In this document: positions 1-64,000 of the stretch, piece after piece
Position numbering within the stretch: the first letter of the stretch is position 1
How the letters are laid out: every line of letters starts with the position of its first letter
Source: Gemmatimonadaceae bacterium
Lineage (GTDB): Bacteria > Gemmatimonadota > Gemmatimonadetes > Gemmatimonadales > Gemmatimonadaceae
Assembly (NCBI GenBank): GCA_025930755.1
Contig: JAICOJ010000004.1
Coordinates: forward strand, 19,654-83,653
Direction: 5' to 3'
DNA: 64,000 nt
Translations under genes and position numbers: made by a program
Notes under the pieces: generated by a model
The model's input: the letters and a program-made list of their open reading frames with translations, nothing else
What the model was told of the DNA's origin: nothing
Database searches by the model: none

Positions 1-387
1 CGTGAAGCGATCGTGCGACTGCTCGCCTCCCTGCGTCGGCGAGGGGTCGTCGACGCATGGCATGAGCACACGCCCGGGTCGTTCGTCGTGACGGTGGCGC
101 CACTGCGTGCGCTTCGTGAGTCGCCACGCCGCTCCAGCGAGCGTCGGAGGATCACGAGCGACCCCGTGGCGCTGCGCGGAATCGCGCCGTCGACGCGCGC
201 GCGCTTGCGGGAGCTCGCGCAGCTCGCCCTCGAGCAGCTTGGCATCCGGGAGACCGATGCCTTCCTCGAGGACGAGATGGTCGCCCAGTTCTCGATGCTC
301 ACGCGCGGCGTGCCGGACGGCCCCGATCGCGAGCGACGCCTCCTCGCTGCGATCGAGCGGACCATCGACGACTACATAGCGCGCTGA
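1..387 (+). CDS. hypothetical protein, C-terminal part (5' end outside the window)
   Basis: Frame open from the left edge (REAIVRLLASLRRRG...) to TGA at 385-387; no recognised family. Confidence 0.5.
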   Translation, partial: REAIVRLLASLRRRGVVDAWHEHTPGSFVVTVAPLRALRESPRRSSERRRITSDPVALRGIAPSTRARLRELAQLALEQLGIRETDAFLEDEMVAQFSMLTRGVPDGPDRERRLLAAIERTIDDYIAR

Positions 388-475
388 CGGGCCGCGGCAT
401 AAGCTTCCACGGCTCGAGTGTCCGCGACGTCGCGGACCTGGCACCCGGCATTGCGTCTCTGAGGTCTGTTCAAGA

Positions 476-1069
476 ATGCCTGTCGACAATCAGCGCGACG
501 ATGGCGACGGTCGCGATCGTGACACGCCCCAGGCACACTCGCCGGGGTCGGGCGCTGGATCGCCCTACGATGTCCTGCTCGGCGCGGTCGATGAGGTGAT
601 CGGGGACTGGCGGAGGCTGGTGTCGCGGGAGCCGTGGGCGAAGCTTCCCGCGTCACGCCTCGTCGATTCGTTCCCGGATATTCTGCCCAAGATGCTCCGC
701 CTCGCCCGGTCGGGCGGCACGCACATCGACGATGGTTTGCGCGAGGTCATCGCAGATGCCCATGGACACTTTCGCCGGACCGATGGCATGCCGCTCACAT
801 CGGTGACCGAGGAGTGGGCGTACCTCAAGCGCGCGTGCCGCGCTGTTCTGGAGGCGCATGGGATCGACAACGGCGAGGCAGACCGCGCCATGGAGCGGCT
901 CGACATTCTCGTCGATGACGCGGTCGGATACACGCTTCGAGGCTACTATCGGCCCGAGCTCGACTCGCTTCGCGGGCGTGGGCTCGAGCGACGCGAGGTC
1001 TCCGACCGACGAGAGACCTCTGATCGACGGAGCGGAGCTTTGGATCGGCGCGGCCGTGGGGAGGATTAA
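476..1069 (+). CDS. hypothetical protein resembling RsbRD-type N-terminal sensor domain, with Arg/Asp-rich tail
   Basis: 197-aa ORF; helical core DVLLGAVDEVIGDWRRLV...; tail ERREVSDRRETSDRRSGALDRR. Confidence 0.5.
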   Translation: MPVDNQRDDGDGRDRDTPQAHSPGSGAGSPYDVLLGAVDEVIGDWRRLVSREPWAKLPASRLVDSFPDILPKMLRLARSGGTHIDDGLREVIADAHGHFRRTDGMPLTSVTEEWAYLKRACRAVLEAHGIDNGEADRAMERLDILVDDAVGYTLRGYYRPELDSLRGRGLERREVSDRRETSDRRSGALDRRGRGED

Positions 1070-3182
1070 GCCCGCCGTCTGGACGGGACGCGTTGTCGCA
1101 GTCGCCGCCTCTCTCCTTCTCGCCTCACCCCTCGCGTCGCAGGCCATCGTCGGCTACGGCGCTCGCAGCGGCGTGACGCAGCGCGCGCTCGAGCGAAGTG
1201 TCGCACGACGGCCGGACGCGGCGCGAGCTACCGCCCACTCACGAGCGCTCTCGGCACGCAGCCACATCGCTGGCACGCCGGCGCAGGCGATCACTCGGGA
1301 CTACGTCCTCGATCGCATGCGGGAATGGGGTCTCGAGACCGAGATGCGAGAGTATCAGGTCTGGATGCCCCACACGACCGAAGCGCGCGTGTGGCGCGTG
1401 GCGCCCGACACGCTCGAGCTCGTGCTCGCCGAGGGGCCGGTTCCGGGAGACTCCGTCACCATGGAGTCGGGGCAGATCGTCATGGCCAACGGCTACTCTG
1501 GCGCGGGCGATGTCTCGGGGGAGCTCGTCTACGTCAACTACGGGCTGATCGAGGACTACGCGCGACTCGAGTCGTTAGGTGTCTCGGTGCGGGGAAAGGT
1601 CGCTGTTGCGCGTTACGGACGGTCCTTCCGCGGCATCAAGGCGCGCGAAGCGGAGCGCAACGGCGCCGCCGCGCTCATTCTCTACAGCGATCCGGCCGAC
1701 GACGGGTTCACGAGAGGCGACGTCTACCCCGATGGGCCGATGCGTCCGGCGACGGGAGTACAGCGTGGCAGCGTCATGAATGGCACCGGGGATCCCACGA
1801 CCCCCGGCTGGGCGAGCGTGCGCGGCGCGCGGCGGCTGCCGCTCGATTCCGCACGCGTTCCTCGGATCCCGGTCATTCCGATCTCCTGGAGCAATGCGGC
1901 CGAGCTGCTGCGCGACATTCGGGGAACAGCGATTCCGCAGGAGTGGCAGGGCGGACTTCCATTTCGCTACCACATCGGACCGGGGCCGGTGCGCGCCCGG
2001 GTGGTCGTGAGGCTCGACACGGCGGCCAACGCCATCAAATCCATCTGGAATACGTACGGCACGATCAGGGGCACCACGTATCCCGATCAGCTGGTCGTGC
2101 TCGGTGCGCATCGGGACTCCTGGGGGCCGGGAGCGGTGGACGATGTCAGCGGGACTGTCAGTATCCTCGAGGCGGCGCGGGCAGTCGCCGAGGAGGTGCG
2201 TGCGGGACGGCGCCCCCGGCGCACGATCGTCTTCGCGACGTGGGATGCCGAAGAGTGGGGCCTCATCGGCTCGACCGAATACGTCGAGCAGGACTCCGCG
2301 CGCCTCACGAGCGGAGCCGTCGCCTACCTCAATCAGGATGTCGCGGTCGGGGGGCCGAGCTTTGGAAGCGGCGGCTCGCCCTCACTGCGCGCGGTGCTCC
2401 GCGACGTCGTGAAAGGCATCGACGATCCGTCCGGTCGCGGAACCGTTTACGCCGCGTGGCGCGCGGGGGCCGCGGTCGCCGATACCGCGGAGCCCGCCAT
2501 GGGCGATCCTGGCGGCGGATCGGATTTCGCGGGGTTCTACAACCATCTCGGGATTCCGCATCTCGACTGGGGATTCGGCGGTCCGGGTGGCGTGTATCAC
2601 TCGGCGTACGACACGTTCGAGTGGATGTCGCGGTTCGGGGATCCCGATTTCCGCCGCCACGCCGCAGCCGCGCGCATTGGCGCGACCCTCGCGCTTCGGC
2701 TCGCGAATGCGGACGTACTACCATACGATTATGCCGAGTTCGCGCGAACGATGAAAGCGCAGGTGCCGCCGGTGGAGCGGGCGGTGAGGGCGCGCGGCTG
2801 GGATCTCTCCGTGGATACCCTGGCGCGCGCGATCGACGACATGGAGCGCGCGGCCATGGACCTGGCACGGGTGCGCGATGCGGCGCTGGCCCAGCCGTCG
2901 GTACCACGGCGTGCCGCGGAGCGTGCCAACGCCGCCTTGCTGCGCGTGGAGCGCGCGCTGACGCGTCCCGAGGGGCTGCGGACGCGGCCGTGGTATCGAG
3001 GGCTCATCTACGCCGCCGATGAGAACAACGGCTACTCGACGATGGCCCTTCCCTCGGTGAACGAGGCGATTCGTGCCAGCGATCGAGCCCTTGCCGCGCG
3101 CGAGGTCGCCGATCTTGCAGGACGATTCGCGGCCGCAACTCGCGCGCTCGAGGAGGCCGCGGCGGCACTCCGGGGACGGTGA
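1056..3182 (+). CDS. M28 family metallopeptidase (glutamate carboxypeptidase/transferrin-receptor-like) with signal peptide
   Basis: Motifs LVVLGAHRDSWGPGAVDDVSGT, FATWDAEEWGLIGSTEYVE, dimerisation-like C-terminus; likely GTG start at 1056 followed by a signal peptide (longer ORF from 858). Confidence 0.85.
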   Translation: MGRIKPAVWTGRVVAVAASLLLASPLASQAIVGYGARSGVTQRALERSVARRPDAARATAHSRALSARSHIAGTPAQAITRDYVLDRMREWGLETEMREYQVWMPHTTEARVWRVAPDTLELVLAEGPVPGDSVTMESGQIVMANGYSGAGDVSGELVYVNYGLIEDYARLESLGVSVRGKVAVARYGRSFRGIKAREAERNGAAALILYSDPADDGFTRGDVYPDGPMRPATGVQRGSVMNGTGDPTTPGWASVRGARRLPLDSARVPRIPVIPISWSNAAELLRDIRGTAIPQEWQGGLPFRYHIGPGPVRARVVVRLDTAANAIKSIWNTYGTIRGTTYPDQLVVLGAHRDSWGPGAVDDVSGTVSILEAARAVAEEVRAGRRPRRTIVFATWDAEEWGLIGSTEYVEQDSARLTSGAVAYLNQDVAVGGPSFGSGGSPSLRAVLRDVVKGIDDPSGRGTVYAAWRAGAAVADTAEPAMGDPGGGSDFAGFYNHLGIPHLDWGFGGPGGVYHSAYDTFEWMSRFGDPDFRRHAAAARIGATLALRLANADVLPYDYAEFARTMKAQVPPVERAVRARGWDLSVDTLARAIDDMERAAMDLARVRDAALAQPSVPRRAAERANAALLRVERALTRPEGLRTRPWYRGLIYAADENNGYSTMALPSVNEAIRASDRALAAREVADLAGRFAAATRALEEAAAALRGR

Positions 3183-3238
3183 GCGCAACCCGTGTGGTGG
3201 TCCCGGGTATGATCACACGACGCGTTCCCGAGGTCCAC

Positions 3239-3685
3239 ATGCGGACGACGATCGTGTTGCTGGCCCTCGCCGTGCTCGCGGTCGCGGTCCTGGGTGCGTG
3301 CCGTGCCGGCGATGATGGCTCCTCCGATAGTGCCGCGCTCGACACGACACCGGCGAGCGACACGGTGCGGCGGGCCGACACCATCGCCGCCGATAGCGCT
3401 TCGGGAGCGGCCTCGACACCGCGCCAGAGCCCCGCACGTTCCAACCCAACGGTCCGCCGCGCTGGAGACACCGTGACTGATTCCACCCTACCGCCTGACG
3501 ACTCGGTGCGCGCCCTGCGTCCCGAGATGCCGCAGGTGACGCCGCCGAAGCGGCCGCGCACCTGGCGCGGCTTCAAGCTTCCGGAGGAGATGCCCGTGCG
3601 CGCCCCGGTGGAGACGATCAAGCGTGTGGAGCAGGCGCCTGATTCGCTGATGAAGGGCGATTCGACGAAACCGCTCGCGCCCTGA
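3239..3685 (+). CDS. putative lipoprotein, Asp/Ser/Thr-rich
   Basis: MRTTIVLLALAVLAVAVLGAC lipobox; ORF ends TGA 3683-3685. Confidence 0.6.
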   Translation: MRTTIVLLALAVLAVAVLGACRAGDDGSSDSAALDTTPASDTVRRADTIAADSASGAASTPRQSPARSNPTVRRAGDTVTDSTLPPDDSVRALRPEMPQVTPPKRPRTWRGFKLPEEMPVRAPVETIKRVEQAPDSLMKGDSTKPLAP

Positions 3686-3688
3686 CCG

Positions 3689-4507
3689 TTAGGCCGTGTC
3701 GCTCGTGCCCATCCGGGCGAGGGCGACGGCGCCTAACACGATTCCGGTCGCCGTGGCCTCACGCAGGCCGAAGCGCTCGTTGAGGATCACCGCTCCGACG
3801 ATCACCGCCACGATCGGATTCACATAGCCGTAGAGCGACACCTTCGCCACGGGCAGGTGTTGGAGCGCGTACACGAACGCGACGTATCCCAGCAGCGATC
3901 CGAACACGAGCAGGTAGAGGAACGCTTCCCACCCCCGCCGGTCGGGGCTCAGGTGCGCCCACTCGCCGAAGAGCGTTCCGATGAGCAGCATCACGATGCC
4001 GCCGGCGAGCATTTGCAGTCCTGCGCCCAACAGTGGTGGGACGCGCGCGCGTCGGCTCACGACGTACACGGATCCGGCCGCCCACGAGATCGACCCGAGC
4101 TGCAGCATCACGACGCCCCACAGAAACTCGCGGTTCACCGGCAGCGGGCTCGCCAGCTCCGGCCAGACGAGCACGACGACGCCAGCGAGCCCCGCCAGCA
4201 ACCCTATCCACGTGCGTGGCGCGAGTCGGTGACCGCGCGGAGTGAGCGCACTGATCACCACGGTCCAGATGGGCATCGTACTGACCATCACCGCCGTGAT
4301 ACCGCTTGGGACATGACGCTCGGCGAGAATCACCGCCGCGTTGCCTCCGACGAGCAAGAGCGTACCGGCGATGGCCGTCTCGCGTAGCAGCTGCCTGTCA
4401 TGAGGAACGCGGACGCCGCGGACGCGCATCGCCAGAATCACGATGGTTCCGGCGGCGGCGAAGCGAAGCCCGCCGAAGAGAAAGGGCTCCCAGGTGGTGA
4501 CCGCCAC
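3689..4507 (-). CDS. EamA/DMT-family transporter (N-terminus probably extends toward ~4590)
   Basis: Multiple TM helices; two EamA-like repeats. Upstream codons read LTSREQRLAWAAWGAVCILWGTTYLAIRVAV, typical of the first EamA helix, so the listed start is probably too short. Confidence 0.8.
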   Translation of the reverse strand: MAVTTWEPFLFGGLRFAAAGTIVILAMRVRGVRVPHDRQLLRETAIAGTLLLVGGNAAVILAERHVPSGITAVMVSTMPIWTVVISALTPRGHRLAPRTWIGLLAGLAGVVVLVWPELASPLPVNREFLWGVVMLQLGSISWAAGSVYVVSRRARVPPLLGAGLQMLAGGIVMLLIGTLFGEWAHLSPDRRGWEAFLYLLVFGSLLGYVAFVYALQHLPVAKVSLYGYVNPIVAVIVGAVILNERFGLREATATGIVLGAVALARMGTSDTA

Positions 4508-4587
4508 GCGGATGGCGAGGTAGGTCGTGCCCCACAGGATGCATACCGCGCCCCAGGCGGCCCACGCGAGCCGCTGTTCGCGAGACG

Positions 4588-6474
4588 TCAGCGGCCCGGG
4601 GGGCTGGGAGCTGGCTCGAGAGAGCGCTCGATCGTATCGAGACGCGCGCGCCGATGCTCGAGCTCGCGACGAATGGCCTCACGCTCGATGGAATCGGCGG
4701 CTCGTCGCGATGCATCGTGTGCCAACGCGATGGAATCGATGCGCGGTCGCCGCGTGATGGTCGCGCGGCGGCGCGTTCGCGCGGCCGGGGCGCGCTCGTC
4801 TCTCGACGGCACTACCGCAACGCGGGCCGACTCCGTCTGCGGAGCGTTGTCAGGCCGTGGCGGTGTTTCGACCGCCGCCGCGCTGTCCCCCGGAGTCCTC
4901 GGTGGCTGAGAGCCGGTGTCGGGCAACGGAAACGTCAGGGGAGGAAGACTGTCGAGCACCGCCGGTGGAGCGGGAGCGGCAATGCCTGACGATTCGCTGG
5001 TGACGTGACCGTCGTCGCCACGCAGCGTGAGGAACGCCGCCAATGCCACCGCTACCGTCGCCGCCGCGGTTACGATCGCGGCGCGCGCATGATCGGCCGC
5101 CGGGGGCGGCGGAACGGGATGCAGCTCCTCGGCCGGAATCGGCACGATCACGGAGCGAGGGGTTTGGCGCTGTGGCGGAGTCGGCTGCTCCGGCGTCTCC
5201 AGCGGTTCCGGTCCATTCTGGTCGACGGTCGCCTCGGGCGCCGAATCCGGCACGCTTGTCACAAGGGCGGGCTCCACTGGGGGCTCCTCGGACGGCGGCT
5301 GGTCGAGGACGGGTTCTGGCGCGCGCGCTCCCGGCGGGGACACCGTCGCTCCACCCTCCGGGGGTGTTCGACGTCGCGCGGCGTAGGCGCGAGGCAGCAC
5401 CTGGCCACCTTCGGTGCGCGCGAGCGGAACCGTCTGCGCAGCACGCGCGACGACGGGAGCCGCCGCCTTTCGACGCCGTGCCTCCTCCTCGGCGGCCGCG
5501 ACAGTGTCCGTCGTCCCAGGCAGCACCGGAGGCGGGGTGGGTAGGGCCGGGGGTGGTGGAGGCTCGGGCGGTCGCTCGTCAGGCGGCGGCGCAGGGGTCA
5601 CGACGATCTCGGCGCTCGCGACCGGCGCAACCTCGCGAACGTCGCGCGGCCTGGGGGAAATCACTGGCAGGGTGCGATCGACGTCCACCGCGACGTTGGG
5701 ATCGATGACATCACTCGCGGCGCGCGGCGGCTCCAGCGCGACCACGGACGGGCGCGCCGCCTCGGGCGCGACTCCGGGACGGGCGCCCGCGCAGTGACAG
5801 CCAAGCGACGGGGCTACGTCGAAGAGCGCGCGATCCCTGAACAGCAGCCGCTGCGCGAGCTCGGTCTTCCAGTCATCGGTGATGATCTCCTCGAGCGTGT
5901 GGGCGCTTCCTTCGCTCGCAAGCATCTGCGTCGTGGGCGCACCGCCCGGAACGGACCGATGCCGACGACGGTCCGGGGGGAGTACGGACTCGAAGACCTC
6001 GGGCTGCCCATGCAGGTCGATGTCCAGCTGCGTGAGGACGCCGAAGAACTGCATGGGCGTCACGCGCGCGTCGATCGCGGGGTCATGAGCCCCCGGGCAC
6101 GCACCGATGTACGTAATGCGGACGCGGTTGTATCCGTAGAGTGCGCGGAGATACCGGGCGCAGGCGACGGGCGGCGCAACGAGCGGAACGAGAAAGCGAG
6201 CGAGATCGGACCCTACTTCGAGTAGCGCATCGCTCACATGCGGACATGCGCAGAAAATGGCCGGATCATCGCCGCGCGCGGCCACACGTCGCGTGCATGC
6301 CGTGGCCAGCAGCTCATCACCCCATGTCACGGGATAGACGGCCGCGTAGCCAGCAGCCTGGCATGCGTGCGCGAGTTGCACGGGCGTTGCCGGCCGCGCC
6401 GCAAGTAACGCATCGACACCGAGGATGGCGACCGATGGCAGTGGCGCGCCCGACGTATTCGAAGCGGGCGACAT
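4588..6474 (-). CDS. [FeFe]-hydrogenase large-subunit C-terminal-like domain protein with long Pro-rich linker and C-terminal TM segment
   Basis: N-terminal FCACPHVSDALLEVGSDLARFLVPLVAPPVACARYL...ITYIGACPGAHDPAIDARVTPMQFFGVL; then Pro/Glu-rich region, TM (AAIVTAAATVAVALAAFLTL) and basic tail. Confidence 0.6.
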   Translation of the reverse strand: MSPASNTSGAPLPSVAILGVDALLAARPATPVQLAHACQAAGYAAVYPVTWGDELLATACTRRVAARGDDPAIFCACPHVSDALLEVGSDLARFLVPLVAPPVACARYLRALYGYNRVRITYIGACPGAHDPAIDARVTPMQFFGVLTQLDIDLHGQPEVFESVLPPDRRRHRSVPGGAPTTQMLASEGSAHTLEEIITDDWKTELAQRLLFRDRALFDVAPSLGCHCAGARPGVAPEAARPSVVALEPPRAASDVIDPNVAVDVDRTLPVISPRPRDVREVAPVASAEIVVTPAPPPDERPPEPPPPPALPTPPPVLPGTTDTVAAAEEEARRRKAAAPVVARAAQTVPLARTEGGQVLPRAYAARRRTPPEGGATVSPPGARAPEPVLDQPPSEEPPVEPALVTSVPDSAPEATVDQNGPEPLETPEQPTPPQRQTPRSVIVPIPAEELHPVPPPPAADHARAAIVTAAATVAVALAAFLTLRGDDGHVTSESSGIAAPAPPAVLDSLPPLTFPLPDTGSQPPRTPGDSAAAVETPPRPDNAPQTESARVAVVPSRDERAPAARTRRRATITRRPRIDSIALAHDASRRAADSIEREAIRRELEHRRARLDTIERSLEPAPSPPGR

Positions 6475-6631
6475 CGTGGGTTTGTGTCCCGGGGGGAGAC
6501 ACCCCAATAGAAGCGAATATCGGGCTCCTGTCCAGCGCGGCCCATTCATTGCGGAAGCGCAACACGTGGGTGCGCGGTGCTCTGCCCGCTAACACGATTC
6601 ACCTCAAGCGCAGTCGTCTGCAGGTCGTGCC

Positions 6632-7366
6632 GTGACAGCCGTAGCCGTAACGAGGATCGCGCGACTCTCGCGCGACGACCGAGATGCACTCGCGGCCTTC
6701 GGGGCGCGAGCGACCTGGCCGAGTGGATTCGCGGTGTACGAGCGTGGAACCCCGGCCGATGGAATCTTCATTGTCCTCCGCGGACAAATCGTTCTGCGGA
6801 ATCGGCTCGGTGCCGGGCGCAGCTTCGTGCCGTGGATCGCCACGGCCGGGGAGACGTTCGGCGGCGAGGGGCTCGTGCACAGTGGTCGCTACGTCAGCGA
6901 CGCACGCGCGGAGGAAGAAAGCGAGACGCTGCACCTCACCACGTCGCGCGTGAGCGCGCTGATGCGGGAGCAGCCGGCCGCGGCGCTCGCCCTCATGCGG
7001 CAGATCATGGCGGAGCGGTCGGAGCTCCTCGAGCGGTTCGGCGAACACGCGACGCTCACCGTCGAGCAGCGGCTCATCGCGGCCCTGCTGCGACTGGCCC
7101 AGAGCCGCACACTCGGCGATGGCGCCGCCACATCCGCGGTGCTGCCACGTCGGCTGCTCGGCGAGCTCGTTGGCGCCACGCGTGAATCCATCTCGCTCGT
7201 GCTCGGTCGGCTCACGGCCGACGGGCTGGTACAGCGCGAAGGGAACGGCCTGATCATCACTGATCTCGAGGGACTCGCCCGACGGTTCGAGCAGTCCGGG
7301 CGTGGCGCCGTCAGCGCCATCGAGGTCCACGACGACCGCCCCTCCCTGCGCACGTCGGTCGGCTAA
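6632..7366 (+). CDS. Crp/Fnr-family transcriptional regulator
   Basis: cNMP-binding fold (ERGTPADGIFIVLRGQIVL) and C-terminal HTH (RRLLGELVGATRESISLVLGRLTADGLV). Confidence 0.85.
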   Translation: MTAVAVTRIARLSRDDRDALAAFGARATWPSGFAVYERGTPADGIFIVLRGQIVLRNRLGAGRSFVPWIATAGETFGGEGLVHSGRYVSDARAEEESETLHLTTSRVSALMREQPAAALALMRQIMAERSELLERFGEHATLTVEQRLIAALLRLAQSRTLGDGAATSAVLPRRLLGELVGATRESISLVLGRLTADGLVQREGNGLIITDLEGLARRFEQSGRGAVSAIEVHDDRPSLRTSVG

Positions 7367-7470
7367 CCGCGCCGTCGAAGCTCGGGCTCGCACACGCGCC
7401 GCTGCGGATCACCACAGCGGCGCGTTACTATTCCGGCGATGACACCTCCGATACCGCGCCTCCCCGCGGC

Positions 7471-8400
7471 GTGACGACCTTGATCGTCGCGCTCGTCCTC
7501 GTCATCGCGGCGTTCGCGGCGGCGCGCAGCGCACGCGCATGGTGGGTCGCACGCGACGTGGCGCTCCGACTTCCCGTTGGGCCGAGTGGGATCATCGAAG
7601 GCGCCGAGCCGATCGTCCGCGAGCGGGTGGGAGCGCGTGAGGCCGTGCTTCTCCTGCACGGGTTCGGCGACACGCCCCAGACCCTGGCCTATCTCGCCGA
7701 CGAGCTCCACGCGCGCGGATGGGATGTGCACGCGCCACTGCTGCCGGGCCACGGGCGTACGCTGCGCTCGTTCGCGTCATCGCGTTCCCAACAGTGGGTT
7801 GGAGCCGCGCGCGAGGCCCTCGACTACCTGCTCGCGCGGTATCAGCGCGTCGCGCTGGTCGGGCAGTCGATGGGCGGGGCCCTGGCCGCGATTCTCGCGG
7901 CCGAGCGTGACCGCGTGGTGGCGTTGGCGCTGCTGGCGCCGTACGTCGAGCTCCCGCCGCGATTGCGACGGCTCGTGAGGCATCACCAGCTCATTCACGT
8001 GCTCACGCCGGTGCTTCGCGGGAACAGCGATCGCTCCATCCTCGACCCGGCGGAGCGCACGCGAAGTCTCGGCTACCGCGCGATGACGCCGGGGCTCGCG
8101 CGCGAGCTGTCCATGGTGGCCGAGCGCGCGCGCATGGCGCTCCCCCGCATCCGCGTGCCCACCCTGCTCGCGCAGTCGCGTCAGGACAACCGGCTCGCGT
8201 CCGCGGTGGCGGACCGAGCCTTTGCCGCCCTGGGTGCGAAGGACAAGGAACTCCTCTGGCTCGAGGGCGCAGGCCACGTCATCACCGTGGACTACGGGCG
8301 CGAGAAGCTCATCGAGACCGTGGCCGAGTGGATCAGGCGATGGGCGGACGCCGGCGGTGCCAGTCCGTACGAGTCTGAAACTCCGACGCCGCCGCGATGA
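7471..8400 (+). CDS. alpha/beta hydrolase (carboxylesterase/serine aminopeptidase-like)
   Basis: LLLHGFGDTPQTL, GQSMGGALAA nucleophile elbow, LWLEGAGHVIT. Confidence 0.85.
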   Translation: MTTLIVALVLVIAAFAAARSARAWWVARDVALRLPVGPSGIIEGAEPIVRERVGAREAVLLLHGFGDTPQTLAYLADELHARGWDVHAPLLPGHGRTLRSFASSRSQQWVGAAREALDYLLARYQRVALVGQSMGGALAAILAAERDRVVALALLAPYVELPPRLRRLVRHHQLIHVLTPVLRGNSDRSILDPAERTRSLGYRAMTPGLARELSMVAERARMALPRIRVPTLLAQSRQDNRLASAVADRAFAALGAKDKELLWLEGAGHVITVDYGREKLIETVAEWIRRWADAGGASPYESETPTPPR

Positions 8401-9754
8401 GCAGGTTCTCCTCGAAGACTCGACCCGTGAACGTGAGGGACGTCGGCAACTGCTCGAGACCGAACCCATTCGGCACCGCGAGGCCGGGAAGCCCGGCGAT
8501 GTTTGCCGCAGCCCCCAGCGGCTGCGTGCGAATTCCCGGCGGCACGGGGACGGTTGGCCACGCTTCGCTGAACGGCTTCCCGATCGGAAAAGCCACGGTA
8601 CCTCGCGTCGGGGATACCACCGCATCGTACCGCGCAAAGACCTCGTCGAGCGCGCGCCCCATCGTTCCGCGAAGCCGCAGCGCCTTGAGGTAGTCCTTTG
8701 CGAGCACGACGGTCCCGGAGTATCCCCCATGTCGATCCTCCGGCGCGCTGAGCAGCTTCGCACGTCCCGTCTCGAGCAGATCCTCGAAAGCGCTCGCGCC
8801 CTCGGCATCGATGATGAGCGACGCCGCCGTGCCGTACGGATGATCGGGCAGCTCGACGTCGGGTACGACTTCGGCAAAGTCGGCGATGATGCGGAGCGAC
8901 GCATCGAAGGCGTCGGCGACCTCTTTCTGCACGCCGGCGGTAGGGTTCTTGAGCACTCCGATGCGGAAGCGGCGGCGCCGAGCCGACTCGGGCGCGTGCG
9001 CGAACTCTCTGGTACTCGCGGATGGGTCACGCGGGTCGGCTCCCGCGATGGCGGCGAGCACGAGCCCGCAGTCGTCGGCCGTGCGGCACATTGGCCCCAG
9101 CTTGTCCATCGACCAGGACAGCGCCATGGCCCCATACCGGCTGACGCGGCCGTACGTGGGACGGAGACCGGTGATCCCGCTGAACGCGGCCGGTGTGGTG
9201 ATCGACCCCCACGTTTCACTTCCGATCGCGAAGGGCACGAGTGCAGCGCTGACCGCAGCGCCCGGCCCGGACGAGGAGCCTCCCGCCCAGTAGCGCAGAT
9301 TCCACGGCGTTCGCGCCGGTCCGGTGAACGAGGCATCTGCCTGACGATACCCAAAGCCTCCCGCGAGCTCGATCATGGCGAGCTTGGCGACGAGCACCGC
9401 GCCGGCACGCGTGAGCCGCTGCACGACGGTGGCATCGAAGTCGAACCGCTGCTCGCGGTACGGTGCCGCGCCCCACGAGGTCACATCGCCAGCGGTGGCC
9501 AGCAGATCCTTCACGCCGTACGGAATTCCGTGCAGCGGCCCTCGCCACTGCCCGGCCGCGATCTCACGCTCGGCCGCGCGCGCCTCACGTAGCGCGCGGT
9601 CGCGGGTGATGGTAACGACCGCGCCGAGTCTGGGTCCATATTGCTCGAGACGTTGCAGGAAAGCTTCGGCGAGCTCGACGGGCGATATCGTGCGCGCGCG
9701 GATGGCCTCGCTCAGTTCGCGAACGCTGCCATAGAGGACATCGTCGGGGATCAT
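8333..9754 (-). CDS. amidase (GatA-like amidase signature family)
   Basis: GIPYGVKDLLATAG and GGSSSGPGAAVSAALVPFAIGSETWGSITTPAAFSGITGLRPTYGRVSR signature. Confidence 0.9.
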   Translation of the reverse strand: MIPDDVLYGSVRELSEAIRARTISPVELAEAFLQRLEQYGPRLGAVVTITRDRALREARAAEREIAAGQWRGPLHGIPYGVKDLLATAGDVTSWGAAPYREQRFDFDATVVQRLTRAGAVLVAKLAMIELAGGFGYRQADASFTGPARTPWNLRYWAGGSSSGPGAAVSAALVPFAIGSETWGSITTPAAFSGITGLRPTYGRVSRYGAMALSWSMDKLGPMCRTADDCGLVLAAIAGADPRDPSASTREFAHAPESARRRRFRIGVLKNPTAGVQKEVADAFDASLRIIADFAEVVPDVELPDHPYGTAASLIIDAEGASAFEDLLETGRAKLLSAPEDRHGGYSGTVVLAKDYLKALRLRGTMGRALDEVFARYDAVVSPTRGTVAFPIGKPFSEAWPTVPVPPGIRTQPLGAAANIAGLPGLAVPNGFGLEQLPTSLTFTGRVFEENLLIAAASEFQTRTDWHRRRPPIA

Positions 9755-10110
9755 TGGTCGACTCCGCGGGACACCGCGAACACGACGTCTGGCTCGGTGC
9801 CGTTCGGGAGCAGGATGGCGCGCAGGCGGTCGGACGCTCGGAGCCCACTGACGATGTCGCCGCGCACCAGCGTGATCTGGTCGTCGGTGAGGTGCGTTCC
9901 ATAACGACGCCTGACGAGTTGGGTCATCGCATCGGCGAGCGCGGCGTTGGCGTCCGCATCGACGTCCGAGGGCGACGCGGTGGGGGCGGGCAGAACCGGG
10001 GCGGGCGGAACGGGCGGCGTTCCGACGCAGGCGCCCAGGGTGGCGGCGCCAAGCGTGAGCGCGAAATCACGGCGAGTGGGCATGCGGTCCTCGATGAACG
10101 CGGGATGCAA
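9751..10110 (-). CDS. Tat-signal hypothetical protein translationally coupled to the amidase
   Basis: MPTRRDFALTLGAATLGAC; 4-bp overlap with the amidase start. Confidence 0.6.
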   Translation of the reverse strand: MHPAFIEDRMPTRRDFALTLGAATLGACVGTPPVPPAPVLPAPTASPSDVDADANAALADAMTQLVRRRYGTHLTDDQITLVRGDIVSGLRASDRLRAILLPNGTEPDVVFAVSRGVDQ

Positions 10111-10161
10111 GACGGGGCGGCACCTGCCGCCCCGTCATCGTGCATCACGTTCGCCGCGCGA

Positions 10162-10527
10162 TCAAGTCACCCGATCGACGAGATTGCCGATGACTTCCGG
10201 CACGCGCTGCGCCGCATCCCCTGCCTGCTTCATCACCGACGATGCCACACGCTTCGCGCGCGCAACGGGGGACTGCTTCCGTGCGCGCTTACGGCCACCG
10301 GTGCGCTTGCGGCCACCGGAACGTTTCCGCCCCGATGACTTCCGGGCCGATCCCCGCGCGGATGATTTGCGACGGGACGACTTGCGCGCTGCCGATTTCC
10401 GTCCGCCGGATTTCCTGCGCGCGCTCTTTCTCCCTGCCGACTTCCGGCCGCTCGACTTCCGGCCGCCGGACTTCCGTCGCCCACCCGACCGCGCTGTACC
10501 GCGAGACGACCGCTTCTTCGTCGCCAT
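10162..10527 (-). CDS. histone H1-like Lys/Arg/Ser/Gly-repeat protein
   Basis: MATKKRSSRGTARSGGRRKSGGRKSSGRKSAGRKSARRKSGGRKSAARKSS...; pentad-like RKS repeats; non-repetitive C-terminus VASSVMKQAGDAAQRVPEVIGNLVDRVT. Confidence 0.7.
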   Translation of the reverse strand: MATKKRSSRGTARSGGRRKSGGRKSSGRKSAGRKSARRKSGGRKSAARKSSRRKSSARGSARKSSGRKRSGGRKRTGGRKRARKQSPVARAKRVASSVMKQAGDAAQRVPEVIGNLVDRVT

Positions 10528-10608
10528 GGCAATGCTCTCCAAGTTGAGAGTTGGGTGCTCGCACGTCTTGGCAAGAATCGCGCGCGCGCAGCACCGTTGC
10601 GCGGCGCA

Positions 10609-11994
10609 TTATGGAGCATCCGAGCGTGGCCGGCGCTGCATCGCGGTCCACCGTGCAAGACGGCGAGCCAGCTCCGCGTCATCCGTCGCAAGCGCCTGCA
10701 ACTCGGTGAGCACCGCTTCGCGCGATGTGCCGCGGGCCTCGGCGATCAAAGGCGGTTCGCCAACACCCTGACGCTCGGGATCGGCGCGTCGCTCCACCTG
10801 CAGTCGCGCGACCACGTCGTTGGGGTTTCGCTCATCGACCGTGATGATCACGATGCGGCCGCCAGGCGAGTCGTGCCGGTACACCGTGAGACCGTGCTCC
10901 ATGCCATCAACATGCGAGGAAGCTGGCCGTCGCGGAAGCAGGAACGAAGACGCGGTGCCTCTCTGCTCCATCCTTATCCCTCGTGTTTCCCCATGGGCGA
11001 GTACCCAGAGATTCTCGTCCGGCAGCATCGCGCGCGTCCACGCCGCCCGTGCGCGCTGCGGCGGCGCCAGGATCGGCTCGTCGGTGAGTCGAAACGTGCC
11101 CCAGTGCACGCCCACCATCACCGCGCGTGCCAGCGACCCATGGTGCGCATGCAGCGCACGAAAGGCGGTGATCGCGTCATCCGGATCGACGTGCACCGGC
11201 TGCATGAACCACCGTGGCTCGTAGGCGCCAATCGGGATCGCACTGACAACGAAGGGACCGAATCGCTCACCAATGCGCGCGAACTCCGGGTGCAACCCGG
11301 TGTCACCTGCATAGAAAAGGCGTCCGGCTGCGCTCGCGACGGCGAAGCCGCACCACAGCGTTCGATCGCGGTCCAACGGCGTGCGCGCGCTGAAGTGTCG
11401 CGCCGGTGTGCAGGCGACGGTCGCGTCTCCCACCGTTCGTTCGTCCCACCAGTCGAGTTCTGTGATGTAGCGCACTCCGAGCGAACGCACGAAACCGCCG
11501 AGTCGCAGAGGGACTACCCACTGCGCGGTCGGCTGCGCTCTGGCGAGTGCTCGCACCGACCACGCGTCGAGGTGATCGTAGTGATTATGCGAGAGCAGGA
11601 CGATATCGATGGGAGGCAGCCCGTTCAGCGGCAATGCCGCAGGGATCAGGCGTCGAGGGCCCACCAGCCGCCACGGTGACGCCCTGTCGCTCCAGATGGG
11701 ATCGGTAAGGATGTTGACCGAACCCAGCTGCACGAGCAGCGTCGAATGACCAACCCAGGTGACCGCAATCTCGTTCGCCGCCGCGCGCGGTACTCGCACG
11801 GCCGGGGGCACGCATCGCAGGGAGCGCGCGCCGTCGTCACGGGGGAGCGGGTGTCGCACGCGGTTCCATCGCCACCTCAGCAAGCCCGCGAACCGCGATT
11901 CCGCGAGGCCCCACGGATTGCGAAACTTCCCGTTCGGCGCGTGGTGCGGCGGAGCGTTCGGCGGCGAATCCCCGGTGTGCTCGCTCTCGCTCAC
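10609..11994 (-). CDS. MBL-fold metallo-hydrolase (UlaG/NAPE-PLD-like) with C-terminal uncharacterised domain
   Basis: TWVGHSTLLVQLGSVNILTDPIWSDRASP..., LLSHNHYDHLDAWSVRAL; C-terminal ~90 aa homologous to the ORF at 19005-19256. Confidence 0.85.
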   Translation of the reverse strand: MSESEHTGDSPPNAPPHHAPNGKFRNPWGLAESRFAGLLRWRWNRVRHPLPRDDGARSLRCVPPAVRVPRAAANEIAVTWVGHSTLLVQLGSVNILTDPIWSDRASPWRLVGPRRLIPAALPLNGLPPIDIVLLSHNHYDHLDAWSVRALARAQPTAQWVVPLRLGGFVRSLGVRYITELDWWDERTVGDATVACTPARHFSARTPLDRDRTLWCGFAVASAAGRLFYAGDTGLHPEFARIGERFGPFVVSAIPIGAYEPRWFMQPVHVDPDDAITAFRALHAHHGSLARAVMVGVHWGTFRLTDEPILAPPQRARAAWTRAMLPDENLWVLAHGETRGIRMEQRGTASSFLLPRRPASSHVDGMEHGLTVYRHDSPGGRIVIITVDERNPNDVVARLQVERRADPERQGVGEPPLIAEARGTSREAVLTELQALATDDAELARRLARWTAMQRRPRSDAP

Positions 11995-13103
11995 TCGCCG
12001 AACGCAGCGAGATTCTCGTCGAGATGAGCGATGCTGCGCATGCCGACGAGCGCCGTCGACACCGGCAGCCCCGTGACGAAAGAAAGCGCTCGCTGGGCGT
12101 CCGTGGAAAAGCCCGGAAGCGCCTCACGGACCTGTGGGGGCAGACCGGTGGCCAGCCGCGCCTGGAGCAGCGACGCGCTCGCCACCACCGAAATTCCCAG
12201 CTCTGCCGCAGCGTGCAGGAATGGCATCTCCCGCCCCCGTACCCGCTGCGTGGACAGGCGCACCGCTTCAGGCATGGCCAGGTTGATGGGAAGCTGAACG
12301 ACCCGACACCGATGGTCAGAGCCGCCGGCGTCGTGCGCCGCCGCCACCACCTCCGCGAGCTCCAAATGCCCGCGGGTGCCGCGGGCCGCGCGGAAGCCGT
12401 TCCACGTCGCGCATCCGTAACGAGCAATGTCCCCGGCATCGCACCGTGATTCGAGCATGGCGAACGTCTCCCGGAGCCGATCGAGCATCTGCGACGGCTT
12501 GATCGCGTCGAGCTGTTGCTCCGGGTTGTGCACGTAGTACACGTCGATCGTCTCGACGCCCATGTTCTCGCGACTGCGCCGGAGCTGATCGGCCAGAAAT
12601 CCCGGCGCGATGCTGTGCGCGTCGGCGATCACATCCTCCGGAGCGACGATCCCGTTCGCGAAGTACTCCCGCTCCAGAAACGCGCGGTATTCCTCGCGCG
12701 ACGTCGGCGCGTTGGTGTCGAGGGGGATGTAGCCGCCCTTCGTGCACACGACGACCTCCTCGCGCGCGACGAGCCCACCCGCGATGACCGCGCGGACGGC
12801 ACGCCCGACGACTCGCTCCGACCGTTGACACCGATAGTTGATGGCGCTGTCGAGAACGTTGATGCCACGCTCGATCGCTGCGCGCGCGGCCGCGTCGTAC
12901 CGGCTGTCATCCGCGTCGTCGCATTCGCCCAGGTAGGTGCCGAGGCCGAGCGTCGAAACGCGGAGCGTTCGATCGAGCGGACGATGGAACCCCTCACCTC
13001 GCCGCTTCGCGAACCGCTCGGCGTGGCGCATGGTGCCTTTGGCGGTCGCTCGACCGACGAGGAGCGGCGTGGTGGCCGTGGCGGTTGCGGGCGTCTTCAC
13101 CAT
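11991..13103 (-). CDS. aldo/keto reductase
   Basis: RVSTLGLGTYLGECD..., NVLDSAINYRCQRSERVVGRAV, AKR barrel motifs; 4-bp overlap with the MBL gene. Confidence 0.88.
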   Translation of the reverse strand: MVKTPATATATTPLLVGRATAKGTMRHAERFAKRRGEGFHRPLDRTLRVSTLGLGTYLGECDDADDSRYDAAARAAIERGINVLDSAINYRCQRSERVVGRAVRAVIAGGLVAREEVVVCTKGGYIPLDTNAPTSREEYRAFLEREYFANGIVAPEDVIADAHSIAPGFLADQLRRSRENMGVETIDVYYVHNPEQQLDAIKPSQMLDRLRETFAMLESRCDAGDIARYGCATWNGFRAARGTRGHLELAEVVAAAHDAGGSDHRCRVVQLPINLAMPEAVRLSTQRVRGREMPFLHAAAELGISVVASASLLQARLATGLPPQVREALPGFSTDAQRALSFVTGLPVSTALVGMRSIAHLDENLAAFGE

Positions 13104-13225
13104 GCTGACGCTACGCGATGCGTCACCCTGCGCAAGGGCACGCGCCTTGTCACCATCGACGTACAGTGGTCGTCTTTGGCTCAGAGGTAGCTTCGGGCAC
13201 GATGCCTGCTTAGGTTACAAGTAGC

Positions 13226-13257
13226 CGGCCCGGGCCTCGCGTAACGAGACCGGGCCG
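13226..13257. promoter_or_regulatory. GC-rich inverted repeat in the leader of the desaturase gene
   Basis: CGGCCCGGGCCTCG...CGAGACCGGGCCG; no gene ends here, the desaturase begins 45 bp downstream. Confidence 0.45.
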
Positions 13258-13301
13258 TTCCGTCACCATCGCGGCAGTCGCTTTACGGAGGAGCACCACG
13301 A

Positions 13302-14048
13302 ATGTTGGACTTTGCCAGCTGGGCGTCGCACTGGTGGATACCGGTGCTGTTCATCGTCATCGCGGGACACCTCACGAATGTGTGCGTGACGCTGTTTCTG
13401 CACCGCATGCAGACACACCGTGGCGTGCAGTTCCACGCGCTTGTCGCCGTGCCGATGCGCCTCTGGCTGTGGCTCTCGACCGGGATCATCACGAAGGAGT
13501 GGGTCGCCTGCCACCGGAAGCACCATGCCTTCGCCGACCGCGAGGGCGATCCGCATTCGCCCCTGCTCGAGGGGCTTCGCAACATCATCCTCAAGGGCGC
13601 GCTCTACTACCGCCAGGCCATTCGTCAGCCCGGGATGGTCGACAAGTACGGCAAGGGCACGCCGAACGACTGGCTCGAGCGTACGCTGCTGACGCCACTC
13701 AACTGGCTCGGGATCGTCGTGATGCTCGCCGTCGATCTCTACCTCTTCGGCTTTTTCGTCGGCGCGCTGGTCTGGGGGGTTCAGATGCTGTGGATTCCCT
13801 TCTGGGCCGCCGGGATCGTCAACGGTATCGGCCACGCCCTCGGCTATCGCAACTTCGACGTGAAGGATGAGAGCCGCAACATCTCTCCGATCGCGATCTG
13901 GCTCGGCGGCGAAGAGCTGCACAACAATCACCACGCCGATCCACACTCCGCGAAGTTCGGAGCGAAGTGGTACGAGCTGGACATCGGGTGGGTCTACATC
14001 CGGCTCCTCCAGGTCTTCGGGCTGGCGAAGGTCAAGTACGCCCGCTAA
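13302..14048 (+). CDS. fatty acid desaturase (acyl-CoA delta-9-type)
   Basis: His boxes HRMQTHR, HRKHHAFAD, HNNHHAD; preceded by GGAGGAG RBS. Confidence 0.9.
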   Translation: MLDFASWASHWWIPVLFIVIAGHLTNVCVTLFLHRMQTHRGVQFHALVAVPMRLWLWLSTGIITKEWVACHRKHHAFADREGDPHSPLLEGLRNIILKGALYYRQAIRQPGMVDKYGKGTPNDWLERTLLTPLNWLGIVVMLAVDLYLFGFFVGALVWGVQMLWIPFWAAGIVNGIGHALGYRNFDVKDESRNISPIAIWLGGEELHNNHHADPHSAKFGAKWYELDIGWVYIRLLQVFGLAKVKYAR

Positions 14049-14151
14049 CACGGCGTAAGGGCAGGCCAAGACGCGGGTCAAGGGTTATCGTTCACAACGA
14101 GCCCTTGACCCTTTTCGTTGGCCTCTGGCCCGCGTCACCACGAGAGGACCC

Positions 14152-14430
14152 ATGACCGATATAGCCTGCTCTCGCTGCGCGAATACGCGCGCGGGATTCG
14201 AGCGAGCACCATTCCCTGGTCCCATCGGAGAGCGCGTTCAGCGCGAGATCTGCACCGTGTGCTGGGCCGAGTGGAATCGCCAGCAAATGATGCTCATCAA
14301 CCACTACGGCTTGAACCTCATGGATCCGCAGGCGCGCCAGTTTCTCACGAAGAACATGGAATCGTTCCTCTTCGGCGCCGGGCCGAGCGAGCAGGTCGAC
14401 ACCACCAAGCAGGGAACGATCAACTGGTGA
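14152..14430 (+). CDS. Fe(2+)-trafficking / oxidative damage protection protein (YggX-like)
   Basis: CSRCANTRAGFERAPFPGPIGERVQREICTVCWAEWNRQQMMLINHYGLNLMDPQARQFLTKNMESFLF. Confidence 0.9.
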   Translation: MTDIACSRCANTRAGFERAPFPGPIGERVQREICTVCWAEWNRQQMMLINHYGLNLMDPQARQFLTKNMESFLFGAGPSEQVDTTKQGTINW

Positions 14431-15272
14431 CCGGCGGCCGCCATCGCGTCCGCCGCCTGCATCCGGGTTTCCTCGCCGCGTCCTTCGCGCTGGCCGCATG
14501 CACGGACACGTCCTCGATTGGGATCGAAGAGGAGCGCGAGATGGGTCTCGCGGTCGCCGAGCAGGCCGCACGCGAAATGCCGCTGCTGCAGGATGAGCCC
14601 GTCGTTCGCTTCGTCCGCGAGCTCGGAGCCCACATCGTCGAGCGCGCCGACACCACCGGTCGCGCCTACGAGTTCCGAGTCATCGACTCGGAGATGGCGA
14701 ACGCGTTCGCCATCCCGGGCGGGTTCATCTTCGTCAACCGTGGCATTCTCGAGCGCGCCGAGAGCGCATCGGAGCTCGCGGGCGTGCTAGCGCACGAAAT
14801 CGGACACGTGGTGGAGCGGCATGGTCTCGAGCAGATGGCGAAGGCGCAGAATACGAACACGATCGTCAGCCTCGTCTACGTACTCCTCGGACGCGCTCCC
14901 GGCGGGGCAGAGCAGGTGGCGCTCCAAGTCGCGGGGAGCGCATGGATGGCCAAGCACAGCCGGGAGGCGGAGCGTGAAGCGGATCGGGTGGCGGTCGTCT
15001 ATCTCGCGCGTGCGGGACTCGACCCACGTGGCATGCCGCAGTTTTTTCAACGACTCCTCAATGAGGATCGTGCGAGCCCGAACGAGCTTCTCGCGTGGTT
15101 CTCGACGCATCCCGTGACGGAAGACCGCATTACCGACACGGAAGCGATGATCGCGCAGCTTCCCTCGGACGCCGTGGAACGCGCGGCTGCCGACCTGCCT
15201 CAGTTCACCCAAATGCGGCGTCGTCTCGCGAGCCTTCCCGCACCACCAGCCGATCCGCGCACGCTTCCATGA
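14427..15272 (+). CDS. M48-family metalloprotease lipoprotein
   Basis: GTG start overlaps the previous stop; HEIGHVVERHGLEQ zinc motif; EREADRVAVVYLARAG. Confidence 0.87.
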   Translation: MTGGRHRVRRLHPGFLAASFALAACTDTSSIGIEEEREMGLAVAEQAAREMPLLQDEPVVRFVRELGAHIVERADTTGRAYEFRVIDSEMANAFAIPGGFIFVNRGILERAESASELAGVLAHEIGHVVERHGLEQMAKAQNTNTIVSLVYVLLGRAPGGAEQVALQVAGSAWMAKHSREAEREADRVAVVYLARAGLDPRGMPQFFQRLLNEDRASPNELLAWFSTHPVTEDRITDTEAMIAQLPSDAVERAAADLPQFTQMRRRLASLPAPPADPRTLP

Positions 15273-17173
15273 TCACGGCGCCATCCCAAACGGCCGCAGG
15301 CCATTCCATGCATTTGCCGAGAAGATCCACCACCTGCGCACGAGCGCTCGCGCTTCTTGCCGTCGCTGCGTGCGCCCGATCGACACCCTCGCCCGCCGCC
15401 GCCCCGTCCCTGTCGACTGACTCGGGCACCGTCGCGGTCGCGCGTCAACGCGCTCCGGCCGACTGGGTGGATTCCGTCCTCGCCTCGTTGTCCCTCCGTG
15501 AGAAAGCGGCGCAGATGGTGTGGCCAACGGTGTTCGGCGACTACTCCTCGAGCGATTCCCAACAGTGGGAGACGCTGAGGCGCCTGATTCAGGAAGAGCG
15601 AGTCGGCGGGTACACGGTGTCGGTGGGATCGCCGATCGAGATCGCGGTAAAGCTCGACGCCATGCAGCGGATGAGCCGCGTTCCACTCATGTTCGGCGCT
15701 GACTTCGAGTTTGGTGCCGGTTACCGCGCGCGTGGCGGGTGGTTTCTCCCTAACGGCATCGATCTTGGCGGTGCGGTCGTCTTTCCGCCGCAAATGGCGC
15801 TGGGCGCCACCGGCGACACCTCGCTCGCCTACGAGCAGGGTCGTGTAACGGCGCTGGAGGGACGCGCGCTGGGCGTGCACGTCGCCTACGCACCGATTCT
15901 CGACGTCAACAACAACCCCGCGAATCCGGTGATCAACACGCGGTCCTACGGGGAGGACCCCGTGCTCGCCGGTCGCCTCGGCGCCGCCTTCGTGCGTGGG
16001 CTTCAGGAGCACGGCATGATCGCCACCGGGAAGCATTTTCCGGGACATGGCGACACCGAGGTGAACTCTCATCTCGCGCTTCCGGTCGTTGGCGTGACGC
16101 GAGCCAGACTCGACACTGTCGAGCTGGTGCCGTTTCGCGCTTCCGTCGCGGCCGGTGTTGGCGCCATCATGACCTTCCACGGCGCGATGCCGGCACTCGA
16201 CTCGACGGGAGCGCCCGGGACACTGTCGCGGAAGGTCCTCGGCGATTTGCTTCGCGGCGATCTCGATTTCGAAGGTGTCGTCATCTCCGACGCGATGGAC
16301 ATGCGTGGGGTCCTCGACAAGTACGGGGCCGTCGAGGCGGCCATCCGGGCGGTGGAGGCGGGCGCCGATGTGCTGATCCAGCCGCTCGACGTTCGTCAAA
16401 CGATCGATGCGGTGGTGCAGGGCGTGTCGAGCGGGAGATACGACGAGGCGCGCATCGACGGGTCGGTTCGCCGGCTGCTCGAGGCCAAGCGGCGAGTCGG
16501 TTTGGATCGCCGCCCCTCGGTCCCGATCGATAGCGTGCGATTCGTCGTTGGGGATTCCGATCACGTCGCGATCGCGCGAACCATTGCCGAGCGATCGATC
16601 ACCCTGGTTCGCGACTCGCTCGGGCAGCTGCCGCTCTCCAGGTTGCCGCGCTCGCGGCGTGTGCTGTCGATTACTCTGGCGCGCCGGGCGGACCTTGCCG
16701 CGGGTAGCGCGTTCGACGCCGAGCTCCGGCGCCACTTCTCGACGGTTCGTTCGGAGCTCGTGAATGCGGATGCGCCCGCCAACGCCGAATGGGACCGGCT
16801 GCTTCGTGTCGCGCGGCCGTTCGATGTCGTTGTCGTCAGCTCGTATGTCTCTCACGCCTGGAATGCGACGAGCGCGGACGCGCCGAAGGAGTTCGCGAAC
16901 TTCGTGAACTCGCTCGTCAGGGCTCGCAAGCGGCCGATCGTGGTATCGCTCGGCAATCCCTATCTGCTGCAGCAGCTGCGCGGCGTGCCCGCGTATTTGA
17001 TCGCGTGGAGCGGGATCAGTGCGTCGCAGCGGGCGGCGGCTCGTGCCTTGCTCGGCACGAACGCGATCACGGGGCGGTTGCCGATTCGCATTCCACCAAG
17101 TACATCAATTGGTGCGGGATTGATGCGTGGTGTGGATTCAGCGAGCGCTCGTGGATCTGGGGCACGTCGCTAA
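15269..17173 (+). CDS. glycoside hydrolase family 3 / beta-N-acetylhexosaminidase-like
   Basis: ATGA overlap with the previous stop; KHFPGHGDTEVNSHLALP, VISDAMDMRGV motifs; signal peptide. Confidence 0.88.
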   Translation: MITAPSQTAAGHSMHLPRRSTTCARALALLAVAACARSTPSPAAAPSLSTDSGTVAVARQRAPADWVDSVLASLSLREKAAQMVWPTVFGDYSSSDSQQWETLRRLIQEERVGGYTVSVGSPIEIAVKLDAMQRMSRVPLMFGADFEFGAGYRARGGWFLPNGIDLGGAVVFPPQMALGATGDTSLAYEQGRVTALEGRALGVHVAYAPILDVNNNPANPVINTRSYGEDPVLAGRLGAAFVRGLQEHGMIATGKHFPGHGDTEVNSHLALPVVGVTRARLDTVELVPFRASVAAGVGAIMTFHGAMPALDSTGAPGTLSRKVLGDLLRGDLDFEGVVISDAMDMRGVLDKYGAVEAAIRAVEAGADVLIQPLDVRQTIDAVVQGVSSGRYDEARIDGSVRRLLEAKRRVGLDRRPSVPIDSVRFVVGDSDHVAIARTIAERSITLVRDSLGQLPLSRLPRSRRVLSITLARRADLAAGSAFDAELRRHFSTVRSELVNADAPANAEWDRLLRVARPFDVVVVSSYVSHAWNATSADAPKEFANFVNSLVRARKRPIVVSLGNPYLLQQLRGVPAYLIAWSGISASQRAAARALLGTNAITGRLPIRIPPSTSIGAGLMRGVDSASARGSGARR

Positions 17174-17282
17174 CCGGCGAGCGTTGTGATTGACGGGTGG
17201 AAAAGAACAGGCTATATAGTCGCGCTTCGCGACGAGCGGCATCGATAGGCGCGGAACGCGACCAATTTCGGGGAGACTTGAC

Positions 17283-17305
17283 ATTAGTGACCGAGTGTGA
17301 CTAAT
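17283..17305. promoter_or_regulatory. inverted repeat ATTAGT-N11-ACTAAT just after a TTGACA box, upstream of the Nudix/HTH gene
   Basis: TTGACA at 17278-17283; ATTAGTgaccgagtgtgACTAAT; likely ATG at 17315. Confidence 0.35.
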
Positions 17306-17314
17306 TCGCGCCCG

Positions 17315-18040
17315 ATGCGCGATCGTCCCCAGACAACCGCCCCGGCCGGCCGCCCAGCCGTTGCAGCCCGTCCCGTCATTCGACGGGCGCTCCTCTCCGT
17401 CGACGTCGTTCTCTTCACGCCTCATGGGCGCCGCTTGACCGTTCTGTTGGTCCGCGCGGCAGATCCGCGTGCGCGTGAACGGTGGGAGCTGCCGTGGGAT
17501 GCCGCCCGGACGGATGAGGCGCTCGATGTCGCCGCCGCCCGCATCGCCCGATCGGCGTTAGGCGCGGGCGCGGCGTGGACGCGACAAGTGGTCGCGTCGG
17601 GTGGCGACCAGCGCCACCCCGGCGAAACCGAATTCTCGATCGCGTACCTTGGGCTCGTGCCCGCGGGCACGCCACCGCCGGTCGGTGGCGAGGCGAGCTG
17701 GTTCCCGCTCGATGAGATTCCGCCGGTGGCGCCTCGGCACCGCGCCATGGTGGATTCCGCTCTCGGCATGCTTCGTCTGGAACTCGATCAGTCCCCTGTC
17801 GCATTCCGGTTACTTCCCCCGACCTTCACGCTGAGCCAACTCCAGGAGGTGTACGAGGTCTTGCTCGGCCGCAAGCTGCACAAGGCGAGCTTCCGTCGCG
17901 CACTTCACGCAGCATGGCTCGTGGAGCCTATAGATGAATGGCGGAGCGAAGGCCGAGGCCGGCCCGCACAATTGTTCCGCTACGCGCCGAAGAAGAGACG
18001 GACGAGTCGGCGGGGTGTGAGGTTCGATCTGTTAGGATAG
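17315..18040 (+). CDS. NrtR-like Nudix-HTH transcriptional regulator / Nudix family protein
   Basis: N-terminal Nudix-like fold and C-terminal wHTH LLPPTFTLSQLQEVYEVLLGRKLHKASFRRAL...GRPAQLFRYAP (ORF can extend to GTG at 17297). Confidence 0.8.
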   Translation: MRDRPQTTAPAGRPAVAARPVIRRALLSVDVVLFTPHGRRLTVLLVRAADPRARERWELPWDAARTDEALDVAAARIARSALGAGAAWTRQVVASGGDQRHPGETEFSIAYLGLVPAGTPPPVGGEASWFPLDEIPPVAPRHRAMVDSALGMLRLELDQSPVAFRLLPPTFTLSQLQEVYEVLLGRKLHKASFRRALHAAWLVEPIDEWRSEGRGRPAQLFRYAPKKRRTSRRGVRFDLLG

Positions 18041-18200
18041 GGGTCAGGGGTCAGGAGTCAGGAGTCAGGGGTCAGGAGTCAGGGGTCAGGGATGGAAAGG
18101 GGCCGCGGCGCTTCGCGCCTGCGGCCCACATCAGATGAGCGCGGCAGCTTCGCTGCCGCGCTTTGCCATCCCGACCCCTGACCCCTGACTCCTGACCCCT
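18041..18200. repeat. locus A: 7-nt-periodic (GGRGTCA) palindromic array with two internal hairpins
   Basis: Left arm GGGTCAG/GAGTCAG x7 (18041-18089); right inverted arm ACCCCTG/ACTCCTG (18174-18200); inner hairpins at ~18099-18127 and 18139-18161. Confidence 0.9.
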
Positions 18201-18258
18201 ATCGTCACCGGTTAGCTGACTGGAACCAAATCAGGGATCCCGAGGTACACCCCTTGCG

Positions 18259-18290
18259 TTACCTTATTAGTACCAATACGTATATTACTA
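18259..18290 (+). promoter_or_regulatory. AT-rich putative promoter with TAGTA-N13-TACTA inverted repeat
   Basis: TTACCT (18259-18264), 16-nt spacer, TATATT (18281-18286) in otherwise GC-rich DNA. Confidence 0.4.
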
Positions 18291-18312
18291 CGAAACACAC
18301 GGAGGGAGCCGG

Positions 18313-18588
18313 TTGCTCGCCTACCTGGACGCGCTGTGTGCCGCTTTGCTCGCGCGTGACACCGAGGAGATCGATCGCCTTGGCCGTCATCCACTTGCAT
18401 GCGCCCTGCCGCGGACGGTACGTGAGGAAGTCCTCGCGATTCGTCGCGTTGGACCCGGCTCCCTTCGCGCGCCCATAGAGACCCTTCGTCATTACCACCG
18501 CACGGCCCATCTGGCAGGAATCGCGCGCGACCCGGCTTCGGCTGGCGCGCAGACGGAGCTGCCACTTGCCGCGGGAGGAGCGGGCTAA
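18313..18588 (+). CDS. hypothetical small protein
   Basis: TTG start after a GGAGGGAG RBS; stop overlaps the next start. Confidence 0.5.
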   Translation: MLAYLDALCAALLARDTEEIDRLGRHPLACALPRTVREEVLAIRRVGPGSLRAPIETLRHYHRTAHLAGIARDPASAGAQTELPLAAGGAG

Positions 18589-18962
18589 TGGGTGTGCTTC
18601 GCCGCAAGCAGCGGACGACGGTTCGGCAGTCAGGCGCCGCCTCGGCGCTGAACGAGGTCACGCTTCGCCGCCTTTCCGACCAGGGCCTCAGCGAGACACC
18701 GGTCCCCGCTCGCGTCCTCGAGACGCCAAGCGGGCAGCGGTGGCTCGTCGTACTCATCGCCCGATTGGCTTCGGTGGATCCTGTCGGCGAAACGCGGGGA
18801 GCGCGGTTGATCGTCCGGGCAGAACCTTTGTTCGGTGGACAGGATCGCGCCCGCATCGTAACCGTCAAGGCCGCCACGCTGGATGAGATGGATGGCTCGG
18901 TTCTGCGCGATGCGCTGTTGCGCCGGCGAGGGAACCCGGCCAAACAGCAGCGGAGGGGATGA
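18588..18962 (+). CDS. hypothetical protein
   Basis: 124-aa ORF, start overlaps upstream stop; ends at a bidirectional terminator. Confidence 0.55.
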   Translation: MGVLRRKQRTTVRQSGAASALNEVTLRRLSDQGLSETPVPARVLETPSGQRWLVVLIARLASVDPVGETRGARLIVRAEPLFGGQDRARIVTVKAATLDEMDGSVLRDALLRRRGNPAKQQRRG

Positions 18963-18968
18963 AAAAAA

Positions 18969-18992
18969 TCGGCGGCCACGTGGCCGCCGATT
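18969..18992. terminator. bidirectional intrinsic terminator between convergent genes
   Basis: A-run + ATCGGCGGCCAC/GTGGCCGCCGAT + T-rich tract (ttcctttttat). Confidence 0.85.
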
Positions 18993-19004
18993 CCTTTTTA
19001 TCGA

Positions 19005-19256
19005 TCAGTCGCGTCGCTGGAGCAACGCCCGCGAGATCGCGGTGTTGTCTCTCGCGATCGCATACAGCTCTCTGAAGACCGTGGCTCGAGACGCTCCGCG
19101 CGCTTCCGCGATCACGGGGGGCTCGTGGCCTGCGCGACGCGAAGGGTCTGATCGGCGCTCCACAGCGAGAAACGCGTGGTGGAGGCCGCCTTCGGCGGTG
19201 TCGGCTTCGATCATGACGAAGCCTCCGGACGGTAGCTCGCGACTATACAGCAGCAC
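19005..19256 (-). CDS. hypothetical protein; stand-alone copy of the domain fused to the MBL hydrolase at 10609-11994
   Basis: VERRSDPSRRAGHEPPVIAEARGASRATVFRELYAIARDNTAISRALL versus VERRADPERQGVGEPPLIAEARGTSREAVLTELQALATDDAELARRLA. Confidence 0.65.
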   Translation of the reverse strand: MLLYSRELPSGGFVMIEADTAEGGLHHAFLAVERRSDPSRRAGHEPPVIAEARGASRATVFRELYAIARDNTAISRALLQRRD

Positions 19257-19312
19257 GGGTCATCCTTCATTGGATGGACGGGGCGCCCCACATCGGGTGC
19301 CGCTTACGCGCG

Positions 19313-19927
19313 CTAATATACGACGGGCGGCTCCAGGTAAAGCAAGGTGTTTTGCATCTCGGGCGGGGCGCCGCGGTCGGTCGCGCTGGCACTCACCGGC
19401 AGCTCCACGACCCCCTCCGCCGGCAAGACCCGCCGTACCGCAATCAAGCGGCGCCCGAACCAGGTTGGACGGGCCCGCGTGCCTCCAAAGCGGTCGAGCT
19501 TCACACGTTTTCCGGTGCTCGACGCGTGAATGATCGTATCGCCGCCGACGTAGACGGCGATGTGCTGCGCGCCCCGTCCACCAAAGAAGAACAGGAGGTC
19601 GCCGGGCTGGAGATCACCCGGTGGTGGCGCGTCGCCAACCGCTGCCTGCTCCTTTGCGGTGCGCGGCATCCGCACGCCATGCTGTGCGAAGATCCAACGC
19701 ACAAAACCCGAGCAATCGAATGCACGCGGAGTCGTTCCGCCGAGCACGTACCGCACGCCGAGGTATCGCTTGGCGGTGCGTACGACTTCCGCGCCGTGAA
19801 CGGGCGCGCGCCCCTCGATGGTGCGCATACCTGTCACCGCTGGCGTCTGCCGAGCTTGCGCCGATAGAGCCGGCCCCGTCAGCAGGGCCGCGCAGAGGAG
19901 GGCGAGTCGCGCGTTGATGGTTGTCAT
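19313..19927 (-). CDS. C40-family NlpC/P60 peptidase, secreted
   Basis: Signal peptide; FDCSGFVRWIFAQHGVRMPRTAKEQ, QPGDLLFFFGGRGAQHIAVYVGGDTIIHAS. Confidence 0.9.
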   Translation of the reverse strand: MTTINARLALLCAALLTGPALSAQARQTPAVTGMRTIEGRAPVHGAEVVRTAKRYLGVRYVLGGTTPRAFDCSGFVRWIFAQHGVRMPRTAKEQAAVGDAPPPGDLQPGDLLFFFGGRGAQHIAVYVGGDTIIHASSTGKRVKLDRFGGTRARPTWFGRRLIAVRRVLPAEGVVELPVSASATDRGAPPEMQNTLLYLEPPVVY

Positions 19928-20000
19928 CTTGGCGATGACGACCTAACGCCCGCGCGGAAACTCCCGAACGCCGCGCGAAGCACACTTCTCTCCCGAAGAG

Positions 20001-21047
20001 CTACCGAGGCGTCTTCCCTTTGCGGGGTTGGGCTTCCACGAGTGCTCGAATGGAGTTGCCCTTCTTCATCCCGCGAGCCCAGATGTCGCCGCGACGTCGA
20101 AGTCGGTCGGGAACGGTCTCGATCGTGAAATCGCGGGGGTCGAGCGCGTCGTCGACCTCATTCCAGTCGAGCGGGGTGGAGACGGTGGCGCCTGGTCGTG
20201 CGCGCACGGCGTAGGCCGCAGCCACCGTCTTGGCGCGAATGTTCTGGAGATAATCCACGTACACCGTTCCAGCCGGTCGCGCACTCACGGATCGCTCGAC
20301 GGTCGCGATCCTGGGCGCACGCGACGCGACTCGGGTTGCGATCAGCTGCGCAGCGAGCACGGCGGTCTCGTCGGAAACACCCGGGCGAAGGGGGATGACG
20401 ATGTGCATCCCGGACGAGCCCGATGTCTTCGCCACGGCCGTCAGCTTCAGGGCGTCGAGCTCCTCGTGCACCAGCTTCGCGACTTCGACGACGCGGGAAA
20501 ACGGCGCCTTTGGTCCAGGGTCGAGATCCAGAATGGTGAAGTCTGCCAGCTCCAGCTTCGGGACGCGCGAATGCCAAGGGTCGACGGAGATGGCGCCGAG
20601 CTGAATCGTGTAGAGGAGCGTCGCCAGATCTCCTCCGATGAGCCGGCGTTGTTGCTCTCCCTTCTCGTTGCGAATCGTCTCCGCGCGCACGGCCGGCGGT
20701 GCCTTGTCCGGAGCCTTCTGCTGGTAGAACGACTGGCCATCGATGCCATCCGGATATCGCTTGAGCACGAGCGGCCGGTCGCGCATCACGGAAAGGATGG
20801 CGTCTTCAACCCGAGCGTAAAACCGCATCACGTCGCCCTTCGTGATCCCGTCGCGCGGGAAAAACACCTTGCCCAGGCTCGATACGGCCAGCGATACGCC
20901 GCGGCCCAGCTCCAGTGTGCCGTCGCCTCGGTCGTGCTCGATCGCCTCCAGCTGCGCGACGACGGGTGCGGGCGAGGTCGATGCCGTTGCGCGCGTGCTT
21001 CGTGCAGGGGCAGCAGAAGGAGTCCGCTTCGTTCTCGCGCTCTTCAT
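20001..21047 (-). CDS. LigD polymerase-domain protein (NHEJ POL)
   Basis: LGKVFFPRDGITKGDVMRFY, LDLDPGPKAPF, KTSGSSGMHIVIPL. Confidence 0.9.
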   Translation of the reverse strand: MKSARTKRTPSAAPARSTRATASTSPAPVVAQLEAIEHDRGDGTLELGRGVSLAVSSLGKVFFPRDGITKGDVMRFYARVEDAILSVMRDRPLVLKRYPDGIDGQSFYQQKAPDKAPPAVRAETIRNEKGEQQRRLIGGDLATLLYTIQLGAISVDPWHSRVPKLELADFTILDLDPGPKAPFSRVVEVAKLVHEELDALKLTAVAKTSGSSGMHIVIPLRPGVSDETAVLAAQLIATRVASRAPRIATVERSVSARPAGTVYVDYLQNIRAKTVAAAYAVRARPGATVSTPLDWNEVDDALDPRDFTIETVPDRLRRRGDIWARGMKKGNSIRALVEAQPRKGKTPR

Positions 21048-22744
21048 CGCTTCGCGTGCTGCACGCTCTCCGGCTCTCTCCCCACATCGCGCGCGGGCTT
21101 GTCGTCACGGACACCAAGGAAGATCGGTTGGCGGAGCTTTCCGTCCGCCGTCCATTCATTGAACTTCACTTCGACGACGACCTCGGGCCGCGTCCAGTGA
21201 GCACGCTCGTTGGTCCGGGGTGGAGTCTCGAACGGGGGCGTCTTGCGCTCGAGGCGGGCGAGTCGCCGGTACATGTCCTTGAGTCCCGCGCGGGTGAATC
21301 CGCCGCCCGTGTGACCGACATAGATGAAACGGTCGCCCTCGAAGTAGCCAAGCAGAATGGCGCCGATGTGCTCGCGTGTATTCCGCGGCTCGGTCCACCC
21401 GCCGATCACGAACTCCTGACGGTGCTCGACCTTCAGCTTCAGCCAGGCCTTCGATCGGACGCCCGGATCGTATCGAGAGCTCGTGCGCTTCGCGATCACC
21501 CCTTCCCATCCGTCGCGCCGAACGCGCTCCAGCATCTCCTGTCCGTCGCCGGGAATCGACTCGCTGAGCCGAAGGCGGTGGGTGGTACGCCGGCGAAGCA
21601 CTCGCTCGAGGTGCTTGCGCCGCGTTGTCCAGGGTTCCTTTACCAGGACGTCCGGACCGTCGACGAGGATGTCGAAGAGAACGATCGCGGCCGGCTGGTT
21701 GTCGGCAAAGTGCTCGATGGCCAGCGGGTCCTTCACGTGCATGCGATCCTGTAGCGCCTGGAAGCGCGCGACCTCACCATCGACAACCGCGATGATCTCT
21801 CCGTCGACGACGAGCTCCCGCTCGGCCTTTCGGCCGAGCGTTCGAAGGGCTTCGGCGATTTCGGGAAACTGCTTCGTCTTGTCGTTGCCGTTGCGCGTGA
21901 CGAGGCGAACGGTGTCCTTCGTCACGAAGGCGAGCACGCGGATTCCATCGTATTTGGGCTCGAACGTCCACCCCTCCCCGTCGGGCACGGACGTCCCGAT
22001 GCTGGCATACATCGGCTCGAAACGCTCAGCGGCCCGCGAGGTCACCACACGCGCTGACGCCTTACGAGTGCTCGGCGGTGCCCGCCGGGCGGCGGTCGTC
22101 GACTTCCTGGCTTTTGCCGGACGTTTTTTCCCGGCCGCGATCTCTTCCATAGTCCGACCGGTCGTCACCGATGTAGTGGTTTCGGCCACGATGTCGATGT
22201 CGTCCCGCGCCTCGTCGTCGCGGTGCTTGATCAGTAGCCACTGTGGCTTGGAGGATCCCGCCTCGCGTCCACGCATGCGAACGAGCACCCACGATCCGCG
22301 CAGCCGCTCGCCCTGAAGAGTGAACTTGAGATCGCCGGAGCGATAGCCGCGCCGGATGGCCTTCTCATCATCACCATCGTCGGCCGCGTCTGCCCGATAG
22401 GTGCCGCGATCCCAGAGCATGACCGTACCGCCGCCGTATTCACCCTTGGGGATGGTGCCCTCGAAGGTGTTGTAGTCGATGGGATGATCCTCGACTTCCA
22501 TGGCGAGTCGCTTGATGCCCGGATCGAGGCTGGGGCCTTTGGGGACGGCCCAGCTCTTCATCACGCCATCGAGCTCGAGGCGCAGGTCGAAGTGGAGGTG
22601 GCTGGCGGCGTGCTTCTGGATGACGAAGCGCAGGGTTCCCTGGCGAGACGGCGCGCCGGCACCATGTCCCGCCGGCTCCGCGGTGCGGGAGAAGTCGCGC
22701 TTGCGACGGTACTCTGCCAGCGGTGCCGAGCGAGCGCGCGGCAC
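21044..22744 (-). CDS. ligD: LigD 3'-phosphoesterase + ATP-dependent DNA ligase (NHEJ)
   Basis: PE domain FVIQKHAASHLHFDLRLELDGVMKSWAVPKGP; ligase FEPKYDGIRVLAF, EGVIAKRTSSRYDPGVRSKAWLKLK; 4-bp overlap with the POL gene. Confidence 0.92.
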   Translation of the reverse strand: MPRARSAPLAEYRRKRDFSRTAEPAGHGAGAPSRQGTLRFVIQKHAASHLHFDLRLELDGVMKSWAVPKGPSLDPGIKRLAMEVEDHPIDYNTFEGTIPKGEYGGGTVMLWDRGTYRADAADDGDDEKAIRRGYRSGDLKFTLQGERLRGSWVLVRMRGREAGSSKPQWLLIKHRDDEARDDIDIVAETTTSVTTGRTMEEIAAGKKRPAKARKSTTAARRAPPSTRKASARVVTSRAAERFEPMYASIGTSVPDGEGWTFEPKYDGIRVLAFVTKDTVRLVTRNGNDKTKQFPEIAEALRTLGRKAERELVVDGEIIAVVDGEVARFQALQDRMHVKDPLAIEHFADNQPAAIVLFDILVDGPDVLVKEPWTTRRKHLERVLRRRTTHRLRLSESIPGDGQEMLERVRRDGWEGVIAKRTSSRYDPGVRSKAWLKLKVEHRQEFVIGGWTEPRNTREHIGAILLGYFEGDRFIYVGHTGGGFTRAGLKDMYRRLARLERKTPPFETPPRTNERAHWTRPEVVVEVKFNEWTADGKLRQPIFLGVRDDKPARDVGREPESVQHAKR

Positions 22745-22750
22745 GGCCCG

Positions 22751-23632
22751 TTAGGCGGAGCGGCGTGACTTGGGGGGCGTGCGCTCCTTCGAGGCGGCCG
22801 ACTTGCGGGGCGCGCGCACGGCTCCCGAGCGCGTCCCCTTGGCACCGGAGCGCGGCTTCTTTCCCTGCTCCAGGCTCTCGCGCAGGCGCGACATCAAGTC
22901 GAATACCTGCTCGTCGGCCGGCTCGGATTCCTGCATCGGCTCGAGGTCGGCCTTCTTGCCCTTGAGCTTCGCCTTGATGATGCGCATGAGGTTCGCGCGA
23001 TAGTCATCGGTGTATTTGTCGGGCGAGAACGGCTCGGCCAGGTTGCCGATGAGCTGCTCCGCCATCGTGAGCTCCTGCGGCTTCACGACGTCGGCGGCCG
23101 GGAAGGAGAACTCCTTGGTGTCGACGAGCTCGTTGGCGAAGCGCATGAGCTCGAGCACGAGCGCATCGCCGACGACCTTCACGGCGGCCAGATTCTGCTT
23201 CTGGCGGATGATGATCTTGCCGATGCCGACGGCGCCGGTGCGTCGCATGGCCTCACGAAGGAGTGCGTACGGACGTTCGCCGCCTTTCGAGGGCACGAGG
23301 TAATAGGGCGTCTCGAAGTAGCGTGGATCGATCTCGTCCTGCTTGACGAAGTCGAGGATGTCGATGGCGCGGGAGCCTTCGAGGGCGGCGCGCTCGAAGT
23401 CCTCATCGGTGAGCACGACGTACTTTCCCTTCGTATACTCGTATCCCTTGACGATCTCGCTCCACGGGACCGGCTGGCCATCTTCGGCGCACACCCGCTC
23501 GTACTTGACCGGTGAGAGGTCTTCGGCGTGGAGCATTCGGAACGAGATGCGATCTCCTCGAACGGCGGTGCGCAGCTCGACGGGAATGCTGACGAGTCCG
23601 AAGCTGATCGCTCCTTTCCAGATCGCCGCCAT
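22751..23632 (-). CDS. ku: Ku protein (NHEJ)
   Basis: MAAIWKGAISFGLVSIPVELRTAVRGDRISFRMLHAEDLSPVKYERVC... Confidence 0.93.
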   Translation of the reverse strand: MAAIWKGAISFGLVSIPVELRTAVRGDRISFRMLHAEDLSPVKYERVCAEDGQPVPWSEIVKGYEYTKGKYVVLTDEDFERAALEGSRAIDILDFVKQDEIDPRYFETPYYLVPSKGGERPYALLREAMRRTGAVGIGKIIIRQKQNLAAVKVVGDALVLELMRFANELVDTKEFSFPAADVVKPQELTMAEQLIGNLAEPFSPDKYTDDYRANLMRIIKAKLKGKKADLEPMQESEPADEQVFDLMSRLRESLEQGKKPRSGAKGTRSGAVRAPRKSAASKERTPPKSRRSA

Positions 23633-23742
23633 GACCTGCTCTCCGCGTTGAGGTTCGACAGGATCGCGATGTGAAAGAAGGCAAGAGCGGGGCCACCTGT
23701 GGAAAAGAACATTTGTGATCTGATTCAAGTGCCGGGAACGGA

Positions 23743-23770
23743 AAAGGCCCGGGCAAATTCCCGGGCCTTT
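23743..23770 (-). terminator. intrinsic terminator of the cold-shock gene
   Basis: AAAGGCCCGGG-CAAATT-CCCGGGCCTTT perfect stem-loop. Confidence 0.85.
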
Positions 23771-23798
23771 CCGCAGAAGGCGTTGTCCGAAGGCGAGA

Positions 23799-24005
23799 TC
23801 AGGCCTTCGTGACGTCCGATGCCTGCGGTCCCTTCTGTCCCTGAACGATCTCGAATTCGACGCGATCGCCCTCGGCCAGTGACTTGAAGCCTTCGGACTG
23901 GATCGCGCTGAAGTGGACGAACACGTCCGGACCTCCCTCGCGGGAGATGAATCCGTAACCCTTCGCGTCGTTGAACCACTTCACGGTGCCGGTGATGCGT
24001 GCCAT
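23799..24005 (-). CDS. cold-shock domain protein (CspA family)
   Basis: [68 protein letters not shown]. Confidence 0.97.
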
Positions 24006-24129
24006 GGTGCGCTTCCTCTTCCCCCACGGGGCTGACGGTGGTGCGTGGTCATTTTGGCTCCTGGTTGCGAGCGGCCGCGTGACCGAAAACAGGTGACGTC
24101 AAAGGTAAACACCTGAGACGCAAGCAAAA

Positions 24130-24160
24130 GGGGGCGGTGCGCAAAATCCGCTCCGCCCCC
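24130..24160 (-). terminator. putative terminator downstream of the zinc-ribbon gene
   Basis: GGGGGCGG...CCGCCCCC stem. Confidence 0.6.
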
Positions 24161-24196
24161 CTCATCGACCGTGAGACACCCTGTCAGGGTTGTCGG

Positions 24197-24406
24197 TCAT
24201 GCAGCCCCTGCGATGTACTTTGCGACGCGCCCGCACTTCGAGCAGCGCAGCGTGACGTGTGAGCGCGGCGGAGGCGGGATCTGTTGCGGGTCGCGCATGA
24301 TCTGCCCTGAACACGATGGGCACGACAATGGCGATCCGGTGCGGTCGTGTGAGATGAGCTGCAGGGCCTGCGCGGGGTTGTACGTCGCCGGACGGGGCTT
24401 TCGCAT
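24197..24406 (-). CDS. small zinc-ribbon protein
   Basis: MRKPRPATYNPAQALQLISHDRTGSPLSCPSCSGQIM...LRCSKCGRVAKYIAGAA; two CxxC pairs. Confidence 0.7.
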   Translation of the reverse strand: MRKPRPATYNPAQALQLISHDRTGSPLSCPSCSGQIMRDPQQIPPPPRSHVTLRCSKCGRVAKYIAGAA

Positions 24407-24480
24407 GGGACCTCCGTGGGTATACGACCAATCATTCCGGCGGAAGCGCGGGTTCCGGCCGAAACGATGCTGCGAGTAGC

Positions 24481-25209
24481 GTGACGCGACGGCGACTGAT
24501 GGTACGAGCGGGACGGCTATTGGCGGTCCCGCTCTGCGTCCTATGGGCTGGGTGTGGACCCCGCCTTCACCTACCGCCCACACCCGCTAGCCCCCCGGGC
24601 GCGCTCCCACCGGGAGACACTGGCGCCACGCTGGCACGTCAACTGGCGCCTGTCTTATACCTGCAGGCCGATGAATGGTTCCCGCTGGTGCGGGCGGTGG
24701 CGGTCCTCCACCCCACCCGGCCGATCATCGCCTATCACCTGCTCTGGCGGGACGACGCCCATGGGGCCTGGGTGCCCTTCACGAAGCCCTCGGATCAGGA
24801 GATCATCTGGGTCGGCTACGATTCCACCGGCGCCCCGGTGGATCTCTGGACCTATTGGCATGGGGACGTTCTCCACGTACCCTGGCCGAAGCGCCAGGTG
24901 CTGGTCGACGTCCAGTGGGGGAAGCACGGCTCGCTCCCGCGGTCGACCCGCCCCGAGTCACTCCCGTTGGGCAGGTCCCTGGAGGCCTTCTATCTCCTGA
25001 CCTGGGCGGGGATCCCCGATCTCTGGCTAGGCCGGCTGTCGCGGCGCGGGCCACTCTGTTTCTGCGGCAGCTACGCGCGCTACGCCGCATTCACGAAGCC
25101 GGTGGGGCTGGCCGAGCGCATCGACGTCGTTGCGCGCGCCGCCGATCCGGACGACGTGCTGCGGTCAGTGTTCGGGCCGCGCTACTCGCAAAAACGTCCC
25201 TGGCCCTAG
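24481..25209 (+). CDS. hypothetical lipoprotein
   Basis: Signal/lipobox RLLAVPLCVLWAGCGP; 242 aa. Confidence 0.6.
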   Translation: MTRRRLMVRAGRLLAVPLCVLWAGCGPRLHLPPTPASPPGALPPGDTGATLARQLAPVLYLQADEWFPLVRAVAVLHPTRPIIAYHLLWRDDAHGAWVPFTKPSDQEIIWVGYDSTGAPVDLWTYWHGDVLHVPWPKRQVLVDVQWGKHGSLPRSTRPESLPLGRSLEAFYLLTWAGIPDLWLGRLSRRGPLCFCGSYARYAAFTKPVGLAERIDVVARAADPDDVLRSVFGPRYSQKRPWP

Positions 25210-25497
25210 CGCCTGCCTAACGAGCGCCTCGGCGCGGTGCCGTCGGGATTCCTTCGTCCATGGTCGGACGAAATGACCTCCGGCCGACCGGTCGTCTTGC
25301 CTGACTCGTGTGTGGCGTCCATGCCTCACGAGTGAGTTGACGCCGTCCGTCTCGCGTCAACCAGCGTGCCGTACCCGGAATATGAATTGCCTAATCCGAG
25401 GGCGCTTGCCACGCATGGCGAGCGGCCCGCAACCTGACCGTCCCGGCGGAGCGGCGCACGACCACGGATACCAGTATCTCGCTCAACGGAGTCCTTC

Positions 25498-26064
25498 ATG
25501 TTCGCCAAGCGACGTTTCGCCTCGCTTCTCGCGCTCGCTCTCGCCGCCGTCATGCTGACGTCGTGCGCCGATGAGGCGCCTACAGCGCCGCCGGCACCGC
25601 CGGCATTGGCGCCTGATCCCTCGCTGCTCGGTGATCTGTTGGGGGGAGTCACCGGAACCGTCGGCAATCTCGCCAACAGTCTCGGCCTCGTCTCGTGTGA
25701 CGTGCGGACGACGCACACCGGCTCCGCCGAGATCGGTCCACTCGGTGGCGTGGTGTGGGTGGGTCCGCATCGCCTCTTCGTTCCGCCGTACGCGCTGGCT
25801 GAGAAGGTCCGCATCACGGCCGTCGCGCCCAAGGGCTCGTACGTCCAGATCAAATTCGAGCCGGAAGGGCTGCAGTTCCGCCGGCCGACGCTGCTGACGA
25901 TGAGCTATTCGGAGTGCAGCCTGCTGAGCCCGTTCCGCCTGAAGATCGTGTACGTCAACGACAGGCTCGAGATCCTGGAAGTCCTGCCGACGCTGACGAG
26001 CGTGCTGACGCGCACGGCGAACGCGCCCGTCGATCATTTCTCGCGCTACATGTTGGCCGACTGA
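25498..26064 (+). CDS. secreted lipoprotein with ZU5-like beta domain
   Basis: LALAAVMLTSCADEAP; GPLGGVVWVGPHRLFVPPYALAEKVRITAVAP. Confidence 0.6.
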   Translation: MFAKRRFASLLALALAAVMLTSCADEAPTAPPAPPALAPDPSLLGDLLGGVTGTVGNLANSLGLVSCDVRTTHTGSAEIGPLGGVVWVGPHRLFVPPYALAEKVRITAVAPKGSYVQIKFEPEGLQFRRPTLLTMSYSECSLLSPFRLKIVYVNDRLEILEVLPTLTSVLTRTANAPVDHFSRYMLAD

Positions 26065-26071
26065 CCTGCGC

Positions 26072-27676
26072 ATGACGACGAGTATTCGTCCCTTTGCGGC
26101 GTTTACGGCGCCGGGGCCCGTTGGGTCCCGGCGCCCCGTCGTCTTTCTGGGTGAAGCGCGCGAGCATGAGCGCGCAGGTCGCGTGGTCGAAGCGATCAAG
26201 TGCTACGAGTCGGCGATCGAGAACGCCGAGCCCACGATCGACGGGCCTGTGCTCGCCGAAGCGCTGCGCCGCCTCGGCGTCGTCAGGCGCCGTCGCCACG
26301 AGTACGACCAGGCGATCGCGCTCTGTCAGCGCAGCTACGAGGTCGCGATGGCGCGCAACGATGGGCTGCTCGCCGCCGAAGCGCTCAACGGCATTGCGCT
26401 CGTGCACGTCGAGCGTGGCGAATGGTCACAGGCCCGCGAGCGCCTGCGTCGCGCCCTCGAGCTCGGTGCGGAGAGCAAGGAGCTCGTGGGTCGCATCGAG
26501 CAGAACCTCGGCATCATGGCAAACATCCACGGCGATCTCGCTGCGGCGATGAATCACTACCGCCGGTCCCTCGACGCGTTCCGTCAAGGTCGCGACGAGC
26601 GCGGCTGCGCCATTGCGTATCACAACCTCGGCATGCTGAGCGCGGACCAGCGTCTCTGGGATGACGCCGAGCAGTACTATCGCGCGAGCCTCGACGTCGC
26701 CGAGGCAACGGGCGACGTCCACCTCCGCGGACACGTGCTGCTGAATCGGACCGAGGTTCACCTGGCCCGATCGCGGTTCGAGCCCGCGCGTCAGGACGCC
26801 GAGGAGGCACTGCGCATCTTCGACTCGCTCGGAATGGCGGGCGGGAAGTCGAGCGCCTATCGGTTTCTCGGGATGGTGTATCGGGAGACTGGACGCACGA
26901 CGCTCGCCGAGGCGCGTCTTCGGTCCGCGGTTCAGCTGTCGGCGGGGGTAGGTGCCGCGCTCGATGAGGCGGAAGCGTCCCGCGAACTGGCGCTGCTGTA
27001 CCAGGGCCTGGGACGGAGTCAGGAAGCGTTGCGACTGCTGAACATGTCGCACCGTCTCTTTCGCCGCCTCGATGCGCGCGTCGATCTCGTCGACGTCAAG
27101 GCGAAGGTGGGACATCTCGAGAGCGTGTACCTCGAGATCGTGCGGGAATGGGGACGCTCGATCGAATCGAGCGACACGTACACACACGGGCACTCCGAGC
27201 GTGTCGCGACCTACGCCGCCTCGCTGGCGGCGGCGATGGGCCTCGACGAGACGGAGCTGCAGACCATCCGCGTTGGCGCGTATCTCCACGACCTCGGCAA
27301 GGTGAAAATTCCGCACGAGATCCTGAACAAGCCGGGCCGCCTGACGAACGAAGAGTTCGACGAGATGAAGCGTCACCCGGAATACGGGATCGAGCTGCTG
27401 GCGTCCGTCGAGTTTCCGTGGGACATTCGCCCACTGATCCGCTCACACCACGAGAAGCTCGATGGCTCCGGCTATCCCGATCGCCTCCGTGGCGATGAGA
27501 TCCCGCTGACGGCGCAGCTGATCTGCATCGTGGATGTCTACGATGCGCTGACGACGACCCGCTCCTACCGTGGTGCGATGTCGCACCAGACGGCGGTCGA
27601 CGAAATGATTCGAAGCGAGCGGTGGTGGAGGACCGACGTGATGGCGGGATTCAGGGCCAGCGTTGGAAACGCATAA
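26072..27676 (+). CDS. TPR-repeat + HD-GYP (HDIG) domain protein, putative c-di-GMP phosphodiesterase
   Basis: TPR array; YTHGHSERVATYAASLAAAMGL...YLHDLGKVKIPHEILNKPGRLTNEEFDEMKRHPEYG...RSHHEKLDGSGYPDRLRGDEIP. Confidence 0.88.
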   Translation: MTTSIRPFAAFTAPGPVGSRRPVVFLGEAREHERAGRVVEAIKCYESAIENAEPTIDGPVLAEALRRLGVVRRRRHEYDQAIALCQRSYEVAMARNDGLLAAEALNGIALVHVERGEWSQARERLRRALELGAESKELVGRIEQNLGIMANIHGDLAAAMNHYRRSLDAFRQGRDERGCAIAYHNLGMLSADQRLWDDAEQYYRASLDVAEATGDVHLRGHVLLNRTEVHLARSRFEPARQDAEEALRIFDSLGMAGGKSSAYRFLGMVYRETGRTTLAEARLRSAVQLSAGVGAALDEAEASRELALLYQGLGRSQEALRLLNMSHRLFRRLDARVDLVDVKAKVGHLESVYLEIVREWGRSIESSDTYTHGHSERVATYAASLAAAMGLDETELQTIRVGAYLHDLGKVKIPHEILNKPGRLTNEEFDEMKRHPEYGIELLASVEFPWDIRPLIRSHHEKLDGSGYPDRLRGDEIPLTAQLICIVDVYDALTTTRSYRGAMSHQTAVDEMIRSERWWRTDVMAGFRASVGNA

Positions 27677-27782
27677 GAACTGCGAACTGCGAACTGCGAA
27701 CTGAAACCCTCGGGAAGCTACCGCCGCCACTGGTAACCTCCCGAGGGTTTTAGTTCGCAGTTCGCAGTTCGCAGTTCGCAGC
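27677..27782. repeat. locus B: (GAACTGC)n palindrome with central terminator-like hairpin between convergent stops
   Basis: GAACTGC x3 + GAACTGA (27677-27704); AAACCCTCGGGA...TCCCGAGGGTTT; inverted arm GTTCGCA x4 to 27782. Confidence 0.93.
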
Positions 27783-27783
27783 C

Positions 27784-28014
27784 TTACCCGACGTAGACGA
27801 CGTCCCCCTCGGGGTCTATCCCCATCTCCTGAATGTGGCCGCAGACGCCGCACGTCATCGTGGCGTGCCAGGCTTCGTTGAACTCCTTCTGGTGCTCCTT
27901 CGCGGCCTCCTTCACCGTAACCTTCTTGTAGCTGTACTCACGGCAATGCTCGCAAGCGTGACCGCGCGCAATGCGCTCGGCGCGTTCTCGCGAGATCTTC
28001 TTGATCTTCCGCAA
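27784..28014 (-). CDS. small Cys-rich (zinc-ribbon-like) protein
   Basis: HACEHCREYS...MTCGVCGHIQEMG. Confidence 0.65.
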   Translation of the reverse strand: MRKIKKISRERAERIARGHACEHCREYSYKKVTVKEAAKEHQKEFNEAWHATMTCGVCGHIQEMGIDPEGDVVYVG

Positions 28015-28015
28015 G

Positions 28016-29101
28016 TCAGCGCTCCTCGTCGGGATTCCGCAGCGTCGCTCGCGCGGTCGGCCGGGGCTGCTGATACCCTCCCGGTGGGGGCGTGGCAGGC
28101 TCGCGCGTGGTGCCCGGATTGCCTTGCGCCGCGTTCCCCGCCTTCGCGAGCAGCTCCTTCATCCCGCCGAGCGCGCCGAGTACGCCCGTGGCTTCAGCGG
28201 GAAGGAAGATCGTCGACCCCTTGCCTTGCGCGACGTGGGGGAGCGCCTCGAGATATTTCAGGCCAAGCAGGTACATCGCGGCCTGACCCTCGGGCAGGGA
28301 GTTCGCGATGCGCTGAATCGCTTCGGCCTCGGCGTTCGCCATGGCGAGGCGCGCTTCGGCGAGGCCCTGGGCACGCAGCACTGCCGCCTCCTTCTCCCCT
28401 TCCGCCTTTCGAACCTGCGCCTCGCGCAAACCCTCCGACTCGAGAATCGCAGCGCGCTTGCTCGCCTCGGCGTTCGTCACCGCGGCGCGACGCTCGCGCT
28501 CGGCGCGCATCACGAGCTCCATCGACTGCTGAATGTCGCGCGGTGGCTCGATGGCCTGGAGCTCCACGCGGGTCACGTCGACGCCCCAGCCGATCGACGC
28601 TTCCTCGATGACCTCCCGCATCTTCTTGTTGATCAGATCGCGGCTGGCGAGCGTCTGGTCGAGCTCCATGTCGCCGACGATGTTGCGGAGCGTCGTGCGC
28701 GTGAGCGTCTCGAGGGCGTACGGGAGATTCTGAATCGAGTACGTCGCCTTCTGCGGATCGGCGATGCGGTAATACAGAACAGCGTCGATGTCGATGGTGA
28801 CGTTGTCCTTGGTGATCACCGGCTGACTCGGGAAGTTGAGCACCTGCTCACGCAAATCGATGCGCGATGTGGAGCCGGAGGTGATCTTCTTCACGCCGTT
28901 CACGTCGGCCTCGAAATAGCGCACGTCGATCGGACGCGGTCGCTCGATGAACGGGATGAGCACGTTGAAGCCGGAGCGAGCGAGCCGATTGAACTTGCCC
29001 AGCCGCTCGATGACCAGCACCTCGGCCTGGCCGACGATCTTGAACGACTTCGTCGCTATCAGCAGCGCCAGAAGCGCGATAATTCCAAGGCCGATGAGCA
29101 T
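28016..29101 (-). CDS. SPFH/Band-7 (paraslipin/QmcA-like) membrane protein
   Basis: VLVIERLGKFNRLARSGFNVLIPFIERPRPIDVRYFE; NAEASKRAAILESEGLREAQVRKAEGEKEA. Confidence 0.9.
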   Translation of the reverse strand: MLIGLGIIALLALLIATKSFKIVGQAEVLVIERLGKFNRLARSGFNVLIPFIERPRPIDVRYFEADVNGVKKITSGSTSRIDLREQVLNFPSQPVITKDNVTIDIDAVLYYRIADPQKATYSIQNLPYALETLTRTTLRNIVGDMELDQTLASRDLINKKMREVIEEASIGWGVDVTRVELQAIEPPRDIQQSMELVMRAERERRAAVTNAEASKRAAILESEGLREAQVRKAEGEKEAAVLRAQGLAEARLAMANAEAEAIQRIANSLPEGQAAMYLLGLKYLEALPHVAQGKGSTIFLPAEATGVLGALGGMKELLAKAGNAAQGNPGTTREPATPPPGGYQQPRPTARATLRNPDEER

Positions 29102-29146
29102 GCCTACACCTCGAAGAGGGGGGATCTCATTCTACGCGCCTGACGA

Positions 29147-30232
29147 TCACTCACGCCAGTCGGCGACGAAGATGTTGGTTTCGCCCTGCTGCGCCGCGTG
29201 CCGGTTCGAGGCCCACACGAGCCGTTTACCATCCGGGCTGAACATCGGAAACGAGTCGAAGTCGGCATGCGTCGTGACGCGCTCGAGGCCGGAGCCATCG
29301 AGGTTCACCAGATACAGATCGAAGTCGCGTCCGCGCGGATTGGTGTGATTCGAGGCGAAGATGATTCGCCGCCCATCGGGAGTGAAAAACGGCGCGAAGT
29401 TGGCGCCGCCCAGGCTGGTGACCTGGCGCTGGTTGGAGCCGTCGGCGTTCATCACCCAGATCTCCATGCGCGAAGGCCGAACCAGCCCCTGCCCGAGGAG
29501 CGCTCTGTACTCGGAGAGAGCGGTCGAATCCGCGGGATGGTGCGCGCGATACACGATGTGCGATCCATCGGGGGAGAAGAAGGCGCCGCCGTCGTAGCCG
29601 GGCGTCGTCGTCAGCCTGCGCACATCGCTCCCGTCGGTGCGCATCGTGTAGATCTCGAGGTCGCCGTCCTTCGTCGATGTGAAGACGATGCGTGAGCCGT
29701 CTGGAGAGAGCGTGCCCTCCGCGGTGTAGGCGTTCCAGTTGGTCAGGCGGCGCAGCGCGCCGCCGTCGGCGCTCGCGGTGTAGATCTCGAACGGATCCAG
29801 CCGCCAGACGTACCCGCGAGAAAAATCCGGACGCGGCGGACAGGCGCTGTCGGCGTGGTGGGTGGACGAGAAGAAAATGCGGCGGTCGCGGTCGAAGAAA
29901 TAGCCGCACGTCGTCTTGCCGGCGCCATTCGACACGCGACGCAGATTGCCGCCGTCGGCGTCCATGACGAACTGCTGGTCGCAGGACCGGCCGTCGCGCG
30001 TGGACTGGAAGGTCAGCCGGGTCCCGTCGGCGCTCCAATAGGCTTCAGCGTTCTCCCCGCCGAAGGTGAGCTGTCGGATGTTCGCCAAGTGGCGCTCACC
30101 GGGCTCGGCAGCGCGTATGACTGCAGGCTGGCCGGCCGGCGCGCGGGGGGCGCGGGAGGCGGGGCTGGTACATGCAGCGACGGCCACCATGAGGGTGGCC
30201 GTCGCGATCAACAGAGAGTTGCGTCGGCGCAT
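29147..30232 (-). CDS. PD40/TolB-type beta-propeller lipoprotein
   Basis: Repeated SPDGSRIVFTSTKDGDLEIYTMRTDGSDVRRLT units; lipobox VAACTSP. Confidence 0.88.
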   Translation of the reverse strand: MRRRNSLLIATATLMVAVAACTSPASRAPRAPAGQPAVIRAAEPGERHLANIRQLTFGGENAEAYWSADGTRLTFQSTRDGRSCDQQFVMDADGGNLRRVSNGAGKTTCGYFFDRDRRIFFSSTHHADSACPPRPDFSRGYVWRLDPFEIYTASADGGALRRLTNWNAYTAEGTLSPDGSRIVFTSTKDGDLEIYTMRTDGSDVRRLTTTPGYDGGAFFSPDGSHIVYRAHHPADSTALSEYRALLGQGLVRPSRMEIWVMNADGSNQRQVTSLGGANFAPFFTPDGRRIIFASNHTNPRGRDFDLYLVNLDGSGLERVTTHADFDSFPMFSPDGKRLVWASNRHAAQQGETNIFVADWRE

Positions 30233-30252
30233 GCCGACAATTTAAGCCACCG

Positions 30253-31887
30253 TCAGCGGGACGCGCGAGCCACGGCGAAGAGATCCTTTTGCGTGTTGCC
30301 CTTCTTCATGAGCTCGATTGCCCGCAGAAGCTGCGGATCATCCGGGATCTCGCGGCGAGCCGCGGCGGAATCGCCAAAGGCAAACCGCGTCACGAAGTGC
30401 GAGAGCCACTTGTCGATCGTCGGACGGGCGGCGTCGAACAGCTGCTTGTCGACCTCGACCTTCGCCGCGGTGAGCCGACGGTAAAACTCCTCGCGCCATT
30501 CGGGCTGCACCTGGAACGTCGGGCTTGAGACGCGCGCCTTGAGCTCCTGCGCATAGTTCCACAGCGCGATGCGAACCTGCGGCGACTTCGGGCCGATCGC
30601 CTTGAGGAACTCCTGCTCACGCGTCGTCACCGTGTCATCGGGAATGATGACATCCGGCGTGATGCCGCCACCGCCATACACGATGCGGCCGGCGTCGGAG
30701 CGGTAGACGGGACGGTTCTTCTTCACGGCGTCGGTCTCGAGAGAATCCGGCGGGGTTTCCTCACGCTGCCGAGGGTCGAGCCGCGCCGCGGCCGTGGTGT
30801 CGCCGGGCCGGGCGCCGGAGGCCAGAAGCTGCGCGTCGTCCTTCCGCTCCTTCTGGATGGACCGCCCGACGGGCGTGAACCACTTGGCCGTCGTGAGCTT
30901 CAGCGCGTAGCCCCCTTCGAGAGGGAAGACCGTCTGCACGAGCCCCTTCCCGAACGAAGTCGTTCCGACGACGAGGGCCCGGTCGTGATCCTGAAGTGCG
31001 CCGGCGACGATCTCCGACGCCGACGCGGTGTAGCCATCGACGAGGACCACGAGCGGCATGTTCGGCATCTTCGGCTTGCCTTTCGCGACGAACTGCTGCG
31101 ACATCATGCCGCGTCCGCGAACGCTCGCGATCTGATCGCCACCCTCGAGGAAGATGTCGGCGACCGCGAGGCCCTGGTCGAGGATGCCGCCGGGATTCCC
31201 GCGAAGATCGATGATGACTCCGTTCGCGCCTGCCTTGAGCATCTGATCGACGCTCGATTCCAGCTCCTCACCCGCGCTCTCGTTGAACGATTGCAGGGGG
31301 ATGTACCCGATCTTGTTCTCGAGCAGGAGCGCGTAGGGCACGGCCGGAATGTGAATCGTCGCTCGCGTGAGGCGATGCGAGATCACTTCCGTCACGCCGG
31401 GCCGGACGAAGCGCACGTTGACCTGAGTGCCCGGCGTGCCGATCAACGCGTTGGAGACCTGCTCGGTGGACCACCCGCGGGTGGAGGCGGTGTCCACCTG
31501 CACGATGCGATCGCCTTCCTGAATTCCGGCTGCTTCCGCCGGAGTGTTGGGGAAGACCTGGACGACGGTGATCACGCCATCCTGATCCTCGATCCGCATC
31601 CCGATCCCGCCGTAGCGTCCCGTGGAATTCGTGGAGAAGCGCTGGAGCTGCTTCGGCGTCAGGAGCTCCGAGTACGGATCTTCGAGCTCCTCGACGAGAC
31701 CGCGCGCCGCTTTTTCATAGAGCGCCGCGTTATCGACGGTGTCGACGAACCGGTCGGCAACGAGCGAAAGAACCTGATCGAACAGCCGTGCGCCGTCACG
31801 CGTCGCGTGATCCTGAATGACGAACCCGCCGACGAGGGCGGGTGCGACGACAACTGCGATCAGGGAGAGCTTCCGGAAGCGATTCAT
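30253..31887 (-). CDS. S41-family C-terminal processing peptidase (CtpA-like) with PDZ
   Basis: GGIGMRIEDQDGVITVVQVFPNTPAEAAGIQEGDRI; GNPGGILDQGLAVADIFL; VDGYTASASEIVAGALQDHDRALVVGTTSFGKGLVQ. Confidence 0.93.
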   Translation of the reverse strand: MNRFRKLSLIAVVVAPALVGGFVIQDHATRDGARLFDQVLSLVADRFVDTVDNAALYEKAARGLVEELEDPYSELLTPKQLQRFSTNSTGRYGGIGMRIEDQDGVITVVQVFPNTPAEAAGIQEGDRIVQVDTASTRGWSTEQVSNALIGTPGTQVNVRFVRPGVTEVISHRLTRATIHIPAVPYALLLENKIGYIPLQSFNESAGEELESSVDQMLKAGANGVIIDLRGNPGGILDQGLAVADIFLEGGDQIASVRGRGMMSQQFVAKGKPKMPNMPLVVLVDGYTASASEIVAGALQDHDRALVVGTTSFGKGLVQTVFPLEGGYALKLTTAKWFTPVGRSIQKERKDDAQLLASGARPGDTTAAARLDPRQREETPPDSLETDAVKKNRPVYRSDAGRIVYGGGGITPDVIIPDDTVTTREQEFLKAIGPKSPQVRIALWNYAQELKARVSSPTFQVQPEWREEFYRRLTAAKVEVDKQLFDAARPTIDKWLSHFVTRFAFGDSAAARREIPDDPQLLRAIELMKKGNTQKDLFAVARASR

Positions 31888-31954
31888 GGGACTGCCGTCA
31901 GAGGTGAGGAGGCTACGTCTCCTTAAATACGATCGAGACAGGGGGAGGTTCCGC

Positions 31955-32140
31955 TTACCCGCTCATTCCGCCGGAGCCTTCTTCCGTCCCGCCCTGCCAG
32001 AGCGATCGCCAGGCCATCTCGCGCCCTTTGCGGAACCCCTTCTGCGTGAGCTTCACCCCTTCGGGGGAGATCGTCACGGTGTAGGGCTGTCCATCGATGT
32101 CAATTTCGCGCTTGAGCGTCTTGTCGAGTTTCGTGGTCAT
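31955..32140 (-). CDS. hypothetical small protein (61 aa)
   Basis: MTTKLDKTLKREIDIDGQPYTVTISPEGVKLTQKGFRKGREMAWRSLWQGG. Confidence 0.6.
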   Translation of the reverse strand: MTTKLDKTLKREIDIDGQPYTVTISPEGVKLTQKGFRKGREMAWRSLWQGGTEEGSGGMSG

Positions 32141-32182
32141 TGCGAGCGGAGCTCCGGTTTCGGAAAAAGGTGGTCATCGAAT

Positions 32183-32335
32183 GAGGAACGAGGGACGAGG
32201 AACGAGGAAGTTGATTGAATGGCTTCCTCAGGGGAAGCCTATCCGGGGGCAACCCTTTTCCCCCGTTGCACTTCCTCGGTCCTCGCCGCTCGTTCCCTCG
32301 TTGTCCCCCGCAATCCGCATTCCGCTTTCCGCCTT
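32183..32335. repeat. locus C: GAGGAAC heptads with inverted arm, followed by a second heptad array CCGCNTT
   Basis: GAGGAAC GAGGGAC GAGGAAC GAGGAAG (32183-32210); inverted CTTCCTC...GTTCCCTC (~32271-32304); CCGCAAT CCGCATT CCGCTTT CCGCCTT (32308-32335). Confidence 0.85.
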
Positions 32336-32343
32336 AGAGGCCC

Positions 32344-33195
32344 TCAGGCCGCCCTCGAGGCCAGGACATAGTCGACGTACCACTGCCTCTTTTGCTGCCG
32401 GACGGCCACGTCCCGGAGGAGTCCGGCCTCGATGAGCATCTCGTGGGCGGGCTGCAGCACGCGCTGGAGGTGCGAGGGGTACCGCTGTGTGAGTGGGAGC
32501 TGAAGCGCGAGCTGCTCCAGGCCGACGCGCCACGTTACCGTACCTTCGACGCGGGCGACCTCGAGCAGGCGGTAGAGTCGGCGAGCAACGGGGGAGGAGA
32601 GCTCGAGGTAGTGATTGGCGGACAGGGAAACGGTGTGCCCCGCGTTCACGTTGGCGCGTATCAGCGGGGACAGCGCGACCCGAGCGACGCCCGGCTCCGA
32701 GACCGTCAGGGTCGGGAAGAGCGTGAGCTGGTCGCGGTCGGCCCCCCGGCGCCGATCGATCGAGACGGCGGTGAGCAGGGGGAAAGCGGCGTCGATCGCT
32801 TCACCAGCAGTGGCGCTCCAGTAAGCGGCCTGCGACTCGAGAGTGGTCCGCTCGAGCCGCATGAGCGCCGAGCGCAACTGCTCGTAGGTGCGTCCATCGA
32901 CGCGGCGTCCCATCGAGCGCAGGAACGCATGGAGTGTGAATGTGATGACCCCGTCGTCGGGGCAGCTGGCTTCGTTCCACCGGTGCCAGAGCTCGACGTA
33001 GACGTCCTGGTCGAAGGTTCCGGGGAGGCGGTCGCCAGGACTCGGCAGCACACGCCACCGTCCCCCCGCCGGCGGCTCGTACGCGATGACGGAATCCTCA
33101 GCGGAATCACTCAGCCGGAAGAGCGGAAGCGCTTCGAGCGAGCGATCGAGGACGATCGTTCGCGCGCCGGTTCGGCGTCGTGCCGCGAGGGACAT
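32344..33195 (-). CDS. plasmid-type replication initiator (RepA/COG5534-like) protein
   Basis: FTLHAFLRSMGRRVDGRTYEQLRSALMRLERTTLESQAAY...; LSANHYLELSSPVARRLYRLLEVAR; two winged-helix-like halves. Confidence 0.65.
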   Translation of the reverse strand: MSLAARRRTGARTIVLDRSLEALPLFRLSDSAEDSVIAYEPPAGGRWRVLPSPGDRLPGTFDQDVYVELWHRWNEASCPDDGVITFTLHAFLRSMGRRVDGRTYEQLRSALMRLERTTLESQAAYWSATAGEAIDAAFPLLTAVSIDRRRGADRDQLTLFPTLTVSEPGVARVALSPLIRANVNAGHTVSLSANHYLELSSPVARRLYRLLEVARVEGTVTWRVGLEQLALQLPLTQRYPSHLQRVLQPAHEMLIEAGLLRDVAVRQQKRQWYVDYVLASRAA

Positions 33196-33203
33196 GGAGA
33201 CAA

Positions 33204-33232
33204 ACTGGACTCCGCAGGGTGGAGAGTCCAGT
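33204..33232. promoter_or_regulatory. 9-bp inverted repeat upstream of the Rep-like gene
   Basis: ACTGGACTC...GAGTCCAGT, 9-37 bp before the ATG at 33195. Confidence 0.45.
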
Positions 33233-33234
33233 GA

Positions 33235-33316
33235 TCGGATTGCGGATGGCGGACGGCGGATTGAGGACGACGTGCTACTAATCGGTCACAATCAGCAATG
33301 CGCACTCCGCAATTCG
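33235..33316. repeat. locus D: GCGGATT-type heptads with degenerate inverted arm
   Basis: TCGGATT GCGGATG GCGGACG GCGGATT GAGGACG (33235-33269); opposite strand of ~33280-33316 reads ATTGCGG AGTGCGC ATTGCTG ATTGTGA. Confidence 0.75.
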
Positions 33317-33317
33317 T

Positions 33318-34070
33318 CTACCCTAACGCGATCACCTGTCCTGTCATCGGCTTCGACGCGTCCGAGCACAACCACGCGACCATGCGCGCCACATCTTCAC
33401 GCTCCACGTACCGCGCGTCGCTTCCCATGGTCTTCTCGTTCGCCGCGGTACGGATCGAGATGGGGGCAAGGGCGTTCGCACGGACGCCATTCGCACGCTC
33501 TTCCTCCGCAATCGCGCGCATGAGCGTGAGCACGCCGCTCTTCGCGGTGACATAGGCGGCCATGTTCGCGACGGACGCGCCGGGAAGCGCGGAGGCCGAT
33601 CCGAAGAACACGAACGCTCCGTGCGCAGCGCGAACCAAGGGGAGAAATGCGCGCGCCGTGAGCGCGGCCGTCGTCAGGTTGAGCGCCAGCTGCTTCTGCC
33701 ACACGGCGGGTGCGCTGTCGGCGACGCTCGACATCCCAAAGCCACCCGCGAGGTGCACGAGGGCATCGAGCCGGTTGTCGTAGCTCGACGCGATGGTCTC
33801 GGCGAGGGTTTGAACGGCGCCCTCATTGGTGAGGTCGCACGCAAATGCGTCCGCCCGCGCCCCGCGCGCGCGGAGCGCGGCGGCGCGGGCCTCGGAGGCA
33901 TCGCTCAACAAGTCGACGGCAGCGATGACCGCCCCCGCGTCGGCCAGAGCGGCGGCGACGGCCTCGCCGACCTGCCCTTCTCGTCCAATCCCGGTGACGA
34001 GCACCGACCGACCGGACAACGGTCTGTGATCCATGGCGGGAAACGATGGGATTCCGGACGTAAAGCGCAA
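33318..34070 (-). CDS. SDR-family oxidoreductase
   Basis: GRSVLVTGIGREGQVGEAVAAALADAGAVIAAVD; MAAYVTAKSGVLTLMRAIAEE. Confidence 0.88.
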   Translation of the reverse strand: MRFTSGIPSFPAMDHRPLSGRSVLVTGIGREGQVGEAVAAALADAGAVIAAVDLLSDASEARAAALRARGARADAFACDLTNEGAVQTLAETIASSYDNRLDALVHLAGGFGMSSVADSAPAVWQKQLALNLTTAALTARAFLPLVRAAHGAFVFFGSASALPGASVANMAAYVTAKSGVLTLMRAIAEEERANGVRANALAPISIRTAANEKTMGSDARYVEREDVARMVAWLCSDASKPMTGQVIALG

Positions 34071-34150
34071 GCACGGATATTGAGTGGCAGTACGGTGACG
34101 GCTATGCTCTCGTGCGTCGCGACGGCCGCCATTCCTTTCGACTCGATACC

Positions 34151-35446
34151 GTGAGCGCTCTCAAGACCACCGGGGTCATTACCGCGGGCATTCTTCTTCT
34201 CGGGTTCTCGTGCGTCGGCGTGCTCTATCTGACCCGCGGCACGCCGGTGTCGTCGGTCAAAACGTTCGGTCAGGTGCCCCCTCCCGGGGTCCTCGATCCG
34301 CTTTTTCGTCGCACCATCGAGCTGCTCGCGGGAATGACGATGCAGGACGGGAACGACGTGGAAGTGCTCGTCAACGGGGATCAGACCTATCCGCGGCTGT
34401 GGGCCGATCTCCGGTCGGCCCGTCAGACGATCACGCTGCAGATGTACTACGGCAATCCGGGAAAGGTCGCGGATACCGTCAAGAGCATTCTGATCGAGCG
34501 CGCACGGGCGGGGGTTCGCGTGCTCTTTCTGCATGACGCGATCGGCTCGCAGAATCTGAAAGAACAGTGGCAGGACAGTCTGCGCGCCGCGGGGGTGCAG
34601 GTGGCGGTATTCCGGCCGCCACGATGGTATCAGCTCGACAAGGCGGGCCATCGCTCACATATCCGCGTGGTCGTTATCGATGGCCACATCGGCTACACCG
34701 GTGGCTTCGGCATCGACGACAAATGGCTGGGCGACGGCCGAACCAACGGGAGCTGGCGCGATACCAACGTTCGCTTCCTGGGTCCCGCCGTGATGCAGCT
34801 TCAAGCCGCGTTCGCGGCCGGCTGGGCGGAAGCGACCGGAGAGCTGATCACCGGTCAGCTCTTCTTTCCGATCGAGGAATTCCGGAGTGACGGCGACGAC
34901 TTCGGTGCCTTGCTGCACATGGCGCCGACCATCGGCAGCACGCCCGCCGAACGCTTCCTCGCACTCTCGATCGAGGCAGCGCGCCGCACGCTGTACATCG
35001 CGAACTCGTATTTCGTGCCGGACGATGACTTTCGCCGCATGCTGGTGGCGGCTGCACGGCGCGGCGTGGATGTCCGCATCCTGACCGCCAGCGACAAGAC
35101 CGACATCAAGACGACGTGGTATGCCGGCCGGAAGCGCTACGAGGAGCTGCTGGAAGGAGGCGTCCGCGTCTACGAGTACGCGCCGACGATGATGCACGCG
35201 AAGACGTTCGTCATCGATGGCGTCTGGAGCACGGTCGGCACGATGAACTTCGACAACCGGTCGCTCGCCTACAACGACGAGTCCAACCTCGTCACCTTCG
35301 ATCGACGGGTCGGGGCCACGATGGACTCGATCTTCCTCGAGGACCTCGAGCACTCGACGGAGATCAAGCTGGAGACGTTCCGCCGTCGTCCCTGGCATCA
35401 GAAGGTCTTCGAGAGCGGCGCGAACATCCTGTCGCGCCTCCTGTGA
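34151..35446 (+). CDS. phospholipase D / cardiolipin synthase family protein
   Basis: Two HKD-type motifs: HIRVVVIDGHIGYTGGFGI and MHAKTFVIDGVWSTVGTMNFDNRSL. Confidence 0.92.
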   Translation: MSALKTTGVITAGILLLGFSCVGVLYLTRGTPVSSVKTFGQVPPPGVLDPLFRRTIELLAGMTMQDGNDVEVLVNGDQTYPRLWADLRSARQTITLQMYYGNPGKVADTVKSILIERARAGVRVLFLHDAIGSQNLKEQWQDSLRAAGVQVAVFRPPRWYQLDKAGHRSHIRVVVIDGHIGYTGGFGIDDKWLGDGRTNGSWRDTNVRFLGPAVMQLQAAFAAGWAEATGELITGQLFFPIEEFRSDGDDFGALLHMAPTIGSTPAERFLALSIEAARRTLYIANSYFVPDDDFRRMLVAAARRGVDVRILTASDKTDIKTTWYAGRKRYEELLEGGVRVYEYAPTMMHAKTFVIDGVWSTVGTMNFDNRSLAYNDESNLVTFDRRVGATMDSIFLEDLEHSTEIKLETFRRRPWHQKVFESGANILSRLL

Positions 35447-35477
35447 CACGGTCCCGCCCCCGCCGGACCACGCGCGT

Positions 35478-38400
35478 GTGAGCGCCCGCGGCGCGTCCGC
35501 GCTGCGCACCTTTCATCCGCTGGTGCGCGCGTGGTTCACCGAGACGTTAGGCTCGCCGAGCGAGCCGCAGCGGCAGGGGTGGCCGGCGATCGCGAGTGGT
35601 GACCACACGCTGGTTCTCGCGCCCACCGGAACGGGCAAGACGCTGGCCGCCTTTCTGTGGGAGCTCAACGCGCTCATCGTCGACGGACTCGCCGACCCGC
35701 TGCCCAACGCGATTCGCATCCTCTACGTCTCGCCGCTCAAGGCGCTGAACAACGACATCCAGCGAAATCTCGAGCGGCCGCTGGCGGATCTCCGGCAGCG
35801 GTTCGAGCACGCCGGGAAGGTGTTTCCCGACATTCGTGTCGCGGTTCGAACCGGGGATACCTCCGCCTCGGCACGTGCGCGGATGCTGCGAAAGACTCCG
35901 CACATCCTGATCACGACGCCGGAATCGCTCAACATCCTGCTGACGAGCACCCGGGGTCGCGGGATGTTCTCCGACGTGCGCGTGGTGATCGTGGACGAGA
36001 TTCACGCGGTCGCGGGGACCAAACGAGGCGTGCACCTCGCGTTACAGCTCGAGAGACTGGAGGCGCTGACCGGACGGGCGCCGCAGCGCATCGGCCTTTC
36101 CGCAACGGTGAGACCGGTGGGCGAGATTGCCTGGTTCCTGGCGGGCACGAGCGCTGCTCAGAGGGTCCCCGAGGATCGAGGAAGGGGAAACGACGCTCGA
36201 CGTGACGACCGTCCGGCGGGCGTACGAGTCGTCGATTGCGGACTCGTCAAGCAGCTCGACATCGCGGTGCGCGCGCCCGTGCCCGACCTGGCGAACGTCG
36301 GCGGCAGCGTCTGGCCGAAGGTCATCCCGCTCGTGCTCGAGCGCGTCCGGGAATCCCGAACCACGCTCGTCTTCGTCAACAATCGCGCGCAGGCCGAAAA
36401 GATCGCCGCGCGGCTGAATGCGCTCGCGGAGGAGGAGATCGCGCAGCCGTACCACGGCTCGCTCGCCCGTGAGCGTCGCCTGAAACTCGAGCTCGCCCTC
36501 AAGGCGGGAGAATTGCGGGCGCTGGTCGCGACGAGCTCGCTCGAGCTCGGCATCGACATTGGATCGGTCGATCTGGTCATTCAGCTTCAGTCGCCGAAGC
36601 GTGTCACCTCCGGGCTGCAGCGCATTGGCCGCGCCGGCCACACCCTTGGCGAAACGAGCCGAGGCGTGCTCGTTCCGACCTTCCGTGACGACCTGGTGGA
36701 GATCGTCGCGATCGCCGAAGCCATGCGCGAAGGCGACGTCGAGCCGACGATCGTGCCTCAGAACGCGCTCGACGTGCTCGCACAAACCATCACGGCGATG
36801 GTGTCAGTGGACGACTGGCGCGCGGACGACCTGTTCGCGCTCGTCCAGCGCGCGTACCCGTACCATCGACTGACGCGCGCGGTATTCGACGAAGTCGTGT
36901 CCATGCTCGCCGGAAAGTACCCGTCTGACATCGCCGGCGAGCTCGAGGCGCGAATCACCTGGGACCGGGTGAACGGCGTGATCACGGGATCGCGAGCGAG
37001 CCGCATGCTGGCGGTGATCTCCGGCGGAATGATTCCCGATCGGGGACTGTACGCCGTCACGCTCCCCGATCGCACTCGTCTCGGCGAGCTGGATGAGGAA
37101 TTCGTACACGAATCGCGCGTCGGCGACGTCTTCCAGCTCGGCTCGTCGACCTGGCGGATCGCGACCATCGAGCGCGATCGCGTGATTGTGCACCCCGCGC
37201 CGGGCGCGCCCGCGCGAATGCCCTTCTGGCACGGTGAGTACGGCGCGCGCGCCGTGGGAATGGCGCGTCGCGTGGGCGCGGTGCGAAGACTCGAGACGCC
37301 GTCAGCGACGTCACCGGGCGCCTCGAACGTCTCGGTGGATGAAGCCTCGAGGACATCGCTCGAGCACTACGTCGCGGAGCAGCGCGCGGCGACCGGGGCC
37401 GTGCCTGACGAGCGCACCATCGTCGTCGAGTACTTTCGCGATGACCTCGGGGCATGGCGGATCGTACTGCACTCGATCTTTGGCGGTCGGGTGAACGCGC
37501 CGTGGGGGATGGCGCTCGCGCAACGGCTCCGGGAGGCGCTCACCGCGAGCATGTCGGGCCCGTCGGAGCCGGGAGTGACGCGGATCGACATTCAGGTGCA
37601 GACCACCGACGATGGTGTCATGCTCCGGCTGCCCGATCTCGGCGGGGCGCCGCCGGTGGACCGCGTGCTCGGGCTCACGGCGGATGAGGCCCGGCGACGC
37701 GTCATCGAGGAGGTGGGCACCACCTCGCTCTTCGGGGCGCGCTTCCGCATGAACGCGGCGCGTGCGCTCCTCCTGCCTCGCGGAACCGCTCGGCGGCGCA
37801 TGCCACTCTGGTTGCAGCGCCTCAAGGCCGCGGACCTGCTGGAGACGGTTCGTTCGTGGCCGGAGTTCCCGATCCTGGTCGAGACTTATCGCGAAGTGCT
37901 TCGCGACGCGTTCGATCTCGAGGCGTTGCTCGATGTCCTGAAGGAGATCGCCGCCGGCCGCATCGCGGTGCGCGTCGTGGAGACGGCGCAACCATCGCCG
38001 TTCGCGGCCAGCCTCCAGTTCGGGTTCGTCATGGACTGGCTCTACGGCGATGATACCCCGAGAGCCGAGCGCCGTGCAGCGCTCCTCGCCGTCGATCGGG
38101 CCCTGCTCGACGATGTCATGCTGGTGGAAGGCGCTGACGACGACCTTCGCGAGGCGATCGAGGCGCTGCTGGCCATCCGACGGGGGACGGCGCCGCATCG
38201 TCGCGCCCGCAGCGCGGATGAGCTGGCGCAGCTCATCGATCGCGCCGGCGATCTCACCGCCGTGGAGGTTCGCGAGCGCATCGCCGAGCCGGGGGACTGG
38301 AAGCGGGGCGATCCGCTCGATGAGCTTCTGGAAACCGGGCGCGTCATCGCCGTTCCGGTCGTGACCCAACGCGCTCGCGAGTGGCGGTTCATCCTGACCG

Positions 38401-40133
38401 AGGATTATCCCCGGTTTGCGGCGGCCCTTGGCACGGAGTCGTTAGGTACCGTCCGAGGCGGTGTCGAGCTGCGCGAGATGGCCGCGGCCGATGCCGTCCC
38501 CGATGCCCTGCGGACGCCGGCGCTCGATCCGCTCGCCGGCCGGCGGGAGGTGGTGGCGAGGTTCCTGGCCCTTTCGGGGCCCGTGACCGCCGCCGAGCTC
38601 ATGGCACGATATCCATGGGACGGCGACTGGGTGCGCGCGCGCCTGACCGACTGGGAGCGCACTGGGCGGCTCCTGCGCGGCCGCTATCGCCGCGACGTGC
38701 GGGAACCGGAGTGGTGCTCGCGCCGTGTCGTGGAGCGCGCACGGCTGCGCGCGCTGGCGGAGCTCCGGCGGCAGATCGCGGCGGTCGAGATGCCTGCGTT
38801 CGCCGCGTTTCTCCAGCGGTGGCAGCACGTCGATCCGCGTCATCGCATGACCGGAAGCGAGGGGGTCGAGCGCGCACTCGTGCAACTGCTGGGCATCGCG
38901 CGCCCGCCCGAGGGTTGGGAACGGGACTACCTTCCGGCGCGGCTGGAGCGCTATGAGCCGGCCTGGCTGGCTCAGCTCGGTGCATCCGGGCGTTTCGTGT
39001 GGTCCGGGACCCCTCGCCTCGATGCGAGCAGGCGGACAATCGCGCTCCACGCGCTCCGGTTCGTCGAGCGCGGCTCGGGGTCGCTCTGGATGGCGCCGTC
39101 GTCGGACGCGCTTCCGCTGAGCGACCAGGCAAGCGCGACGCGGGCGGCGCTCGCACGGCACGGCGCGTCGTTTCTCGCCGAGCTGCAGGCGGTGAGCGGC
39201 ATCTCCATGCTCGGGCTGCGTGATGCCCTGCGGGAGCTCGTCGCCGCCGGTGAGGTGACGAATGACGCCATCGAGGCGATGCGCGAGGTAACACGCCTGC
39301 GGCCCCTGCCTAACCGCACGCGGCCGGGTCCGGACGATCCGACGCGGTGGCTTCCTCTCGACTATGCCCCGAGTGCGGGGCGACGGGTGGTGCAGCGTCG
39401 GATGTCGGTACGACGGCTACCGCGGTGGCGGCGCCCCGATCGCACGGGATCGGTCTCGGGTTGGGTCGGACGCTGGTCGCTGGTTCGAGCGCCGGGAACC
39501 ATGGGTGAACCCCCGTCGCCTGAGGACCACGCGGCCGCCATCGCGCGGCAGTGGCTGGAGCGTTACGGCATTGTCGCGCGCACCTGGTGGCGGCGTGAAC
39601 GTCCACCGGTGCCGTGGCGCAGCATCTATCTCGAGCTGAAGCGCATGGAGTTTCGCGGTGAGGTGCGCCGCGGCTACTTCGTGCGCGGGCTGGCGGGTGC
39701 GCAGTTCGCGCTCCCGGAGGCGGTGGAGCAGCTGCGTGAGACGGAGCCTGACGCGGCCGCGCCCTTCGTCGTCGTCGCCGCGAGCGATCCGGCGAATCCC
39801 TATACGATCGAGCTGGAAGGTGTCGACATCGATCCGCTGTCGCGGCCGCGTGGTCGCGGCGCGCTGCTCGTCACGCGTGAGGGACGCGTCGCAATGTCCG
39901 TCGAGGGGCGCGGACGACGAATCACAGTCGCGCCATGGATGGTCGACGCCGATGTCACGGCCGCTGCGACCGCGCTTCTCGCCCATCTTCGTGCGGCGCG
40001 CGCGTTGAGCGCGCGCCCGCGCGACGTCGAGATCGAGACGATCGATGGAGTGAACGCCGCGGCGATGCGGTGGACCGAGGCGTTCCTGAAGGCGGGATTC
40101 AGGCGGGAGACGAGCCGATTGCGCGGGTTCTGA
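35478..40133 (+). CDS. lhr: Lhr-family DEAD/DEAH helicase (full length ~1550 aa)
   Basis: LAPTGTGKTLAAFLWELNAL, VDEIHAVAGTKRGVHLALQLERL, LSATVRPVGEIAWFL, RIGRAGH; long Lhr C-terminal region. Confidence 0.93.
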   Translation: MSARGASALRTFHPLVRAWFTETLGSPSEPQRQGWPAIASGDHTLVLAPTGTGKTLAAFLWELNALIVDGLADPLPNAIRILYVSPLKALNNDIQRNLERPLADLRQRFEHAGKVFPDIRVAVRTGDTSASARARMLRKTPHILITTPESLNILLTSTRGRGMFSDVRVVIVDEIHAVAGTKRGVHLALQLERLEALTGRAPQRIGLSATVRPVGEIAWFLAGTSAAQRVPEDRGRGNDARRDDRPAGVRVVDCGLVKQLDIAVRAPVPDLANVGGSVWPKVIPLVLERVRESRTTLVFVNNRAQAEKIAARLNALAEEEIAQPYHGSLARERRLKLELALKAGELRALVATSSLELGIDIGSVDLVIQLQSPKRVTSGLQRIGRAGHTLGETSRGVLVPTFRDDLVEIVAIAEAMREGDVEPTIVPQNALDVLAQTITAMVSVDDWRADDLFALVQRAYPYHRLTRAVFDEVVSMLAGKYPSDIAGELEARITWDRVNGVITGSRASRMLAVISGGMIPDRGLYAVTLPDRTRLGELDEEFVHESRVGDVFQLGSSTWRIATIERDRVIVHPAPGAPARMPFWHGEYGARAVGMARRVGAVRRLETPSATSPGASNVSVDEASRTSLEHYVAEQRAATGAVPDERTIVVEYFRDDLGAWRIVLHSIFGGRVNAPWGMALAQRLREALTASMSGPSEPGVTRIDIQVQTTDDGVMLRLPDLGGAPPVDRVLGLTADEARRRVIEEVGTTSLFGARFRMNAARALLLPRGTARRRMPLWLQRLKAADLLETVRSWPEFPILVETYREVLRDAFDLEALLDVLKEIAAGRIAVRVVETAQPSPFAASLQFGFVMDWLYGDDTPRAERRAALLAVDRALLDDVMLVEGADDDLREAIEALLAIRRGTAPHRRARSADELAQLIDRAGDLTAVEVRERIAEPGDWKRGDPLDELLETGRVIAVPVVTQRAREWRFILTEDYPRFAAALGTESLGTVRGGVELREMAAADAVPDALRTPALDPLAGRREVVARFLALSGPVTAAELMARYPWDGDWVRARLTDWERTGRLLRGRYRRDVREPEWCSRRVVERARLRALAELRRQIAAVEMPAFAAFLQRWQHVDPRHRMTGSEGVERALVQLLGIARPPEGWERDYLPARLERYEPAWLAQLGASGRFVWSGTPRLDASRRTIALHALRFVERGSGSLWMAPSSDALPLSDQASATRAALARHGASFLAELQAVSGISMLGLRDALRELVAAGEVTNDAIEAMREVTRLRPLPNRTRPGPDDPTRWLPLDYAPSAGRRVVQRRMSVRRLPRWRRPDRTGSVSGWVGRWSLVRAPGTMGEPPSPEDHAAAIARQWLERYGIVARTWWRRERPPVPWRSIYLELKRMEFRGEVRRGYFVRGLAGAQFALPEAVEQLRETEPDAAAPFVVVAASDPANPYTIELEGVDIDPLSRPRGRGALLVTREGRVAMSVEGRGRRITVAPWMVDADVTAAATALLAHLRAARALSARPRDVEIETIDGVNAAAMRWTEAFLKAGFRRETSRLRGF

Positions 40134-40151
40134 TTCCTTGGGAACGGCAAG

Positions 40152-40336
40152 GATTCAGAGTTCAGACTTCCGATTGCCGGCTGTCTGCATCCACCCACGG
40201 AGCAATCTGGTCCTTCCCGCGGGATCCGCGTCTCTCCTGTACCTGGATGCCGGCCTCGCACAATCGCGACGGGGCTCAAAGCAGCTACGGGGAGCCGCAC
40301 TGGCTCCCCGTTTGGTTGCTGAATTTTGAAATCGAT
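40152..40336. repeat. locus E: ATTCAGA-type heptads and GGGGAGCC hairpin between convergent genes
   Basis: GATTCAG AGTTCAG ACTTCCG ATTGCCG (40152-40179); GGGGAGCC-cgcac.t-GGCTCCCC (40289-40309); GCTGAATTTTGAAAT near the right edge. Confidence 0.7.
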
Positions 40337-40352
40337 GTCTTTCCTTATCGCT

Positions 40353-40901
40353 CTACCGTATATCCTCGCGCCCGAGGGCCGCTCGAACCGCCTCGCGAAT
40401 CGCGACGACCGCCGTTGATGATGACGCTGGCGAATCGTCGCGCACGTGCAGCTCGATGCCGTCCGCGACGTGCACGCGGCGCCACACACCATCGAGCTCT
40501 CCGTCGCGGACGACCGCGATGTCCGACCCCGCGCCAAGTGCGGGAGCGAGCGCAGTGGCGACGCGTCGCTCGAGGGCATCGCCTGTCAGCTCGACGAGCT
40601 CCGGCTTGATGCGCTCCAGCGTCTGTCCCTCCCGCTGCCGGATCTTGATGTGAAGCAGCTGGAGCAGATGGCGATACCCATAGGTCGCCGCCGTGCCGGT
40701 GCCCTCGGGACGGTCGAGCAGCCCGTTGGCGACGTAGAACCGAATGGCGCGTGCACTGAGCGACGCGCGGGCGGCGGCGTTGGTCGGACGCATCGCGGCG
40801 GCATCGACGAGCGCGGTGGCGTGCGCGGCGAGTCCGCGCGCGTTCCACGGCGCGTGGCGCGCGTGGGCGCGGAGCAGGGCAACGGGCGATGAATCCGCCA
40901 T
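40353..40901 (-). CDS. MerR-family-like transcriptional regulator
   Basis: LSARAIRFYVANGLLDRPEGTGTAATYGYRHLLQLLHIKIRQREGQTLERIKPEL. Confidence 0.8.
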   Translation of the reverse strand: MADSSPVALLRAHARHAPWNARGLAAHATALVDAAAMRPTNAAARASLSARAIRFYVANGLLDRPEGTGTAATYGYRHLLQLLHIKIRQREGQTLERIKPELVELTGDALERRVATALAPALGAGSDIAVVRDGELDGVWRRVHVADGIELHVRDDSPASSSTAVVAIREAVRAALGREDIR

Positions 40902-40950
40902 GGTCGGAAGGTACGGCGAACGACTTCGGCGTGCCAGCTAGCGTCAGTCG

Positions 40951-41916
40951 TTACGCGCCCTCAGCGAGGAATCGTATGACGACCCCGTTGAACTCCGCCG
41001 ACTGTTCGTCGTGCGGAACCATGCCGGCCGGATCGAGAATCGTGAGCTGAAAGGCTGGGTTGAGAGCCATGAACCCGCGGGCGTCCTCCACCGGCGTCTC
41101 GACCGCCTGCTCTCCCCACACGAGGAGTACTGGTTGGCGAAGACGTCGAACGGCGCCACGTACATCCAGGTTGAGGTGGCCCGAAAGATAGGCGGCCGGC
41201 GCATGACGTGCGCCGGGCTGATGCGCGGCGCGGTGATAGATGCTCACCAGCTCCGGGGTCACGAAGTCCAGATCGACATACGCGCGCTCGAGCCAGTACC
41301 GGATGCTGCGTCGAGACGCGAGCGCGTTGAACACGGCCGCACCCATGAGGGGCGCATCGACGACCAGGCGCGCGACGTCCCCGCCGGTCGTTGCGGCACT
41401 GTTGCGCCTCACGAGCCCGGTGGGCTCAATGAGCACCAGTGAGGGATACTGTCCCGGATCGCGCGCACCGAGGACGGCGACGTAGGCGGCGGTGAGGGAC
41501 GACGCGATGAGCGTTGTCGGCTCTCCAATGACCTGTCGCGCGAAATCATCGATGAGACGTGTGTAGAGACGCGCGCTGTACCTCACTTGCGGGCGATCCG
41601 ACATGCCGAAGCCGAGGAGATCGAGCGCGTACACGTCGTGTCCCTCGGCGAGGGCATCGACGTTCGACCGCCACTCGTAGGACCAGGCGGCGGTGTGAAT
41701 GCTGTGGAGCAAGAGCAGTGGCCGGCCTTTGCGCGTGCGCGCCTTGCGGTGCGCATAGAAGAGCCGGCGTCCGCGCCAGTCGAACCACTTGTCCTCGCCG
41801 CCGAGGAGATTCTCGAGGGGCGCGACGCCGCGCGTGGCGAGCGCATTCAGTGTCGCGGCCGCGCCGATCGCCGCGCCGCTGGCGAGCAGGGCGCGGCGCC
41901 ACGACGGAAGCCTCAC
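40951..41916 (-). CDS. alpha/beta hydrolase
   Basis: GRPLLLLHSIHTAAWSYEWR, ALDLLGFGMSDRP, LVWGEQAVETPVED; GTG start overlapping the upstream stop. Confidence 0.85.
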   Translation of the reverse strand: MRLPSWRRALLASGAAIGAAATLNALATRGVAPLENLLGGEDKWFDWRGRRLFYAHRKARTRKGRPLLLLHSIHTAAWSYEWRSNVDALAEGHDVYALDLLGFGMSDRPQVRYSARLYTRLIDDFARQVIGEPTTLIASSLTAAYVAVLGARDPGQYPSLVLIEPTGLVRRNSAATTGGDVARLVVDAPLMGAAVFNALASRRSIRYWLERAYVDLDFVTPELVSIYHRAAHQPGARHAPAAYLSGHLNLDVRGAVRRLRQPVLLVWGEQAVETPVEDARGFMALNPAFQLTILDPAGMVPHDEQSAEFNGVVIRFLAEGA

Positions 41917-43109
41917 GCGCCGCCCGGCTCCGAGGCGGCGCCCTTGCCTGACGACGCCGGCTTCACCGCCACGGCTCGCTCGATGGGGCGTGATGTCGCC
42001 TTGCGCGCCCGCGGCGGCGTGCGCTCCGGTGCCGACCCGGGGAGCGTGATACGAACGGTCGTGCCTCGTTCGGCATCGCTGTCGATCCCGATCGATCCGC
42101 CGTGCTCCTCGATGATGCGCCGCGCCAGCGCGAGAGCGATGCCGCTTCCCCCCCGGCGCACGGGGGAGAAGATGTCGAACGCGCGGGTCAGCTCCGCAGG
42201 CGGTATGGGCGGTCCGGCATGGGTGATGGCGCAGCGCCACCGTCCGCGAGTCTGCGTTTCCGAGATGAGCTTCAAGTCCGATCCCTGCGGGGCGCCATCG
42301 GCGGCGTGCGCGAGCAGGGTAACGAACGCCTGCGAAAGCTGCGCGGAATCGAGATCGCACGTGGCGTGTTGCTTCGGCCGCTCGCGCGTCACCTGCAGCG
42401 AGCGGCTCTCGAGCACCCCGCGATGCGTCTGAAGCACGTCATCCCACACCCGATCGGGATCACCCGGTTCGAGACGGGGCGCGTGTACGCTTCCGTACTC
42501 GAGCAGATCCGTCACCATGCCGTTCAGCCGCTCTACCTCTCGCAGAATGCGGCCGATGTTCCGCTCGAGCACCGGATCTTCACGGGCCCGAAAGCGCAGG
42601 AGCTGCGCAGCGGATGAGAGACCAAACAGGGGATTGCGAAGCTCATTGGCAATGCCGGTGACGATCGTCGCTGCCGCCTCGAGCTCCTCGCGGTGCTGCA
42701 CGCGGCCGAGGTGGCGCGCGTGCTCGATGGCGACCGCGGCCTCGTCTGCAATCGCCGCCAGCTCACGTTCCGCGCGCGCGAGAATCGCACTCGAATCGAC
42801 GTCTTCCGCGAGCACCACCATCGCGCCGACGAGGCCGGATGGCGCAAGCATCGGCGCGGTGAGCTCCTGTCCGCGAGGTGTGCGATGCATGAGGACGCGT
42901 CCAGCCGCCAGCGCCTCCAGGCCATGCTCGCGCACGCGCTCCTCGAGCGCTTCGCGCTCGGCATCGTATCCGACGGCGTGCGCGATGCGGAGCCGCGTGG
43001 ATCCCTCGTCGGAGATGGCGAACGCGATCGCCTCCGCGCGCATCGTCTGGCGGATGCGGCGCGCGAGCTCCTGCGTCAACCGCTCGAGCTCGAGATCGAA
43101 GACGCTCAT
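41913..43109 (-). CDS. GAF-domain sensor histidine kinase
   Basis: AATIVTGIANELRNPLFGLSSAAQLL (H-box-like), VRRGGSGIALALARRIIEEHGGSIGIDSD. Confidence 0.85.
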   Translation of the reverse strand: MSVFDLELERLTQELARRIRQTMRAEAIAFAISDEGSTRLRIAHAVGYDAEREALEERVREHGLEALAAGRVLMHRTPRGQELTAPMLAPSGLVGAMVVLAEDVDSSAILARAERELAAIADEAAVAIEHARHLGRVQHREELEAAATIVTGIANELRNPLFGLSSAAQLLRFRAREDPVLERNIGRILREVERLNGMVTDLLEYGSVHAPRLEPGDPDRVWDDVLQTHRGVLESRSLQVTRERPKQHATCDLDSAQLSQAFVTLLAHAADGAPQGSDLKLISETQTRGRWRCAITHAGPPIPPAELTRAFDIFSPVRRGGSGIALALARRIIEEHGGSIGIDSDAERGTTVRITLPGSAPERTPPRARKATSRPIERAVAVKPASSGKGAASEPGGA

Positions 43110-43143
43110 TCAGAGCAGGTCATAACGTTTTGCACTGCGAAGT

Positions 43144-43192
43144 GATCGAGGGCCGGGGCAGGGGTGTCAGGACCCTGCCCCGGCCCTCGATC
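43144..43192 (-). terminator. 20-bp perfect GC-rich stem-loop
   Basis: GATCGAGGGCCGGGGCAGGG-9nt-CCCTGCCCCGGCCCTCGATC, 16 bp after the stop of the 43208-44092 gene. Confidence 0.85.
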
Positions 43193-43207
43193 GAGATCAC
43201 GCTGCGA

Positions 43208-44092
43208 TCAGCGGCGCGAGCGCTTGCGCGCGCCGCCGCGGCCGGGGTTCTTCTTGCCGCGCGTCCGGGCGCCGCCGGCCTTCTTCGCGCTGCCCGTGCG
43301 ACGCTTTGCGCCGCCACTCTTCCGAGCGCCGCCGCCCTTGCGACCGCGGCTGCCGCCGCCGGCCTTGGAGCGCGCGCCGCCAGCTTTCTTCTTGCCACCG
43401 CCGCTCTTCCGGGCACCCGTCTTCGCGGCCGACTTCTTTCTGGCCGAGCCGCCGCTCTTCGCCGCGGACTTGCGAGCGCCGCCGCCGGCTGTGGCTCCGC
43501 CGCCGCCGCTGCGCGAGCTCGTCGCGCCCCCGCCCATCCCTCCCGGCGAGGCCGGACGAGCACCTCCTGCCATACCCGAGGCAGTCATCGATCCGCCGGT
43601 GGTCGTGCCACCACGTGTGGCTCCAGCGCCGCTGCCGCCCCCACCGCCGCTTCCAGGCCTGGAGGCACCGCCCCCTCCGCCCGCTCCTCCCGCCCCACCC
43701 GAACGCGCTGCACCGCCGCCGCCCATCCCCCCGCCCCCGCCCGGACGCGATCCGCCACCTGCACCACCGCCGGCCGCTCCGCCGCCACCTCGCGGCGCGC
43801 CACCCGCGCCGCCACGGCCGGCGCCGCCGCCACGGGGCGTCGCAAACTCCTCTTCCTCCTCTAATTCATCGACTGACCCGGCGTCATCGTCCTCGTCCAG
43901 GTCGTCGTCGTCATCCTCGGCGCTATCCCAGAGGTCGTCGCCGTCGTGTTTCGTCATCCCCCAGCCGCTCCCCTCCTCGTCATCATCGTCGTCGTACGAG
44001 CTCCCGCCACCACCGCCGTAGCCTGGCTCGTCCGAGTCATCATCGCGGTCGGAGAAGAAAAGCTCCTCGTTCGACTCATCACCGCGCCGCAT
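43208..44092 (-). CDS. tripartite low-complexity protein: acidic N-terminus, Gly-rich centre, basic histone-like C-terminus
   Basis: DDDDDEEGSG...EDDDDDLDEDDD / GGGAGRGGAGGAPRGGGGAAGGG... / ARKSAAKSGGSARKKSAAKTGARKSGGGKKKAGG...RKRSRR. Confidence 0.65.
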   Translation of the reverse strand: MRRGDESNEELFFSDRDDDSDEPGYGGGGGSSYDDDDDEEGSGWGMTKHDGDDLWDSAEDDDDDLDEDDDAGSVDELEEEEEFATPRGGGAGRGGAGGAPRGGGGAAGGGAGGGSRPGGGGGMGGGGAARSGGAGGAGGGGGASRPGSGGGGGSGAGATRGGTTTGGSMTASGMAGGARPASPGGMGGGATSSRSGGGGATAGGGARKSAAKSGGSARKKSAAKTGARKSGGGKKKAGGARSKAGGGSRGRKGGGARKSGGAKRRTGSAKKAGGARTRGKKNPGRGGARKRSRR

Positions 44093-44283
44093 GTCTGCCT
44101 CCTGAGGGTATGTGGTGCGCGACCTCGAAAGTCACGCGGACTGCGCTCGTTCAGTGTGCGGCTGCGCGCTGCACGACATGTGCCTCGTGCGCCGTGCACA
44201 CTGCATCCGCGACGCTGCTATACAACACCCGGGGAGTTCCGTCAAGGCGGGATTGTTTCTCGGTACGGCAAAGACGTCGGATT

Positions 44284-44374
44284 TCAGAATAGAGAATACA
44301 GAATTCAGAAACGGACACGGGGAGCCAAGGTCGGCTCCCCGCGGGTTCTAGCTGAATGTATTCCGAATTCCGTC
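44284..44374. repeat. locus G: heptads TCAGAAT-type with GGGGAGCC hairpin
   Basis: TCAGAAT AGAGAAT ACAGAAT TCAGAAA (44284-44311); GGGGAGCC/GGCTCCCC (44319-44340); right arm TGAATGT ATTCCGA ATTCCGT. Confidence 0.85.
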
Positions 44375-44417
44375 ATCGTTTGCCGTACACGTCCAATTGA
44401 AACGGCGCGAGCCAGGC

Positions 44418-45533
44418 TCAGCCCTCGATCTCGTCGAGAAAGACGATCGACGCCCCCCGTCCCACGACCGACTTCAGCGCGGCGAAAATTCGCGGGTCGA
44501 GGAGGCGGTTGACGTGCTGCTCCAGCAGCCTCAGCGTGTCTTCCTGCGTCAGCGGCTCGCGGTACGCCCGCTTCGAGGTCAGCGCGTCGAAGGCGTCCGC
44601 GGCGGCCAGGATCTTCCCGCCGATGGAGATCTGCTCGTCCTTGAGGCTGCGCGGGTAGCCCGTCCCGTCGTGGTGCTCGTGATGGTCGTGCACGAAGCGG
44701 AGGGCTTCCCCGATGTGCTTGAGTGGCGCCAGGATCTCCATGCCGATGCGCACGTGGTCCTTGATGTGCGCGAACTCTTCGGGCGTGAGCTTGCCCGGCT
44801 TGTTCAGAATCTCCTCGCGAATGCCGATCTTCCCGACATCGTGGATACGCCCCGCGAGTCGCACATTTTCCACCGTATCGGGGTCGAGACCGAGCTGATC
44901 GGCGATCGAGGCGCCCAACGCAGCGACACGCTGCGAATGGCCCCGCAGGTAGATGTCCTTCGCTTCCATCGCGTTGATCAGCGTCTCGACGATGTTCACC
45001 GTCAACCCGCGCAGCGCCCCCTTTTCGCGCTCCAGCTCGGCGGTGCGCAACGCCACCTCCTCGCGGATGAGACGCTCCACCTTCCGCTGCTCGATGGCCA
45101 ACTCGCGCTTGTGCAGGGCGCGCTCGACGGCTTGCTGCAGATCGACGAGCTCGATCGGCTTCATCAGGTAGTCGTATGCCCCGCGCGAGAGGGCTTCCGT
45201 CGCGGTGGGGGCGTCGTTGACGGCCGTCAGCATCATGATCGCCAGGTCCGGATCGATCTCGAGGGCTTTGGGCACCACCTCGACTCCGCTCATGCCTGGC
45301 ATGCGCACGTCGCAGAGCATGAGCACGAAGCGGTTGCGCTCGAGGTGCTCCAACGCCGCCGGTCCGCTCTCGGCGGTGTGCACGTCGTAGCCGCGCGACT
45401 TCAGGAATTTGCCGAGTGCGAGACGAATGGTTTCCTCGTCGTCGACAACCAGCATGCGTTTGACCCACTCATCACCCGACATGCCGGATGGACGCTGGAC
45501 TCGCGGATTGGGTAGGGTCGAGGTCTCGGTCAT
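44418..45533 (-). CDS. response regulator with HD-GYP output domain
   Basis: RMLVVDDEETIRLALGKFLKSRGYDVHTAE, LCDVRMPGMSG; HDVGKIGIREEILNKPGKLTPEEFAHIKDHVRIG...HHEHHDGTGYPRSL. Confidence 0.93.
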   Translation of the reverse strand: MTETSTLPNPRVQRPSGMSGDEWVKRMLVVDDEETIRLALGKFLKSRGYDVHTAESGPAALEHLERNRFVLMLCDVRMPGMSGVEVVPKALEIDPDLAIMMLTAVNDAPTATEALSRGAYDYLMKPIELVDLQQAVERALHKRELAIEQRKVERLIREEVALRTAELEREKGALRGLTVNIVETLINAMEAKDIYLRGHSQRVAALGASIADQLGLDPDTVENVRLAGRIHDVGKIGIREEILNKPGKLTPEEFAHIKDHVRIGMEILAPLKHIGEALRFVHDHHEHHDGTGYPRSLKDEQISIGGKILAAADAFDALTSKRAYREPLTQEDTLRLLEQHVNRLLDPRIFAALKSVVGRGASIVFLDEIEG

Positions 45534-48500
45534 GAATGCCTGCCAATGTTCGCCGCCGCGGTCGCGCCATCAGCGGCGATCGAAGCGGGAAGGGAAATGC
45601 GGAACGTGGAGCCGGTGCCCACGACGCTCTGCGCCGAGAGGGTGCCGGCGTGTGACTGCATGATGCCGTAGCTGACGCTGAGGCCGAGCCCCGTGCCGGT
45701 GCCTTCCGGCTTGGTGGTAAAAAAAGGCTCGAAGATGCGCTTCTGCACTTCCGGGGTCATCCCGGTACCGGTATCCCTGACCTCGACGACGACCCGGCTG
45801 CCTTCGTTACGGGTGGTGACCGCAAGCTGCCGGACGGGCGTGCTCGCCATCGCATGTTCCGCGTTCACGATGAGATTGAGGAGCACCTGCTGGAGCTGGC
45901 GGTCATCACCGCGCACCGGGGCCAGCGCCGGATCGAGACTGGTCTCGAGGATCACGCCAGTGGATCGCATCCCGTACGCGCGCAGGCGAAGCGTCTGCTC
46001 GACGAGATCGTTCATGTCGACCATCACGCTTCTCGGACCCGTCTTGCGCGCGAAGGCGAGGAGGTCCCGGATGACGGAGACCGCGCGATCGGCCTCGCGT
46101 TTCATGAGCGACACCGATTCTCGCTGTTCACCCGAGAGATCGTCCTCGAGCAGAAGCTGGGCGAACGCGCTGATGCCGGTAAGCGGATTGTTGACCTCGT
46201 GCGCAACGCCCGCGACGAGCTCACCGAGCGCAGCGAGCTTCTCGGACTGCCTGAGCTGCTCGGCCATCCTCCGCTCCTCGGTGAGGTCACGCACGACGAT
46301 GACATGCCCGACACGACGGCGAGTGCCGTCGCGAATCGGGCTCACAATGAGCCAGGCGGGGAAGTCGTTTCCATCCTTGCGGCGCAGCGGGCGCTCGCCC
46401 GCCCAGTGGCCGATCTCATCCATGGCGCGCGCGGCGGCGTTGCGATCCTGCAGGCTCCACAGGTGCACCTGGAAGGTCCCCACGTGCAGACCGACGAGCT
46501 CCTCGGGCGCATACCCGAACTGCGCAGCGGCCGCTCCGTTGGCGTACCGGACGATGAGATCGCGTGAGACGATGAACACGGGCTGCTCCATCGCCTCGAG
46601 CGCTGTCGCGAGCACGCGCCGTCGCTCCTGCTGATGCCGTTCCTCCTCGCGGAGCTGGAGGGTCTCGAGGGCAAGCGCCAGCGGATCGGCGAGACGGCAG
46701 AGCGTCTCGCGAACGTGCATGGGAAGGCCGGTATCGCGCACGAGCAGCTCGCCCCGCGTGCGCTCGCCGGACGAGAGTGGCACGCGAATCGTGCTCGCGT
46801 CATCGGCAGCGGGTGGCGTCCCGCGCGTCGCCACCGTTCGTCGCGCACCGCCGCCAGCGATGAGGTCGATCGTCATGCCGCTCGCGGGACACGCTCCCGC
46901 GACGACGCTCAATACCGCGTCAGCGCCCGCCGCGAGATCGCCCGCCGCCAGGGCGGCGCGCGCCACGGCCGCGGCAAACTGCGCGCGCTCGAGCTCGCGT
47001 CGCTCGGTCTCGAACGCACGGGCGTTGATGATCGCCGTGCCGGCCTGACGCGCGATGAGCATAACGAGGTCGACATCGTCCCAGTCGTACGCCTCCGGGT
47101 CGTAGGACTGCGCTTGAAGCACGCCCAGCGCCCGGTCTCCGTGGAGAATCGGGGCGCTGAGGACGACCGCGACCTCGCCGCGGCCCTCGGTCACGTGGAC
47201 CTGACCAGACCAGCCGGCACGCGAACGCGCGGCCACGTTCGGCTGGCGTGTCAGGAATGCCTGCGTCGTGTTCCCGCTCCCGGGCGGGAAGCGCGGCAGC
47301 GTGCCGGTCTCGATCGGATCGCCGTCGTTGATGCAGTACTCGGGCACGAACACGCCGGCGTCCTCATCGAACGAGAGGAGAACGAAGCAGGGCGAGTCGA
47401 CGACGGATGCCACCGCGGAATAGATCTTGGCATACACCTCGTCGAGCGACACCGCCTCGGAAATGGCTCGCTGAACCTGGGCGACCGCTTCAAAGCGTGC
47501 CGCGCGGCGCTCGAGATCCTCGAACAGTTGAGCGTTGCGCACGGCAAGAGCCACGTGGGTGCCGAAGTCGGTCAGGAGTTGACGCTGCTGGGGCTCGAAG
47601 GTCTGCCCGCGGCAGTATCGGAGTGTCAGCACTCCGCGGGCGCGCCCCTCGATCATCAAGGGCAGAATGGCGCCAGCGTGGATCCCTTTCTCCAGCAGGA
47701 CGTCAACCGCTGGCACAGCCCGGAGCGCCTCCATGTCAGCGATGAACACAGGGCGTCCCGAGCGCATCGCTTCTCCGAGGGGGGTCTCCCAGAACGACTG
47801 CTGCACTGCGCCGGCGGCGTCCTGGCCGGCCCCGTCCTGAAGGGCGATCTCAATGCGGTCCGACCCGGACTCCGTGAGATAGATCCCTACCCCGTCCGCG
47901 TGCAGCGCCTCCCGGGCAATCCGGACGATGTCGGCGAACATGGCGTTGGCGGTGACGTGCCGCGCGAGCGCCTGTGCGTTGGACGCGAGAATGCTCGCGT
48001 GATGCATCGTGCGCGCGGCAGCACGAAACAGACGCGCGTTCTCGATGGCGATCGCGGCGTGGCCCGCCAGCACGAGCAGTAGCTCCTCGTCGCGGTCGTC
48101 GAAGCAGCGGGCGCGATTTCCGACGATGACGATCACCCCGATGGCGCGATCGGCGACGAGGAGCGGAATGGCGATGGCGTTGAAGCGGCCGGGCTCCACA
48201 CGCTGCGCGGTCCACGGCCAGGGGGAATCGGACGCGCCGAGGTCCGACACGCGGAGCGGTGTGCGCGCGCTCAGGCACGCGCCGGCGAAAGAGCCGTTCA
48301 CCGGTACCTCGAGGCAAAGCGCGGGATCTTCGATCCCATAGGTCCCGCTCGCGCGAAGCGCATCGTCTTCAATCACGAGGACCCGCGCGCCCACGCCGCC
48401 CACCAGCTCGGTCGCGGACTGCGCCACGAGCGCGACCACGCGCTCGAGCTCCAGCGACTGGTTGATCCGCTGAATGACCTCCGTGAGCGCGTGCGCATCG

Positions 48501-49348
48501 CGCGCGCTGCGCTCGGCCGCTGCCCGGTGCTGGCGAGCGCGAACGGCCAGCGCAGCGTGGTCGGACAAGCGCTGCAGCAGGACGGCATCCGACGGAAGAA
48601 ACTCGCCGTGCGTCGGATGCTCCGCCACCAGGCGACCGAGCGCGACCCCTTCCACGATCATGGGCGCCACGAGCGTGCATCGCACGCCGACGACGACGCG
48701 CTGCTGCAGCAGCGCAAGCTCACCTAACGTCGACCGGATCTGGGATTGCTCGCCGAGCGTCGTCGCGAGGCTGCCGACGGCGGCGACCGTACGGAAGGTG
48801 GCATCCTCCACGAGCGCCACGGAGCACCCTCCACAGCGGAGCAACGAGCAGGCCCGTTCGGCGAGGGCGCCGAGGGTCGTCTCGATGGGGATCGAGGAAT
48901 CGGCGATCGACTGCGCGACGGTCGCGAGCAGGTCGGACTCCTTGCCCTGCGCGGCGAGCATGGCATCGAGGGTGGCGGTCTCGTCGGACGTGCGGGTGTC
49001 GCGGTCGAGCTCGAGGAGAATGGCGTCGTCGCCTAACGGCGCGACCGATCGGAGCACCGGACCGGCGGCGCGATCGGAGAGCGAAAGTGCCGGCCCATGG
49101 TAGGGAATTCGGTCGCGCATGGCTGCCCGGAGCGCGGACTCGGGTGCCGGCGCGCGCAGTGCCGGCAGCCGGTCCCAGAGCAATGTGCCGAGCGCCTCAT
49201 GGGTGGGGATGCCGGTGAGCTCGGCGAGCGCCCGCGTCCAGCGAACGATGTCCCATCGCGCATCGACGACAACGAGCCCGAGACTCAGCGCATCGAGCTC
49301 GTCGGAGCCGATGACGGTTGAGGCGCCTGGGCGCGCGGAAGGGACCAT
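45530..49348 (-). CDS. multi-GAF/PAS sensor histidine kinase (1272 aa)
   Basis: Several GAF modules, PAS (LEAMEQPVFIVSRDLIVRYANGAAAAQFGYAPEELVG), ELVAGVAHEVNNPLTGISAFAQLLL, GTGTGLGLSVSYGIMQSHAGTL; 4-bp overlap with the RR gene. Confidence 0.92.
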   Translation of the reverse strand: MVPSARPGASTVIGSDELDALSLGLVVVDARWDIVRWTRALAELTGIPTHEALGTLLWDRLPALRAPAPESALRAAMRDRIPYHGPALSLSDRAAGPVLRSVAPLGDDAILLELDRDTRTSDETATLDAMLAAQGKESDLLATVAQSIADSSIPIETTLGALAERACSLLRCGGCSVALVEDATFRTVAAVGSLATTLGEQSQIRSTLGELALLQQRVVVGVRCTLVAPMIVEGVALGRLVAEHPTHGEFLPSDAVLLQRLSDHAALAVRARQHRAAAERSARDAHALTEVIQRINQSLELERVVALVAQSATELVGGVGARVLVIEDDALRASGTYGIEDPALCLEVPVNGSFAGACLSARTPLRVSDLGASDSPWPWTAQRVEPGRFNAIAIPLLVADRAIGVIVIVGNRARCFDDRDEELLLVLAGHAAIAIENARLFRAAARTMHHASILASNAQALARHVTANAMFADIVRIAREALHADGVGIYLTESGSDRIEIALQDGAGQDAAGAVQQSFWETPLGEAMRSGRPVFIADMEALRAVPAVDVLLEKGIHAGAILPLMIEGRARGVLTLRYCRGQTFEPQQRQLLTDFGTHVALAVRNAQLFEDLERRAARFEAVAQVQRAISEAVSLDEVYAKIYSAVASVVDSPCFVLLSFDEDAGVFVPEYCINDGDPIETGTLPRFPPGSGNTTQAFLTRQPNVAARSRAGWSGQVHVTEGRGEVAVVLSAPILHGDRALGVLQAQSYDPEAYDWDDVDLVMLIARQAGTAIINARAFETERRELERAQFAAAVARAALAAGDLAAGADAVLSVVAGACPASGMTIDLIAGGGARRTVATRGTPPAADDASTIRVPLSSGERTRGELLVRDTGLPMHVRETLCRLADPLALALETLQLREEERHQQERRRVLATALEAMEQPVFIVSRDLIVRYANGAAAAQFGYAPEELVGLHVGTFQVHLWSLQDRNAAARAMDEIGHWAGERPLRRKDGNDFPAWLIVSPIRDGTRRRVGHVIVVRDLTEERRMAEQLRQSEKLAALGELVAGVAHEVNNPLTGISAFAQLLLEDDLSGEQRESVSLMKREADRAVSVIRDLLAFARKTGPRSVMVDMNDLVEQTLRLRAYGMRSTGVILETSLDPALAPVRGDDRQLQQVLLNLIVNAEHAMASTPVRQLAVTTRNEGSRVVVEVRDTGTGMTPEVQKRIFEPFFTTKPEGTGTGLGLSVSYGIMQSHAGTLSAQSVVGTGSTFRISLPASIAADGATAAANIGRHS

Positions 49349-49483
49349 GAAGGGACGGCGGGCTCGGAGGGGCGGTCGTGATGCGGCCGGTCGGGCGCTC
49401 CGACCACCGGAATCAGACGAGTCAGCGGAAATCGGTGTAACGATTCAGGGCCGGCTAAGATTCGTCTAATCAAGAGCTTGAGT

Positions 49484-49618
49484 GGTCGAGGTCCTCGAGG
49501 TCGTCGAGGTGATCGAGGAGAGCTTCCGCACCTCGACTCCCTCGAGGACTCGGTCGACAGATCGACCCTCGAACCCTCGCCACCACCCACGGATTCCCGG
49601 ACCTCGACGACCCCCGCG
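49484..49618. repeat. locus H: 9-nt-periodic TCGAGGTNN array with partial inverted arm
   Basis: GGTCGAGGT CCTCGAGGT CGTCGAGGT GATCGAGGA (49484-49519); ACCTCGACGACC near the mqnD stop. Confidence 0.8.
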
Positions 49619-50464
49619 TCAGCCCCCGACGAACTCGACCGTGACTGCGTGCGGGATGACGCCGGCCTTGTGTCCCTCCTCGAGAAGCAGGCGGACGGCG
49701 GCCCGGCCGCGCTCGCCGTAGTCGAGGGTCCACTCGTTGACGTACATGCCGACGAATGTGTCCGCGCGGCGGGGATCGAGGCCCCGAGCGTACTGCATGG
49801 CGTGGTCGAGAGCATTGGCACGATGCTCAAGGCCATACGCTATACTGGCGTGTAAGTGGCTCGATATAGTCGCGATAAGCTCAGCGCCCAAGTCCTTTCT
49901 TATAACATTGCCGCCGAGTGGCAGAGGAAGCCCGGTTTCCTGAAACCACCACTCGCCCATGTCGGCCAGCAGATGAAGCCCGCGATCCTGGAAGGTCAGC
50001 TGTCCTTCGTGAATGAGCAGGCCGGCGTCGACGTCGCCGCGCTCGACGACATCCTCGATCTCGTCGAAGGGGGTGGGGACTGAGACGAAGTCCGGCTGCC
50101 AGAGCTTGAGGGCCAGATAGGCGGTCGTCAGGGTCCCCGGGATGGCGATTCGACTGCCGGCCACTGACTCGCGGGACCGTGGTTCGCGCGCGACGAGCCG
50201 TGGGCCGTACCCGTCGCCCATCGAGGAGCCGTGTGGGAGGAGCGCGTAGCGATCGGCGAGATACGCGTACGCGTGGATGGAGACCGCCGTGACCTCGAGC
50301 TCTCCGCGCAGGGCGCGGCGATTGAGCGTCTCGATGTCCTGCAGCTCGTGCTCGTAGGTGATTCCATTGGTGTCGATCTTCCCCGTGGCGAGCGCGTAGA
50401 ACATGAACGCGTCGTCGGAGTCTGGAGAATGAGCGACGCGAATGAGCCGGCGCGCGGCGCTCAT
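49619..50464 (-). CDS. mqnD: 1,4-dihydroxy-6-naphthoate synthase-like protein (MqnD, menaquinone futalosine pathway)
   Basis: VAHSPDSDDAFMFYALATGKIDTNGITYEHELQDIETLNRRA...; LGGNVIRKDLG. Confidence 0.85.
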   Translation of the reverse strand: MSAARRLIRVAHSPDSDDAFMFYALATGKIDTNGITYEHELQDIETLNRRALRGELEVTAVSIHAYAYLADRYALLPHGSSMGDGYGPRLVAREPRSRESVAGSRIAIPGTLTTAYLALKLWQPDFVSVPTPFDEIEDVVERGDVDAGLLIHEGQLTFQDRGLHLLADMGEWWFQETGLPLPLGGNVIRKDLGAELIATISSHLHASIAYGLEHRANALDHAMQYARGLDPRRADTFVGMYVNEWTLDYGERGRAAVRLLLEEGHKAGVIPHAVTVEFVGG

Positions 50465-51240
50465 CGGGGGACCTCGACCCGTGCGACGTCGAGGGCGGCA
50501 TCGATGTCGGCGCGGTGCCGTGTGTACTCCTCGCGATTCCGCTGTCGCTCCGCGCCCTCCGCCGCGATGAGGCGACGTTCGAATGCGGTCGCAGCGGACT
50601 CATTTCCCGCCAGGCGCGCGGCGCGAATGGCCAGGACGAGCCCGAGCAGATGGTTGGGCTCGGCGCGGAGGATCGTGTCAGCCTGTGCGCGCGCAAATTC
50701 GGCGAGGCCGGCGACCTCGGCGATGCGGCCCATGTCGTAGCGCGCGTCGAGATCGAGTGGCTGCACCATCTGGTATGCGGGGATGGCCATCTGGGCAAAG
50801 AACTGGACGCTGTCGGTGCGGCCACGCTCGTGCAGCGCCATAATGCGGTCGAACAGACGGTCGGCGCGTTCCCGCGGAGTGAGCTGAGAGATGTCGGGGG
50901 CGCGCGCCATCGGTTGGTCGGCGGGCACCGCCCCAAGCGGCGTCTGTGGGAGCGCGTTGGACGAACTGAAGCGCTGTGCGGCGACGAGCGCGATGAGCGC
51001 CACGAGGGCGATCGAGGCAACGATCCAGGGAACGGCGTTCGTCGAGCGATCGGGTCCGCCCTGGGTGTTCGCGATACCGACTGGACGGCCGCAGTGATGG
51101 CAGAAGCGGGCGCCGGGACTGAGCGCTGCCGCGCAGGTTCTACAGGTCGCCCCCTCGAGCGGCGCGCCGCAACTGGCGCAGAAACGCCCCTCGGCGGCGG
51201 CGCCACAGGAGGGGCACGTCGTGGTGGTGGGAACGGTCAT
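50461..51240 (-). CDS. double zinc-ribbon membrane protein
   Basis: CPSCGAAAEGRFCASCGAPLEGATCRTCAAALSPGARFCHHCGRPV followed by TM; 4-bp overlap with mqnD. Confidence 0.75.
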   Translation of the reverse strand: MTVPTTTTCPSCGAAAEGRFCASCGAPLEGATCRTCAAALSPGARFCHHCGRPVGIANTQGGPDRSTNAVPWIVASIALVALIALVAAQRFSSSNALPQTPLGAVPADQPMARAPDISQLTPRERADRLFDRIMALHERGRTDSVQFFAQMAIPAYQMVQPLDLDARYDMGRIAEVAGLAEFARAQADTILRAEPNHLLGLVLAIRAARLAGNESAATAFERRLIAAEGAERQRNREEYTRHRADIDAALDVARVEVPR

Positions 51241-51377
51241 GGGGGGAATGTAGTGAAACGGGAGCGCTGGGAAAGCGCTGGAGAAGCGCGGTGCTTGGAC
51301 GAACGACGCCGCACGCGTTAGGATTCCGCAGCGCTATTCGAGCGCGTTTCCAGCGCTACTCCCAGCGCCCTCACTCG

Positions 51378-51650
51378 ATGACCGATCCCCAGCTCCGTCT
51401 TTTTCCGGGTGTTGGCTCCAAACGGATGGGCGAGTTACGACGTGGGGCCACGTCGTGGGATGTATTTCTGGAGTGCGAAGGCGACCGCGCGAATGGAGCA
51501 ACCCGCGGTCGCATTCATTTTGTGTCGGGCGGCCGCACCCGCACGAGCGCCTGGATCTTCCTGGAGTGGACCACGCGGGACGTGGAGGAGCGCTTCCACG
51601 ACTTTGCCGCTGGTGAGCTCTGGGGATTAGTCGAAGGTATCGACGACTGA
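51378..51650 (+). CDS. hypothetical protein (90 aa)
   Basis: MTDPQLRLFPGVGSKRMGELRRGATSWDVFLECEGDRANGATRGRIHFVSGGRTRTSAWIFLEW. Confidence 0.6.
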   Translation: MTDPQLRLFPGVGSKRMGELRRGATSWDVFLECEGDRANGATRGRIHFVSGGRTRTSAWIFLEWTTRDVEERFHDFAAGELWGLVEGIDD

Positions 51651-51747
51651 GGAAGAACGAGGAACGAAGAACGAGGAAGGGGCTCGTCAGCTCCGCGACA
51701 CCGGAGCCCCGCGCAGCCGCTTCCTCGTTCCTCGTTCCTCGTTCCTG
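51650..51747. repeat. locus I: (CGAGGAA)n palindrome with GGGGCTC/GAGCCCC hairpin between convergent stops
   Basis: AGGAAGA ACGAGGA ACGAAGA ACGAGGA (51650-51677); CTTCCTC GTTCCTC GTTCCTC GTTCCTG (51720-51747). Confidence 0.92.
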
Positions 51748-51748
51748 T

Positions 51749-52192
51749 TCAGCTCGTATGCCGTCCGCCCGGATCGCTGATCTTCTCGATCGTGCGCTCC
51801 GCCTTCCTGTCGTCGCGCGCTTCACGCACGATGTCAGCCTGGGCGACGATTCCAATGAGACCACCGCGCTCGTCGACGACCGGAATGCGCCGGACCTGCT
51901 CCTTGCCCATCAGGTCCATCACCGAGTCGACGTCATCATCCTCGCGGGCGGTGCGGACGCTCGATGTCATCGCCTCGCTCACGGGACAGCTCGAGGAATC
52001 GTGCCCCTCGGCCACATGCCGAATCGCGATGTCGCGGTCGGTGACGATGCCGATGAGGCGGTCCGATCCGTCGCGATCGACGACTGGGAGGACGCCGACA
52101 TCCTCTTCCTTCATCAGCCGGGCCGCCTCGCGCACCGAGGTTTCCGGCGTGACGGACTTCGGCTTCCTGGTCATGATATCTTTGGCCTTCAT
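51749..52192 (-). CDS. CBS-domain pair protein
   Basis: MKAKDIMTRKPKSVTPETSVREAARLMKEEDVGVLPVVD...GIVTDRDIAIR...IPVVDERGGLIGIVAQADI. Confidence 0.93.
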   Translation of the reverse strand: MKAKDIMTRKPKSVTPETSVREAARLMKEEDVGVLPVVDRDGSDRLIGIVTDRDIAIRHVAEGHDSSSCPVSEAMTSSVRTAREDDDVDSVMDLMGKEQVRRIPVVDERGGLIGIVAQADIVREARDDRKAERTIEKISDPGGRHTS

Positions 52193-52328
52193 GGTACTCG
52201 ACTCCTAGCTCGGGACAGGCTTCGCAGTCGCAATCCGCTTGCCAGAGCCCGAGGGAAGACAAGGACTCTTCCCGCTTGACTCACCGGCTACTTCCCTCCT
52301 CCGGCAGCCACCGTGTACGATACGCCCC

Positions 52329-53693
52329 GTGCCACGACAGACGCGCTCCACGCTGCCTGACGTTCGCGGCGCGACCGCCAACGACATTCTGGCGCTCGCG
52401 CAGCAGCATCGCGTTCGGTTTCTGCGGCTGCAGTTCACCGACATCCTCGGCATCAACAAGAACGTCGAGGTGCCGGCGTCGCAGTTCGAGAAGGCGCTGG
52501 CCGGCGACATCATGTTCGACGGGTCGTCGATCGAGGGGTTCGTGCGCATCGAGGAGTCGGACATGCTCCTCGCCCCCGACCTCTCGACGTTCCGCGTATT
52601 CCCGTGGGGGGACGCCGAGAGCCGCGTGGCTCGCGTCATCTGCGACATCAACTTGCCGGACGGGACGGCCTTTCCAGGCGATCCCCGCGGGGCGCTGAAG
52701 CGGCAGATCGCACGCGCCGCGCAGATGGGCTTCGTCATGAATGCCGGGATGGAGGCGGAATTTTTTCTCTTCAAGCCCGGCACGGCGGGGGAAGCGGCGA
52801 CGACCACGCATGACGTCGGCAGCTACTTCGATCTCGCTCCCGCCGACCTCGGTGAGGATGCGAGACGCGCGATCGTCGACGTGCTCGAGCAGATGGGGTT
52901 CGAGGTCGAGGCGGCGCACCACGAGGTCGCGCACGGGCAGCACGAGATCGACTTCCGCTACGCGGACGCGATGACGACCGCCGACAACATCGCGACGTTC
53001 CGTTTCGTCGTGAAGCATGTCGCGCAGCGGTTCGGGCTGTTCGCCTCGTTCATGCCGAAGCCCATCTTCGGGCAGAACGGCAGCGGCATGCACACGCACC
53101 AGTCGCTCTTCCGTGGCGAGGAGAACGCGTTCTGGGACGCGAAAGCCGAGTGGGAGCTGTCGCGCACCGCCCTGCACTACATCGGCGGATTGTTGAAACA
53201 CGCGCGCGGGTTCTGCGCGATCACGAATCCCCTGGTGAACTCGTACAAGCGCCTGGTGCCCGGGTACGAGGCGCCGGTCAACGTTGCGTGGTCGATGCGC
53301 AATCGGTCGCCGCTGATCCGGATTCCGGAGCGCCGAGGGCAGGGCACGCGCGTCGAGCTGCGTATGCCCGACCCCGCCGCGAATCCGTATCTCGCGCTGG
53401 CGGTCATGCTTGCCGCCGGCCTCGAGGGCATCGAGAGCCAGGCGGACTGGCGCGAGCCGGTGAACGTCAACATCTGGGAGATGTCGCATCGCGAGAAGCG
53501 CCGGCTTCGGATCGACGACCTTCCCCACGACCTCAACGAGGCGTGCGACGAGCTCGAGAAGGACAAGGCCATCCGCGATGCGTTAGGCGATCACATCACC
53601 GACCACTTTCTCGCCGCGAAGCGGGAGGAGTGGCGCGACTACATCACCCAGGTGTCTCAGTGGGAGCTGGAGAGTTACCTGGCGAAGTACTGA
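52329..53693 (+). CDS. glnA: type I glutamine synthetase (GSI-alpha-like, no apparent adenylylation motif)
   Basis: FDGSSIEGFVRIEESDMLLAPD, MPKPIFGQNGSGMHTHQSL, NSYKRLVPGYEAPVN; GTG start. Confidence 0.95.
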   Translation: MPRQTRSTLPDVRGATANDILALAQQHRVRFLRLQFTDILGINKNVEVPASQFEKALAGDIMFDGSSIEGFVRIEESDMLLAPDLSTFRVFPWGDAESRVARVICDINLPDGTAFPGDPRGALKRQIARAAQMGFVMNAGMEAEFFLFKPGTAGEAATTTHDVGSYFDLAPADLGEDARRAIVDVLEQMGFEVEAAHHEVAHGQHEIDFRYADAMTTADNIATFRFVVKHVAQRFGLFASFMPKPIFGQNGSGMHTHQSLFRGEENAFWDAKAEWELSRTALHYIGGLLKHARGFCAITNPLVNSYKRLVPGYEAPVNVAWSMRNRSPLIRIPERRGQGTRVELRMPDPAANPYLALAVMLAAGLEGIESQADWREPVNVNIWEMSHREKRRLRIDDLPHDLNEACDELEKDKAIRDALGDHITDHFLAAKREEWRDYITQVSQWELESYLAKY

Positions 53694-53732
53694 GGTGGTC
53701 GAGATGTCGAGGATGTCCAGGGGGTCGAGGGA
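53694..53732. repeat. locus J: degenerate GTCGAGGAT repeat abutting the glnA stop
   Basis: ggtcgagat gtcgaggat gtccagggg gtcgaggga, GTC spacing 8/9/9. Confidence 0.6.
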
Positions 53733-53744
53733 GAGGGCCGCGCC

Positions 53745-54995
53745 GTGAGTGTCACGTCGAAAGTGCTGACCGCGCTGCTCATCGCGCTGGTGGTGGGGAT
53801 ACTGATCGCGCGCCGAACGCTCGATCGCGATGGCGGCTCGCGCGCGCCAGCGGAGGCGGGTCACGCGGGTCACGCGGGTCACTTCGGCCAACAGGGCGCT
53901 GCTCCGGTCGGCGTCGACTGGACGCGCGTGACCGATCGCGACCTCGATATCGCGGAGCTGTTCGTCATCGCCAGACGACAAGGCGTGGGGCAGGCGCTTC
54001 TCCGGCTGGAGACGCTCGCCGCTGGCGACACGGCGTTTGACAACATGGGGCACGTCATCGCGCACGCCCTGGGGCGGTTTGCCGTCGCGCAGCGCGACGG
54101 GGATCCCGCCGTGTATGCCGGGTGTCGCGAGGTTTTTCAGGCGGGATGCAACCATGGCGTCATGGAAGGGTATTTCGCGTCGCCGCGGGCGGCCGCCGAG
54201 GACGCCGTCGCCGCGCGCGCCCTCGACTCGTTGTGCGCGAGCATCACGCGGCCAGGTGCGGCGAGGCTCGTGTCCCTCGAGTGTGCCCACGGGATGGGAC
54301 ACGGGCTCGTCACACGTCATCAGGGAAACGCTCGTCAGGCGCTGGAGGCGTGCGACCATCTGACGCAGCGCGATGCGCGTGAAGAGTGCCATGACGGGGT
54401 CTTCATGGAGAACGCCGTTCGGGGCACGACATCGGCCGACATGCGGGTCGGCGACGCGGCGGTGCAGGCTGGCGCGGCGAGCCGCGAGGCGAAGCCGCTC
54501 GTGAAACGCGACGATCCCACCTACCCATGCGGCGATGTCGCACCGCCGTACCGCGCCTCGTGCTGGAAGTATCAGCCGATCATCATCGTCGAGGCCGTTC
54601 GGGGTGACGAGGGGCGCACCCTCGACACGTGTGCACGCGCGCCGGACGGGTTCCAGGATGAGTGCTACTTCGGCATCGGAAAGCAGGGGTCGGGCTGGTG
54701 GGCGGATCAGCGTCGTGTCGCGGGGCTGTGCGCGCGCGTTCCCTCGACGCACATGGCGTCGTGCATCGCAGGCGCGGTGGAATCGTATCTCGACGAAATG
54801 TGGACCGTCGATCGCGCGATGGCGTTCTGCCGCGTGGTCGAGGGTGCGGCGAAGGCCGGCTGCTACCAGGCCATTGGAGCGCGTCTGGCCATCATGCGAA
54901 CCGACTTTCGTACCATCGAAAGTGAATGTGGGCACGCGGAGACTGGGTTTGCCGCCGCCTGTGCCGCAGGGGCTAGAGATCGACCGAGAGGATAG
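53745..54995 (+). CDS. membrane-anchored/secreted Cys-rich repeat protein of unknown function
   Basis: N-terminal TM; repeated C-x(7-11)-C units: CREVFQAGCNHGVMEG, CDHLTQRDAREECHDGVFMEN, CARAPDGFQDECYFGIGKQG, CARVPSTHMASCIAGAVESY, CRVVEGAAKAGCYQAIGAR. Confidence 0.7.
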   Translation: MSVTSKVLTALLIALVVGILIARRTLDRDGGSRAPAEAGHAGHAGHFGQQGAAPVGVDWTRVTDRDLDIAELFVIARRQGVGQALLRLETLAAGDTAFDNMGHVIAHALGRFAVAQRDGDPAVYAGCREVFQAGCNHGVMEGYFASPRAAAEDAVAARALDSLCASITRPGAARLVSLECAHGMGHGLVTRHQGNARQALEACDHLTQRDAREECHDGVFMENAVRGTTSADMRVGDAAVQAGAASREAKPLVKRDDPTYPCGDVAPPYRASCWKYQPIIIVEAVRGDEGRTLDTCARAPDGFQDECYFGIGKQGSGWWADQRRVAGLCARVPSTHMASCIAGAVESYLDEMWTVDRAMAFCRVVEGAAKAGCYQAIGARLAIMRTDFRTIESECGHAETGFAAACAAGARDRPRG

Positions 54996-56160
54996 CCCGG
55001 ACGCCGAGCGCCGCCATCGCGACGGCGACGACGACGCCTGCCGCCGCCAGCCATACCGGGTGCCGATATTCGCCGACGATACGGACGCGGTATGCCGCGA
55101 TCAACATTGCTCCGAGCGAAATGGGCAGGATCAGTCCATTGATCGCTCCGACCAGCACCAGCACGGCGACCGGCCGTCCGATCACGAGAAAAAGCGCCGC
55201 CGAGACCGCGATGAACGCAATGGTCGCGCGTCCCGGGGCGCGATCGATGTGCCGGCTGACCGAGCGAAGAAAGGACACCGAGGTGTACGCCGATCCGACG
55301 ACGGACGTAATCGCCGCCGCCCACATCACGACGCCGAAGATCCGCTGGCCGATGGCGCCCGCGGCGTGCTGAAACGCGGAGGCGGGCGGGTTGGCGGGAT
55401 CGAGGGTCGCACCGTGTGCGACGACGCCGAGGGTCGCGAGAAACAGCAGGATGCGCATCAGCGACGCCACGCCGATGCCTAACGTTGCGGCGCGGGTGAC
55501 GCGCCCGAGGGATTCGGTCCCGTGGATGCCGGCATCGATGAGCCGGTGGCCGCCGGCGAAGGTGATGTAGCCGCCGACGGTGCCACCGACGATCGTCACG
55601 ATCGAAAGCGCATCGATCTCCAGCGGCGCGACGGTACGAATGATCGCTTCGCCCAGCGGCGGCCGCGCGCTGATCACGACGTAGATGGTGAGCGCGATCA
55701 TGACGAGTCCGAGGGCCTGCGCGAACCGGTCCATGATACGCCCGGCCTCGCGTGCCACGAAGATGCCAATGGCGATCGCCGCGCTCACCGCGGCCCCCGT
55801 CTTCACCTCGATGCCGGCGAGCGCGTTGAGACCCAGTCCCGTCCCGGCGATGTTGCCAATGTTGAACGCAAGCCCGCCTAACGCCACCAGCCCGGCGAGC
55901 CCGTAGCCAAGCCCGGGCAGCACGTCGTTCGCCACGTCCTGCGCTCGGCGTCTCGCCACCGCCAGCACGCGCCAGATGTTGAGCTGGGCGCCGAGGTCGA
56001 ACAGGATCGAGATGAGAATCGCGAACCCGAAGCTCGCGCCGAGCTGCGCCGTGAACACCGCCGTCTGCGTGAGGAAGCCGGGACCGATGGCGGATGTCGC
56101 CATCAGGAACGCGGCGCCGATGGTGGCGGTGGTGATCGCGCCGCGACGAGGATCGGTCAT
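54973..56160 (-). CDS. NRAMP-family divalent metal transporter
   Basis: Polytopic; GPGFLTQTAVFTAQLGASFGFAILISILFDLGAQLNIWRVLAVAR; tail overlaps the convergent gene. Confidence 0.78.
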   Translation of the reverse strand: MTDPRRGAITTATIGAAFLMATSAIGPGFLTQTAVFTAQLGASFGFAILISILFDLGAQLNIWRVLAVARRRAQDVANDVLPGLGYGLAGLVALGGLAFNIGNIAGTGLGLNALAGIEVKTGAAVSAAIAIGIFVAREAGRIMDRFAQALGLVMIALTIYVVISARPPLGEAIIRTVAPLEIDALSIVTIVGGTVGGYITFAGGHRLIDAGIHGTESLGRVTRAATLGIGVASLMRILLFLATLGVVAHGATLDPANPPASAFQHAAGAIGQRIFGVVMWAAAITSVVGSAYTSVSFLRSVSRHIDRAPGRATIAFIAVSAALFLVIGRPVAVLVLVGAINGLILPISLGAMLIAAYRVRIVGEYRHPVWLAAAGVVVAVAMAALGVRAILSVDL

Positions 56161-56210
56161 GGCGCTCTATACGACACGAAGGGCCTTCCGATTGGAAGGC
56201 CCTTCGTCAG

Positions 56211-57743
56211 CTACGGCTTGGTCTTCTGGTTCTTTGCGCCAGGTGGCCGTATCGCCGGCTTGCCTTGCGTCTTCTCGGCCGGCTTGCCGGTGGCTTTGTC
56301 CTCGGTCTTCTCTTCGGATTTCGCCTCCGACTTCTCGTCCCTGGCCTCTGACTTCGCCTCGGGCTTGGTCTCCGGCGCGGCCTCGGGCTCGGCCGCCGGC
56401 TCCTCCTTCTTCTGCACCGGCTTCGCTTCCGGCTTCGATACGGGTGGCTCGGCCTGGCGAGGCGGCTCGACAGTTACCGCCGGCTTGTCGGCCTTTTGCT
56501 CGACCTTGTCCGCCTTGTGCTCGGACTTCTCGGCCTTTTGCTCCTGCTTTGGCTCCTGGCGAGTCTCCTGCACTTCCTGCTTTTGCAGCTGGCGCGCCTC
56601 TTTCGCCTCCTGCTTGTCTTCCTGGCGGACCTGCTTCTCCTCCTGGCGGATCTGCTTGTCCTCCCGACGCTCCTGTTTGGCCTCGATCTTCTCGGCCTGC
56701 TTATCGGGTTGCGGCTGCTGCGGCTGGCCATTGGCCGGCGTCTCGATACGGGGAGTCCGCCGTGGATCGTTGGGCTTTTCGTTCTCGATGCCGCGACCCT
56801 TCACGTTCGGATCGTCCGTGTGGCCGTACGCGTTGCCGTTTCCGCGCTTTTCCTTCTCCTTCACGTCCTTGGGCGCGGGCGTGTCGGTGCGTGGGCCAGG
56901 ATGATCGATGACGACGGGTCCATGCTCTGGCCGCGTCGGCTCGCTGACCCGATCGATCGGTGCGCGAACGGGTGTGGTCTCGGGAAACCGACGGCGAACG
57001 CGCTGGCCGTTGTTGATGGCGACGATCGAATCCGGACGCGCCGGCGCCGTCCTCACGATCATCCCGCCCGAGGGCGCAGGGACCGGGCACCAGGCGCGGT
57101 CGGCAACTTCCTCGGGAACCTCGTACACGGTGCGGTTCGCGCAGTAGATGCGAACGGTGCGATAAGGATCGCTCGCGTACGTCGCCGCTAGCGCGTAGGC
57201 ATCTTCCGCCCACGACTCGTCGATCACCGACGGAAGGAATGCGCGCGAGATGGCACGCATCGTCACGTGCGGATTCGTGCCTCGATAGGCGGCGGGGCCG
57301 AGCACGCGGCGCATGTAGCTGGGGTGGAACGCCTCATCGGGTAGCCGAAGGGGCTCGTCGGACGCGATCGCGTAGACCCAGCGCGCTGGCAGCGCGGTGC
57401 CGGACGGGCGCCCGTAATACATCGTCGACTGCACCTTCCACGACACCGGGACCCAGTTCAGCCCCGCGAGCATCCAAGTGCGCTGATGCGCGTAGGACGG
57501 CGCGAGCAGCGCGACTCCGCGGTCGGGCACGATCTCGAACAGCGCGACGTACGACGGGCGGTTCGTCTGCACGACGAGCTGGCCGCGAACCGGGCGCGCG
57601 AGCGTGATCTCGAGCGGCTCAATGCGCGGTGGCGGCGGTGGCGGCGGTGCGGGACGGTGGACGACGTACACGGTGCCCGACGAGCACGCGGCGAGCACGA
57701 TGGACGCGACGAGCGTTGCGAGGCGGCGAAGTGGAGTGCGCAT
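56211..57743 (-). CDS. DUF4384-like lipoprotein with long Lys/Glu/Gln/Arg charged C-terminal helix
   Basis: Lipobox LAACSSG; RPVRGQLVVQTNRPSYVALFEIVPDRGVALLAPS; RREDKQIRQEEKQVRQEDKQEAKEARQLQKQEVQETRQEPKQ... Confidence 0.65.
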   Translation of the reverse strand: MRTPLRRLATLVASIVLAACSSGTVYVVHRPAPPPPPPPRIEPLEITLARPVRGQLVVQTNRPSYVALFEIVPDRGVALLAPSYAHQRTWMLAGLNWVPVSWKVQSTMYYGRPSGTALPARWVYAIASDEPLRLPDEAFHPSYMRRVLGPAAYRGTNPHVTMRAISRAFLPSVIDESWAEDAYALAATYASDPYRTVRIYCANRTVYEVPEEVADRAWCPVPAPSGGMIVRTAPARPDSIVAINNGQRVRRRFPETTPVRAPIDRVSEPTRPEHGPVVIDHPGPRTDTPAPKDVKEKEKRGNGNAYGHTDDPNVKGRGIENEKPNDPRRTPRIETPANGQPQQPQPDKQAEKIEAKQERREDKQIRQEEKQVRQEDKQEAKEARQLQKQEVQETRQEPKQEQKAEKSEHKADKVEQKADKPAVTVEPPRQAEPPVSKPEAKPVQKKEEPAAEPEAAPETKPEAKSEARDEKSEAKSEEKTEDKATGKPAEKTQGKPAIRPPGAKNQKTKP

Positions 57744-57780
57744 GAGGCGGGTCCTTGCCGGAAGCGGCAGAGACGTCGGG

Positions 57781-57808
57781 AATCAGAATTCAGATGTCGG
57801 AATTCAGA
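57781..57808. repeat. locus K: single-arm ATTCAGA heptad array in a divergent intergenic region
   Basis: AATCAGA ATTCAGA TGTCGGA ATTCAGA. Confidence 0.75.
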
Positions 57809-57974
57809 GGGCGCGATGACCAGCCTGCGCCCCTTGGTTGACGCACGCCGGGTCAGTCGGGAAACGGGCGTGGCGTTTGTTCGGGGCGGAACTTCTTACA
57901 CACGGCCCGTGGCTCGGCGACGAACCCGGGCCTACATTTGGCCCCCCCTGCAACCACTCACGAGCGAGGATCCC

Positions 57975-58439
57975 ATGGCCAATCCGCCCAAGGGCTACCA
58001 CACCGTCACGCCGGGCATCACCGTCAGCGACGCGGCGAAGGCGATCGAGTTCTACAAGGACGCGTTCGGCGCGGAGGAGCTCGACCGCATGGAAGGGCCG
58101 GACGGCTCCATCATGCACGCGGAGATCCGCATCGGGGACTCGACCATCATGCTCGGCAGCGAGAATCCCATGTGGGGAATGAAGTCGCCGCTGACGCTCG
58201 GTGGGGTCCACGGGTCGCTTCACGTGTATGTCGATGACGCTGACGCGGCGTTCGCGCGGGCGGTGGATGCGGGGTGCGACGTCGCGCAACCGCTCGAAGA
58301 CGTGTTCTGGGGTGACCGGTACGGCAAAGTCACCGACCCGTTCGGCCACCAGTGGGGCATCGCAACGCGGGTAAAGGAGTTGAGCAGGGAGGAGATGCGG
58401 AAAGCCGCCGAAGCGTGGATGCAGACGATGGCTCAATAG
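57975..58439 (+). CDS. VOC/glyoxalase-like (PhnB-type) protein
   Basis: YHTVTPGITVSDAAKAIEFYKDAFGAEELDRMEGPDGSIMHAEIRIGDSTIML...DPFGHQWGIATR. Confidence 0.9.
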   Translation: MANPPKGYHTVTPGITVSDAAKAIEFYKDAFGAEELDRMEGPDGSIMHAEIRIGDSTIMLGSENPMWGMKSPLTLGGVHGSLHVYVDDADAAFARAVDAGCDVAQPLEDVFWGDRYGKVTDPFGHQWGIATRVKELSREEMRKAAEAWMQTMAQ

Positions 58440-58651
58440 CCGTCGCACTGTGGCGGTTGATCAACGACCTGTCGCGCAGGCTCCCCGAGGAGTGTTGCCC
58501 ACACGCAGCCAGCGCGACGGAAGTCGTTCGAGGGGCGCGAGTTAACACTATACCACACGTGGCCCGCCGGTTGCGCTTGCCCCGCGCGACCGGCGCATCT
58601 CCCGGCCATGTCGTCCCTCCGCACCGACCATCCGCATCCCACGCCACGGAC

Positions 58652-59257
58652 ATGTTCGAAATCGTTCGGCAGGACTTGGAGCGCTGTGTCCGGGTCAACC
58701 AAACAGGTGCCAGGAACCTCTCGGCGTATCTCCGCGAGCTGTTCAATCCAGGAACGCAGGCCATTCTGATCCACCGCTTCGGGGTGTGGTCGGACGGGAT
58801 CCGCGTTGCGCCGCTGCGCTACCTGCTGCGGGTCGTGCATTTCTTCGTGCAGCACGTGGTTGCCTGGCGGGTCGGGATCTACATCCCGATCAAGGCGGAC
58901 ATTGGTCCTGGCATCGCGATCCACACCTGGGGCGGGGGCGTCTTCCTTCCTTCGTGCAGGATCGGCCGGAACCTGACCATCGTCGGTGGCGGGGTGCTCT
59001 TCGACTACGACACGCTCGAGATCGGCGAGGACGTGACGGTCGGCGCGGGCACGAAGAGCACCGGGCGGATCCGCATTGGCAATCGTGTAACCACCGCTCC
59101 GAACTCCGTCGTCATCGAGGACGTGCCTGACGACAGTCTCGTCTTCGGCAATCCCGGCCGCATCGTTCGCAAGCTGTCCGCGAAGCGCAAGCTGGCGAAA
59201 GTCGGCACCGGGCCGGTCGCCGAGTCCGTGAGCAGTCCATCGCTCGCGGCCTTCTAG
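58652..59257 (+). CDS. serine O-acetyltransferase-like (CysE-type hexapeptide) protein
   Basis: IYIPIKADIGPGIAIHTWGGGVFLPSCRIGRNLTIVGGGVLFDYDTLEIGEDVTVGAGTKSTGRIRIGNRVTTAPNSVV. Confidence 0.8.
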   Translation: MFEIVRQDLERCVRVNQTGARNLSAYLRELFNPGTQAILIHRFGVWSDGIRVAPLRYLLRVVHFFVQHVVAWRVGIYIPIKADIGPGIAIHTWGGGVFLPSCRIGRNLTIVGGGVLFDYDTLEIGEDVTVGAGTKSTGRIRIGNRVTTAPNSVVIEDVPDDSLVFGNPGRIVRKLSAKRKLAKVGTGPVAESVSSPSLAAF

Positions 59258-59289
59258 GCCATTCTCCCTAACGAGACGCGCGGCGCGCC

Positions 59290-60453
59290 GTGGATTTCGC
59301 GCTGAGCGCGGAGCAGATCGAGCTCCGCGACAACGTTCTCGACTTCGCCCGGCGTGGGCTCGGCGGCGAGCCGGAGGGGAACGCTCCCGCATCGGTCGGG
59401 GGCTTTCGACGCGATCTCTGGGAGCGCTGCGGGGAGTTCGGCATCCTCGGCCTGCCGGTTCCTGGCGAGTACGGAGGCAGCGGTCACGACATGGTCACCA
59501 CGACCGTGGCGATGGAAGCGCTCGGTGAGGGGTGTCACGATCATGGGCTGCTTTTCTCGATGCACGCGCACATGTGGGCGGTCGTCACCCCGATCATCGC
59601 GTTCGGAACGCCGGAGCAGCGTGAGCGCTATCTGCCGCGCCTCGTCGATGGCTCGTGGGTCGCGGCGCATGGCATCAGTGAGCCGGGCTCTGGCTCCGAC
59701 GCGTACTCGATGCGCGCGCGTGCGATCAAGGACGGCGACGACTACATCCTGAACGGAACGAAGACGTTCGTGACGAACGCGCCAGTCGGCGACTTGTTCG
59801 TCGTCTTCGCGACGGTGAAGCCAGAGCGGGGCATGTGGGGCGTCACGGCATTTCTGATCGAGAAGGGAACCCCCGGGCTCTCGGTCTCCCGGCCCTTCAA
59901 GAAGCTCGGTCTCACCACGTCACCAATGGGCGAGGTGGTGCTCGACGATTGTCGCATCCCGGTTGCCAACCGCCTCGGGAAGGAGGGTCAGGGTGCGACG
60001 ATCTTCAACCACTCCATGGGGTGGGAGCGCAGCTGCATCCTCGCGAGCCAGGTCGGACGGATGCAGCAGCAGCTCGACGCATGTGTCCGCTATGCGAAAG
60101 AGCGCGAGCAGTTCGGGAAGCCGATCGGAAGCTTCCAGCTCGTTGCGGCGAAGATCGCCGACATGAAGGTACGGCTGGAGACATCGCGACTGCTTCTGTA
60201 TCGCGCCGCCTGGCAGCTCTCGAGAGCCGCCGAGGGCGGCGCGATGGAGGCGGCGATGGCCAAGCTCTACATCAGCGAGTCGGCCGTGGCCTCGGCGCTC
60301 GACGCGGTGCAGCTGCACGGCGGCTACGGCTACATGCAGGATTTTCACGTCGAGCAGCAACTGCGCGATTCCATCGGCGGCACCCTGTACTCGGGCACGT
60401 CGGAGATTCAGCGAATGCTGATCGCGCGCCATCTTGGACTCAGCCCCGTCTGA
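59290..60453 (+). CDS. acyl-CoA-dehydrogenase-family flavoenzyme (IVD/prolyl-PCP-dehydrogenase-like active site)
   Basis: GISEPGSGSDAYSMRARA, FNHSMGWERSCILASQVGRMQQ, LHGGYGYMQDFHVEQQLRDSIGGTLYSGTSEIQRMLIARHLG. Confidence 0.9.
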   Translation: MDFALSAEQIELRDNVLDFARRGLGGEPEGNAPASVGGFRRDLWERCGEFGILGLPVPGEYGGSGHDMVTTTVAMEALGEGCHDHGLLFSMHAHMWAVVTPIIAFGTPEQRERYLPRLVDGSWVAAHGISEPGSGSDAYSMRARAIKDGDDYILNGTKTFVTNAPVGDLFVVFATVKPERGMWGVTAFLIEKGTPGLSVSRPFKKLGLTTSPMGEVVLDDCRIPVANRLGKEGQGATIFNHSMGWERSCILASQVGRMQQQLDACVRYAKEREQFGKPIGSFQLVAAKIADMKVRLETSRLLLYRAAWQLSRAAEGGAMEAAMAKLYISESAVASALDAVQLHGGYGYMQDFHVEQQLRDSIGGTLYSGTSEIQRMLIARHLGLSPV

Positions 60454-60457
60454 CGCC

Positions 60458-62053
60458 ATGAACTATCTCCTCTGGCATGCGCCGGCGCAGAGCGCGCGCC
60501 TCTTCCCCGATCGGCCGGCGGTGCAGGATGCCACCACCACCTTCACGCACCGTGAGCTCCACGAGCTCAGCAACGGCGTGGCCGTGCTGCTCGCCGCTCG
60601 GGGCCTCTCGCGAGGCGAGCGCGTCGGCATGTGGATGCCCAAGCAGGCCCGCTCCGTCGCGGTCATGCTGGGCGCGTCGAAGTGCGGCGCGATCTACGTG
60701 CCGGTGGATCCGCAGGCGCCCGTCGAGCGTGCCGCGTTCATCCTCGGGAATGCCGACATCAGCGTGCTCGTCACGTCGCGACGCCTCCTGGCATCGCTGT
60801 CGCAGCACATGGGGACCTTCGCCTCGTTGCGCGCGATCGTCGTCGTCGATGAAAAGGACGGGGAGCTGGCACACACGCCGGTGCCGACGTTTGGCTGGGG
60901 GGCGATCGTCCCGACCTCCGAACCGCCCACGGTGTCGAATGCCGTCGACAGCGATCCGGCGTACATGCTGTACACATCCGGCTCGACGGGAACGCCGAAG
61001 GGCGTGGTGATCAGCCACCTCAACGCCCTCACCTTCATCGAGTGGACGATCGCGACGTTTCGCATCCAGCCGGAGGATCGGCTGTCGGGGCATGCCCCAC
61101 TGCACTTCGATCTCTCCGTGTTCGACATCTACGCCGCGCTCGGGACCGGCGCCTGTGTGGTGATGGTCCCCGATCGCATCGCACCTTTCCCGGCCGAGTT
61201 CGCGAAATGGATCGAAGAGCAGAAGATCACGGTCTCGTACATGGTGCCGTCCGCGTTCATCCGCTTGCTGAAGCATGGCGAGCTCGAGCGGTTCAGCTAT
61301 GCGTCGCTGCGCACGATTCTCTTCGCCGGCGAGGTGTTCCCGGTGAAGCATCTGAAGGAGGTGATGCCGCACTTCCCGAACGCCAGCTGGTTCAACCTCT
61401 ACGGTCCGACGGAGACCAACGTCTGCACGTGGACGCCCGTCCCGAAGCCGCTCGTGCAGGAAACCGAGCTGTCGATCGGCCGGTCGTGCGAGAACTTCGA
61501 CTGCTTCGCGCTCACCAGCGACGGTCGGAAGGCGCGGCCGGGCGAGGAAGGGGAGCTCGTCGTCCGCGGTCCGGGCGTGATGCTCGGCTACTGGAAGCTT
61601 CCCGAGCGCACGGCGAAGAATCTGACGCCGAATCCCCTGCACAAGGACTTCACCGATCTCATCTACAGGACCGGCGATCTCGTGCGCGTGCTCGACGACG
61701 GCATCTCGTTCCAGTACATCGCCCGACTCGACCACATGGTGAAAACGCGCGGGTACCGCGTCGAGCTCGAGGAGATCGAGCACGTGCTGCACGCGAACAC
61801 GCGCATCCGGAACGCCGCGGTGGTGGCGATTCCGGATGACGAGGTGGGCGCGCGTCTTCGCGCGGCGGTCGTCGTCGAAGGAGGCAATGGTCTCTCGCAA
61901 CAGGAGCTCGCCAGCCACTGCGCGACAAAGCTGCCGAGCTACGCGATTCCGGAGCTGTTCGTTTTCATGCCCGAGCTGCCGACGACATCGACCGGAAAGG
62001 TGGATCGACGCAGTCTCGCCGAATCACTCGGCCAATATTCGGCGGTGGGTTAA
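60458..62053 (+). CDS. stand-alone amino-acid-type adenylation enzyme (AMP-dependent ligase)
   Basis: A3 YMLYTSGSTGTPKGVVISH, A4 HFDLSVFDIYAAL, A5 FNLYGPTETNVCTW, A8 RLDHMVKTRGYRVELEEIE, A10 TSTGKVDRRSL. Confidence 0.9.
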   Translation: MNYLLWHAPAQSARLFPDRPAVQDATTTFTHRELHELSNGVAVLLAARGLSRGERVGMWMPKQARSVAVMLGASKCGAIYVPVDPQAPVERAAFILGNADISVLVTSRRLLASLSQHMGTFASLRAIVVVDEKDGELAHTPVPTFGWGAIVPTSEPPTVSNAVDSDPAYMLYTSGSTGTPKGVVISHLNALTFIEWTIATFRIQPEDRLSGHAPLHFDLSVFDIYAALGTGACVVMVPDRIAPFPAEFAKWIEEQKITVSYMVPSAFIRLLKHGELERFSYASLRTILFAGEVFPVKHLKEVMPHFPNASWFNLYGPTETNVCTWTPVPKPLVQETELSIGRSCENFDCFALTSDGRKARPGEEGELVVRGPGVMLGYWKLPERTAKNLTPNPLHKDFTDLIYRTGDLVRVLDDGISFQYIARLDHMVKTRGYRVELEEIEHVLHANTRIRNAAVVAIPDDEVGARLRAAVVVEGGNGLSQQELASHCATKLPSYAIPELFVFMPELPTTSTGKVDRRSLAESLGQYSAVG

Positions 62054-62131
62054 CGGGATTGCGCACTGTGCGAGGGGAGTTGCAGCTTCAGCGCGCGGCT
62101 CGCCCCTGTTCTCCCACCGACTCGTCCCAAC

Positions 62132-62383
62132 ATGCTACGGAATGACCTCACGAAGTTCATTCAGGAGAACCTTCTCCAGAAGGATCCGACGCCGATCGGC
62201 CCCGAGGACTCCCTGATCGATAGCGGGATCATCAATTCCATGGGTCTGATCCGGCTCGTCAGCTTCATCGAGACTCGGACCGGGGTGCGCATTCCGGACG
62301 CGATGATCACTCCGGACAATTTCGAGACGGTGACCGCGATCGAGCGGACCATCGACGAGGTTCGGCACCAGCGGGGAGTCTAA
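62132..62383 (+). CDS. acyl/peptidyl carrier protein
   Basis: 83 aa; LIDSGIINSMGLIRLVSFIETRTGVRIPDAMITPDNFETVTAIERTID. Confidence 0.88.
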   Translation: MLRNDLTKFIQENLLQKDPTPIGPEDSLIDSGIINSMGLIRLVSFIETRTGVRIPDAMITPDNFETVTAIERTIDEVRHQRGV

Positions 62384-62455
62384 CTGCGACTGCGAACTGC
62401 GAACTGCGAAGACGGCGCTTTTATTCGCAGCTCGCAGTTCGCAGTTCGCAGTTGC
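62384..62455. repeat. locus L: (CTGCGAA)n palindrome abutting the carrier-protein stop
   Basis: CTGCGA CTGCGAA CTGCGAA CTGCGAA (62384-62410); TTCGCAG CTCGCAG TTCGCAG TTCGCAG TTGC (62424-62455). Confidence 0.92.
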
Positions 62456-62528
62456 CCTTCCGGGGGTGGAGTCGTCACCCATGAGATCCTGCCGCCTCCT
62501 CGAAGTCCCCCCGCCTCGAGAGCCCGCC

Positions 62529-63251
62529 ATGTCAGAACGAATTGCCCCGCCATGTCCCCACGATGTGGGGCCTGGCATACCAGTCTGTCTTCGCTGTCGC
62601 AAAGAGAACCGCGTTGCGACGCGCGAGCGTCGCCGTCGCGCGCTTTTTGCCACGGCCGCCATCGGCCTCGGCGTCGCCACCATCGGCGCAGCGGGCGCCG
62701 CGGGGATGCTCGACAGTGAGCTGCGCGCAGCCGGTTTCGCCATACCCGAAGCACCGGCCCCGTCGACACCCTCTGTTGGCGAGCCGCCGAGCGTGCCAGA
62801 GAGAGCGCCGGATAGCATGGCAGCCGTGTCCGTCGCACCGGAAAGCACCGTGGTGAGCGTAGCGAGCGTGACCACCCCACCCGTACCAGAGCTCGCTCCC
62901 GCCATTGGTGAAGGCCGGACGTCGCTCCGCGATGGAATCGTCGCGGAGCGAAGCGGCGAAGAGATTACCGTCCACTTCGACACGCCCCTGGCGCGCACGC
63001 GGCGCCCTGAAAAGTTCGAGGGGGTGCTCCGCGCGACGCTCCCGCAGATTTTCGGAGCATCCATCGATTCGGCGCTGGCCACCATGCCTGTCGGCACGCT
63101 GGTACCGCCGCACGGACTGACCACCGATCTGCCGACGCAGGGCCTGTACGTGCCGGTGCCGGGGGGATCGACACTCAGAGTCTGGCCCGAGACGCGTGCG
63201 GGAGAAGACGGGCCGCTCGTCGTACGCTACCGCGTGCTCGTCGTCTCCTGA
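62529..63251 (+). CDS. hypothetical single-TM protein with N-terminal CxxC
   Basis: CPHDVGPGIPVCLRCRKENR; TM ALFATAAIGLGVATIGAAG; C-terminal PRVWPETRAGEDGPLVVRYRVL-like beta domain. Confidence 0.6.
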   Translation: MSERIAPPCPHDVGPGIPVCLRCRKENRVATRERRRRALFATAAIGLGVATIGAAGAAGMLDSELRAAGFAIPEAPAPSTPSVGEPPSVPERAPDSMAAVSVAPESTVVSVASVTTPPVPELAPAIGEGRTSLRDGIVAERSGEEITVHFDTPLARTRRPEKFEGVLRATLPQIFGASIDSALATMPVGTLVPPHGLTTDLPTQGLYVPVPGGSTLRVWPETRAGEDGPLVVRYRVLVVS

Positions 63252-63266
63252 TCCTGCCGGACAGCG

Positions 63267-64000
63267 TTAGGCTGCGTGGTGCCTCGGCACTCGCAGCGTG
63301 CGCGTCTCGCCATCCGCGCCCTGCCGTATGACAAGCCGAGCGTTCTGACAGATCGCGAAGTCATTGAACACCGGCTGCAGCGCGACGAGCATGGCATCCG
63401 CGCTCGGTCCGTAGTGATAGAGCGCCGTCTCGGTTGGACCGTTCCACGCGCTGCGGAGCTCGCCGTTCACGGAATCAGCCGCCGAGGCGAGACGCTCCAT
63501 CAGCGCGTCGATATCTGTCTCGGCGTAGATCTCCTCGGGCAGCGTCGTGCCGTCGAGATAGACCGCCAGTCCCTCCTGCACGCCGAAAGGTCGCTCGACC
63601 CCTACGCCGTCCTGCTCGAATAGCAGCTGGGAGCCCACCGGCGCGCCGGCGTCCTCGAGGATGCGTTGGACGACCTCGAGCGCACCGTCGAGATCAGCGA
63701 GCGCCAGCTCGACATCGACATACCCGATCTCGGCGGCGGCGGTCAGTTGCGATCCACCCCCGGTCACCACGCCGAGCTCGCGAATGGCGAGGGCGTCCTG
63801 GACCGGATCCTCGTAGCGAGCGCCGCGATCCATGGGCTCGATGTGCTCGGGGATCCGCGCAATGACGAGGTGCGGAAAGCGGTCGCGATCGACGGCCGCC
63901 TCCTCGCGCACGACGCCTACGCGCAGTGGAGCGGGCGCGGCGCTGATCTCGCCTCGCAACCATTCCGGATGTCGCTGGATGGCATCGAGAATGGGCTCGC
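63267..64000 (-). CDS. hypothetical protein, partial (5' end beyond the window)
   Basis: Frame open to the right edge (EPILDAIQRHPEWLRGEISAAPAPLRVG...); stop GCCTAACG context at 63267-63269. Confidence 0.6.
   Translation of the reverse strand, partial: EPILDAIQRHPEWLRGEISAAPAPLRVGVVREEAAVDRDRFPHLVIARIPEHIEPMDRGARYEDPVQDALAIRELGVVTGGGSQLTAAAEIGYVDVELALADLDGALEVVQRILEDAGAPVGSQLLFEQDGVGVERPFGVQEGLAVYLDGTTLPEEIYAETDIDALMERLASAADSVNGELRSAWNGPTETALYHYGPSADAMLVALQPVFNDFAICQNARLVIRQGADGETRTLRVPRHHAA

Follow-up and report, generated by a model that had tools for sequence, protein, structure and literature searches.

In this study, we found that hairpin sites built of tandem 7-nt units (heptads) are inherited within a genus of Gemmatimonadota while their words are rewritten. 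Long hairpins of this kind number in the hundreds in the intergenic gaps of the source genome, where they usually begin directly behind a stop codon. Among orthologous gaps of the source genome (G000) and a same-genus genome (G001), arrays occurred in both genomes at 17, in one genome alone at 9 and 3, and in neither at 53, so that sites are strongly shared (odds ratio 33; Fisher p = 1.4e-8; stratified p = 1e-5). The word differs at about 12 of the 17 shared sites, and at three shared sites a 9-nt period stands in place of the 7-nt one. Despite the differing words, folding is strong at these sites in both species (z < -2 in 15/17 and 14/17). Gene boundaries common to two species of one genus thus bear hairpins that differ in word and even in period, making site, structure and word separable. 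This offers a natural test of selection on the hairpin, of copying of the word between loci and of the reason for the preference for 7 nt; it would also explain the lineage-specific look of intergenic repeat words. Bacterial heptamer repeats have long been recorded, but to our knowledge their origin and function have not been agreed on. Inverted intergenic heptads are already known from Xanthomonas, and the comparative result on words and sites is new. Table 1 collects the features of the window, a 64,000-nucleotide stretch of G000.

Table 1. Heptad and nonad features of the window
Feature	Position	Strand	Remark
5′ heptad arm GGRGTCA x7	18041–18091	+	starts at stop of gene ending 18040
Twin-hairpin core HP1 - CATCAGATGAG - HP2	18092–18172	.	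dispersed AAAGG..CATCWGATG..CCTTT type
3′ arm GACCCCT	18173–18200	-	inverted copy of 5′ arm
5′ heptad arm GAACTGC x3.9	27677–27703	+	first base past stop codon of TPR-HD gene
Core hairpin AAACCCTCGGGA..TCCCGAGGGTTTT	27704–27751	.	looks like a bidirectional intrinsic terminator
3′ arm, inverted GAACTGC x4.3	27752–27781	-	2 nt short of opposite-strand stop 27784
5′ heptad arm GAGGAAC x4.4	32179–32209	+	
3′ arm of GAGGAAC palindrome	32268–32303	-	imperfect, ends approximate
Lone CCGCAAT/CCGCATT arm	32308–32332	-	remnant of older GGATTGC element, kept in G001 orthologue
5′ heptad arm CGGATTG/CGGATGG	33236–33261	+	inverted arm near 33304–33316
Weak ATTCAGA-like stretch	40152–40176	+	no hairpin; doubtful member
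Outer motif CGGCAAAGACGTC of ATTCAGA element at 44286	44266		dispersed copies of the element in G001
5′ heptad arm, ATTCAGA (GAATTCA) element	44286–44310	+	GC hairpin core; inverted arm to ~44373
9-nt array TCGAGGTNN	49486–49518	+	partial inverted arms; missing from orthologous G001 gap
5′ heptad arm GAGGAAC	51655–51678	+	begins 4 nt past stop 51650
3′ arm, inverted GAGGAAC	51721–51746	-	2 nt ahead of opposite-strand stop 51749
Degenerate 9-nt array	53698–53730	+	follows stop codon
Weak ATTCAGA-like stretch	57781–57810	+	no hairpin; CGGCAGAGACGTC, the outer motif, at 57765
5′ heptad arm GAACTGC	62389–62410	+	5 nt past stop 62383 (phosphopantetheine-attachment protein)
3′ arm, inverted GAACTGC	62425–62453	-	hairpin with almost no core

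Heptad arrays and their hairpins

Strong heptad arrays, defined by a lag-7 score of at least 11, lie in the window at 18039–18091 and 18173–18200, 27677–27703 and 27752–27781, 32179–32209 and 32308–32332, 33236–33260, 44286–44310, 51655–51678 and 51721–51746, and 62389–62410 and 62425–62453. In the sampled regions, whose array densities are inflated because contigs were picked in part for containing matches, lag-7 arrays numbered 90 in intergenic and 8 in coding DNA for G000 (593 kb), 88 and 14 for G001 (689 kb), and 71 and 6 for a third genome, G003 (275 kb). The other lags in the G000 regions gave 0–3 arrays each (lags 4–6, 8 and 10–13) or 15 (lag 9), and in the window, at a score of at least 12, lag 7 yielded 11 segments, lag 9 four and lags 4–6, 8 and 10–13 none. 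The autocorrelation scan therefore bears out a genome-wide lag-7 excess, with a weaker one at lag 9, restricted to intergenic DNA. The pattern GAACTGC x3 matched 145 times in G000 and its reversed control not once; the lag spectrum, this control and folding against shuffles rule out a chance origin.

Arrays were present where the earlier note had placed them, with the exception of 40152 and 57781, which are weak as heptad loci, having neither a lag-7 segment scoring 11 nor a hairpin (folding z = -0.17 and -0.25). As 57765 bears the exact outer motif of the element at 44266, 57781 is probably a decayed copy of the ATTCAGA element. The two reported 9-nt loci fared differently: 49484 is moderate (z = -2.6), and 53694 is degenerate in G000 but has clear GGGGTCGAA/GGGATCGAA nonads in its G001 orthologue.

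In each element, tandem heptads make up the 5′ arm and an inverted copy of them the 3′ arm; the core between the arms varies and in many cases is a GC hairpin. The palindromic arms described earlier were confirmed in G000, where 33 of 36 neighbouring arrays are inverted, the counts being 33/35 in G001 and 14/28 in G003. Among long palindromes the 5′ arm is purine-rich in 57 of 60 (G000), 95 of 98 (G001) and 20 of 23 (G003), and ordinary hairpins show the same purine-first lean (37:12 in G000, 41:7 in G001). RNA folding z-scores, computed against dinucleotide shuffles, were -14.9 at 27677, -10.9 at 18041, -8.6 at 51651, -8.5 at 62384, -6.0 at 32179, -4.7 at 44284 and -4.3 at 33235. Rfam covariance models gave no match in the window at gathering score. 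In some elements degenerate positions recur at fixed places (GAANNCA, NNTGAGG).

Arms of the same locus resemble each other slightly more (0.904) than they resemble arms taken from elsewhere in their family (0.881), too small a margin to support arm-by-arm co-evolution or unit-by-unit mirroring as a general rule. Such mirroring is striking at single loci, namely L018:1099 and the G001 orthologue of 51651. TTTT stands at the outer 3′ end of 4/60 elements in G000 and 4/98 in G001, and TTT follows the inner hairpin in 6/19 and 8/41. These counts are too low for a canonical Rho-independent terminator (a U-run after a GC hairpin) in all elements, though some individual ones, 27677 among them, qualify.

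Gene ends, words and orthologous sites

Gene ends were called with a simple purpose-made gene caller, and the calls include the stop codons that had been quoted for these loci, both on the plus strand (18040, 27676, 51650 and 62383) and on the minus strand (27784, 51749, 49619 and 32344). The median distance from array to 3′ end is 5 nt, outside all 2000 random placements, and 39 arrays lie within 8 nt (null mean 22, maximum 32), so the association with stop codons holds against the placement control. Arrays are held by 46% of convergent and 10% of divergent gaps in G000, and by 32% and 7% in G001. Some elements sit between co-directional genes of a likely operon.

When aligned on the strand of the 5′ arm, the unit words share a register and a grammar, G-R-A-N-T-S-M. 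Six of the main words form one network, each edge joining neighbouring units one base apart, and this network accounts for 73% of unit copies, against a mean of 30% and a maximum of 51% in the recoded null. A 7-nt spacing common to unrelated units, as the earlier note had it, is thus not what we find; because the words are related through single-base steps, plain inheritance can account for the period. Dialects are genome-wide and particular to each species: exact matches in G000, G001 and G003 number 145, 0 and 80 for GAACTGC, 124, 3 and 0 for GGAACGA, and 1, 7 and 110 for GGATTGC. In the phylum, GGATTGC x3 occurs in 16 of 249 genomes, and that particular word is therefore sporadic. Known heptamers rank variably under the grammar (GGGAATC top 9.6%, GGGGAYT 4.5–7.3%, TAACTGA 29%, H. 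pylori GTGATTA 85%), too weakly for a grammar common to several phyla.

At orthologous site L025:14136 the core is 73% identical between the two species, about the top 1% of random core pairs, and both arms differ (GAACTGC versus GGATTGC). At several word-swapped sites neither the arms nor the core is retained, a pattern closer to replacement than to change in place, and GAGGAAC and GGATTGC elements are exchanged at three sites without a common core. The G001 orthologue of the element at 51655–51746 has NNTGAGG heptads in both arms, and that of 27677 is a convergent gap with a plain GC hairpin and no array. Between genera, the 14 gaps that could be compared, of which few were occupied, gave no shared site, so that a function, if there is one, would not be bound to given genes over long periods.

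What may rewrite the words

On the sequence comparisons, we give an even chance to the likeliest reading, that the arrays are 3′-end hairpin elements whose arms evolve in concert and whose period is inherited via unit replication. The transcribed element would fold into a very stable stem-loop just past the stop codon, setting or protecting the mRNA 3′ end and separating neighbouring genes. Its arms would lengthen by whole-unit slippage, which would keep the 7-nt period whatever the word, until coding sequence was reached. Point mutation would create new words, and copying among loci, by gene conversion and/or whole-element transposition, would spread them and give each species its dialect; the period would then be inherited and not imposed by a reader. 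Several points count against this reading: most elements are without the U-run of a canonical terminator, 7–10% of divergent gaps (G000 and G001) and some likely-operon gaps are occupied, sites are not shared between genera, arms of one locus match little better than arms of different loci, and several swapped sites look replaced.

It is possible, if rather doubtful, that several short mobile palindrome families (REP/BIME- or MITE-like) are inserted close to gene 3′ ends, with a preference for hairpins already there; the shared sites would then be hot spots at which different families landed in the two species. Dispersal is evident for the 18041-type twin-hairpin core, whose ends are AAAGG/CCTTT and whose two hairpins are separated by CTCATC: its strict pattern was matched by 22 loci of G000 and by 16 of G001, where copies are 85–93% identical over about 140 bp. 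The ATTCAGA type likewise has homologous dispersed copies in G001, with unit variants in ordered series, and both the nearly constant GAGGAAC arm length (24 nt, IQR 24–26) and the three GAGGAAC/GGATTGC swaps without a common core fit insertion. The arms, however, change independently of the core, since one twin-hairpin core is found with GGAGTCA or GGGCCA arms and GAACTGC arm length is highly variable (up to 73 nt in G000). MITEs are marked by terminal inverted repeats, target-site duplications and a parent transposon; the arms here are inverted repeats, and neither a target-site duplication nor a clean empty/occupied pair was noticed in the orthologous gaps inspected. The Y1 transposase (PF01797) is present once in G000 and also in relatives without these words, and was not found in G001 (81% complete) or G003 (91% complete); it does not track the arrays, and a RAYT/REP origin is not supported.

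By definition, a REP of the GTAG or CGTC superfamily is a palindrome of 20–40 bp tagged at one end with the tetranucleotide GTAG or CGTC (PMC3733652). Like REP/BIME elements, our arrays are palindromes that lie outside genes and downstream of them, and the 18041 core is a BIME-like inverted hairpin pair. They differ in having, by inspection, no GTAG or CGTC at the hairpin foot, where elements end in heptads, and in their far longer stems, heptad arms and lack of RAYT tracking. The earlier point that a conserved-sequence repeat would not predict them holds in that no single conserved-sequence REP accounts for them, but part of the set (18041 and ATTCAGA types) consists of dispersed-element copies.

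Unlikely, in our judgement, is a dedicated process that would rewrite heptad-hairpin words genome-wide and keep the sites, both arms and many unlinked loci changing together (GGATTGC/GAACTGC, GAGGAAC/GGATTGC, even 7-nt/9-nt) to give species dialects.

We consider it improbable that the arrays are neutral microsatellites without function, surviving only where genes are undamaged. In many genomes heptamers have been described as the most frequent of the longer repeat classes, and Mrazek and colleagues have proposed that polymerase slippage favours 7-nt units (both statements after PMC4692102 and PMC4679880); here, arrays are nearly missing from coding sequence, and slippage-like runs reach 115 nt (G003). 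Yet slippage alone gives neither inverted pairs (33/36) nor one word at many unlinked loci, and neither the purine-first 5′ arm nor the depletion of divergent gaps.

A protein or RNA that reads the 7-nt phase, with the period selected and the word drifting, is very improbable even though a single period dominates in three genomes and degenerate positions stand at fixed places: it would reject the 7-nt to 9-nt replacement at three orthologous sites, the related words leave the period in no need of separate explanation, and the dedicated reader that had been suggested was not found.

Relation to known heptamer systems

The arrays share with those of the Xanthomonas/Nostoc type an excess of 7-nt units over neighbouring lengths, frequent inverted pairs and an intergenic site near the end of the upstream gene (90 versus 8; median 5 nt). 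In Xanthomonas, 183–186 dispersed arrays of GGGAATC are 89–93% intergenic and form 70–75 inverted pairs (Rehm et al. 2015, PMC4692102). They lie nearer the upstream ORF, at 28 nt, than the ORF downstream, at 160 nt, and are under-represented in divergent gaps; in two species they are mostly flanked by the same genes and vary in length and sequence (PMC4692102). The likeness extends to intergenic 7-nt units, many inverted pairs, proximity to the upstream gene and scarcity in divergent gaps. However, Xanthomonas has one word family, whereas several dialects per genome occur here, and dialect and even period change at orthologous sites; many pairs here enclose a core hairpin, and the main words GAACTGC, GAGGAAC and GGATTGC lack the GGG tract that GGGGTCA and GGGCCA have. 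Four or more G-tracts would give arrays of this type G-quadruplex potential.

Cyanobacterial STRR, previously named as the nearest analogue, are a fair comparison, but Xanthomonas GGGAATC is nearer, as it also forms inverted pairs (PMC4692102). The Nostoc heptamers (GGGGAYT) are 68% intergenic with few inverted pairs (PMC4692102). They too are dispersed arrays mostly outside genes, with GGAYTGG in the top 4.5–7.3% under the present grammar, but nearly all neighbouring pairs are inverted here. The TAACTGA repeats of Beggiatoaceae and others are direct repeats, mostly just upstream of start codons (MacGregor 2015, PMC4679880); many intergenic heptamer sets occur within one genome in both cases, as direct repeats at starts there and as inverted pairs at stop codons here.

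Periodic arrays and their placement between genes

We sampled 593 kb of the source genome (G000; 4.27 Mb in 275 contigs), 689 kb of a genome of the same genus (G001) and 275 kb of one from another genus of the same family (G003), calling genes with our own simple hexamer-score script. The window corresponds to C78:19654-83653 of G000, and nearly all relatives recovered with a helicase (Lhr) query carry the label Gemmatimonadota. Because some contigs were picked for containing repeat hits, array densities are upper estimates; within-gap tests and synteny-derived gap pairs are less affected by this choice. In G000, arrays of 7-nt units (lag 7) numbered 90 in intergenic and 8 in coding sequence, with 15 intergenic arrays at lag 9 and 0-3 at each of lags 4, 5, 6, 8, 10, 11, 12 and 13 (lag 14 is a multiple of 7). 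For lags 7 and 9, the counts were 88 and 46 in G001 and 71 and 0 in G003. Arrays lie where an earlier note had reported them, save at 40152 and 57781, where support as array or hairpin was absent. Exact matches to GAACTGC x3 numbered 145 in G000, and those to the reversed control pattern 0. Inverted copies occur in 33/36 neighbouring array pairs, forming elements with a 5' heptad arm, a core (often a GC hairpin) and an inverted 3' arm; arms of long intergenic palindromes in G000 match themselves at 62% of positions at lag 7, while the remaining lags, to a maximum of 13, give 19-31%. Many contigs start in or near heptad arrays or the twin-hairpin elements described below (C115, C122, C64 and C252 of G003), as do several contig ends in G000 and G001; short-read assemblies therefore probably break there, leaving long arrays under-represented.

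The proximity to stop codons proposed in that note holds in all three genomes against identical spans placed at random within their own gaps. The median distance from array span to gene 3' end in G000 is 5 nt, and 39/64 distances are at most 8 nt (random mean 22, maximum 32; 2000 trials); corresponding counts are 30 in G001 (mean 19, maximum 28) and 15 in G003 (mean 7, maximum 15). In G000 an array is present in 46% of convergent gaps, against 14-18% of co-directional and 10% of divergent ones; the corresponding G001 figures are 32%, 18-19% and 7%. At L197:5406, the array extends into the gene end and the stop codon is formed within a unit. The purine-rich strand is the 5' arm in 57/60, 95/98 and 20/23 palindromes of G000, G001 and G003, respectively; ordinary hairpins lean similarly in G000 (37:12) and G001 (41:7), and the nine in G003 show no such lean.

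Shared sites with changed words

We compared 82 gaps whose flanking genes were both matched in G001, at about 80-85% DNA identity. Arrays occupied both members of 17 pairs, G000 only in 9, G001 only in 3 and neither in 53 (Fisher odds ratio 33, p=1.4e-8), and sharing persisted after stratification on gene arrangement and the length of the gap (odds ratio 27, p=1e-5). A small sample of gaps compared between genera contained no shared site. By our reading, the unit sequence, or word, differs at about 12 of the 17 shared sites, some also changing period (see table), and 15/17 and 14/17 of these sites in the two species fold with z<-2 against shuffles. These words track the word set, or dialect, of each species: exact matches in G000/G001/G003 number 145/0/80 for GAACTGC, 124/3/0 for GGAACGA and 1/7/110 for GGATTGC. 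At L025:14136 both arms differ in word around a core 73% identical between species, while other sites have no recognisable core conservation; thus in-place change and replacement both seem to occur. The G001 orthologue of the 27677 site is a plain GC hairpin.

Sites with changed words or periods, and the twin-hairpin core
Feature	Position	Sequence or arrays
Word swap	L025:14136	GAACTGC vs GGATTGC
Word swap	L025:13265	GAGGAAC vs GGATTGC
Word swap	L022:17015	GAGGAAC vs GGATTGC
Word swap	L197:5406	GAGGAAC vs GGATTGC
Word swap	L197:1649	GGAGTCA vs GGCCAGG
Further word swap	L019:5941	GAACTGC/GGATTGC pair
Period swap	L017:507	heptad vs 9-nt array
Period swap	L025:15537	heptad vs 9-nt array
Period swap	L022:13180	heptad vs 9-nt array
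Twin-hairpin core	window 18092-18172	AAAGG-HP1-CTCATCWGATGAG-HP2-CCTTT

Relation between words, known repeats and possible function

The units had been called unrelated, a view contradicted by a common register profile and a network of single-base changes. Oriented by purine-rich strand and set in a single register, 297 arrays give G (0.94), R (0.94), A (0.73), N, T (0.71), S (0.92), M (0.92). When heptamers adjacent in one array and one base apart are linked, GAACTGC, GGATTGC, GGAACGA, GGAGTCA, GGGGCCA and GGAGTGA are joined in a single component that accounts for 73% of unit copies (mean 30%, maximum 51% over 300 random recodings of each family that preserved its internal variation); GAATTCA, GACGTCA, GGGCCAA and GGAATCG form small separate components at current sampling. 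Since the words are related, the 7-nt period may have been inherited through them instead of being imposed anew on unrelated words. The data did not support one grammar shared by all phyla.

The GGGAATC arrays of Xanthomonas described by Rehm and colleagues are the same kind of thing: 89-93% intergenic, with 70-75 inverted pairs, closer to the upstream gene, and usually flanked by the same genes in two species, with varying length and sequence (PMC4692102). In contrast to our 33/36, Nostoc heptamer arrays are seldom inverted (PMC4692102), and Beggiatoaceae TAACTGA arrays lie mostly upstream of start codons (PMC4679880) whereas ours lie near gene 3' ends. New here are how many dialects one genome contains, exchanges of word, and of period, at inherited sites, and word relatedness. 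REP membership fails on tag, judged by inspection, and on transposase. G000 yielded a single Y1 transposase of the REP-associated type, at C64:10760-11086.

Beyond the observed architecture, placement, shared sites, dialects and word network, we infer that the element would be transcribed and its stem-loop would set or protect the mRNA 3' end. A textbook terminator is ruled out for most elements by the missing U-run, TTTT being present in 4/60. REP-type stems in E. coli protect 3' ends or mark where trimming stops, and by analogy a protective role, or trimming that ends at a stem, would fit better than textbook termination. Arms would grow outward by whole units until halted by coding sequence, which would account for stop-codon adjacency, and one word over unlinked loci would require inter-locus copying, by gene conversion or whole-element movement.

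Dispersed cores, arm lengths and 9-nt palindromes

The 18041 locus belongs to a dispersed twin-hairpin element that occurs at 22 G000 loci and 16 G001 loci and was missing from 39 further relatives. Its HP1 and HP2 come from a limited repertoire of interchangeable stems, as though cassettes had been shuffled within a genus-specific element, and the identical core type carries GGAGTCA or GGGCCA arms. Arm length is nearly fixed at 24 nt in GAGGAAC elements and reaches 73 nt for GAACTGC in G000.

At L027 (~15540-15640), CACAGAGGC / ACGCAGAGG palindromes of 9-nt units, e.g. ACCGCAGAGGGCGCGGAGGACGCAG, occupy a similar gap type, and some weak palindromes elsewhere are also of this type; they form another class of periodic palindrome, with a 9-nt unit. 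At L019:3079-3167 of G000, a long AAGGCGCTG array of 9-nt units takes up almost the entire intergenic gap; the orthologous G001 gap (L034) lacks it. In a divergent gap (L020:2972-3114 in G000, L146 in G001), a GAGGAAC palindrome has a core 84% identical between species, unusual conservation against most other cores; this core includes a TATAAT-like stretch and may carry a promoter.
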